34,846 nucleotides of DNA from Lachnospiraceae bacterium (GTDB taxonomy: Bacteria > Bacillota > Clostridia > Lachnospirales > Lachnospiraceae), in assembly GCA_016285265.1 (NCBI GenBank), contig JAEEQL010000015.1, positions 1 through 34,846 of the forward strand, written 5' to 3'. Made by a program: the position numbers and the translations under genes. The notes under the pieces are model-generated. The model did not search any database and had not been told where the DNA came from. It saw only the letters and a list, made by a program, of their open reading frames with translations. Shown here piece by piece: positions 1-34,846 of the stretch. The first letter of the stretch is position 1, and each line of letters opens with the position of its first letter.

Positions 1-1
1 C

Positions 2-430
2 GTAGCAGGGATCATGAAGGAGCTGACAGGTGCGGATACCTTTAAGATCGAGATGAAGGATCCTTATTCACCGGTGTACATGACCTGTATCGATGAAGCG
101 AAGAAAGATAAGCAGAATAATGCAAGACCCGAGCTTACCGGATACTTAGACAGTATCGATGAGTATGACACCATCGTTCTTGGTTACCCGAACTACTGGG
201 GGACCTTCCCGATGGCAGTCGCAACTTTCCTGGAAAGATATGATTTCACCGGAAAGACCATCCTTCCACTTTGCACCAATGAAGGAAGCGGAATGGGATC
301 CAGTGAGAGTGATATTAAAAAGTCTGCCAAAGGAGCAACAGTAAAGAACGGACTTGCGATCACTGGTTCTAAAGCGGCAGATTCCAAGGATGCGGTAAAG
401 AATTGGTTTGCAGCTAACGGTTTGATCTGA
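2..430 (+). CDS. Flavodoxin family protein, 5' truncated by window edge
   Basis: The reading frame is open to the left edge of the window (codons for V-A-G-I precede the first internal Met at 14), so the true start and the FMN phosphate-binding loop lie outside. The visible part has flavodoxin features: a central strand and loop reading YDTIVLGYPNYWGTFP, then TILPLCTNEGSGMGSSESDI, which matches the second FMN-contacting segment of the short bacterial flavodoxins that often accompany aldo/keto reductases. It probably carries electrons as a soluble FMN protein. The downstream acetyltransferase follows closely in the same direction and an aldo/keto reductase comes after that, so the three may form a redox-associated operon. 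Family assignment is good; the redox partner is unknown. Confidence 0.8.
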   Translation, partial: VAGIMKELTGADTFKIEMKDPYSPVYMTCIDEAKKDKQNNARPELTGYLDSIDEYDTIVLGYPNYWGTFPMAVATFLERYDFTGKTILPLCTNEGSGMGSSESDIKKSAKGATVKNGLAITGSKAADSKDAVKNWFAANGLI

Positions 431-448
431 AAAAGGATGGTGACAGAG

Positions 449-1033
449 ATGGATTACGAAAAGGGATATGTTTTTGATCTGATGGAACAGGGCGGACCTA
501 CTGATGTGAGGGAGCCGTATTTTAGGGAAGCTGTAGATGAAATGATGAGGGCAAGAGTACTCTGTGCCAGGGCAAATGCAAAGATGCCGGATGATCCTAC
601 TTATGTGGAAGATCTGGAAGAACTCTTCGGGAGAAAACTTGATAATGTGAGGATTCTGACACCTTTCATCTGTGATTTCGGGAACAGGGTGAAGTTTGGA
701 AAGGGCGTTTTCATCAACCATTCAGCGATACTGTCTGCGTCCGGGGGGATTGAATTCGAAGACGGCTCCATGGCAGCGCCTGGGCTTCGGATCGCAACCA
801 TCAATCATGATATGAATGAACGTCATGCGATCTATACCTATGGAAAAGTAACGGTAAAGAAGAATGCCTGGATCGGAATGAATGTGACTATCTGTCCGGG
901 TGTGACAATAGGAGAATATGCAGTTGTAGCTGCAGGTGCTGTAGTTACCAAGGATGTACCTGACTATGCCGTAGTCGGTGGCGTACCTGCCAAAGTGATC
1001 AGGATGCAGGATCCGTCTGAACAGAGGGAATGA
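449..1033 (+). CDS. Sugar O-acetyltransferase, LacA/Maa type (hexapeptide repeat)
   Basis: An acetyl-CoA dependent acetyltransferase of the maltose/galactoside group, about 194 residues, the usual family length. The N-terminal part contains the Mac-type helical region (residues about 5-55). The left-handed beta-helix follows, with repeats such as IGMNVTICPGVTIGEYAVVAAGAVVTKD and the typical ending VVGGVPAKVIR. The TINHD segment holds the expected catalytic His. I chose the ATG at 449 because AAAAGGATGG lies at a proper distance before it; the ATG at 437 would lie inside that ribosome binding site. The gene starts 18 bases after the flavodoxin stop, so the two are probably cotranscribed. The acceptor sugar cannot be told from sequence. 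Confidence 0.88.
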   Translation: MDYEKGYVFDLMEQGGPTDVREPYFREAVDEMMRARVLCARANAKMPDDPTYVEDLEELFGRKLDNVRILTPFICDFGNRVKFGKGVFINHSAILSASGGIEFEDGSMAAPGLRIATINHDMNERHAIYTYGKVTVKKNAWIGMNVTICPGVTIGEYAVVAAGAVVTKDVPDYAVVGGVPAKVIRMQDPSEQRE

Positions 1034-1104
1034 ATAAACAAAACGGAACATGGAAACTGACGAGTTCAAAAGCGTCAACCTATTAATGAACGGAGGATCA
1101 TGCA

Positions 1105-1944
1105 ATGGAATATGTAACACTTAATAACAAACTGGAATGTCCTGTAGTTGGGATCGGAACATTTATGCTTTCGCCTGCCGATGCGGAAAACAGTGTAAGA
1201 GAAGCGCTTAAGATGGGATATCGTCTCATTGATACCGCCAATGCATATGTAAACGAACGGGCAGTAGGAAGAGGTATGAAGGACAGCGGAGTAAAGAGGG
1301 AAGAAATCTTTCTCTCCACAAAGCTCTGGCCCAGTGAATATGAGAATCCGAATGCTGTGGATGAAACTTTGGAGCGCCTTGGGGTTGACTACGTAGACCT
1401 TCTTTATATCCATCAGCCGGCAGGCAACTGGCTTGAAGGATACAGACAGCTTGAGAAGGCTTATAAGGAAGGTAAGGCAAAGAGCATCGGTATCTCAAAT
1501 TTTGAAGGAAAGTATATTGAGGAGCTTGAAACGAAGTGGGAGATCGCACCCCAGTTTATTCAGGTAGAGGCCCATCCATATTTTACCCAGAAGGAACTAA
1601 GAAAAACTCTCGATAAGTATGACATCAAGCTTATGAGCTGGTATCCCTTGGGTCACGGTGACAAGAGCCTTATAAATGAACCGGTATTTGCCGAACTTGG
1701 AAAGAAGTACGGAAAATCTCCCGCACAGATCATTCTCCGCTGGCACACCCAGATGGGATTTGTGGTGATCCCCGGCAGCAAGAATGTGGATCATATCAAA
1801 GATAATCTCAACATTCTTGATTTTGAGCTGATGGACGAAGAGATGGCGAAGATCGCGGAGCTTGATAAGAATGAAAGGTATTATCACAGGACCGATGAAC
1901 AGCTGGTTCAGTTCGCCGGCTGGAAACCGACTTTTGAAAAATAA
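1105..1944 (+). CDS. Aldo/keto reductase (AKR, 2,5-diketo-gluconate reductase-like)
   Basis: A soluble NAD(P)H-dependent carbonyl reductase of 279 residues, full length for the family. The catalytic tetrad is visible: Asp43 and Tyr48 in LIDTANAY, Lys73 in STKLW and His103 in YIHQPAG. The C-terminal cofactor-binding signature VIPGSKNVDHIKDNLNI, typical of AKR5-like prokaryotic enzymes, is also present. The start has a clear GGAGG 8 bases upstream. The gene is followed by a strong intrinsic terminator, which ends the flavodoxin-acetyltransferase-reductase transcription unit. The natural substrate is unknown; members reduce sugar ketoacids, methylglyoxal and similar aldehydes. Confidence 0.92.
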   Translation: MEYVTLNNKLECPVVGIGTFMLSPADAENSVREALKMGYRLIDTANAYVNERAVGRGMKDSGVKREEIFLSTKLWPSEYENPNAVDETLERLGVDYVDLLYIHQPAGNWLEGYRQLEKAYKEGKAKSIGISNFEGKYIEELETKWEIAPQFIQVEAHPYFTQKELRKTLDKYDIKLMSWYPLGHGDKSLINEPVFAELGKKYGKSPAQIILRWHTQMGFVVIPGSKNVDHIKDNLNILDFELMDEEMAKIAELDKNERYYHRTDEQLVQFAGWKPTFEK

Positions 1945-1957
1945 CGGAACCTATGGT

Positions 1958-1991
1958 GGGTAGCTGCGCTTTGTCGCAGCTACCCTTTTTT
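1958..1991 (+). terminator. Intrinsic terminator after the aldo/keto reductase
   Basis: Perfect 11-bp stem (GGGTAGCTGCG / CGCAGCTACCC) with a 6-base loop, followed directly by six T. It separates the first operon from the methyltransferase region. Confidence 0.93.
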
Positions 1992-2023
1992 CGATTATGG
2001 ACAACCGTTCAAACGAATGATAA

Positions 2024-2047
2024 TATAATTAGTTAGTCAGGGCTAAC
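2024..2047 (+). promoter_or_regulatory. -10 box plus GTTAG-N6-CTAAC operator, copy 1
   Basis: A perfect TATAAT lies at 2024-2029 and the palindrome GTTAG-TCAGGG-CTAAC at 2032-2047, so the palindrome covers the expected transcription start. A TGGACA-like -35 at 1998-2003 would need a 20-base spacer, so the promoter may need help or the -35 is poor. The same palindrome recurs before 6229 and 17656, with one-mismatch forms before 4772 and 14994. The position suggests a repressor site controlling the methyltransferase that starts at 2083. Confidence 0.7.
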
Positions 2048-2082
2048 CAAATAAGCCGAGTGCTTTTCCAAGGAGAATGCTT

Positions 2083-2916
2083 ATGTATCATATAGAGAAA
2101 AACACCGTACAGGAAACTCTGATCATACCCCTGTACGGAAGAAAGATTTGCTCGGAACATTTTCCTGATCTGTTCAAAGATTCTGAAGCAGAGCGTATAT
2201 GTGGAATGCTTGATTATGACTTTGATGAAAAAGGAAAGAAGATGCAAAGCGCAGCAGGCCTCTTTGGAGCGCTGGAAGTTGCTCAAAGGCAGTATGATCT
2301 TGCCTGGGAGGTTAAGGACTATCTGAAGAAAAATCCGGAGGCTGCCGTTGTAAATCTGGGATGCGGGCTTGATGACACATTCCGTAAATGCGACAACGGA
2401 AAGTGCAAAGGATACAACATCGATATGCCGGATGTCATCGCGGTCAGAAATGAGCTTCTGCCGGAAAGTGACAGAGAAAGAAACCTTGCGTATGATCTTA
2501 ACGATGTGAGCTGGATGGATGAGATTGATTGCAGCAATGGCGCGGTTTTCTTTGCATCCGGTGTATTTTATTACTTTAAGACCGATGGTGTGAAAGCCTT
2601 GTTTCAGAAGATGGCAAAGAGGTTTTCCGGAGCTGTTCTTGTTTTCGACAGCTGTAATCGACGTGGGGCGAAGATGATGACAAAAACCTGGCTTAAAGAA
2701 GCCGGAATAGCCGATGTGGGTGCTTTTTTCTCATTAGAGGATAAGGATGAGTTAAGAAACTGGTCCGTAGATTTTGCCGATGTATCGGCAAAGAGCTATA
2801 TGCGCGGTTACAGGGATATATATAAGGATGTCAGCCTCTTCCATAAACTGATGATCAGATTCTGCGATGGACTTGTTAAGATGCAGATCATAAAGATCAC
2901 GTTTAGGCATAAATGA
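2083..2916 (+). CDS. SAM-dependent methyltransferase, LCM/TcmP (polyketide O-methyltransferase-like) family
   Basis: A 277-residue class I methyltransferase. The N-terminus (VQETLIIPLYGRKICSE) and the SAM-binding motif VVNLGCGLDDTFRK (about residue 90) are typical of the leucine carboxyl methyltransferase/TcmP-like family, which methylates carboxyl or hydroxyl groups of small molecules or proteins. Acidic motif II is in YNIDMPDV. ATG 2083 is preferred over ATG 2077 because AGGAG ends 7 bases before 2083 but only one base before 2077. The gene has its own promoter with the shared palindromic operator, which links it to the two transporter modules and not to the aldo/keto reductase operon upstream. 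The substrate is unknown; methylation of a transported small molecule is an inference from that shared site. Confidence 0.85.
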   Translation: MYHIEKNTVQETLIIPLYGRKICSEHFPDLFKDSEAERICGMLDYDFDEKGKKMQSAAGLFGALEVAQRQYDLAWEVKDYLKKNPEAAVVNLGCGLDDTFRKCDNGKCKGYNIDMPDVIAVRNELLPESDRERNLAYDLNDVSWMDEIDCSNGAVFFASGVFYYFKTDGVKALFQKMAKRFSGAVLVFDSCNRRGAKMMTKTWLKEAGIADVGAFFSLEDKDELRNWSVDFADVSAKSYMRGYRDIYKDVSLFHKLMIRFCDGLVKMQIIKITFRHK

Positions 2917-3053
2917 GCCGGAACTGTTTGCAAAATTGATAAAGAAGCTTGAATAGAATGATCCTGTTTGTGTAAACAATGGAAGCAAAACCTCAATATC
3001 GGAAGATCATAGATAATCTTACTGAGATTGAAGGGGTAGAAAGGAAGAAAAAT

Positions 3054-3839
3054 ATGAAAGCAGATTATAAAAACTGGATGCCGAAAGGAATGGTTATGGG
3101 ATTTGGATGCGGAGCAGCTGCATTCCTGATCCTCACAATAGTATTTGCAATCTTACCGATCCCCGCGACGGCAAAGACTGTTTCGGTAATAATACTTACG
3201 ATCGTGACGATCGTATTTCTTATCGTTACGGTCTGGATGTGTCTTATGTACAGAGCATTTTCCTATGACGGCAAAAGAAAGTTGTCAAAGCAGATCATAG
3301 ACGGGGTTGCATCTTATGTAAAAATTCCCGATGGCGGAAAGGGACTTGATATAGGGTGTGGCAGCGGAGCTCTTACCATAGCATGCGCCAAAAGAAATCC
3401 CAATGCTTCATTCATCGGAATAGACAGATGGGGCAAGGAATATGCTTCCTTCAGCAAGGCTCTGTGTGAGAGTAATTCAAAAGCCGAAGGTGTAAGCAAT
3501 ACAGCTTTTATGCAGGGAGATGCAGTAAAACTTCCCTTTGAAGACGAGTCTTTCGATGCCGTGACCAGCAATTATGTTTATCACAATATCCCAGTCAGGG
3601 ACCGCCAGGCAATACTGCTTGAAACACTGCGTACTCTGAAAAAAGGCGGAACTTTTGCTATTCATGACATCATGTCCAAAGGCAAATATGGTGATATGCA
3701 GGCGTTTGTAAGGAAATTAAAAGACATGGGGTATGAAGAAGTGAAGCTCATAGATACCACGAACGGAATGTATATGAGAGGCTTCGAAGCTATGTGGATG
3801 GGACTTTCGGGTTCAACTATACTTGTTGGAAGGAAATAG
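3054..3839 (+). CDS. Membrane-anchored class I SAM methyltransferase
   Basis: About 261 residues. Two hydrophobic helices near the N-terminus (about residues 12-35 and 42-65) anchor a cytosolic methyltransferase domain. Its motif I is GLDIGCGSGALTIACA (from residue 97), followed by an acidic motif II (FIGIDRWG) and a post-motif LKKGGTFAIHDI. This arrangement is common in uncharacterised Firmicute proteins. I chose ATG 3054 because AAGGAAG precedes it at a normal distance; an in-frame ATG at 2979 has no ribosome binding site. The downstream hydrolase starts 2 bases after the stop, so the two are translationally coupled. No GTTAG palindrome was found in the 137-base gap before it, so it may be read from the gene at 2083. 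The substrate is unknown; the anchor suggests a lipid or a membrane-delivered molecule. Confidence 0.82.
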   Translation: MKADYKNWMPKGMVMGFGCGAAAFLILTIVFAILPIPATAKTVSVIILTIVTIVFLIVTVWMCLMYRAFSYDGKRKLSKQIIDGVASYVKIPDGGKGLDIGCGSGALTIACAKRNPNASFIGIDRWGKEYASFSKALCESNSKAEGVSNTAFMQGDAVKLPFEDESFDAVTSNYVYHNIPVRDRQAILLETLRTLKKGGTFAIHDIMSKGKYGDMQAFVRKLKDMGYEEVKLIDTTNGMYMRGFEAMWMGLSGSTILVGRK

Positions 3840-3841
3840 CA

Positions 3842-4588
3842 ATGTACATTAATGAATATGGAAATCCTGATGATCCGAAACTGATCTTGCTGGCACCCAT
3901 GATGGTGTCCGGATCGGATCTTTATAATATTATGAGTCCGTATCTTAAGGCTGCGTATTTCATTATTGCTCCCGATCAGGGAGGACACGGTAAGGCGGGA
4001 GCCTATATCAGTGCCGACGAAGAATACAGACAGCTGAAAGAGTATCTTCAAAAGAACGGCTACACTGACTTAAAGCTTGTTTATGGTGCATCACTTGGTG
4101 TGGCAGTTGGCTGGCGGCTGTTCATGGACGGAACTTTCAACGTGGAGTATGCGTGGTTTGATGGAGTAGCACTTAACGGGAAACCTTCACGTATGACGGA
4201 GATGCTTATAAGCCGGATGTTCAGGAAGAGGAAGAAGAAGCTTGAAAGGACGCATGTGGAAGCTTCGCAGAGTCTCGTAAACTGGTACGGATATGATTTT
4301 GCAAGGATGATGACAAAAAACTTTGAGCGGATCACTTTAAACGATATCGATGCAATCTGCTATGCCTGCTGTCATTACGATATGAATGTACTGACTGCCG
4401 AACAGCAGCGGAAACTCCATCTTGAATACGGAGAAAAAGATTTTGATCTGAAGCTGTCAAAGAAGTCCTTGCCCAAGTATCTTCCGAACGTCAAGCCGGT
4501 TATACGAAAAGGCTATCCTCACTGCGGATATATGGCGTCCCATACGAAAGAGTATGTGGAAGATATGGAAAGATTTATTTCTAAATGA
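3842..4588 (+). CDS. Alpha/beta hydrolase
   Basis: About 248 residues with an alpha/beta-hydrolase fold. An early strand and oxyanion region reads LILLAPMMVSG, then APDQGGHG, the nucleophile elbow GASLG with Ser84, and a late His in GYPHCGY. The start at 3842 has AAGGAAATAG just upstream, overlapping the end of the membrane methyltransferase gene, and the 2-base gap shows coupling. The nucleophile motif G-A-S-L-G fits a serine hydrolase. The close pairing with a methyltransferase suggests the two act on the same metabolite, for example methyl-ester formation and hydrolysis, but that is speculation. The substrate is unknown. Confidence 0.78.
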   Translation: MYINEYGNPDDPKLILLAPMMVSGSDLYNIMSPYLKAAYFIIAPDQGGHGKAGAYISADEEYRQLKEYLQKNGYTDLKLVYGASLGVAVGWRLFMDGTFNVEYAWFDGVALNGKPSRMTEMLISRMFRKRKKKLERTHVEASQSLVNWYGYDFARMMTKNFERITLNDIDAICYACCHYDMNVLTAEQQRKLHLEYGEKDFDLKLSKKSLPKYLPNVKPVIRKGYPHCGYMASHTKEYVEDMERFISK

Positions 4589-4719
4589 TAAATGGGGGCA
4601 CAGACGGAGCTGTTGATCAGGACAGACTCAAAGATACAAAATGATGAATGATGAGAAGTTTTTCTCCTTTGCATTAAGGTATTTGTAATCTGTTAAAAAT
4701 GGACTGAATATGCCATATT

Positions 4720-4735
4720 GTTAGCAAATGCTATC
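4720..4735 (+). promoter_or_regulatory. GTTAG-N6-CTATC palindrome, copy 4 (one mismatch)
   Basis: GTTAG-CAAATG-CTATC matches the shared operator at nine of ten fixed positions, with a symmetric core TAGCA-AA-TGCTA. It lies 36 bases before the GTG start at 4772, inside a 183-base gap (4589-4771) that otherwise shows no gene. No convincing -10/-35 pair was found next to it. Confidence 0.5.
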
Positions 4736-4771
4736 CTGGTTTTGCTTTTATCTGAATGGAGGAAATGAGAA

Positions 4772-5395
4772 GTGGGACTTTTTAAGGATTACGTGAGTCA
4801 GACAAGAAAACCGAAAGGATTTCTTGGAAAGATGATGGTGAATGGTATGAATGGCGGACATGCCAGAATGGCCGACTGGGGTATGTCACATCTAAATACG
4901 ATCACACCGGAGGAAATAGTTGAGATAGGATGCGGAGGAGGAAGAAATGCGGGAGCACTACTGAAGAAATATCCATTTTCGCATGTTACCGCTATAGACT
5001 ATTCCGATGTTTCTGTAAGTAAAGCATCTGCCTACAATGCAGATGCGATAAAAAGCGGGCGATGTGAAGTGAGGCAGGAGGATGTATCAGCACTGACATT
5101 GCCGGAGGGAAAATTTGACCTGGCAACAGCTTTTGAAACTATTTATTTCTGGCCGGGACTTAAAGAGTGCTTTTCACAGGTGGCTAAAATATTAAAGCCC
5201 GGTGGAGTTTTTATGATTGTCAACGAGTCAGACGGTACGGATGAAACAAGCCTCAAATTTGAGAAGATAATCGATGGAATGAAATGCTATACCATTGTGG
5301 AAATAGAAGAAGCGCTTAAGGCGGCCGGGTTTAGCCGGGTTAAATCAGATCATTATAAGCGCAAACCGTGGATAACGGTTATTGCAAGAAAGTAA
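4772..5395 (+). CDS. Class I SAM-dependent methyltransferase
   Basis: A soluble 207-residue methyltransferase. Motif I is IVEIGCGGGRNAGALLKKYP (about residues 49-68), motif II AIDYSDVSV, and a later strand LKPGGVFMIVNESD matches motif post-III. This is the Methyltransf_11/25 pattern of UbiE-like small-molecule enzymes. The start is GTG at 4772 with GGAGG ending about 9 bases upstream. It is the third methyltransferase in 3.4 kb and differs clearly in sequence from the other two, so it is not a tandem duplicate. It lies just upstream of the first TetR gene, with an imperfect copy of the shared palindrome before it. The substrate is unknown. Confidence 0.87.
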   Translation: MGLFKDYVSQTRKPKGFLGKMMVNGMNGGHARMADWGMSHLNTITPEEIVEIGCGGGRNAGALLKKYPFSHVTAIDYSDVSVSKASAYNADAIKSGRCEVRQEDVSALTLPEGKFDLATAFETIYFWPGLKECFSQVAKILKPGGVFMIVNESDGTDETSLKFEKIIDGMKCYTIVEIEEALKAAGFSRVKSDHYKRKPWITVIARK

Positions 5396-5459
5396 GACAG
5401 GTGGCGTATAACAGTGGATTATTATTCGCTGCATCTGACAGGCGGGAAGACTGTTTTAC

Positions 5460-5488
5460 TTGACATAAAGGTGAGTAAATGATAATAA
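5460..5488 (+). promoter_or_regulatory. Promoter of the first TetR gene
   Basis: TTGACA at 5460-5465, 17-base spacer, TAATAA at 5483-5488. The consensus -35 and correct spacing make this one of the better promoters in the window. It reads into the 9-bp palindrome described in the next entry. Confidence 0.72.
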
Positions 5489-5491
5489 TAT

Positions 5492-5512
5492 ACTGATAAT
5501 CCAATTATCAGT
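5492..5512 (+). promoter_or_regulatory. Probable autoregulatory operator of the first TetR
   Basis: A perfect inverted repeat, ACTGATAAT-CCA-ATTATCAGT, with 9-bp arms starting 3 bases after the -10 box and ending 21 bases before the TetR ATG. It has the size, symmetry and position of a TetR-family operator and differs from the GTTAG-N6-CTAAC palindrome. Confidence 0.7.
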
Positions 5513-5533
5513 GATGTGTCAGTGGGGGTTTGC

Positions 5534-6148
5534 ATGTCTGTAAGAGATACAAGCATCGATCCGAGACTTCTTCAGAGTGCTCGTGAAGAGTTTATGAAGA
5601 ACGGTTTTATAAAAGCAGAACTTAAAACGATATGTGATAAAGCCGGTGTAACTACGGGAGCCGTATACAAGCGATATAAGGGAAAAGAAGAACTTTTCGG
5701 AGCTGTAGTGAGTGATACACTGTCGGTTCTTGATGAGATGATAGAATCACGAACCAATATAGATCTGTCCGGTTTAACCGATGATGAGATCCGGAATATG
5801 TGGATCATGAACGAAGAATATACTCTTGGAATGTTTGATGTATTCTGGACCGTTCGTGATGACCTTGTTCTTTTGCTCAGCAGATCGTCCGGAACCATAT
5901 ATGAAAACTACGGACATGATTTTGCCGATCGTATGACCGAGTCATATATGAAATATTACCGTGAGGCTGTAAAAAGGGGTATTGCCAAAGCAGATATTAA
6001 GAAGAAGGAGATGCATATATTATGTACTTCTTTTTGGGTTTCGATATATGAACCCTTTATTCATAAAATGTCCAGAAAAGAGATCGAGGAGCATTGTAAG
6101 ACGATCTGCAGGTATTTCGACTGGTCATCTTGTATAGGCATTGAATAA
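5534..6148 (+). CDS. TetR/AcrR family transcriptional regulator (module 1)
   Basis: About 204 residues. The N-terminal TetR helix-turn-helix is clear (FIKAELKTICDKAGVTTGAVYKRY, then KGKEELFGAVV). The C-terminal half is an all-helical ligand and dimerisation domain. I chose ATG 5534, preceded by GTGGGGG at 5 bases; a GTG at 5516 would place the start inside the regulatory region. It lies directly upstream of the ECF/exporter module and has a good promoter overlapped by a perfect palindrome, so autorepression is likely. Whether it also binds the GTTAG-N6-CTAAC sites is open: its recognition helix differs from that of the second TetR (16906). The ligand is presumably the transported compound or a derivative, by inference. 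Confidence 0.92.
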   Translation: MSVRDTSIDPRLLQSAREEFMKNGFIKAELKTICDKAGVTTGAVYKRYKGKEELFGAVVSDTLSVLDEMIESRTNIDLSGLTDDEIRNMWIMNEEYTLGMFDVFWTVRDDLVLLLSRSSGTIYENYGHDFADRMTESYMKYYREAVKRGIAKADIKKKEMHILCTSFWVSIYEPFIHKMSRKEIEEHCKTICRYFDWSSCIGIE

Positions 6149-6161
6149 AAAATTTGTAATA

Positions 6162-6179
6162 AGCCGTCTTCGGACGGCT
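6162..6179. other. UUCG-tetraloop hairpin between TetR and the ECF S gene
   Basis: A perfect 7-bp stem AGCCGTC / GACGGCT with a C(TTCG)G loop, a very stable tetraloop. It lies 13 bases after the TetR stop. It is followed by A-rich sequence and not by T, so it is a poor intrinsic terminator on the plus strand. It may stabilise or separate the tetR transcript from the S-T-A message. Confidence 0.5.
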
Positions 6180-6192
6180 AAAAAATAAAACA

Positions 6193-6214
6193 TAGGTTAG
6201 CAGCAACTAACCTA
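6193..6214 (+). promoter_or_regulatory. GTTAG-N6-CTAAC operator, copy 2 (8-bp arms)
   Basis: TAGGTTAG-CAGCAA-CTAACCTA is a perfect inverted repeat and the most extended copy of the shared palindrome. It ends 14 bases before the ATG of the S component, so a bound protein would block initiation or early elongation. Upstream sequence is A-rich (TAAAAAATAAAA) with no clear consensus promoter. Confidence 0.72.
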
Positions 6215-6228
6215 AGTAAGGAGAAACT

Positions 6229-6813
6229 ATGGAAAACAAGTTTAGTATCAAGGACTTAATAACCGTTGGTGTATTCACCGCTTTGTATTTTGTGGTTACA
6301 TTCATAGTAGCCTGTTTGGGATTCATTCCTGTATTCATGGCATTCATGCCGCTTATCGGACCGATATTTAACGGAATTCCACTTATGCTGTATTTTTCGA
6401 AGATCAAACATTTCGGTATGATCACGATCACAAGTATCATCATAGCGATACTGATGTTTGTTACCGGCCATCCTTATCCGATATTCATATTCTGTATTGC
6501 GGCCGGACTCATAACCGAACTCGTATTAAGAGCGGGAAAGTACGAGAGTATCAGAAATTGTGTGATCGGATCAGCAACATTCAGTCTGTGGCTTCTCGGT
6601 ATGGTCATTGCATTTTTCTTTGGTTTCAGAGATGCGTATTTTGCAAGCCTTGTTGACGGATACGGACAGGAGTACGTGGACAAGATGATGTCCCTGACCC
6701 CTGCCTGGATGTTCTTTGCAATGATCATAATGTGTCTTGTAGGCGGAACCATCGGCGGACTTCTCGGTGCAAAAGTTCTTAAAAAACATTTCAAAAAAGC
6801 AGGTATGGCGTGA
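6229..6813 (+). CDS. MptD-type (Trep_Strep) ECF transporter S component, module 1
   Basis: A 194-residue polytopic membrane protein with about six hydrophobic helices. It begins with the motif KFSIKDLITVGVFTALYFVV, characteristic of MptD/Trep_Strep putative ECF substrate-binding subunits, and ends in GAKVLKKHFKKAGMA, almost the same as its paralogue at 21189. S components bind the substrate in the membrane and dock onto the T component. A good AAGGAG lies 6 bases before ATG 6229. It overlaps the T gene by one to four bases. The substrate is unknown; members of this family are linked with siderophore-like or metal-related exporter pairs in some Firmicutes. Confidence 0.88.
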   Translation: MENKFSIKDLITVGVFTALYFVVTFIVACLGFIPVFMAFMPLIGPIFNGIPLMLYFSKIKHFGMITITSIIIAILMFVTGHPYPIFIFCIAAGLITELVLRAGKYESIRNCVIGSATFSLWLLGMVIAFFFGFRDAYFASLVDGYGQEYVDKMMSLTPAWMFFAMIIMCLVGGTIGGLLGAKVLKKHFKKAGMA

Positions 6814-7532
6814 TGGAAGTCGGATTACAGTCTGCACAGTCGCGGGATCTGTTTCATCTTGATCCCAGGACTAAGCTTGCAATCCTTATAACGGTCGGAA
6901 TCATCATGATGAGCGGCAAATTCACGGGACCTGAATATATTCTCAGACTGATCTGTGCTTTAATCCCTTTTTTGCTGCTCTTATCCATCAAAAGCTTCCG
7001 CGCAGCCTGTGTTTATGTGCTGTTAATGTATTCGATGGTTTTGTGTGAAGGATTGATCATTCCCCATACAAAAGGAATGATCAATCTTATGATAATGATC
7101 ATATGCGGCGTTATATCAAGATTCGGACCGGGTTATCTGTGCGGATGGTATGTGGTGAGATCCACTTCCGTAAGTGAGTTCATTACTTCTATGGAAAGGA
7201 TGCACTTTCCCAACGTCATCACCATCCCGATGTCTGTGATGTTCAGGTATTTTCCCACTCTGAAGGAAGATTATCTGTCTATTCATGATGCCATGAAAAT
7301 GAGGGAAATAGGTAAAAAGATCAAGAATCCATTTACTTATATTGAATATATTTTGGTGCCTATCATGATGTCTACAGTACGGATAGCTAATGATCTTTCG
7401 GCAGCGTCACTGACCAAAGGGCTCGGAGTAAACCGGATCAGAACTCATATATGCAAGATCGGTCTTAGATTTATTGATTATTTCATGATCATCTCCATGG
7501 TCGTTATGTTGATCATTTTCTATGTTTATTGA
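6813..7532 (+). CDS. ECF transporter T component (CbiQ/EcfT family), module 1
   Basis: About 239 residues, the transmembrane energy-coupling subunit that links the S component to the ATPases. It has an N-terminal soluble stretch HLDPRTKLAILI (family signature DPRTKL), four or five membrane helices, and the cytosolic coupling region with DAMKMREIGKK and AASLTKGLGV. In the module 2 paralogue these read DAMRMRGIEMG and AAMTRGLDV, so module 1 has lost the Arg-Gly of the first coupling motif and the Arg of the second. Start ATG 6813 overlaps the S stop as TGATG; GTG 6810 is the alternative. The ATPase gene follows after 9 bases. Confidence 0.87.
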   Translation: MEVGLQSAQSRDLFHLDPRTKLAILITVGIIMMSGKFTGPEYILRLICALIPFLLLLSIKSFRAACVYVLLMYSMVLCEGLIIPHTKGMINLMIMIICGVISRFGPGYLCGWYVVRSTSVSEFITSMERMHFPNVITIPMSVMFRYFPTLKEDYLSIHDAMKMREIGKKIKNPFTYIEYILVPIMMSTVRIANDLSAASLTKGLGVNRIRTHICKIGLRFIDYFMIISMVVMLIIFYVY

Positions 7533-7541
7533 GGCGGATGG

Positions 7542-9035
7542 ATGATTGAATTTTCGAATGTAACTTTTAAATACAATGTCACGGGGGCAAATGGTGAAAA
7601 AGACGAAATATGCGGTCTGCACGATGTAAACTGCTGCATTGATAAAGGTGAATTTATTGTTCTGACCGGTGGATCGGGATGCGGTAAAACAACATTCATA
7701 AGACTCATAAACGGATTGATCCCTCATTTTTATGACGGATGTCTCAGCGGAGATATCACCATGGATGGCACAAAGATCGGTGAGATGTCCATAAGTGATA
7801 TTTCATCCAGAGTCGGAAGTGTATTTCAAAATCCAAGATCTCAATTTTTCAATGTAAATACCACGGATGAAATTGCTTTTGCCGCCGAAAACCAGCAAAG
7901 GAAACCGGAACTTATTGTTGACAGGATAGGCAAAATCGCACGTTCGATGAGAATAGAAAAACTTCTTGATCGAAACATATTCGAACTGTCTGGCGGAGAA
8001 AAGCAATTGGTAGCCTGTGCGGGTATAGGTGTGTTGTCTCCGGATATCATAGTACTCGATGAGCCTTCTTCCAATCTGGACCACAGTGCGATGAGATATC
8101 TTTCCGAGATACTCGGATCATGGAAAAAAGAAGGCAAGACAATCATTATCGCCGAACACAGGCTTTTCTATCTTAAAGATCTGGCTGACCGGATGATAAT
8201 AATGGAAAACGGGACAATGATCAGAGAATTCGATTCGGATGATCTTAAATCCATGTCTTATGATGATACACTTAAACTGGGCATGAGGTCACTGTCTCTT
8301 GATTCTGTTTCCTATAGCGGTAAACCCGGTGTCTTAAGGAGCGAGGCTCTGTCTTTCCACGATTTTCGTTTTGAATACAAAGATAAAAAACACTCAATTG
8401 ATATATCCGGGCTTGAAGTGCCCGCAGGATGCGTAACTGCCATTATCGGTCATAACGGCGCCGGTAAAAGTACTTTTGCGAGAAATATCTGCGGCCTTGA
8501 AAAGAAATGCCGGGGTTATATCGAATACCTTGATAATAGGTGGTGGCATAAAGACAGACTGCATAATTGTTATATGATCATGCAGGATGTGAATCACCAG
8601 CTTTTTACCGAAAGTGTCGAGGACGAAGTGATGCTCAGTATGACAGACGGTGATATGAGTGAAGAAGATAAACGGGAAAGGGCAAGAGATATCCTAGATA
8701 AACTTGATCTTTCCAAATACTATGAGACCCATCCGATGGCTTTGTCCGGTGGGCAAAAGCAGCGCGTTGCGATAGCCTCGGGCATTGCGTCCGAAAAACC
8801 GGTCATTGTCTTTGATGAACCAACAAGCGGTCTGGATCTTTTCCACATGGAGCAGGTTGCTGAAGTGATAGAGGATCTGGTCCGTATAGGGAAAAATGTA
8901 TTTGTGATCACACATGACTACGAATTCATCCTGAAGTGCTGTGATTACATCATTCACCTGGAAAACGGTATTGTTAAAGGCAGTTACATGCTGGATGATG
9001 ACTCGATATGTAAAATAAAAGAATTTATGTGTTAA
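7542..9035 (+). CDS. ECF-type ABC ATPase with two fused nucleotide-binding domains, module 1
   Basis: A 497-residue fusion of two CbiO/EcfA-like ATPases. The first domain has Walker A GGSGCGKTT (about residue 43), signature LSGGEKQ and Walker B IIVLDEPSSNLDH. The second has Walker A GHNGAGKST (about residue 303), signature LSGGQKQ and Walker B VIVFDEPTSGLD. Each has its switch His (AEHR, THD). It powers uptake through the T and S subunits encoded just upstream. The fusion replaces the usual separate EcfA1/EcfA2 pair and implies a dedicated group I-like ECF system. A GGCGGATGG sequence precedes the ATG. Confidence 0.92.
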   Translation: MIEFSNVTFKYNVTGANGEKDEICGLHDVNCCIDKGEFIVLTGGSGCGKTTFIRLINGLIPHFYDGCLSGDITMDGTKIGEMSISDISSRVGSVFQNPRSQFFNVNTTDEIAFAAENQQRKPELIVDRIGKIARSMRIEKLLDRNIFELSGGEKQLVACAGIGVLSPDIIVLDEPSSNLDHSAMRYLSEILGSWKKEGKTIIIAEHRLFYLKDLADRMIIMENGTMIREFDSDDLKSMSYDDTLKLGMRSLSLDSVSYSGKPGVLRSEALSFHDFRFEYKDKKHSIDISGLEVPAGCVTAIIGHNGAGKSTFARNICGLEKKCRGYIEYLDNRWWHKDRLHNCYMIMQDVNHQLFTESVEDEVMLSMTDGDMSEEDKRERARDILDKLDLSKYYETHPMALSGGQKQRVAIASGIASEKPVIVFDEPTSGLDLFHMEQVAEVIEDLVRIGKNVFVITHDYEFILKCCDYIIHLENGIVKGSYMLDDDSICKIKEFMC

Positions 9036-9053
9036 ATCTCGGAGGTATAGTAA

Positions 9054-10787
9054 ATGTTTAAAAAAGTAGCTCCTTACATAGGGGAATACAAGAAATACAC
9101 TGTATGGGCAGCTATCATGATGTCTGTCGGTATACTTGCATATGTATTGCCTTATTTTTTCCTGTATCAGATCATTTCTCCGTTAACAAAAGGAGAACGG
9201 ATAGATGCGTCATTTATTTTATTCAGAGTTGCTGCTGTTGCGGTATGCGAGATAGTTTATTCATTTTCATATGTGCAGGGCCTTACTTTCTCACATATAA
9301 GTGCATACAACACTTTGAAGAATCTTCGTATTTCACTACAGAGAAAGCTTGAGAAACAGCCTCTCGGTAATATTCAGAATCTTGGAACCGGCAGGATCAA
9401 AAAGGTGTTTACCGATGATATAGATCAGGTAGAACTGCTTCTTGCACATGCCATTCCCGAAGGAATTGCCAACATCCTTGTTCCTGCGATCATTATCATT
9501 CTTATGTTCATATTTGACTGGCGACTCGGTTTGTTGTCATTGGCTCCTCTTGTTGTCGGACTGTTTGCCATGGGAATGATGATGAAATCCGGCATGGAGA
9601 AGATGGAAGCCTATTACAGCTCTGCGGCGAAGATGAACAATACCATCATTGAATATGTTAACGGAATGGAAGTGGTTAAGGTATTCAATAAAGACGGCGA
9701 TTCCTATAAAAGATTCGGAGATGTTGTAAGAAGCTATCGTGACTTTACCATTGACTGGTATAAAGTTTGCTGGCCCTGGATGGCTATATACACCAGCGTA
9801 TTGCCCTGTCTTGTTCTTTTGATGATTCCTTTCGGATCAATGATGGTACTGGGAGGAACGATAGCCCTTGATAAGATGGTGCTTGTCTTTTGCATGTCGT
9901 TTTCCGTTGGACCTTCGGTACTTAAGGCTCTGAATTTTGCAGGTAAGTTTCCTCAGTTGGAGTATAAGATAACTGAGCTGGAAAAGATGATGGATCATCC
10001 TCCGCTCAAAGAAGGTTCGGCTGATTTTAAGGGATCGGATCTTAACGTTGAATTCAGGGATGTGTGTTTCGGATATGAAGATACCGAGGTTCTTCATGGA
10101 GTCAATCTGTCACTTGGGCAGGGAACAACTACCGCACTTGTTGGAGAATCAGGGAGCGGAAAATCTACATTGGCAAAACTCCTTGTCCATTATTATGACA
10201 TTGATTCGGGAAGTATCACTATCGGAGGACAGGACATTACTGATATGTCCCTGGAAGCGCTTAATAATCAGGTTGCATTTGTTTCTCAGGAGCAGTTTCT
10301 TTTTAATACTTCTCTGTACGAAAATATATTGATAGGAAAACCCGATGCTTCAAAAGAGGAAGTTCTTGAGGCTGCGAGAAGAGCTCAATGTGATGAGTTT
10401 TTGGAAAGACTTCCCGAAGGAATAAATACACAGGCAGGTGACGGCGGAAAACAGTTATCCGGCGGTGAAAGGCAGAGAATCTCTCTTGCAAGAGCGATCC
10501 TTAAGAATGCCCCGATCATAGTACTTGATGAAGCTACTGCCTTTATGGATCCTGAAAATGAGGAGAAAATGAACGCCGCGCTTGATGAGATCATTAAGGA
10601 TAAAACTGTTCTGGTAATTGCTCACAGGCTATCGACTATAAAAAATGCCGACACGATATGTGTTATGAAAGAAGGAAAATGCATAGCTGCGGACTCTCAT
10701 GACAGACTTCTGACGGATTGTCCCGAATATAAGAAACTGTGGGATGCTTCCGTATCGGCAAGTACATGGAAGATCAAGGAGGCTTAA
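9054..10787 (+). CDS. ABC exporter-fold half transporter, YbtP-like partner, module 1
   Basis: 577 residues: a six-helix type IV (exporter) membrane domain (about 1-310) fused to an ATPase with Walker A GESGSGKST (about 364), signature LSGGERQ (about 468), Walker B IIVLDEATAF and switch His in VIAHR. GGAGG lies 8 bases before the ATG and the gene follows the ECF ATPase after 18 bases. With the next gene it forms a probable heterodimer. The ATAFMDP sequence after Walker B matches the first protein of module 2 (ATAFADP), showing which subunits are orthologous pairs. Exporter-fold dimers of this kind include YbtPQ and IrtAB, which import ferric siderophores, so direction cannot be assumed from fold. 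Confidence 0.9.
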   Translation: MFKKVAPYIGEYKKYTVWAAIMMSVGILAYVLPYFFLYQIISPLTKGERIDASFILFRVAAVAVCEIVYSFSYVQGLTFSHISAYNTLKNLRISLQRKLEKQPLGNIQNLGTGRIKKVFTDDIDQVELLLAHAIPEGIANILVPAIIIILMFIFDWRLGLLSLAPLVVGLFAMGMMMKSGMEKMEAYYSSAAKMNNTIIEYVNGMEVVKVFNKDGDSYKRFGDVVRSYRDFTIDWYKVCWPWMAIYTSVLPCLVLLMIPFGSMMVLGGTIALDKMVLVFCMSFSVGPSVLKALNFAGKFPQLEYKITELEKMMDHPPLKEGSADFKGSDLNVEFRDVCFGYEDTEVLHGVNLSLGQGTTTALVGESGSGKSTLAKLLVHYYDIDSGSITIGGQDITDMSLEALNNQVAFVSQEQFLFNTSLYENILIGKPDASKEEVLEAARRAQCDEFLERLPEGINTQAGDGGKQLSGGERQRISLARAILKNAPIIVLDEATAFMDPENEEKMNAALDEIIKDKTVLVIAHRLSTIKNADTICVMKEGKCIAADSHDRLLTDCPEYKKLWDASVSASTWKIKEA

Positions 10788-10791
10788 GGCA

Positions 10792-12516
10792 ATGTTAAGG
10801 ATATTACACAGACTTATTAATATAACAGGAAAATACAAAACCCGTATACGTGCTTCATATATTACAGCATTTATTAAAGGTATCATGATGAAGATGCCTC
10901 TTATGCTGTGCTTTGTTTGCATCAGCCTGTTTATGAGCGGAGATATGAACACGGAAAAATGTCTTATGCTTGGAATATGCGTACTCATCAGTGTTGTTTT
11001 AGAAGCTATATTTGAACATATCTCAAATGTTCTCCAGTCAGCTACCGGATATATGGTTTTTGCAGACATGCGATTAAGGCTGGGAGATCATTTGAGAAAG
11101 CTTCCGATGGGGTATTTTACAGAAGGTAATATAGGTAAGATAAGTTCTGTCTTAGCCACTGATATGGTATTTATCGAAGAAAACTGTATGGGGGTTCTGT
11201 CGGAACTCGTTACTTTCATGATCTCTCAGGGACTCATGGTCGTAATGATGTTTGTGATGGATTTAAGACTCGGCCTTCTTTCACTCCTTATAGTCGGAAT
11301 ATTTGTTTTGATCGGGAATCTGATGCTTAAGACAACCATCAGACATTCAATCATCAAACAGGAAGATTGTGAATCACTTACAGAGGAAGTGCTTGATTTT
11401 GCCGAAGGGATGGGAATTATCAAGTCCTACAACATGCTTGGTGAAAAATCCAAAAGGCTTACAGATGAATTTGAAAAAAGCTGTAAAGAAAGTATAGATT
11501 TTGAAGTTGCCTATGGCCCGTGGGCCAGAGCTCTGTATCTGGCTTTTGGGATCGGAACCGCTTCCGTTCTTGCTCTAAGTGCGTATCTGTACAGCATAGG
11601 CAGCATATCCGATGTATATATGGTCGGTATAACTTTATTTCTTTTCGATATGTTCATGGCGATTAAAAGCTATTACGGTCAGATGGCAAGACTGACCGTT
11701 ACTGATGCAAGCCTTGACAGGATTGAAGAAGTATTTGCGGCAGAAGAACTTCCGGATAACGGAAAACTGGTATTTGATGATACAAGTGACGGTTCTTCCC
11801 GGATAGAATATGATGATGTATCTTTCGGATATACCGATAAAGATGTGCTTAAGAATATTTCTTTTAAGGTAGGTGCAGGTGAAATGACCGCACTTGTCGG
11901 ACCTTCCGGAGGCGGCAAATCCACCATTGCCTCCCTTCTGGCGAGATTTTGGGATGTAAAGAGCGGAAGGATCCTTGTAAACGGAAAAGACATAAGAGAT
12001 GTATCTCTCGGAAGCCTTATGGACAGAGTGAGCATGGTTTTCCAGAGAGTGTATCTGTTCCAGGATACTGTTTACAATAACATTGCGATAAGCAGGCCTG
12101 ATGCGACCAAAGAGGAAGTTATGGAAGCTGCAAGGAAAGCAAGGTGCTATGACTTTATAATGCAGCTGCCGGAAGGCTTTGATACCGTTATCGGAGAGGG
12201 AGGGGCATCTTTGTCCGGCGGAGAAAAGCAGAGAATATCGATTGCGAGATGTATCCTTAAAGATTCTCCTATTGTAATCCTGGACGAAGCTACCGCAAGT
12301 GTTGATGCCGATAATGAAAGAGCGATTCAGGAAGCGATATCCGAACTTTGCAAAAACAAAACTCTTCTTGTAATAGCCCACAGACTTAAGACTATAAAGG
12401 ATGCAGATCAGATACTGGTTGTATCTGACGGAAGAATCATAGAAAAGGGAGATCATGCTTCTCTTATGAGCAATAACGGAACCTATGCCCGCATGGTATC
12501 CTTACAGCAGGGATGA
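10792..12516 (+). CDS. ABC exporter-fold half transporter, YbtQ-like partner, module 1
   Basis: About 574 residues, the second half of the heterodimer: a six-helix membrane domain, then an ATPase with Walker A GPSGGGKST (about 370), signature LSGGEKQ (about 474), Walker B IVILDEATASVD and switch His in VIAHR. Both ATPase sites keep the catalytic Glu, so this pair does not show the degenerate site of many heterodimeric exporters. ATG 10792 has AAGGAGG 9 bases upstream; an upstream in-frame start at 10744 would overlap the previous gene needlessly. It ends only 3 bases from the convergent LysR gene, with no visible terminator. Confidence 0.9.
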   Translation: MLRILHRLINITGKYKTRIRASYITAFIKGIMMKMPLMLCFVCISLFMSGDMNTEKCLMLGICVLISVVLEAIFEHISNVLQSATGYMVFADMRLRLGDHLRKLPMGYFTEGNIGKISSVLATDMVFIEENCMGVLSELVTFMISQGLMVVMMFVMDLRLGLLSLLIVGIFVLIGNLMLKTTIRHSIIKQEDCESLTEEVLDFAEGMGIIKSYNMLGEKSKRLTDEFEKSCKESIDFEVAYGPWARALYLAFGIGTASVLALSAYLYSIGSISDVYMVGITLFLFDMFMAIKSYYGQMARLTVTDASLDRIEEVFAAEELPDNGKLVFDDTSDGSSRIEYDDVSFGYTDKDVLKNISFKVGAGEMTALVGPSGGGKSTIASLLARFWDVKSGRILVNGKDIRDVSLGSLMDRVSMVFQRVYLFQDTVYNNIAISRPDATKEEVMEAARKARCYDFIMQLPEGFDTVIGEGGASLSGGEKQRISIARCILKDSPIVILDEATASVDADNERAIQEAISELCKNKTLLVIAHRLKTIKDADQILVVSDGRIIEKGDHASLMSNNGTYARMVSLQQG

Positions 12517-12519
12517 TGA

Positions 12520-13392
12520 TTAAAATGACTTCTTTACCTGTGCGAGGAATTTCTCTGCGATCGGTGTGAATGTCTGATACTTGTTCCAGATCAGATATAG
12601 TTTCGTTTCCTGTCTTGGAGAGAGAGGACGGAAGACCAGATCGCTTTCTTCGGAACAATTTACGAGATGCTCGAAGGTCAGAAGTATTCCCAAACCTTCC
12701 TTGGCAAACATAGAAGCATTATATGAAAGCCGGAAGGAGCCTTCCAGGTGGAGTTCGGAAAAATGTTCACCTGCCCATTCCGGTATTTCGATATTCCAGC
12801 TTTGTTCAGAGCAGAAGAGTGGCTGGCCGATGAGGTCGGTCACCTTAATGCTCTTTTTCTTTGCCAGGGGATGATTCTTTAGCATGACGGCTCCCCAGCG
12901 GTCCGAGGCCGGGAATGGGAGATATTCGTATTTTTCTCTGTTTGGCATTTCGCATATCACGCCAAAATCAAGAAGTCCTTTGTCGAGCTTTTCCGTTACC
13001 TGTTCGGTATCACCGCTTGTGATGTGATAGGTAAAGGAAGGATATCTGTCTTTAAGTTTCCTGATCTCCCGTGCGAGCAGTGTTATCCGGTAAGACTCAC
13101 CGAGGCCAAAGTAAATGTCTCCTCCCGTGATGTCATCAAGAGAAATAAATTCCTGCTCGATCTTATCGGCCATTGCGATCAGATCTTCTGCACGGTCACG
13201 GAGAAGCATGCCTTCATCGGTCAGTCTGATGGAGAAACTGTGGCGTGTAAAGAGTTTCTTGCCCAGTTCTTCTTCAAGAGCTTTTAAGGCCTTTGACAGT
13301 GTCGGCTGTGTGACATGCATTATTTCCGCAGCGTGTGACATATTCTCTTCTCTTGCAACCGCAAGAAAGTAGCGAAGGTTCTTTATCTCCAT
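12520..13392 (-). CDS. LysR family transcriptional regulator
   Basis: 290 residues. The N-terminal winged helix-turn-helix is typical (MEIKNLRYFLAVAREENMSH, AEIMHVTQPTLSKALKALEEELG), followed by a LysR substrate-binding domain of normal length. I chose the ATG at 13392, preceded by GGGGAG; an upstream in-frame start would cut into the regulatory region. It is divergent from the small protein and DLH-like hydrolase at 13561-14793, and the gap between them contains a textbook T-N11-A box, so it most likely controls that pair and itself. The co-inducer is unknown. Its 3' end meets the module 1 exporter gene with a 3-base gap. Confidence 0.93.
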   Translation of the reverse strand: MEIKNLRYFLAVAREENMSHAAEIMHVTQPTLSKALKALEEELGKKLFTRHSFSIRLTDEGMLLRDRAEDLIAMADKIEQEFISLDDITGGDIYFGLGESYRITLLAREIRKLKDRYPSFTYHITSGDTEQVTEKLDKGLLDFGVICEMPNREKYEYLPFPASDRWGAVMLKNHPLAKKKSIKVTDLIGQPLFCSEQSWNIEIPEWAGEHFSELHLEGSFRLSYNASMFAKEGLGILLTFEHLVNCSEESDLVFRPLSPRQETKLYLIWNKYQTFTPIAEKFLAQVKKSF

Positions 13393-13446
13393 ATTGTTCT
13401 CCCCGGTGATGTATTCGCCGAATACGCAGTGCACTCGAAATGACAT

Positions 13447-13471
13447 ATGATATTCCGATTGCGCATATCAT
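13447..13471. promoter_or_regulatory. LysR-type T-N11-A operator between divergent genes
   Basis: ATGATAT-N11-ATATCAT is a perfect 7-bp inverted repeat with exactly 11 bases between the inner T and A, the LysR-family consensus. A second palindrome, TCTGATATCAGA, lies at 13516-13527, and ATTGCGC / GCGCAAT (13458-13464 and 13492-13498) form a wider repeat. These could be the recognition and activation sites. Confidence 0.75.
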
Positions 13472-13560
13472 GATATTCATTTTATTCATTAGCGCAATTC
13501 AGGTCAATCCCTTATTCTGATATCAGATAAGAACCGACGAATCATTACGGAGAAATGTAT

Positions 13561-13779
13561 ATGGAACTGAATGCGATGATCGGCTGTCTGTCAGAGCTCG
13601 GATGCACCGATGAACAAAAGGAAACAGCGATGGTTTTCTTTGAATCGGGACAGATATCGGAGCTGGTCAGATATCTGAAGAAATGCAGATGCGATCTGAT
13701 TGATGAAATGCACGAAAGCCAGAGGAAGGTAGACCGGATGGACTATCTGATACGAAAAGCTGAGAAGGAAACAGTGTAA
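13561..13779 (+). CDS. Small helical protein of unknown function
   Basis: About 72 residues, predicted nearly all helical, with a C-terminal amphipathic coiled-coil-like stretch (ESQRKVDRMDYLIRKAEKE). It has four Cys-containing spots (GCLSELGC and KKCRC). The pattern GCTDEQKETAMVFFESGQ...LVRYLKKCRCDLIDEMHESQ resembles short uncharacterised clostridial proteins that I recall next to LysR or MerR regulators. ATG 13561 is favoured over 13555 because GGAG (13549-13552) is then 8 bases away. The hydrolase gene follows after 21 bases, so the two are probably one transcript under LysR control. It could be a small adaptor or regulator; no function is assigned. Confidence 0.7.
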   Translation: MELNAMIGCLSELGCTDEQKETAMVFFESGQISELVRYLKKCRCDLIDEMHESQRKVDRMDYLIRKAEKETV

Positions 13780-13800
13780 ATACAGAGGAGGATCATAGTG

Positions 13801-14793
13801 ATGATAAAAACAGAAGAACTGAAGCTTGTAACCGAATGGGATAAGACGTTCCCCAAAAGTGATGTGACAGAGCACAGCAAGGTTACATTTGTAAACAGAT
13901 ACGGGATCACACTGGCAGCGGATATGTATGTTCCGAAGAATGCAAATGGGAAACTCCCTGCGATCGCGGTCAGCGGACCCTTTGGTGCGGTTAAGGAACA
14001 GTGTTCCGGCCTGTATGCACAGACTATGGCGGAGAGAGGATTCCTTACGATCGCGTTCGATCCGTCTTTTACGGGAGAGAGCGGCGGTGAGCCGAGATAT
14101 ATGGCATCGCCTGATATTAATACCGAAGACTTTATGGCTGCCGTGGATTTCCTGAGCATGAATGACAAAGCAGATCCTGACCGCATCGGCATCATCGGAA
14201 TCTGTGGATGGGGAGGTATGGCACTTAACACGGCGGCATTGGATCCCCGGATCAAAGTTACGGTGGCTTCAACGATGTATGACATGACCAGAGTAAATGC
14301 CAACGGATATTTTGATTCGGAAGACTCGGAAGAAGCACGCTATGAGAAAAAGAAGGCCATGGCTGCGCAGCGTACGGAAGATTTAAGAAACGGATCCTAT
14401 AAGCGTGGAGGCGGATGCCTTCCTCTCCCGGTTCCTGAGGATTCACCGTTTTTTGTAAAGGATTACAGCGAATATTATAAGGACAGGGCATATCATGAAA
14501 GGTCCCTCAACTCCAATGAGGGATGGAATGTGATCGGATGTGAGTCATTTATGAATCAGCCGATCCTCAAGTATACAAATGAGATTAGGAATGCGGTTCT
14601 GATCATTCACGGAGAAAAAGCTCATTCCTGCTATTTCAGCAAGGATGCCTATGCTGCGATGACAAAGGACAGCAAGTATACGGATAATAAGGAACTTATG
14701 ATCATTCCGGATGCTGTTCATACGGATCTGTATGATAATCTCGATGTGATCCCGTTTGATCATATCGAAGAATTTATAAGAAAATATATTTGA
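13801..14793 (+). CDS. Alpha/beta hydrolase, DLH/COG1073-like, with Cys in the nucleophile elbow
   Basis: About 330 residues. A strand-rich start (VTFVNRYGITLAADMYVPKN) is followed by GPFGAVKEQ and FDPSFTGESGGEPR, and then the elbow IIGICGWGGMAL, where Cys135 occupies the nucleophile position as in dienelactone hydrolases. Late Asp and His are in AHSCYF and IPDAVHTDLYD. ATG 13801 follows GAGGAGGA by 9 bases; GTG 13798 is the alternative. It ends before a long hairpin terminator. Members of this group are mostly uncharacterised hydrolases or peptidase-like proteins. The LysR gene divergent from it is the likely regulator. Confidence 0.83.
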   Translation: MIKTEELKLVTEWDKTFPKSDVTEHSKVTFVNRYGITLAADMYVPKNANGKLPAIAVSGPFGAVKEQCSGLYAQTMAERGFLTIAFDPSFTGESGGEPRYMASPDINTEDFMAAVDFLSMNDKADPDRIGIIGICGWGGMALNTAALDPRIKVTVASTMYDMTRVNANGYFDSEDSEEARYEKKKAMAAQRTEDLRNGSYKRGGGCLPLPVPEDSPFFVKDYSEYYKDRAYHERSLNSNEGWNVIGCESFMNQPILKYTNEIRNAVLIIHGEKAHSCYFSKDAYAAMTKDSKYTDNKELMIIPDAVHTDLYDNLDVIPFDHIEEFIRKYI

Positions 14794-14843
14794 AGATATA
14801 GATAACCACCGATCGATCACAAGTAATAACCAATGAAAGTATG

Positions 14844-14893
14844 CCGGGGGAGCTGCTATGCTGATAACAGTTTGACAGCTCCTCCGGTGTTTT
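14844..14893 (+). terminator. Intrinsic terminator after the DLH-like hydrolase
   Basis: A 12-bp stem (CCGGGGGAGCTG / CAGCTCCTCCGG, one G-U pair), a 20-base loop and a T-rich tail (TGTTTT). It closes the LysR-controlled operon before the next promoter. Confidence 0.8.
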
Positions 14894-14898
14894 ATTGC

Positions 14899-14951
14899 TT
14901 GTAAATTGGTGCACGGGTATTTATAATCTGTTTTGGTTAGCGGTGGGTAAC
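14899..14951 (+). promoter_or_regulatory. Promoter plus GTTAG-N6-GTAAC operator, copy 5
   Basis: TTGTAA at 14899-14904, a 17-base spacer and a perfect TATAAT at 14922-14927 make a strong promoter. GTTAG-CGGTGG-GTAAC at 14936-14951 follows 8 bases after the -10 box and matches the shared palindrome at nine of ten fixed positions. As in copy 1, the palindrome sits on the expected transcription start. It would control the operon starting at 14994. Confidence 0.7.
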
Positions 14952-14993
14952 AAGGTCGGTGATATGAATAGTTGCCCCTACGGGAGGTAAATG

Positions 14994-15665
14994 ATGAAGT
15001 CAAAACATAGGTTACTGTTTGGATGTTATGCAATGGTACTGGCTATTATAGGAGATTATCTTCTTGGATACGGCACACTTGGCACATCTTCGGATCCGGA
15101 TGCCTATATGGGCATATCCTGGAACGTGGCTCCTGACTGGAGATATGCCGTGTCATCAATCTTAGGCTTTTTGAGTGCGGCTATGTTTGCCTTTGCTGCC
15201 ACAGAGCTCATGAAGATATTGGAAACGGATTATGACCTCAAAGGCTCTAAACTGTATAAGCTGTTTAAGATCGCCAACTGGGGAGGAATCCTTTATTTTG
15301 CATTTATTCATATCGGTATATGTATTTTGCCGGTTGTTTTTAATGCGGGAATGGAAGCAACGGGGGATATTCCCACTGCTGTAGCTATGACGATCAGAGT
15401 GCTTAAAAGTGAAATGATCCCTCTGGTGGCCGGCTTTGTTGTCTGTGATATTTTTGTGACGATAGGATGGATAGGGATGGTTATAAAGGGCATGATCCCC
15501 GTAAAGAAGTGGATGATCATCTGCTGTCCTGTTTTTGGGGTTCTTTTTGGGCAATTGCTTAATCTGATATCTGAGGGCTTGGACTCGGGAACGGAATCGT
15601 TCGGATGGCTGGTATTGTATCTGGCTTGCGCACTTACGCTTACAAAAAAGGATGCGGTGCTTTGA
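14994..15665 (+). CDS. Multi-spanning membrane protein of unknown function
   Basis: About 223 residues with around six hydrophobic helices, for example LLFGCYAMVLAIIGDYLLGYG and WRYAVSSILGFLSAAMFAFA, and a later helix pair around residues 140-185. A conserved-looking polar loop after the first helix (GTSSDPDAYMGISWNVAPDWR) may face outside. It resembles DUF-type Lachnospiraceae membrane proteins; I do not recognise a named family with confidence. ATG 14994 is favoured over ATG 14991 because GGGAGG ends 6 bases before it and only 3 before the other. It is the first gene of a three-gene operon with the ATC-hydrolase-like protein (1-base gap). Confidence 0.75.
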   Translation: MKSKHRLLFGCYAMVLAIIGDYLLGYGTLGTSSDPDAYMGISWNVAPDWRYAVSSILGFLSAAMFAFAATELMKILETDYDLKGSKLYKLFKIANWGGILYFAFIHIGICILPVVFNAGMEATGDIPTAVAMTIRVLKSEMIPLVAGFVVCDIFVTIGWIGMVIKGMIPVKKWMIICCPVFGVLFGQLLNLISEGLDSGTESFGWLVLYLACALTLTKKDAVL

Positions 15666-15666
15666 T

Positions 15667-16293
15667 ATGGAAAAGATGGTCTATAAGGCGATAATCCGTT
15701 ATCTGAAGAAACATCATCCGGATGATATGGACAATATAATAAAGAGAGCCAAAGAAATACTGCCGGAACTTAAGTCAAAAGCTCCAGATCTTGGCGGAAA
15801 GGAAAATGCCCTGGCTGATAATCTTGATATGTTCCTGCTGTTTCTGGCTTTCTATGAGGCATCGGATCACCAAATGGCCGGAGAGGCTATTGATGAGATC
15901 ATAGATGATCTGTATGGGCGCCTTAAGTTTTTGGGTGGCGTAATGAACATCAATCGTCCCGGAATCCTTAAGATATTACGTAAATATCTTTATAGGAGCT
16001 ATCAGGCATATGCAGATAAGGTGAAGCAGAAGAAAAGCCGCGGTGAGTGGCTTGATACGTGGGATATGGTCGTTAATCCCGAAAATACGGAGGAAGGCTT
16101 TGCGTTTACGCTGGTGGGATGTCCGCTGGCAGATTATGCCAAAAAGTACGGTTATGAAGATCTTATGCCGCATATGTGTGCTCTGGATCATTCATATGCG
16201 AGGATCATACATGCGAAACTGATCCGGACTCATACCGTTGCATCAGGCGCCGATTCGTGCGACTACTGGTATGTGCCGGATGAAAGGCCTTGA
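15667..16293 (+). CDS. L-2-amino-thiazoline-4-carboxylic acid (ATC) hydrolase family protein
   Basis: 208 residues. The C-terminal half carries the family pattern: EEGFAFTLVGCPLADYAKKYGYEDLMPHMCALDHSYARII, with the paired Cys of the GCPLA and PHMCALD motifs. It ends in SGADSCDYWY, where the final Cys and aromatic residues are also conserved as I recall the family. The namesake enzyme in Pseudomonas opens the thiazoline ring of ATC on the way to cysteine; many other members are uncharacterised. It follows the membrane protein by one base, so translation is coupled. The operon has a strong promoter with the shared palindrome, placing a possible thiazoline-ring hydrolase in the same candidate regulon as the two transporter modules. 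The family call is fairly secure; the substrate is unproven. Confidence 0.8.
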   Translation: MEKMVYKAIIRYLKKHHPDDMDNIIKRAKEILPELKSKAPDLGGKENALADNLDMFLLFLAFYEASDHQMAGEAIDEIIDDLYGRLKFLGGVMNINRPGILKILRKYLYRSYQAYADKVKQKKSRGEWLDTWDMVVNPENTEEGFAFTLVGCPLADYAKKYGYEDLMPHMCALDHSYARIIHAKLIRTHTVASGADSCDYWYVPDERP

Positions 16294-16328
16294 AATGCGG
16301 TTGTCATATTGCTTTGGAGGATACAGGG

Positions 16329-16826
16329 ATGTTATTGACCATATTTCTTGCGATCGTGTTCTGCGTTGCGATAACCGTCATGATGTTTGCTGCGGTGGCA
16401 TTCGTTCAGGATAAGAAATTATTTTCCTCTGCCCCCAGAGAGGCACAGGAAGCGGTTTTGCCCAGGGATAAGGAACTGTTTTACGGAGCAAGGACGATCG
16501 GATGGACTCTCATAGTCTTCAGCATACTTCTGATACTGGGGACCGGAGTGATATCGATCTGGGACGGCTTCAGAAGCGGATATACATTCCTGCAGTTTTT
16601 CCTGAGATTCTATCTTATCTTTGCAATATACAAGATATATGACATGATTTGCTTTGATTATTTTCTGCTCATGAAATTTCATTTCTTTCAGTTTTATTAT
16701 CCGGAGCTTGAGAGTGTATACAGCGGCAGAAAGTACGGATTCAACATTAAGAGTCAGCTGTTAAAGCTTCTGATAATATTCCCTGCGGCTTCCGCACTTG
16801 CCGCGTGGATATGCACATTGTTCTGA
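16329..16826 (+). CDS. Small polytopic membrane protein of unknown function
   Basis: About 165 residues with four hydrophobic helices (LLTIFLAIVFCVAITVMMFAA, GWTLIVFSILLILGTGVI, FFLRFYLIFAIYKIYDMI and LLKLLIIFPAASALAAWI). Between them are a short cytosolic or external loop and an aromatic-rich segment (MKFHFFQFYYPE). ATG 16329 has GGAGG 8 bases upstream; a longer frame from 16290 lacks a good site. It is the last gene of the operon with the ATC-hydrolase-like protein. It does not match a transporter family that I know. It could work with the membrane protein at 14994 as a two-component membrane assembly, which is speculation. Confidence 0.72.
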   Translation: MLLTIFLAIVFCVAITVMMFAAVAFVQDKKLFSSAPREAQEAVLPRDKELFYGARTIGWTLIVFSILLILGTGVISIWDGFRSGYTFLQFFLRFYLIFAIYKIYDMICFDYFLLMKFHFFQFYYPELESVYSGRKYGFNIKSQLLKLLIIFPAASALAAWICTLF

Positions 16827-16836
16827 AGAAAGAAGA

Positions 16837-16865
16837 TTGACAGCAACATTTTTTTATTGTAATCT
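16837..16865 (+). promoter_or_regulatory. Promoter of the second TetR gene
   Basis: TTGACA at 16837-16842. The -10 is either TGTAAT at 16858-16863 (15-base spacer) or TAATCT at 16860-16865 (17-base spacer). It starts 11 bases after the preceding stop and reads into a palindrome. Confidence 0.6.
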
Positions 16866-16895
16866 TCGATAGCGAACATTGATAACTTATCGAAG
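16864..16895 (+). promoter_or_regulatory. Candidate operator of the second TetR
   Basis: Outer arms CTTCGATA and TATCGAAG (8 bp, 16 bases apart) enclose the start region; inside is a tighter palindrome GATAA-C-TTATC (16881-16891). Either could be the autoregulatory site. The GATAA/TTATC half-site is shared with the operator of the first TetR (5492-5512), but the spacing differs. Confidence 0.5.
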
Positions 16896-16905
16896 GAAAC
16901 GTAAA

Positions 16906-17523
16906 ATGCCAAGAGACAAGACATTAAGCCATATCAGGGTTAATGAAGCAATTAAGGCGGAGTTTCTCGAAAAGGGATTTGAAGCTGCGTCGATACGAAG
17001 CATTGGAGCCCGTGCCGGAATGACTTCTGCCGGATTATACAGGCATTATGCCGACAAAGAGGCGATGTTCAATGCTCTTGTGGAGCCACTGGTCGATGAT
17101 ATCAAAAAATGGACCAGGCGGCACACCGAAAAAAAATATCTTCTCCTTGATGAAACTGCGGATAAGAATGAAGTGTTCGGGGAGACGTTTATCGATCTTG
17201 TGAGAGAAGTCATACTTCCGAAGAGAGATGAGTTCAAACTTCTGATGACCTGTTCCCGCGGGACGAAATACGAAAATTTCATTCATGACTATGCTCTGTT
17301 TGGCCAGAAGGAAATTCTAAAAGCCATAAGATATATGAAAAAGAAAGGATGTCCGGTGGAGGATGTCGACGAGGATGAGCTTCATATGCTGCTTTCGGCA
17401 TATCTTACAGCATGCTTTGAGCCGATCATACATGATTGTGAAGAGAAAAAAATAAATAAATACTTAAATGCCATTCAGGAATTCTTTATGCCGGGATGGA
17501 TGAAGATCATGGGATTAAATTAA
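16906..17523 (+). CDS. TetR/AcrR family transcriptional regulator (module 2)
   Basis: 205 residues with an N-terminal TetR DNA-binding domain (FEAASIRSIGARAGMTSAGLYRHYADKEAMFNALV) and a helical effector domain. GAAGGAAAC precedes ATG 16906; the -10 region rules out a longer start. Its recognition helix (TSAGLYRHY) differs from that of the first TetR (TTGAVYKRY), so the two probably bind different sites. It has its own promoter and a GNRA-loop terminator, so it is transcribed separately from the transporters, which start after a perfect GTTAG-N6-CTAAC site. It is the nearest candidate regulator of that site; the ligand is unknown. Confidence 0.92.
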   Translation: MPRDKTLSHIRVNEAIKAEFLEKGFEAASIRSIGARAGMTSAGLYRHYADKEAMFNALVEPLVDDIKKWTRRHTEKKYLLLDETADKNEVFGETFIDLVREVILPKRDEFKLLMTCSRGTKYENFIHDYALFGQKEILKAIRYMKKKGCPVEDVDEDELHMLLSAYLTACFEPIIHDCEEKKINKYLNAIQEFFMPGWMKIMGLN

Positions 17524-17544
17524 AGAGCCGCAAGGCTCTTTTTT
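17522..17544 (+). terminator. Intrinsic terminator of the second TetR gene
   Basis: Perfect stem AAAGAGCC / GGCTCTTT with a GCAA (GNRA) loop and a continuing T run. It overlaps the TetR stop codon by two bases. Confidence 0.9.
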
Positions 17545-17568
17545 AATGCCGTAAGTTATCATTTTGCG

Positions 17569-17584
17569 GTTAGCGATAGCTAAC
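17569..17584 (+). promoter_or_regulatory. GTTAG-N6-CTAAC operator, copy 3
   Basis: GTTAGC-GATA-GCTAAC, a perfect 16-bp palindrome 25 bases after the TetR terminator and 71 bases before the TTG start of the first exporter gene. The 17545-17655 gap has no other structure I can support. No consensus -10/-35 pair is obvious near it. Confidence 0.7.
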
Positions 17585-17655
17585 GTATGCGATATATCCG
17601 ACCGATCATACGGCGGTTATATATAAAAGTCATATTGCAACAGGAGGAGTAAAAA

Positions 17656-19419
17656 TTGGGCAAGGTCAAAGGTTTCGATCATATGAAGCTGATCAGACAG
17701 TATGCGGGAGGGCATAAGCATCTGATAACTCTGGGAAGGTTCATAGCAGCGATAAGCGCTGTGATAGTGCTTGTTCCGTACTACGATCTATGGAAGATAA
17801 TCAGTATTGCTGTTAACAACGAGGATACGGGCCGGATCGGTCATTATGCGTGGCAGGCTGTGATACTTACGGTATCCTCCCTGCTGATATACATCGCTGC
17901 TCTGCTTTGCACGCATATTGCCGCATTCAGGGTTCAGGCCAATATGAGAAGTTCACTGATGAGAAGGATCATCACACTTCCGCTGGGTGTATTCGATGAG
18001 GATGGTACCGGAAAGATCAGACGTATAGTTAATGATTCCACCGCTGCAACAGAGACTTTCATCGCACATCAGCTTCCCGACAAGACTGTGGCGGCGATAA
18101 CACCGATAGGACTAATGGTCCTGATCTTTTCATTCAACTGGAAGATCGGACTCATATGCATGATTCCCGCCGCAATAGGATTTGCCTGCATGATGACCAT
18201 GATGGGAAAGGGAATGCAGGAGAAGATGCGGGAATACCAGAATGCTCTTGACGTCATGAGTTCGGAAGCAACCGAATATGTCAGGGGAATCCCTGTTGTA
18301 AAGACATTCGGTCAGACCGTTCATTCCTTTAAACGGTTTAAGGATGCCATAGACGGCTTCGGAAAATGGACCACAGGTTATACCCTGATCCTTAGGTGGC
18401 CCATGACTGCGTTCATGACGTGCATCAATGCGATTTTTGTATTTATTGTCATTTCAGCCTTTGTATTTTCCAAGGATGGTATAACAGCCGGTCTTATCCT
18501 GAACATTATGTATTACATTATCGTGACTCCGCTTGTCACGGTGGCTCTCACCAAGGTGGCGTATTCGGGAGAAGCGGAGATGACCCTGATCGATGCACTT
18601 AAGCGTGTGGAGTCGATCATGGAAATCAAGCCGCTTGAAGAAAGCAGATCCGGCAGGAAACCCGCGGACATGAGCGTGGAGCTTAAGAATGTCACCTACC
18701 GGTACAAGGATGCTTCGAGGGATGCCGTGAAGGATGTTTCCTTCAGGATACTTCCGGGAGAACATGTGGCTCTTGTGGGTCCCTCAGGATCCGGCAAGAC
18801 CACGCTGGCTGAGCTGATCGTGAGATTCTTCGATGTGACGGACGGTGAGATCCTGATCGGAGGAGCCGGTGTAAAGGATATTCCCTCGAGAGAACTGATG
18901 AAACTGGTTTCATTTGTTTTCCAGGACAGCAGGCTGATAAAGAAGTCGATCCTTGAAAATGTAAGGATGGCTAAACCGGATGCAACGGAAGCAGAGGTTC
19001 TGGATGCTCTGAAAAAAGCACAGTGCATGGATATCATCGAAAAACTTCCTGAAGGCATTCATACCGTGATAGGAGAAAAGGGAACTTATCTGTCGGGTGG
19101 TGAACAGCAGAGGATTACAATTGCAAGGGCTGTGCTCAAGGATGCTCCGATACTGATCCTGGACGAGGCAACGGCATTTGCGGATCCGGACAATGAATCG
19201 AAAGTGCAGGCTGCATTTGAAGAATTATCGAAAGGAAAGACACTTATCATGATCGCGCACAGACTGAGTACCGTAATGAATGCCGACAGGATATACGTTA
19301 TGGACGACGGCCGCTGCGTTGAGAGCGGTACACATGATGAACTTATGGCGGCGAACGGTTTATATAACAGGATGTTCGATGAGTATTCAAGATCTGTTGA
19401 CTGGAAGGTGGGTGCGTGA
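17656..19419 (+). CDS. ABC exporter-fold half transporter, YbtP-like partner, module 2
   Basis: 587 residues: a six-helix exporter-type membrane domain, then an ATPase with Walker A GPSGSGKTT (about 375), signature LSGGEQQ (about 479), Walker B ILILDEATAFADP and switch His in MIAHR. The start is TTG with GGAGGAG 6 bases upstream; ATG 17683 is the fallback. It is the counterpart of the module 1 protein at 9054, sharing the ATAFxDP segment and the SVDWKV-like C-terminus (STWKI in module 1). It heads the second transporter operon and overlaps the next gene by 4 bases. Confidence 0.9.
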   Translation: MGKVKGFDHMKLIRQYAGGHKHLITLGRFIAAISAVIVLVPYYDLWKIISIAVNNEDTGRIGHYAWQAVILTVSSLLIYIAALLCTHIAAFRVQANMRSSLMRRIITLPLGVFDEDGTGKIRRIVNDSTAATETFIAHQLPDKTVAAITPIGLMVLIFSFNWKIGLICMIPAAIGFACMMTMMGKGMQEKMREYQNALDVMSSEATEYVRGIPVVKTFGQTVHSFKRFKDAIDGFGKWTTGYTLILRWPMTAFMTCINAIFVFIVISAFVFSKDGITAGLILNIMYYIIVTPLVTVALTKVAYSGEAEMTLIDALKRVESIMEIKPLEESRSGRKPADMSVELKNVTYRYKDASRDAVKDVSFRILPGEHVALVGPSGSGKTTLAELIVRFFDVTDGEILIGGAGVKDIPSRELMKLVSFVFQDSRLIKKSILENVRMAKPDATEAEVLDALKKAQCMDIIEKLPEGIHTVIGEKGTYLSGGEQQRITIARAVLKDAPILILDEATAFADPDNESKVQAAFEELSKGKTLIMIAHRLSTVMNADRIYVMDDGRCVESGTHDELMAANGLYNRMFDEYSRSVDWKVGA

Positions 19420-21155
19420 AAATGGTAGAGAGATTGAAGCATAAATATGCGCTTTCGACTCAGGGCGCAAAGGATATGATCAGGGCATGCATCAGCGTTA
19501 CGGTGACCAATCTCATGCTGATGATGCCTGCAGGAGTATTGTTCTGTCTTATAAAGGACCTGCTGGAAGGCACGTTCGGACCGGACCGGAAAGCATTCTA
19601 TACGGTTGCTTCGGTGATCGTGATAATGCTGATCGCAGTGACCAATTTCATTCAGTATAATGCAACCTTTCTTACAACCTACAGGGAAAGCGGAGTCAGA
19701 AGAACGGCAATAGCCGAGAAATTGAGACAGCTTCCTCTTTCATATTTCGGAAGAAAGAACGTGTCCGATCTTACTACCAATGTTCTCGGAGATTGTGCCC
19801 AGATCGAAACTGCATCAAGCCATTGGATCCCTGAGCTTATAGGCGCTGTCATATCGGTAAGTCTTGTGGGAGTGAGCCTCTTTTTTGCGTTTGACTGGAG
19901 AATGGTTCTTGCAAGCTTCTGGGTCATCCCGGTTGCGTTCATCATTATCATTACCTGTTCGGGAGCAGAGAAGAACGCGGTCAGAAAGAATTCGGCCGTA
20001 AAACTCACCATGACGGACGGAATACAGGAGTGTCTGGAATCTGTCAGGGATCTGAGAGCCAACGGTGCCGAGGACAGGTATATGGATGAGCTCGAGGGCA
20101 AGATCAGGGATGTGGAAAAGATGGCGCTGTTTACGGAACTGAAGATGGCGGTGTATGTCAATTCGGCAGCCATAATCCTTAAGATTGGTATAGGAACAAC
20201 AGCGGTTGTGGGCGGAGCGTTATTTGCAAGAGGCGAGATTTCGATACTGACCTTCTTTATGTTCCTTATGCTGGTGGCAAGACTTTATGATCCGATGCAG
20301 ATCACATTGCAGAACTTTGCGGCTATCATATCATGCGGGATTCAATGTGAGAGACTGGATGAGGTCCTGTCATCGGAGATCCAGACCGGATCCGAGGTTA
20401 TGAACAATAAAGGATACGATATAGTCTTTGATCATGTGGGCTTTAAGTATTCCGATGATACGGATGTTCTCAAGGATGTAAGCTTCACCGCAAAGCAGGG
20501 TCAGGTCACAGCACTTATAGGCCCGTCGGGTGGCGGAAAAACAACCATTTCAAGACTTGCCGCCAGATTCTGGGATGTGAATGAGGGAAAGATAACATTG
20601 GGCGGAGAGGACATATCCACGATCGATCCCGAAACACTGCTTAAGAATTACTCCATAGTTTTCCAGGATGTAACACTTTTCAATAACTCTGTCATGGAAA
20701 ATATCAGGATAGGTAAAGAGGGCGCAAGCGATGAAGAAGTCATGGCAGCTGCCCGGCTTGCAAACTGCGATCAGTTTGTGGATCTTCTTCCCGAAAAATA
20801 TGACACATATATCGGTGAGAACGGAAGTGAGCTTTCCGGTGGTGAGCGTCAGAGAATATCAATTGCGAGAGCTTTTCTGAAGGATGCGCCCGTCATATTG
20901 CTTGATGAGGCCACCGCATCCCTTGATGCGGAGAATGAAACAGCGATCCAGGAAGCTCTTTCGATGCTCATTAAGAACAAGACCGTCATGATCATTGCCC
21001 ATCGTATGAGAACCATAGCAAATGCAGATCATATAGTCGTTCTTAAGGACGGTGTTGTGGCAGAACAGGGTAGTCCCGAATTCCTGAACAGTTATGACAG
21101 CATATACAGTCATATGACAAAACAGCAGATGATATCTCAAAACTGGAAGATGTAA
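19416..21155 (+). CDS. ABC exporter-fold half transporter, YbtQ-like partner, module 2
   Basis: 579 residues with a six-helix membrane domain and an ATPase: Walker A GPSGGGKTT (about 369), signature LSGGERQ (about 473), Walker B VILLDEATASLD and switch His in IIAHR. The GTG start overlaps the previous stop as GTGA, with GGAAGGTGGG upstream; ATG 19422 is also possible. It is the counterpart of the module 1 gene at 10792. With the preceding protein it should form a heterodimer in the cytoplasmic membrane. All catalytic ATPase residues are intact. The S component follows after 33 bases. Confidence 0.9.
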   Translation: MKMVERLKHKYALSTQGAKDMIRACISVTVTNLMLMMPAGVLFCLIKDLLEGTFGPDRKAFYTVASVIVIMLIAVTNFIQYNATFLTTYRESGVRRTAIAEKLRQLPLSYFGRKNVSDLTTNVLGDCAQIETASSHWIPELIGAVISVSLVGVSLFFAFDWRMVLASFWVIPVAFIIIITCSGAEKNAVRKNSAVKLTMTDGIQECLESVRDLRANGAEDRYMDELEGKIRDVEKMALFTELKMAVYVNSAAIILKIGIGTTAVVGGALFARGEISILTFFMFLMLVARLYDPMQITLQNFAAIISCGIQCERLDEVLSSEIQTGSEVMNNKGYDIVFDHVGFKYSDDTDVLKDVSFTAKQGQVTALIGPSGGGKTTISRLAARFWDVNEGKITLGGEDISTIDPETLLKNYSIVFQDVTLFNNSVMENIRIGKEGASDEEVMAAARLANCDQFVDLLPEKYDTYIGENGSELSGGERQRISIARAFLKDAPVILLDEATASLDAENETAIQEALSMLIKNKTVMIIAHRMRTIANADHIVVLKDGVVAEQGSPEFLNSYDSIYSHMTKQQMISQNWKM

Positions 21156-21188
21156 AACTGATAGATCATTTATAAAGGAGGAGAAACA

Positions 21189-21773
21189 ATGGAACAGAAT
21201 AACAGACTTAATGCAAAGGATCTGATCAACGTAGGAATCTATACGGCAATCTGCGCAGTAATATGCTGTGCAGTTGCCATGACCGGAGTCATACCCATCA
21301 TGATGGTGCTTCTTGTGGTATTCGTTCCGATACTTACCGGAATCCCTTATATGATGTTTCTGACCAAGGTAAAAAAGTTCGGGATGATCCTTATCCTTAA
21401 TGTGCTCATGGGAGCTTTGATGTGGGTTACCGGAATGAGTTATTACGCCCTGGTTGTCGGAAGCATATCCGGACTTATAGCGGAGTTTATATACCGCGCG
21501 GGAGGATACAAAAGCAAGAAACTTGGCATCCTGGCTTATGCTGTTTCCGGAATATACTGCTGGGCCAATTACTTTGGAATCTTTTTCAATGCGGAAGCTT
21601 ATTTTTCAACCAGACAGAATTTCGGTCAGGAATATATAGATGCCGTTACAGGAATGCTGCCTGCATGGATGTGCCCGGTTCTTCTGGCAGTGGATTTTGT
21701 CTGCGGTCTTATAGGCGGATGGATAGGAGCGAAGATGTTAAAGAAGCATTTTGAGAAGGCGGGTATTGCCTGA
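21189..21773 (+). CDS. MptD-type (Trep_Strep) ECF transporter S component, module 2
   Basis: 194 residues, the same length as its module 1 paralogue, with about six hydrophobic helices. The start RLNAKDLINVGIYTAICAVI and the end GAKMLKKHFEKAGIA match that paralogue closely, while the middle diverges, as expected if the two bind different or modified substrates. AAGGAGGAG lies just before the ATG. The T gene follows after 2 bases. It is placed after the exporter pair here but before it in module 1. Confidence 0.88.
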   Translation: MEQNNRLNAKDLINVGIYTAICAVICCAVAMTGVIPIMMVLLVVFVPILTGIPYMMFLTKVKKFGMILILNVLMGALMWVTGMSYYALVVGSISGLIAEFIYRAGGYKSKKLGILAYAVSGIYCWANYFGIFFNAEAYFSTRQNFGQEYIDAVTGMLPAWMCPVLLAVDFVCGLIGGWIGAKMLKKHFEKAGIA

Positions 21774-21775
21774 TA

Positions 21776-22495
21776 ATGGAATACAGACTTGACAGAAATG
21801 CACATTCGCTGCTGGACCCCAGAACCAAACTGCTGCTGCTTTTTACAAGCTCGGTCTTTGTTGTAGGGAATGCCGGGGAGAAATACATGGTAGTGTTTTA
21901 CTGGATCCTTGTATTTCTGCCGGTTTTGCTGCTGTTTGCAGAAAGAGAATGGAAGGCGGGGCTGGTGGCAATATCGATATATATCGGAAGCTACTATGCC
22001 GGAATAGCGCTGCAGCATGAACTGTCGGCGGTGGAATCGGCACTGGCACTGATGCTGTATGTAATAACGAAGTTTCTTCCTACCGTTATCCTTGCCAGGT
22101 ATATTGTCAAGAGCACAAAGGTTTCTGAGTTCCTTGCAGCCATGAACCGCATGCATGTTCCCGATAAGTTTACCATCCCCATAAGTGTGATCTTCAGATT
22201 TTTTCCGACGGTTGCAGAGGAATCGAAATCCATCAATGATGCCATGCGTATGAGGGGCATCGAAATGGGAGCAAACAGGGCTTCCGAGGCGGTTGAATAC
22301 AGGATGGTTCCCCTGATAGCTTCATGTTCATTGATCGGTGAAGAGTTATCTGCTGCAGCAATGACAAGGGGATTGGATGTAGGGAAAAGAAGAACCTGTA
22401 TCTGGAATATAAGGTTTGGAATACAGGATTTTGCCGTGATCGCATTGTGTCTCATTTGTTTTGTCTGGTGGGGGATCGGAAGATTTTTCGTATGA
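21776..22495 (+). CDS. ECF transporter T component (CbiQ/EcfT family), module 2
   Basis: 239 residues with the DPRTKLLLLF start, membrane helices, and both cytosolic coupling motifs intact: NDAMRMRGIEMG and AAMTRGLDVG. These Arg-Gly motifs are the ones that dock onto the ATPases in EcfT structures. The stop overlaps the ATPase start (ATGA). Compared with module 1, which reads MREI and TKGLG at the same positions, this subunit looks closer to the ancestral form. Confidence 0.88.
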   Translation: MEYRLDRNAHSLLDPRTKLLLLFTSSVFVVGNAGEKYMVVFYWILVFLPVLLLFAEREWKAGLVAISIYIGSYYAGIALQHELSAVESALALMLYVITKFLPTVILARYIVKSTKVSEFLAAMNRMHVPDKFTIPISVIFRFFPTVAEESKSINDAMRMRGIEMGANRASEAVEYRMVPLIASCSLIGEELSAAAMTRGLDVGKRRTCIWNIRFGIQDFAVIALCLICFVWWGIGRFFV

Positions 22496-23910
22496 TCTGT
22501 TTAAACAATGTTTCTTTTAAATATACAAAAGAGCAGGAGAGCCTCAGGGATATAAATCTTACCGTTAATGACGGAGATGTTGTGCTGGTGTGCGGTCCGT
22601 CCGGATGCGGTAAAACCACATTGGTAAGATGTGTAAACGGCCTCATACCGCATTTTTATAAGGGTGAACTGTCCGGAAAAGTCAGCGTGAATGGTGTGAA
22701 TGTAAGTGATACTACTCTCAGAAAGCTTTCGCGTCATGTGGGGACTGTTTTCCAGAATCCAAGGAGCCAGTTTTTTAACGTGGATACCACAAGCGAGCTG
22801 GCATTCGGGTGCGAGAATTTCGGAATGTCTCCGGATGAGACAGAGACAAGGATCAATGATGTGGTGAACAGGCATGATATGGCACCTCTGATGGACAGAA
22901 GCATTTTTAAGCTTTCCGGAGGTGAGAAACAGAAGATCGCCTGTGCAAGCATTGCGGTGGAACCGGTTGAGGTGATCATACTGGATGAACCGTCTGCCAA
23001 TCTTGATCACAAAGGTGTGTGCGAGCTTCAGAAGATGATAGCCGCATGGAGGGAAGACGGAAAGACCATACTGATCGCAGAGCACAGGATATCATATCTG
23101 CTTCCGTATATTACAAGGGCTGTTCTGATGGATCACGGTGCGATCGTAAGAGAATATCCTGCGGAAGAATTCAGATCACTTTCCGGGGATGAGCTTCACT
23201 CCATGGGGATGAGAGCTGACGGAATGAAAAATCCTGCGGATGTCACGATCCGGACGGATGCAAAGACAGGCACCCCCGGTGTGATGACCCTGAGCAATAT
23301 GAGATATGCTTACCGGCATGAAAAGCCGGTATTTGACATTCCGGAGCTGGATATTCCCACAGGTGAGATCGTGGCTGTCACCGGTACAAACGGAGCTGGC
23401 AAATCCACATTTCTACGCTGTCTTTGCGGAATGGAAAGAAGATGCAAGGCCACACTTAAAGTCGGAAGTGAAGTGTGGAATAACAAAAGCAGACGCCGGA
23501 AGATCTATATGGTCATGCAGGATGTGAATCATCAGCTTTTTACGGACAGTGTTCTGGAGGAAGTGATGATATCCCAGAAGACAGAGGACAGGGAATCTGC
23601 GCTTAAGATACTGGAATCTCTTGATCTTGCGGAGTATGCCGGAAGACATCCGCTTTCATTGTCCGGAGGACAGAAGCAGAGAGTAGCGATCGCTTCCGCG
23701 ATAGCTTCGGAAAGAAGCATCATTCTTTTTGATGAACCGACGAGCGGTCTGGATCATGAGCATATGCTGCAGGTATCGGAGCTTCTTAAGAGACTGAAGG
23801 AAGCGGGCAGAACCGTAATCATCGTTACACATGATGTGGAGCTTATAGAGAATGCATGTACATATATCATCAATTTTGAAAAACTAAAGTTCGAATTGAA
23901 GCATCTGTGA
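22492..23910 (+). CDS. ECF-type ABC ATPase with two fused nucleotide-binding domains, module 2
   Basis: About 472 residues, two EcfA/CbiO domains in one chain. First domain: Walker A GPSGCGKTT (about 35), LSGGEKQ, VIILDEPSANLDH. Second domain: Walker A GTNGAGKST (about 298), LSGGQKQ, IILFDEPTSGLD. The conserved segment MVMQDVNHQLFT(D/E)SV before the second signature is shared with module 1. ATG 22492 overlaps the T stop by 4 bases. It is the last gene of the module; no terminator was seen before the lipoprotein gene (23911-24026 holds nothing else I can support). Confidence 0.92.
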   Translation: MICLNNVSFKYTKEQESLRDINLTVNDGDVVLVCGPSGCGKTTLVRCVNGLIPHFYKGELSGKVSVNGVNVSDTTLRKLSRHVGTVFQNPRSQFFNVDTTSELAFGCENFGMSPDETETRINDVVNRHDMAPLMDRSIFKLSGGEKQKIACASIAVEPVEVIILDEPSANLDHKGVCELQKMIAAWREDGKTILIAEHRISYLLPYITRAVLMDHGAIVREYPAEEFRSLSGDELHSMGMRADGMKNPADVTIRTDAKTGTPGVMTLSNMRYAYRHEKPVFDIPELDIPTGEIVAVTGTNGAGKSTFLRCLCGMERRCKATLKVGSEVWNNKSRRRKIYMVMQDVNHQLFTDSVLEEVMISQKTEDRESALKILESLDLAEYAGRHPLSLSGGQKQRVAIASAIASERSIILFDEPTSGLDHEHMLQVSELLKRLKEAGRTVIIVTHDVELIENACTYIINFEKLKFELKHL

Positions 23911-24026
23911 GGTCATAAGGGTTCCGTGAGAATAAGTATACTTTTTGGATGTATCATGACGCGGAGATCTCTATTACTATTATGACATTAAGTAATATCG
24001 CGAGGAGAAAAGGAGAATCTCTGATC

Positions 24027-25007
24027 ATGAAAAAAATGACGTTGTTGCTGATAACGGGGCTGACCATCGCCCTTGCGGCCTGCGGAAGCGTAAGCGAACA
24101 GCCTCAGGAACCCGAACCCGCCGAGATCACGGCAGACGAGCCCGAACCCGAAGAACCTGAGGTGCCTTCCGAGGATGATTCCGATACCGATGTACCTTCG
24201 GAAGAATCTCTGATAGCTGATTTCAAGGAAGCACAGAATCTCTGGTTTAAATTTGAGGGCGGATTGGAAACGGATTACTCGGATTCTGTGAACGCACAGG
24301 TAAACGGTTACGATATGGAATATTTCCGCGTGACCGAACCCGGTATAGGAACGCTTGATGAACTGGCCCGGTACCTGTCAGCAAGAGTTGATAAGGATTA
24401 CGTCGAAGATGCCGTATATAATAACGATCAGTACCTGGAATCGGACGGCGCCCTTTATATCTGCCCCGCCGGAAGAGGTGATGATCTTTCTATCGGATGG
24501 GTTGAATATGCTGCCGAAACAGACGGAAAATCCGGCAAGGTGATCGTTATCATTCACCGTCAGGATTATTATGATCTGCTCGGAGATTTTTACGAAAGCG
24601 GAGAGATTGACACATACGAATATCCATTCAGCATTGAAGACGGTCATGCCATATTCGAATTCATGGAATATAATTGCGGAAGCTGCCCGTGTGAGGCGCC
24701 TGTCGAAGGTTATGATTCCGAGTCTCTTGAAGCTGCGCTCTTGGGGCTGCTTGAGGGAAGATGGATCTATGATGATGGATCTTCATATTATGATATTCTT
24801 GCGGACGGCTCATTTACATATTATATCGATGGTGAAGCGATCAATACCGGCTACATAACCTCTTCGCTTTCCGATGACGGTTCATATATGATGAACGGAG
24901 AGGATATAAACGGTACATTATTCACCCTGGATAAAGACGAGAGCGGAATACCTGTGATTCTTTTTGATAACGGAGGCACTGTATTTACCATGGAAGGAAA
25001 GGGCTGA
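24027..25007 (+). CDS. Secreted lipoprotein with acidic linker, function unknown
   Basis: 326 residues. The signal peptide MKKMTLLLITGLTIALAAC ends in a lipobox (LAAC), so Cys19 should be lipidated and the protein held on the outer face of the membrane. A Pro/Glu/Asp-rich linker (repeats of EPEP, EPEEPE) follows to about residue 55. The globular part is acidic and rich in Tyr, Gly and Asp. It contains a cysteine cluster (YNCGSCPCEAP) that could bind a metal or form disulfides, and a C-terminal beta-rich stretch reading like a small lipocalin-type or WG-like domain (GRWIYDDGSSYYDILADGSFTYY). No named family is recognised. Its position right after module 2 does not prove a link. Confidence 0.8.
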   Translation: MKKMTLLLITGLTIALAACGSVSEQPQEPEPAEITADEPEPEEPEVPSEDDSDTDVPSEESLIADFKEAQNLWFKFEGGLETDYSDSVNAQVNGYDMEYFRVTEPGIGTLDELARYLSARVDKDYVEDAVYNNDQYLESDGALYICPAGRGDDLSIGWVEYAAETDGKSGKVIVIIHRQDYYDLLGDFYESGEIDTYEYPFSIEDGHAIFEFMEYNCGSCPCEAPVEGYDSESLEAALLGLLEGRWIYDDGSSYYDILADGSFTYYIDGEAINTGYITSSLSDDGSYMMNGEDINGTLFTLDKDESGIPVILFDNGGTVFTMEGKG

Positions 25008-25031
25008 AGAACTTATTCCGAAAAAAGCAGG

Positions 25032-25060
25032 TTGACGGATAATAGGTAATATGTTACATT
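25032..25060 (+). promoter_or_regulatory. Candidate promoter of the MarR-flavodoxin operon
   Basis: TTGACG at 25032-25037, 17-base spacer, TACATT at 25055-25060 (four of six). The -10 lies inside the left arm of the palindrome in the next entry, as for autorepressed MarR genes. Confidence 0.5.
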
Positions 25061-25090
25061 GTTTAAGAAATGTAATATATTACCTTTTTT
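25044..25090 (+). promoter_or_regulatory. Long palindrome with T tail: MarR operator and/or lipoprotein terminator
   Basis: Arms of 17 bases (AGGTAATATGTTACATT / AATGTAATATATTACCT, one mismatch) around an 8-base loop, followed by six T. The core TTACATT-N8-AATGTAA has the size of a MarR operator and overlaps a candidate -10 box. As RNA the same element forms a hairpin plus U run 36 bases after the lipoprotein stop, so it may do both jobs. Confidence 0.7.
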
Positions 25091-25113
25091 CTGCATAAAA
25101 TGAGGAATCACAG

Positions 25114-25593
25114 ATGAACTATGATAAAGCCATGAGTATGGACAAGGTCAGCTTCGGGGAGATGCCGCCTCAGGCTTTCCTTCTCGGGCTGCTGAGCGCA
25201 TTCGACAACAGATACCAGGCTGCTGCGGATAAGTATTTCAGGGAGATCACGTGGAAACAGTTCTTTGCGATCATCTGCATCAACATGTGCAAAGAGCCGC
25301 CGACGCTGAATGACCTTTCGGATGTAATGGGAAGCTCCCATCAGAATGTGAAGCAGATCCTGCTGAAGCTTGAGAGCAAGGGCTTCGTCTCGATGAAGAC
25401 CGATACAAACGATAAAAGAAAGCAGAGATACTTCGTTACCGAAAAGTGCAGGAAATTCCTGGAAGAAAATGATAACCGGAGCAGGAACAGCGCCGTGATA
25501 ATCGAAGAGATATTCGAGGGCGTAAGCGGTAAAGACCTTGCGGTTACAATAGAAACGATCATGAAAATGGAAAGGAATCTGGAAAAGATATGA
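25114..25593 (+). CDS. MarR family transcriptional regulator
   Basis: 159 residues with a winged helix-turn-helix in the middle (PTLNDLSDVMGSSHQNVKQILLKLESKGFVSMKTDTNDKRKQRYFVTEK), including the MarR wing D-x-R-x-x-R-like TNDKRKQR. Flanking helices form the dimer. GAGGAA lies 8 bases before the ATG. It overlaps the flavodoxin-like gene by 4 bases (ATGA), so regulator and target are cotranscribed. The palindrome just upstream suggests autoregulation. Such pairs often respond to redox or phenolic signals; the signal here is unknown. Confidence 0.92.
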   Translation: MNYDKAMSMDKVSFGEMPPQAFLLGLLSAFDNRYQAAADKYFREITWKQFFAIICINMCKEPPTLNDLSDVMGSSHQNVKQILLKLESKGFVSMKTDTNDKRKQRYFVTEKCRKFLEENDNRSRNSAVIIEEIFEGVSGKDLAVTIETIMKMERNLEKI

Positions 25594-26114
25594 AGACATT
25601 GGTAGTGTACACATCACAGACAGGATTTACGAAGAAATATTCACAGTGGCTTTCGGATGAGATGAAAGCTGATATGTATGAACTGAAGGAAGTCCGGAAG
25701 AAGGATGATTCCTTTTACTCGGATTATGATGCGATAGTTTATGCCGGGTGGGCGATGGCAAGCAAGATTGTAAAGTCGGACTGGTTCTTAAGCAGGGCAG
25801 CCGGCTGGAAGGATAAGAAGCTTGCACTTATCTGCGTCGGAGGATGTCCCGGAGATGCTCCCGAATGTGAAGCGATGATGAAGACCGTCCTGAGCGAAGA
25901 GCAGAGTTCATACATAAAAGCATTCTACTGTCAGGGCGGATTTAACTATGACAGGATGAACACAGCTTCCAAACTTGCCATGAAGATGTTTATAGGTTCG
26001 CTCAAAAAGAAGCCCGATGAAAAGTCGAAGACGATGGTCGAGATGATAACAAAGGGATATGACATATCGGATGTGAAGTACATTCAGCCGGTGGTATCAT
26101 ACCTTCGCGGATAA
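25590..26114 (+). CDS. Flavodoxin domain protein (HemG-like)
   Basis: 174 residues. The N-terminus MKTLVVYTSQTGFTKKYSQWL is a flavodoxin FMN phosphate-binding loop (T-S-Q-T-G-F-T). The central YDAIVYAGWAMASKIVKSDWFL and later CVGGCPGDAPECE, FYCQGGFNYDRM complete the fold. Length and pattern resemble Flavodoxin_5/HemG-type proteins; true protoporphyrinogen oxidase activity cannot be claimed because no heme pathway gene is nearby. It probably acts as an FMN electron carrier or quinone/heme-related oxidoreductase under MarR control. A strong terminator follows. Confidence 0.85.
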   Translation: MKTLVVYTSQTGFTKKYSQWLSDEMKADMYELKEVRKKDDSFYSDYDAIVYAGWAMASKIVKSDWFLSRAAGWKDKKLALICVGGCPGDAPECEAMMKTVLSEEQSSYIKAFYCQGGFNYDRMNTASKLAMKMFIGSLKKKPDEKSKTMVEMITKGYDISDVKYIQPVVSYLRG

Positions 26115-26143
26115 GATTGTATACACGCATAATGATATATAGC

Positions 26144-26182
26144 AAAAAAGAGCCTAAAAATAGCGTTTTTCGGGCTCTTTTT
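26144..26182 (+). terminator. Intrinsic terminator after the flavodoxin-like gene
   Basis: AAAAAGAGCC / GGCTCTTTTT arms with an inner AAAAA-TAGCG-TTTTT stem and a further T-rich tail. The A and T flanks make it potentially bidirectional. Confidence 0.88.
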
Positions 26183-26204
26183 CCTTTTTCTGAAGGCTGA
26201 TATG

Positions 26205-26213
26205 TGGTAAAAT
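26205..26213 (+). promoter_or_regulatory. Extended -10 promoter of the hydrogenase operon
   Basis: TGGTAAAAT is an extended -10 (TGn plus TAAAAT, five of six). No good -35 is seen at 17 bases upstream. The start codon is 58 bases downstream. No Rex-type palindrome was found in this gap. Confidence 0.5.
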
Positions 26214-26270
26214 AAGGCTTTGTGAGTGACAGTTCAAATATGTCTTAAATATGTCTTTTAGGAGGATTTC

Positions 26271-26756
26271 ATGGCCAGATTACAGGAAGCAGCCGTGAAG
26301 CAGATCGAAGAGATCTGTGACAGGTACTGCGACGAAAAAACCCCGCTTATGATGATCCTGAGCGATATCCAGAATGAGTACGGATATATTCCTCTGGAGG
26401 TTCAGGAGATAGTTTCCGCCAAGACCGGCATCTCGGTAGCGGAGATCTACGGGGTGGTTACTTTCTATTCTTTCTTTTCACTTACCCCCAAGGGAAAATA
26501 TGTTATCGGCTGCTGCCTCGGAACGGCATGCTATGTCAAGGGAGCCCAGAACGTCATCGACAGATTTTCGGAGCTTCTCGGCATTCGTGCGGGCGAGACC
26601 ACCGAAGACGGTCTTTTCACTCTTGATGCACTCAGATGTATCGGTGCCTGCGGAATCGCGCCTGCGGTAAGCATCAACGGCAAGGTTTACCCCAAGGTTG
26701 AGCCCGGTCAGGTAGAAGGTATCATCGAATCCTACAGAAAGGAGGCATCGGCGTGA
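26271..26756 (+). CDS. hydC: NADH-linked [FeFe]-hydrogenase, NuoE-like [2Fe-2S] subunit
   Basis: 161 residues, full length for the 24-kDa NuoE/HndA family. Its [2Fe-2S] ligands are visible: Cys82 and Cys87 in CCLGTACYV, Cys123 and Cys127 in RCIGACG. The N-terminal helical part (LMMILSDIQNEYGYIP) is typical. It passes electrons between the NADH-oxidising subunit and the hydrogenase in the cytosolic complex. AGGAGG lies just upstream of the ATG. It overlaps the next gene by 4 bases (GTGA). The gene symbol follows Thermotoga-style hydABC; hndA is the Desulfovibrio equivalent. Confidence 0.93.
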   Translation: MARLQEAAVKQIEEICDRYCDEKTPLMMILSDIQNEYGYIPLEVQEIVSAKTGISVAEIYGVVTFYSFFSLTPKGKYVIGCCLGTACYVKGAQNVIDRFSELLGIRAGETTEDGLFTLDALRCIGACGIAPAVSINGKVYPKVEPGQVEGIIESYRKEASA

Positions 26757-28642
26757 ACAGGATAAGTACTGTTGAAGAACTTGAACATAAGATAGCAACC
26801 TGTACAGGATGCGTCGATTCCAAACTTACGGGTGCGGATGAAAAGAGACATATCGTTCTTTGCGGCGGTACCGGATGTCTTTCGAGCAATTCAAAAGAGA
26901 TCATGGAAAAGTTCAAGGCCGTCCTTGAAGAAAAAGGCCTCTCGGATAAAGTGACAGTAAATCTTGTCGGATGTTTCGGTTTCTGTTCTCAGGGACCTTT
27001 CGTCAAGATCTATCCCGAAAACACTCTCTACCGCATGGTCAGCGAAGCCGATGTTGAGGAGATAGTTGAAAAGGATATCATTAACAATACCATCGTAGAC
27101 AGGCTTCTTTATGTTGAACCCGTTACGGGAGACAAGGTTTCAAGCCAGGAAGACATCAACTTCTATAAGAAGCAGCGCCGCGTAGCGCTTCACGGATGCG
27201 GTGTCATCAATCCCGAAGAGATAGACGAAGCACTCGGAATGGGTGCGTTCCAGGGACTTAAGAAGGCGCTCTCAATGACTCCTCAGGAAGTTGTACAGGA
27301 GATCCTTGAATCCGGACTCCGCGGAAGAGGCGGCGGCGGATTCCCTGCAGGACGTAAGTGGTCCTTTGCACAGGCTTCCGAAAGTGACGAGAAATATGTC
27401 GTATGTAACGGCGACGAGGGCGATCCGGGTGCATTCATGGACCGTTCCATTCTCGAAGGAAACCCTCTTGCTGTAATAGAAGGAATGATGATCGCGGGAT
27501 ATGCGATCGGTGCATCAAACGGATATTTCTATGTTCGTGCCGAGTATCCCATCGCGGTAAACAGGCTTAAGATAGCCATAAAACAGGCACGTGAGATCGG
27601 ACTTCTCGGAGAGAACATACTCGGAACGGGATTCAATTTTGATTGCCATATCAGACTCGGTGCAGGTGCATTCGTTTGCGGAGAAGAAACAGCTCTTCTC
27701 AATTCAATCGAAGGAAAGCGCGGAATGCCCAGACCCAGACCTCCTTTCCCCGCTGTAAAGGGATTGTGGCAGAAGCCCACCATAGTCAACAATGTCGAGA
27801 CCCTCGCATGTGTTCCTTTCATCATGAGAGAAGGTGCTGCGGAGTTTGCTAAGGTGGGAACCGAAGGCTCCAAGGGAACCAAGGTATTCGCTCTCGGCGG
27901 AAAAGTAAATAATGTAGGCCTCGTTGAGGTGCCCATGGGAACGACTCTCAGGGAACTTGTTTATGATATCGGCGGCGGTATCCCCGGCGGAAAGAAGTTC
28001 AAGGCGATCCAGACCGGCGGTCCTTCCGGCGGATGCCTTACGGGAAAATATCTTGATGAGCCCATTGATTTCGATAACCTCGTAAAGAAGGGATCGATGA
28101 TGGGATCCGGCGGTGCGATCGTAATGGATGAAGACAACTGCATGGTCGACGTTGCGAAGTTCTATATGGAATTCATCTGCGACGAGTCCTGCGGTAAGTG
28201 TTCACCCTGCCGTATCGGAACAAAGAGAATCCTTGAGATCCTCACCAAGATCACCGAAGGCAAGGGCACCATGGAAGATCTCGATGTTCTTGAAGAACTC
28301 AGCACCACCATCCAGAAGAATTCACTCTGCGCACTGGGACAGACTGCGGCAAACCCCGTAAACTCTACCCTCAAGCATTTCAGAGACGAATATATCGCAC
28401 ACATCGTAGATAAGAGGTGCCCCGCACATGTCTGCAAGAGCCTTATGCAGTACAAGATCGATCCGGATAAATGTATCGGATGCGGAATGTGTGCAAGAAA
28501 CTGCCCTGCGGGTTGTATCGAAAGAACGGATTACATTCCCGAAGGACACAAGCTTGCTTCGTTTAAGATCAATCCCGAGAAGTGCGTCAAGTGCGGTCTG
28601 TGCATGAGCAACTGTAAATTCAAGGCGATCGACAAGGAATAG
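26753..28642 (+). CDS. hydB: NADH-linked [FeFe]-hydrogenase, NuoF-like NADH/FMN subunit
   Basis: 629 residues with four parts. An N-terminal thioredoxin-like [2Fe-2S] domain has Cys at CGGTGC and GCFGFC. The NuoF core has the NADH/FMN glycine-rich loop LRGRGGGGFPAGRKW and NGDEGDPGAFMDR. The NuoF [4Fe-4S] motif is ESCGKCSPCRIGTKR. A C-terminal pair of ferredoxin [4Fe-4S] clusters (CIGCGMCARNCPAGC and CVKCGLCMSNCKFKA) completes it. This domain set is that of HydB/HndC in electron-bifurcating or NADH-dependent trimeric hydrogenases. The start is GTG, overlapping the previous stop. The subunit exchanges electrons between NADH, ferredoxin and the catalytic subunit. Confidence 0.95.
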   Translation: MNRISTVEELEHKIATCTGCVDSKLTGADEKRHIVLCGGTGCLSSNSKEIMEKFKAVLEEKGLSDKVTVNLVGCFGFCSQGPFVKIYPENTLYRMVSEADVEEIVEKDIINNTIVDRLLYVEPVTGDKVSSQEDINFYKKQRRVALHGCGVINPEEIDEALGMGAFQGLKKALSMTPQEVVQEILESGLRGRGGGGFPAGRKWSFAQASESDEKYVVCNGDEGDPGAFMDRSILEGNPLAVIEGMMIAGYAIGASNGYFYVRAEYPIAVNRLKIAIKQAREIGLLGENILGTGFNFDCHIRLGAGAFVCGEETALLNSIEGKRGMPRPRPPFPAVKGLWQKPTIVNNVETLACVPFIMREGAAEFAKVGTEGSKGTKVFALGGKVNNVGLVEVPMGTTLRELVYDIGGGIPGGKKFKAIQTGGPSGGCLTGKYLDEPIDFDNLVKKGSMMGSGGAIVMDEDNCMVDVAKFYMEFICDESCGKCSPCRIGTKRILEILTKITEGKGTMEDLDVLEELSTTIQKNSLCALGQTAANPVNSTLKHFRDEYIAHIVDKRCPAHVCKSLMQYKIDPDKCIGCGMCARNCPAGCIERTDYIPEGHKLASFKINPEKCVKCGLCMSNCKFKAIDKE

Positions 28643-28655
28643 GAGGAAACCTAAA

Positions 28656-30428
28656 GTGGCACTTATCAATATAAAAATAGAAGGTCTCCCCTATCAGGTA
28701 GAAGAGGGCCTTACAATACTTGAAGCCGCCAAAAAGTGCGGCTATGACATCCCTTCACTCTGTGCATACAATCACGGAGAGTGTAACCAGGGATCGTGCC
28801 GTGTATGTCTCGTTGAGGCAACCGGCGCAAGAGGACTCGTAGCAAGCTGTGTTTATCCCGTTGCCGAAGGAATGGAGATCACCATCTCATCACCCACCGC
28901 AACCGCTGCAAGAAGACACAGTGTTGAGCTTCTTCTTTCAAACCACAACCAGAACTGCCAGCAGTGCGACAAGAACGGAAAATGTGAGCTTCTCCATGTG
29001 GCTAACATCACCGGCGCGAGAGAGAATGTATTCGGCGGAGTTCACAGCGAGACCCATTATGATGAGATCGCACCCGGACTTGTAAGAGATACTTCAAAAT
29101 GTATCCTTTGCGGAAGATGTATCGAAAGATGCAAGAATGCACACGGACTCGGAATTCTCGGATACGAGAACAGAGGCTTCAACGTATTCGTTTCACCCGC
29201 ACAGGACAGATCGTTTGCGGAATCTCCCTGCATCCAGTGCGGACAGTGCGTAAACGTTTGTCCCACCGGTGCTCTTATGGAGCATTCCGAGATCGACAAG
29301 ATCGATGAAGCATTTGCCGCAGGCAAGGTTGTCATCGCACAGGCTGCTCCCGCAGTAAGAGCAGCGCTCGGTGAGGAATTCGGTTACAGGATTGGAACTC
29401 CGGTCACCGGCAAGATGATCGCCGCAATGAGAAGACTCGGATTCAAGAGAGTCTATGATGTAAACTTCGGTGCCGACCTTACCATCATGGAGGAAGGAAC
29501 GGAGCTTCTCGGAAGGATCAGGAATAACGGAGTCCTTCCGATGATCACATCATGCTCACCCGGATGGGTCAACTATGCGGAGTACAATTACGAAGATCTT
29601 CTTCCCCATCTTTCATCCTGTAAGTCCCCTCACCAGATGCAGGGTGCGATCATCAAGTCATACTGGGCGGAACAGAACGGCATTAAGCCCGAGGATATCT
29701 TCGTTGTATCCGTAATGCCCTGCACGGCCAAGAAGTACGAAAGACAAAGAGACCGGATGAAGGTTAACGGCAACTGGGATGTTGATGCTGTTATCACCAC
29801 AAGAGAGCTTGCCCGCATGATCAAGAGAAGCGGTATCATGTTCGACAGACTTCCCGATGAAGACTGGGATCAGGATATCATGGGCGACTACACCGGCGCT
29901 GCTGTCATCTTCGGCGTTACCGGCGGTGTTATGGAAGCTGCACTCAGAACTGTTTATTACAAGCTTACCGGCAAGGAGTCGGATCCCATTGAGTTCACTG
30001 CCGTAAGAGGTCACGAGGCAGGAATCAGGGAAGCATCCGTGGATGTGAACGGAACAACGATCAACGTAGCGATCGCATCCGGAATGAAGTCGGCCAAGGT
30101 TCTCCTTGATGAGATAAAGGAAGGAAAGTCCAAGTATCACTTCATCGAGATCATGGGATGCCCCGGAGGCTGCATCAACGGCGGAGGTCAGCCCTATGTC
30201 AGGGAGTTCTTCCTTCCTAATGAAGATGACGATATCGTAGATACCTATAAGGAAAAGAGAGCGAAGGCTCTTTACAGTGAGGATGAGAGACAGACTTTAA
30301 GACAGTCACACAACAATCCTCAGATAAAGGAGCTGTACGATAAGTTCCTCGGTGAGCCTAACTCCCACAAGTCACACGAACTTCTTCACACCACATATGC
30401 AGGAAGAGAGCGTTTCCCCGTAAAGTAA
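28656..30428 (+). CDS. hydA: [FeFe]-hydrogenase catalytic subunit (trimeric, group A3 type)
   Basis: 590 residues. In order: a plant-type [2Fe-2S] domain (Cys36, Cys48, Cys51, Cys65); a His/Cys [4Fe-4S] domain (HNQNCQQCDKNGKC); two ferredoxin clusters (CILCGRCIERC, CIQCGQCVNVCP); and the H-cluster domain with motifs TSCSPGW (Cys300), MPCTAKK (Cys356) and GCPGGCINGGG (Cys502, Cys506). The C-terminal small-subunit-like tail follows (YKEKRAKALYSEDERQ). It makes or consumes H2. The first motif has Ser where CpI-type enzymes have a second Cys (TSCCPGW). The start is GTG with AGGAGG upstream. Maturases HydEFG are not in this window, so they must be elsewhere. Confidence 0.95.
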   Translation: MALINIKIEGLPYQVEEGLTILEAAKKCGYDIPSLCAYNHGECNQGSCRVCLVEATGARGLVASCVYPVAEGMEITISSPTATAARRHSVELLLSNHNQNCQQCDKNGKCELLHVANITGARENVFGGVHSETHYDEIAPGLVRDTSKCILCGRCIERCKNAHGLGILGYENRGFNVFVSPAQDRSFAESPCIQCGQCVNVCPTGALMEHSEIDKIDEAFAAGKVVIAQAAPAVRAALGEEFGYRIGTPVTGKMIAAMRRLGFKRVYDVNFGADLTIMEEGTELLGRIRNNGVLPMITSCSPGWVNYAEYNYEDLLPHLSSCKSPHQMQGAIIKSYWAEQNGIKPEDIFVVSVMPCTAKKYERQRDRMKVNGNWDVDAVITTRELARMIKRSGIMFDRLPDEDWDQDIMGDYTGAAVIFGVTGGVMEAALRTVYYKLTGKESDPIEFTAVRGHEAGIREASVDVNGTTINVAIASGMKSAKVLLDEIKEGKSKYHFIEIMGCPGGCINGGGQPYVREFFLPNEDDDIVDTYKEKRAKALYSEDERQTLRQSHNNPQIKELYDKFLGEPNSHKSHELLHTTYAGRERFPVK

Positions 30429-30482
30429 AACAGCGCAAGCCTCTACCCTGTTTCCTGTTTCGATTGTTTCGGAAGATGAAAA

Positions 30483-30518
30483 AATATCCCCGGATACCGC
30501 ACGGTATCCGGGGATATT
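30483..30518. terminator. Bidirectional terminator between hydrogenase and FtsX-like permease
   Basis: A perfect 17-bp inverted repeat (AATATCCCCGGATACCG / CGGTATCCGGGGATATT) with two central bases. On the minus strand it is followed by six T, so it is strongest for the permease gene ending at 30534; on the plus strand the tail is only TTCTTATAT. It also serves the hydrogenase operon, ending 54 bases upstream. Confidence 0.9.
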
Positions 30519-30533
30519 CTTATATATGGGAGA

Positions 30534-33047
30534 TCATCTTTTTCGTGTGACTGCGACGGGAATGATCGCCGATATGATCAGGAATGCGGGGATGCAGGCT
30601 ATGATCGGCCACATAACGAATTTATAGGAGAACATTATCATCCCGCCTGCAAGTGCATTTACGATCAGGTAATTTAAGAACAGTCCGACGGTAAGTACAA
30701 GGGCAAAAGTCAGGATCACATGTATGATTCCTTCTCCTATGAGCATTTCGGTCTGCTGCTTTCCTGTCATTCCGATCGCTCTGAGAACTTCAAGCTCTTT
30801 CTTGCGTTCATGGATGGATGTGTAGGTGAGGTTTACGAAGTTCAGGACACCGATCAATGCAAGGATCAGGCTCAGTGCTCCGCCTACGACCAGAAATACC
30901 CTGACCATATCCTCAAAGGATTCGAGATAAGTCTCTCTTGATTCATAACCGAGCATGGGGCTTATCTCCGAGCAATACTCAGCAACCTTTTCTTCCGCAT
31001 TGGCATATGCTTCTTCGTTCACATTGAAAAACAGTTTCATGGCTCCGTCAGAATCGGCGTGCTCCAGATATTCATCACTGGGAAGGGTGAAATAAGTATC
31101 CATTCCGTGACCGTGCTTGGGACCCATTGAATATATCAGATCTCCTATTGCCATAACTTCATATTCTTCGGTGCTTCCATCCTGAAAGCATACACTTACC
31201 TTATCACCGACCCTGTACAGGGCGTACTCGGTATCGTCCTTACTTGATTCGAATAAGGATGATACGATCACGTAATTGCCCGAGGAAAACTTCTCCCAGT
31301 CGGGATCTCCCGAATCGATATCCATATTGTCAAAGACGAACTCATCAACGCCATATACGTGAGATGATATAACGTGCCTTTCATATACCCATCTGTCGTA
31401 GGATTCCTTTGCTTCTTCGTTATACACAAAGCGGTCCGTATAAGCTTCATATAGATCCTTCATTCTTTCATACGGCGTGCCCTCAACATGCTGAAGGGAT
31501 TCACTCATGTATACCGCACCGATATCTGTGATGCCGGGGATAGCTGACAGCTCAGCAATGTCGGATTGCAAAACTCCGTCGTATTTTTCGCTCCCAAGGT
31601 TTTTGTTTAACATCGAACCGTCGCATACGGTAAAATCGGAACTTGCAAAGTTTCTTATAAACTTGTTTCTGTCGAAGCTTTCAGTGATCGAAACCGTGAC
31701 ATTTATCATGATCACACTGAGTGCCAGTGACAGTACAACAACAAATGACTTTTTCTTATTTCTCTTTAAATTTTCTCCGGCCATGGAAAATGGAGTGACT
31801 TTTCTGATCTTTTTTTTCTTTGACAGATGTGACCCCGTATATTCGCTGTATCTGACTGCTTCAACGGGAGAGATCTTCTTTACGACTTTACAGGGCTTGA
31901 TGCAGCTTATTCTTATGGTGATCCACGAGAAAAGCGCGCTCAGTGCGAAGATCAAAACTCCGGGATGGATCTCGCAGTCAACGTCCAAAAAGCCTTTTGT
32001 TATGAAGGGAAGCAGGACAACGGACACCAGGTATCCTGCGATCATTCCCAAAGGAATGCCGGCAAGTCCGAGAATGGCAGCCTGTCTGATGATAAGCCTC
32101 TTAAGCTGTTTGTTTGTGGTTCCGACAGTCTTCAGCAGTCCGTAATATCTGATCTCCGATGAAACGGCAATGTAGAAAATGTTATAGATGATCAGATATC
32201 CCGAACCCATTATGAGTATGAGGATGAATGCTATCATGATCACCGAAGTGGGATCTGCTTTTGCCGAAACATATGCCCAGTTAACTCCTTCGTTAACCTC
32301 GGGACCAAAACCCAGTCTTTCCATAAGGTTATTCATCTGTCCCTGCAGATCGAAGGTCCGGGGGAAATTAAAATCCGGATTAATGGAGCCGGCATAGCTC
32401 TGATTCATAAGATGAGCTTCTTTATCTGCGGCATCCTTCCATGCCGGGGCATATGCTTCCTGAAATGCTTTCGAAACATAGATCTGGTTTGCCATTACGG
32501 CGGAGGGTTTTTCCCAATATCCGCTCACAATGAAATCAAATTCACGGACTGTTACTCCGTCGTATATGATCAGGTGTATAGACTGTCCGATCTCATGAGG
32601 CACACCGAAATCATCAAGCACCTGTGTGCATGTTGCAATCTCGTTCATTTCTTCCGGCAATCTTCCCACGCTCGGAAGGCTGAATGATGTCTCTGCACTT
32701 TCCGGTGTTGTGTACCTTATTTCGGTATAGTCTTCATACAACTCTTCGTTAACTACAGATCCTACGATGATATTGTAGGATAGGTCCCTGATAACTTTAT
32801 CTGTTTTGAGGACTTCGAATTCTTCCTCGGTCAGGAACTTGAAGCCTGCATGAGAGCTTGTTCCGACCTGAAGAAGCGTGCTCTGTTCGATTGACTTTAT
32901 GATACTTATCGAGACCGTAAAGAGAGTGGTGAGCATCATTGTGGAGAGAATGATCGCCATTATGAGGATCACGTTTCTCCTTACATTTGCGAACATGCTC
33001 TTCCTGCAGAGATTGTCTATGCATTTTTTGTTCTTGACATTACGCAT
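30534..33047 (-). CDS. Large FtsX-like ABC transporter permease
   Basis: About 837 residues. An N-terminal membrane helix (VILIMAIILSTMMLTTLFTVSI) is followed by a large extracytoplasmic domain. A central group of helices (about residues 270-380) and a second extracytoplasmic region come next, and a C-terminal FtsX unit (VFLVVGGALSLILALIGVLNFVNLT and two more helices) ends the protein. This double-FtsX layout is that of MacB/BceB-like permeases involved in peptide sensing, detoxification or lipoprotein export. ATG 33047 (AAGGACGG 8 bases upstream) is preferred over GTG 33056; both overlap the ATPase gene. With the ATPase and two-component genes upstream it forms a Bce-type resistance locus. 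Confidence 0.88.
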   Translation of the reverse strand: MRNVKNKKCIDNLCRKSMFANVRRNVILIMAIILSTMMLTTLFTVSISIIKSIEQSTLLQVGTSSHAGFKFLTEEEFEVLKTDKVIRDLSYNIIVGSVVNEELYEDYTEIRYTTPESAETSFSLPSVGRLPEEMNEIATCTQVLDDFGVPHEIGQSIHLIIYDGVTVREFDFIVSGYWEKPSAVMANQIYVSKAFQEAYAPAWKDAADKEAHLMNQSYAGSINPDFNFPRTFDLQGQMNNLMERLGFGPEVNEGVNWAYVSAKADPTSVIMIAFILILIMGSGYLIIYNIFYIAVSSEIRYYGLLKTVGTTNKQLKRLIIRQAAILGLAGIPLGMIAGYLVSVVLLPFITKGFLDVDCEIHPGVLIFALSALFSWITIRISCIKPCKVVKKISPVEAVRYSEYTGSHLSKKKKIRKVTPFSMAGENLKRNKKKSFVVVLSLALSVIMINVTVSITESFDRNKFIRNFASSDFTVCDGSMLNKNLGSEKYDGVLQSDIAELSAIPGITDIGAVYMSESLQHVEGTPYERMKDLYEAYTDRFVYNEEAKESYDRWVYERHVISSHVYGVDEFVFDNMDIDSGDPDWEKFSSGNYVIVSSLFESSKDDTEYALYRVGDKVSVCFQDGSTEEYEVMAIGDLIYSMGPKHGHGMDTYFTLPSDEYLEHADSDGAMKLFFNVNEEAYANAEEKVAEYCSEISPMLGYESRETYLESFEDMVRVFLVVGGALSLILALIGVLNFVNLTYTSIHERKKELEVLRAIGMTGKQQTEMLIGEGIIHVILTFALVLTVGLFLNYLIVNALAGGMIMFSYKFVMWPIIACIPAFLIISAIIPVAVTRKR

Positions 33048-33726
33048 TTTCGGCACCGTCCTTTGTGATCACATGTCCGTCTTCAATGCGGATGATCCTG
33101 TCCGCCATCTGGGCGATCTCTTCATTATGCGTGATCATGATTATTGTCTGCCGGAACTTTGCACTTGTGGTCTTAAGGAGCCCAAGAACATCCTGGCTTG
33201 TCTTGGAATCAAGATTTCCTGTGGGTTCGTCAGCAAGGATAAAGGAAGGCTTTGTTGCGAGTGCCCTTGCGATCGCAACTCTCTGCTGCTGACCTCCCGA
33301 GAGCTGGTTCGGCATGCTGTTTATCTTCTCGGAAAGGCCGATGATATTTATGATCTCTTTGACGAATTCCTCGTCAACATCATTTCCGTCGAGCTGGATA
33401 GGAAGAACGATGTTCTCATATACATTGAGGACCGGTACCAGATTGAATGCCTGGAATACGAAACCTATCTTTCTTCTTCTGAAAATGGTGAGCTCCTCAT
33501 CCTTAAGGGAGAAGATGTCCTTGCCGTCCACGAATACTTTGCCTTCGGTGGGACGGTCGAGTCCGCCGAGCATATTGAGAAGTGTGGATTTTCCGCTTCC
33601 GCTCGTTCCGACTATCGCAACGAACTCGCCCTGCTCAATACTTATGTTTACACCGTCTATGGCTTTAACGGGTGCGGTGCCCTGTTTGTAGTATTTTTTC
33701 AGATTTTCGGTTCTTAAGATTTCCAT
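33040..33726 (-). CDS. ABC transporter ATPase, LolD/MacB/BceA type
   Basis: 228 residues, one nucleotide-binding domain. Walker A is VGTSGSGKST, the Q-loop region FVFQAFNLVPVLNVYENI, signature LSGGQQQRVAIARAL, Walker B ILADEPTGNLD and switch His in MITHN. These are typical of ATPases that partner FtsX-like permeases in mechanotransmission. A GGAGG lies just upstream of the ATG. It overlaps the permease start by 8 bases and is separated from the kinase gene by a hairpin. Confidence 0.95.
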   Translation of the reverse strand: MEILRTENLKKYYKQGTAPVKAIDGVNISIEQGEFVAIVGTSGSGKSTLLNMLGGLDRPTEGKVFVDGKDIFSLKDEELTIFRRRKIGFVFQAFNLVPVLNVYENIVLPIQLDGNDVDEEFVKEIINIIGLSEKINSMPNQLSGGQQQRVAIARALATKPSFILADEPTGNLDSKTSQDVLGLLKTTSAKFRQTIIMITHNEEIAQMADRIIRIEDGHVITKDGAENA

Positions 33727-33744
33727 TTATGACCTCCATAAAAA

Positions 33745-33776
33745 ATATGCTAAGCACTTTGATGTACTTAGCATAT
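33745..33776 (-). terminator. Hairpin with U run between the kinase and ABC genes
   Basis: Arms ATATGCTAAG / CTTAGCATAT, extended by two more pairs across one mismatch, with a 6-base loop. On the minus strand it is followed by TTTTTT and then, within about 12 bases, by the ATPase ribosome binding site. It should reduce or regulate read-through from the two-component genes into the ABC genes, either as a simple terminator or as an attenuator. It could instead be the DNA site of the response regulator. Confidence 0.7.
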
Positions 33777-33808
33777 CAATACAATCTAACGAGGGTCTTT
33801 CCGAAATA

Positions 33809-34651
33809 TTACAGTTTTGACACATTTGGGAAAAAGAGTTCGAATGTGCTTCCTTTTCCCGGAGCCGACTTAACCTTTATATATCCGCCCTGCTCCTCCG
33901 CAAGCTGCCTTGCAAGGTATAACCCTACGCCTATTCCCTCATTATCACTGACCTGCCTGCTTCTGTAGAATCTTGCAAAAAGCTTGGGGATTTCCTCTTC
34001 CCCGATTCCGATTCCGTGATCTTCGACGCTTATACAGGAGAACATTTCAAAGGTTTTGATCTTAAGCTTAATACCTGTTCCCTCACCCGAATACTTGATC
34101 GCATTATCGATTATGTTAAAGACAGCTTCGGTCGTCCACTTAAGATCGATATTTGCCTTTGCATCCGTGCCTTCGGACAAAATGAGTTCTATGTTCTTAA
34201 GCTTTGCTTTGGGAAGAGCTTGATCATATGCTCTTTTCAAAACGGTCATAAGGGAATTTGTTTCGGGCTGAAGCCTGAAGATACCCGTTTCAAGTCTCGA
34301 CATCTTGACCAGTGCGGTTATGAGATCCTCGAGCTTCCTGCTCTGTGAATGGATCTCCTCCGCATATTCCTTCAGTTCTCCGTCCGCTTTTTCCCCGAGC
34401 AGTTCGGAGTACATCATTATATTGGTAAGAGGAGTCTTGGTCTGATGCGAAATATTGGTGATAAGCTCTTCGATGTTTTCCTTTTCCTCGCGCAGTTTCT
34501 TCTCGGAAATTGAAGAGGTTGTGAGGTAACGCATAAGCTTACTCTGAAGCTTTGAAAGCTCGCTCTCATCGAAGTTTTTTTCTTCGAACTCACCGCTTAT
34601 CGCATCATCGAGCATCTTATTCAGGAGATTGTATTCTGTGTATCTGAACAT
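33809..34651 (-). CDS. Soluble sensor histidine kinase lacking membrane helices
   Basis: 280 residues. There is no transmembrane segment or sensor domain: a short helical N-terminus (about 1-60) leads straight into HisKA with His69 in NISHQTKTPL. The HATPase domain follows, with N box Asn183 (IIDNAIKYS), G1 box DHGIGIGEEE, F box FARFYR and G2 box NEGIGVGLYLAR. The start follows the response regulator stop by one base. Like BceS-type kinases it must receive its signal from another protein, most plausibly the FtsX-like permease encoded downstream. Confidence 0.9.
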   Translation of the reverse strand: MFRYTEYNLLNKMLDDAISGEFEEKNFDESELSKLQSKLMRYLTTSSISEKKLREEKENIEELITNISHQTKTPLTNIMMYSELLGEKADGELKEYAEEIHSQSRKLEDLITALVKMSRLETGIFRLQPETNSLMTVLKRAYDQALPKAKLKNIELILSEGTDAKANIDLKWTTEAVFNIIDNAIKYSGEGTGIKLKIKTFEMFSCISVEDHGIGIGEEEIPKLFARFYRSRQVSDNEGIGVGLYLARQLAEEQGGYIKVKSAPGKGSTFELFFPNVSKL

Positions 34652-34652
34652 A

Positions 34653-34846
34653 TCACTGCTCCTGTTTAAATACGTAACCGATGCCGTAAACGGTATGGAT
34701 CAGCTTCTCGTTCTTATCTTCTATCTTGTTACGGAGTCTCTTGACGGAAACCGTAAGTGCATTCTCATCAACGAACTGCTCATTCTGCCAGACATATTCT
34801 ATGAGCCTGTCTCTTGAAAGAGTCGTTCCCTCATTTTCGGTAAAGC
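34653..34846 (-). CDS. OmpR/PhoB-family response regulator, C-terminal part only
   Basis: The minus-strand frame that is open to the right edge encodes about 63 residues of a winged-helix DNA-binding domain: LSRDRLIEYVWQN, then DENALTVSVKRLRNKIED and the ending VYGIGYVFKQEQ. The receiver domain and start lie outside the window. It directly precedes the kinase gene, forming a two-component pair that probably controls the ABC genes. Confidence 0.85.
   Translation of the reverse strand, partial: FTENEGTTLSRDRLIEYVWQNEQFVDENALTVSVKRLRNKIEDKNEKLIHTVYGIGYVFKQEQ

Follow-up and report, generated by a model that had tools for sequence, protein, structure and literature searches.

The palindrome GTTAG-N6-CTAAC, repeated along a contig of a Lachnospiraceae bacterium, is very probably (a probability of about 0.87) the operator at which one dimer of a DtxR-family (MntR/IdeR-like) repressor binds in a metal-dependent way to control metal-uptake genes, accessory genes and the genes for phosphoglycerate mutase (dPGM) and enolase, the metal most likely being ferrous iron. 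The computed basis for a DtxR-type protein consists of the sites, their neighbours, their conservation and their co-occurrence with regulator genes, from which we infer DtxR binding, repression and iron as the metal.

The operator and its setting

The window, meaning the whole stretch of DNA analysed (contig JAEEQL010000015.1, 34,846 nucleotides), contains the following features.

2032..2047, no strand: operator, exact, just 3' of a TATAAT-like box and 5' of the LCM-family methyltransferase gene
2077..2916, + strand: LCM-family methyltransferase
2979..3839, + strand: methyltransferase, within 2979..4588, in one probable operon with the next gene
3794..4588, + strand: gene with no Pfam match and a weak, sub-threshold NCBIfam match, in the same probable operon
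4720..4735, no strand: operator, one mismatch, 5' of the methyltransferase gene at 4772
4772..5395, + strand: class I methyltransferase
5492..5512, no strand: separate palindrome ACTGATAAT-CCA-ATTATCAGT, candidate own operator of the TetR gene at 5516
5516..6148, + strand: TetR-family regulator, probably local
6196..6211, no strand: operator, exact, within a longer palindrome (6193-6214), 5' of transporter module 1
6229..12516, + strand: module 1, with a Trep_Strep/MptD S component, CbiQ-like T, fused ECF ATPase and two type IV ABC half-transporters
14936..14951, no strand: operator, one mismatch, 8 bases 3' of a TATAAT box, 5' of the DUF6796/ATC-hydrolase operon
14991..16826, + strand: DUF6796, ATC_hydrolase and a gene without a family match
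16879..17523, + strand: second TetR-family regulator
17569..17584, no strand: operator, exact, 5' of transporter module 2
17656..23910, + strand: module 2, with two ABC half-transporters, Trep_Strep S, CbiQ-like T and fused ECF ATPase

A search of the window placed the motif at all five positions claimed by the first-pass annotation (three exact, two with one mismatch), and at up to two mismatches gave no match beyond these. The distance from operator to a plausible start is 17–71 bases in every case, as had been noted, with starts at 2077, 4772, 6229, 14991 and 17656; the first of these is the methyltransferase start, previously read as 2083. Two copies had been said to follow a TATAAT box, and the copy at 2032 does lie just after a TATAAT-like box and that at 14936 eight bases after a TATAAT box. 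The sites had also been described as intergenic, which is how we read them, although mechanical minus-strand frames overlap three of the five. Each reads as a single 16-bp palindrome, and the 19-bp two-dimer box, with overlapping half-sites offset by 5 bp, is not seen at these sites. Among the congener sites listed, one (G021:C32:12009) reads as a partial double box. At some promoters there are two to five separate sites, commonly 30–35 bp apart.

Frequency and conservation of the operator

The three exact copies in the window compare with 0.011, 0.0018 and 0.0005 expected under Markov models of order 1, 2 and 3. Across the source genome (2.71 Mb) there are 17 exact copies at 14 distinct places on three contigs, and reversed-pattern controls gave none. 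When spacings of 0–20 between the half-sites were compared, 6 alone was found, in 17 of 17 sites (the window, the first 18 kb of contig C6, and contig C13). The claim that such repeats are rare by chance stands for the exact copies and fails for the one-mismatch class: with one mismatch allowed there are 22 matches genome-wide (17 exact plus 5) against 24 for the controls, and at up to two mismatches the window has 5 against 8.65 expected. By the control counts, one-mismatch sites are noise as a genome-wide class, save where relatives support them, so that the two copies in the window rest on their position and on relatives.

The exact motif is present in 22 of the 23 congeners searched. The reversed control outscores it in two genomes of the genus (G008 and G017), eight further congeners give 1 to 5 control matches (in G015, five against twelve for the motif), and in order-level relatives control counts are often similar to motif counts. 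The genome scan and the relatives together indicate that exact sites are not common at random positions and are kept before orthologues. The module 1 operator is exact, and likewise 17 bases upstream, in the two close orthologues (G043 and G044), and exact operators also stand upstream of the LCM orthologues in G003 and G023, of homologues of the methyltransferase at 4772 in G015 and G023 (regions fetched because they bear sites), and of distant DUF6796 homologues in G010 and G023. As to the module 2 operator, homologues of ABC2a in G015, G023 and G043 have the motif upstream as well. The two closest DUF6796 orthologues (G042, 86% identical, and G005, 78%) have no operator at up to one mismatch within 500 bases. 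The lack of any excess of one-mismatch copies over controls would fit chance repeats without function, but the probability of this is negligible, given that exact sites exceed both the Markov and the reversed-pattern expectation and recur at orthologous promoters.

Genes behind the operator

In the source genome the exact copies precede ZIP, feoAB, an HMA-DtxR operon, enolase, dPGM, a methyltransferase and three ECF/ABC modules. Contig C6 holds ZIP, feoAB, two dtxR genes, enolase, two dPGM genes and module 3. One site also adjoins a GGDEF/EAL gene, but ZIP is more probably the target there. A set of ZnuA/ABC-3 genes borders the regulon. In congeners the neighbours of sites further include genes for flavodoxin, a binding protein of the Peripla_BP_2 family and a FUR-family regulator; against a metal reading, some congener sites adjoin genes with no clear metal role, such as peptidase M24 and an acetyltransferase. 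The congener regions were chosen for their sites or for module homologues, which biases counts of downstream genes, and counts for enolase, LCM, Trep_Strep, DUF6796 and iPGM come from loci chosen by gene.

Named genomes were scanned with the pattern TTGACA-N-operator-TATAAT, giving at least 118 loci, a non-random sample in the motif orientation only. Among the matches listed, the first gene after the promoter-operator could be compared in 111 cases: FeoA in 66, ZIP and ABC in 6 each, FeoB, TetR and DUF6110 in 4 each, DtxR in 2, LCM in 2 (L064 and L108) and FTR1 in 1. A DtxR gene is found in 50 of the 118 listed loci and a TetR gene in 7, a rough count since only six sequences went into the TetR profile; no locus has both. 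Exact operators lie within 400 bp upstream of 41 of the 52 DtxR matches in these loci. The five-promoter regulon first proposed holds as a shared operator regulon, and is larger than proposed, being genome-wide and spread across Clostridia, but the TetR proteins are not supported as its binders.

Among the half-transporter matches listed, the first ABC protein of module 1 is best matched to YbtP and IrtA, while for the second Sav1866 and MsbA score above YbtQ. The siderophore importers YbtPQ and IrtAB are, like module 1, type IV exporter-fold half-transporters; unlike them, module 1 shares its operon with an ECF S/T/A set. We infer that the modules may be importers. A literature search on Trep_Strep and MptD with iron found nothing useful.

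The binding protein

The first-pass annotation took the motif to be the operator of the window's TetR proteins, controlling five promoters. TetR genes do lie directly upstream of modules 1, 2 and 3, beside exact operators, and in the named genomes a TetR gene comes first after the operator in 4 of the 111 listed cases. However, the companion Trep_Strep module, whose count (source genome included) stands in for the distribution of the TetR gene, occurs in 6 of 31 genus genomes, against 22 of 23 congeners for the motif. The 7 listed named loci with TetR, against 50 with DtxR and never both, point the same way, as do the predominance of FeoA downstream in those loci and the different palindrome that the TetR gene at 5516 has of its own. 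On co-occurrence we set TetR aside as a very unlikely binder; the probable role of the TetR proteins is local, with each module under a substrate-specific regulator.

Three DtxR-family genes, any of which may encode the cognate regulator, score above cut-off in the source genome (DtxR1 at C6:1036, DtxR2 at C6:4610 and DtxR3 at C51:7021). Both C6 proteins match Fe_dep_repress and Fe_dep_repr_C above cut-off, and C51:7021 matches the N-terminal domain, the sole domain scanned there. A DtxR search of 31 genus genomes gave no match in two (81% and 72% complete). In the source genome dtxR1 is divergent from feoAB with three operators between them, and exact operators recur in that position at 7 of the 9 genus loci of dtxR1 (source genome included). 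In DtxR1-type proteins the residues that align with those of DtxR are Met-Cys-Glu-His (DtxR1 being compared via its paralogue), and their helix S-K-P-S-V-S aligns with S-G-P-T-V-S of DtxR. Met-Cys-Glu-His is the iron-type primary site of IdeR and DtxR, in which the choice of Met or Asp would be a meaningful difference. It is present in 9 of 35 unique proteins of the genus, with Asp replacing Met in 26.

A sub-case of the DtxR reading, in which an MntR-like repressor would sense manganese and the regulon would respond to manganese starvation, appears rather unlikely. It would account for ZIP within the regulon and the ZnuA/ABC-3 set beside it, for the Asp-type DtxR being the commonest in the genus and the sole type detected in many of its genomes, and for MntR giving the best NCBIfam scores, below its cut-off. 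It would also suit the presence of dPGM, since the relevant excerpt of PMC6684088 connects the metal-independent phosphoglycerate mutase of S. aureus with manganese starvation. Against it, feoAB is the dominant target among the named loci listed, flavodoxin and FTR1 are among the targets, the Met-Cys-Glu-His type adjoins feoAB, and the operator core is IdeR-like, as far as the excerpted IdeR sites go. A Fur-family repressor would suit feoAB, which Fur controls in many bacteria, and in G011 one site is followed by a FUR-family gene; yet the motif is presumably unlike the Fur box and 50 of the 118 listed named loci have a DtxR gene linked to the site, which makes Fur extremely improbable.

Comparison with known systems

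The regulators considered here share a two-domain length with MntR of Bacillus and E. coli: most mechanical frames give about 115–156 residues (one gives 177), which leaves no room for the SH3-like domain found in IdeR. MntR chains are nearest to DtxR1 in a PDB search, but the regulators here have Cys where MntR chains have Glu, and DtxR1 has Met where MntR chain 6kta has Asp. The MntR operator also differs from GTTAG-N6-CTAAC.

The DtxR/IdeR box appears in the excerpted text of PMC10317159 and PMC8464063 as the 19-bp TTAGGTTAGSCTAACCTAA, with a one-dimer IdeR form TTAGGNNNNCCTAA. The latter has in common with the motif the core TTAG-N6-CTAA, present in every exact site by construction, and in these excerpts the box, like the motif, lies over the -10 or start region and has iron-uptake targets. 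The motif differs from the box in its one-dimer form with the outer G/C within it, and the inner G/C of IdeR (TTAGG-N4-CCTAA) is lost, G following GTTAG in 8% of half-sites (86 sites).

Treponema denticola TroR is, like the proposed factor, a DtxR-family repressor of metal uptake, and the legend to the tro figure includes the gpm (phosphoglycerate mutase) gene. Its operator, as given by the printed oligonucleotides (TTTTGATATATCAAAA), is an AT-rich palindrome unlike GTTAG-N6-CTAAC, and was rejected as a match on that difference (excerpts of PMC2628430). Our literature searches found no paper joining DtxR with GTTAG and CTAAC, and none joining feoB, Lachnospiraceae, DtxR and operator, though sequences printed as longer words could escape both.

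Enolase and lower glycolysis

Enolase was not detected in 17 of the 31 genus genomes. The 14 that have it give one match each, leaving no second, housekeeping enolase among them, and in 12 of these 14 an exact operator precedes the gene. Five enolase leaders gave no match to Rfam at the gathering score. Since iPGM was not found in the source genome (92% complete), a metal-sparing swap from iPGM to dPGM is unsupported there; it may apply to G012 and G043, where iPGM occurs along with a dPGM-like gene behind operators.

It is tentatively suggested, at somewhat less than even odds, that lower glycolysis belongs to the iron-starvation genes of this genus: the sole enolase and dPGM would be held by iron-loaded DtxR and released at low iron, and a structured leader RNA would add a second layer. 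The absence of enolase is reported for Butyrivibrio proteoclasticus and Pseudobutyrivibrio xylanivorans MA3014 in the excerpts of PMC2914790 and PMC7523725. The association of operator and enolase would link metal status with the patchy occurrence of enolase in the genus studied here.

Proposed function and significance

When metal is sufficient, a loaded DtxR-family dimer would bind in the spacer between the -35 and -10 elements, or immediately downstream of the -10 element, and block RNA polymerase. When metal is scarce the repressor would leave, and the uptake genes (feoAB, ZIP, and the ECF and YbtPQ/IrtAB-like modules of the window) would be switched on, as would the genes for the accessory methyltransferases and hydrolase and, in lower glycolysis, those for dPGM and enolase. 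The window would be one part of this regulon and contig C6 another.

The spread of the operator, its metal-gene targets, the linkage to DtxR and the IdeR-like core together argue that the regulon exists and exceeds the one first proposed, and that the factor is most likely of the DtxR family. The repeat thus looks, from sequence comparison, like the site of a metal-sensing, probably iron-sensing, repressor over uptake genes and, unexpectedly, over the sole detected enolase. This corrects a tempting assignment to the neighbouring TetR genes. In uncultured and rumen Clostridia, genes that follow a GTTAG-N6-CTAAC promoter can be read as candidates for a role in metal starvation, and obscure genes (the Trep_Strep ECF/ABC modules, LCM methyltransferase, DUF6796 and ATC-hydrolase-like genes) can be tied to metal acquisition. 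If the proposal for lower glycolysis is true, enolase is conditional here, which would help to explain why its absence is often tolerated in rumen Lachnospiraceae, and the link makes the absence of enolase in Butyrivibrio and Pseudobutyrivibrio testable as a regulatory question.

Operator copies in the window and in its genome

The first-pass annotation placed five copies of the operator GTTAG-N6-CTAAC in the window, each 17–71 bases upstream of a plausible start, and a pattern scan finds all five in position, with the distance confirmed for each. The proposal that the set is beyond chance holds for the three exact copies (2032-2047, 6196-6211 and 17569-17584), where Markov models expect 0.0005–0.011, but the two one-mismatch copies (4720-4735 and 14936-14951) are indefensible by counting alone. 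A terminator-like hairpin with a T run (1958-1985) lies immediately 5' of the first operator. The window also holds an [FeFe] hydrogenase gene set (26271-30428; 2Fe-2S thioredoxin-like, Nuo51-like and Fe_hyd), which lacks an operator even when two mismatches are allowed.

The whole assembly (2.71 Mb, 190 contigs, 92% complete) contains 17 exact operators, and none of the reversed control. Eleven are on contig C6, three on contig C13 and three in the window. Those on C13 correspond to the first three of C6, with one base changed in one of them, which leaves 14 distinct operator places. Gene annotation of C6 covers its first ~16 kb.

Operators on contig C6, by the gene that they precede
ZIP: three copies
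feoAB: three copies
HMA-domain gene, with a dtxR gene next: one copy
Enolase: one exact copy; a one-mismatch copy lies beside the divergent dPGM gene
Third Trep_Strep transporter module
Another dPGM gene: two copies

The HMA-operon operator falls inside the longest HMA reading frame; translation of this gene probably begins further downstream. In the ZIP and feoA promoters (L016:23-103 and 1527-1606, L016 being the C6 locus) there are three operators each, spaced 30–34 bp, the first occupying the -35/-10 spacer; near feoAB/dtxR1 the number rises to four or five in some congeners. A ZnuA/ABC/ABC-3 gene set lies on C13, 5' of the ZIP promoter. C13 and C6 overlap in this promoter with small differences (L017:1-290 on C13, L016:1-290), which suggests a strain-variant assembly break, and the gene order there is znuA-ABC-ABC3-lipoprotein-ZIP. 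The two dPGM genes (L016:5024-5773 and 14784-15530) each lie beside operators, and iPGM was not detected in this 92% complete genome.

Conservation in relatives and named genomes

The exact motif is found in 37 of 40 genomes (own included) and in 22 of 23 congeners. In most congeners it is well above the reversed control, the exceptions being G008 (2 vs 4) and G017 (0 vs 5); in order-level relatives the two counts are often similar. C6, the window and regions of eight congeners, chosen for holding sites or module homologues, contain 86 exact sites, 76 of them outside mechanically called frames. Genes 3' of these sites include FeoA/B, ZIP, enolase, dPGM, LCM, MT4772, DUF6796, module ABC genes and dtxR1, together with flavodoxin, Peripla_BP_2, FUR, TetR, peptidase M24 and acetyltransferase genes and several without a family name. 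In congener G012, one site abuts a GGDEF/EAL gene and has ZIP on its other side.

The exact operator was also sought gene by gene, up to 500 bases 5' of the aligned start. It precedes five of nine Trep_Strep genes; these include all three close orthologues, where the 17-base distance is kept. Three of the other four belong to the module-2 type, where it is the ABC gene that the operator precedes. For LCM the count is 4/9 (3/7 for orthologues at least 73% identical), and in G043 LCM comes after a dPGM-like gene with two operators. DUF6796 has it in 2/9, plus our own one-mismatch copy, and the two closest orthologues lack it within this distance. None of the eight iPGM loci fetched, from 27 matches, has one.

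In named genomes, at least 118 stretches have the form TTGACA-N-operator-TATAAT; here the operator itself makes up the 17-base spacer. Most of the 80 listed come from Lachnospiraceae, Oscillospiraceae and other Clostridia, with one record each from Erysipelotrichaceae, Treponema and Aminicenantes. Of 121 listed matches, 112 are followed within 300 bp by the start of an open frame of 60 aa or more. Among the 111 unique ones scanned, the first gene is FeoA (66), ZIP (6), ABC (6), FeoB (4), DUF6110 (4), TetR (4), DtxR (2), LCM (2) or FTR1 (1); true targets are probably undercounted, because the first frame was picked mechanically. Among the named loci listed, operator targets also include LCM methyltransferase genes and some TetR genes. 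DUF6110, in 4/111 listed cases, is a candidate metal-linked family.

The regulator

On the genome, congener and named-genome scans, the regulon proposed in the first-pass annotation is real; the regulator that it named, TetR, is most likely wrong. It is true that a TetR gene precedes each of the three transporter modules. However, among the 118 named loci listed a TetR gene (by a rough profile) is present in seven and a DtxR gene in 50, with no overlap. The TetR gene at 5516 has a 9-3-9 palindrome of its own at 5492-5512, right behind a -10-like box, and the C6 TetR has the palindrome TATTACAGTGTAATA; for the TetR gene at 16879 no upstream palindrome was found (arms ≥6, gaps ≤8). We infer that the TetR proteins act locally, as a layer of control alongside the proposed metal repressor.

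The own genome carries three DtxR-family genes above cut-off. At least one relative of DtxR1 (C6:1036) occurs in 29 of the 31 genus genomes. In the own genome dtxR1 and feoAB are divergent with operators in between, and this stretch has exact sites in seven of nine dtxR1 loci. Of the other dtxR genes, several are preceded within ~230 bp by an exact or one-mismatch site, and others have none. In the named loci listed, an exact site lies no more than 400 bp upstream of 41 of the 52 DtxR hits. DtxR1-type proteins have Met, Cys, Glu and His aligned with the DtxR positions; in the other 26 of 35 genus proteins Met is replaced by Asp, and the DtxR genes of the named loci listed are mostly of the Met type. 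Studies of MntR and DtxR associate Met with iron and Asp with manganese.

The DtxR box is described in a review excerpt as four CCTAA repeats, with mention of a one-dimer half site, and in part of a research paper as TTAGGNNNNCCTAA (PMC10317159/PMC8464063). Compared with the DtxR/IdeR box as excerpted there, the operator has the same core and spacing, but lacks the inner G/C.

Transporter modules

Modules 1 and 2 each encode two type IV ABC half-transporters alongside the parts of an ECF importer (Trep_Strep/MptD S component, T, fused ATPase). Among the best 60 rows of the PDB search, the closest half-transporter chains to the first ABC protein of module 1 are YbtP and IrtA; the second is closest to Sav1866 and MsbA. 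Our best guess, from the regulation and the YbtP/IrtA resemblance, is that the modules take up an iron-chelate or metallophore. ATC_hydrolase and the methyltransferases might, speculatively, act on the chelate.

Enolase

Enolase_N has a single match in each of 14 genomes of the genus; the other 17 of the 31 gave none, among them four of the ten that are ≥90% complete and ≤5% contaminated. Excerpts of two papers report that Butyrivibrio proteoclasticus B316 and Pseudobutyrivibrio xylanivorans MA3014 lack enolase, and suggest the methylglyoxal shunt as a bypass (PMC2914790, PMC7523725). The exact operator precedes enolase in 12 of the 14, 106–175 bases 5' of the aligned start; G013 has a two-mismatch copy in the same place and G021 none. 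In G000, G015 and G023 it lies 3' of a -10-like box (read by eye).

The operator-to-start interval (L281:1385-1500, an enolase locus, and other loci) contains a conserved TGARTAAATCATRTG segment and a long hairpin. Leaders from seven of the 14 loci were folded, with z of -3.6 to -5.2, and 4 of 13 consensus pairs are changed on both sides (nine sequences). Leaders of five loci gave no Rfam match at gathering score. From sequence, the leader is a candidate cis-acting RNA.

The regulon operator is most likely a variant of the DtxR/IdeR kind, with an unexpected glycolytic branch. On the boldest reading, enolase would be an iron-starvation gene in this genus; its repression need not be complete, because it is the sole copy found.
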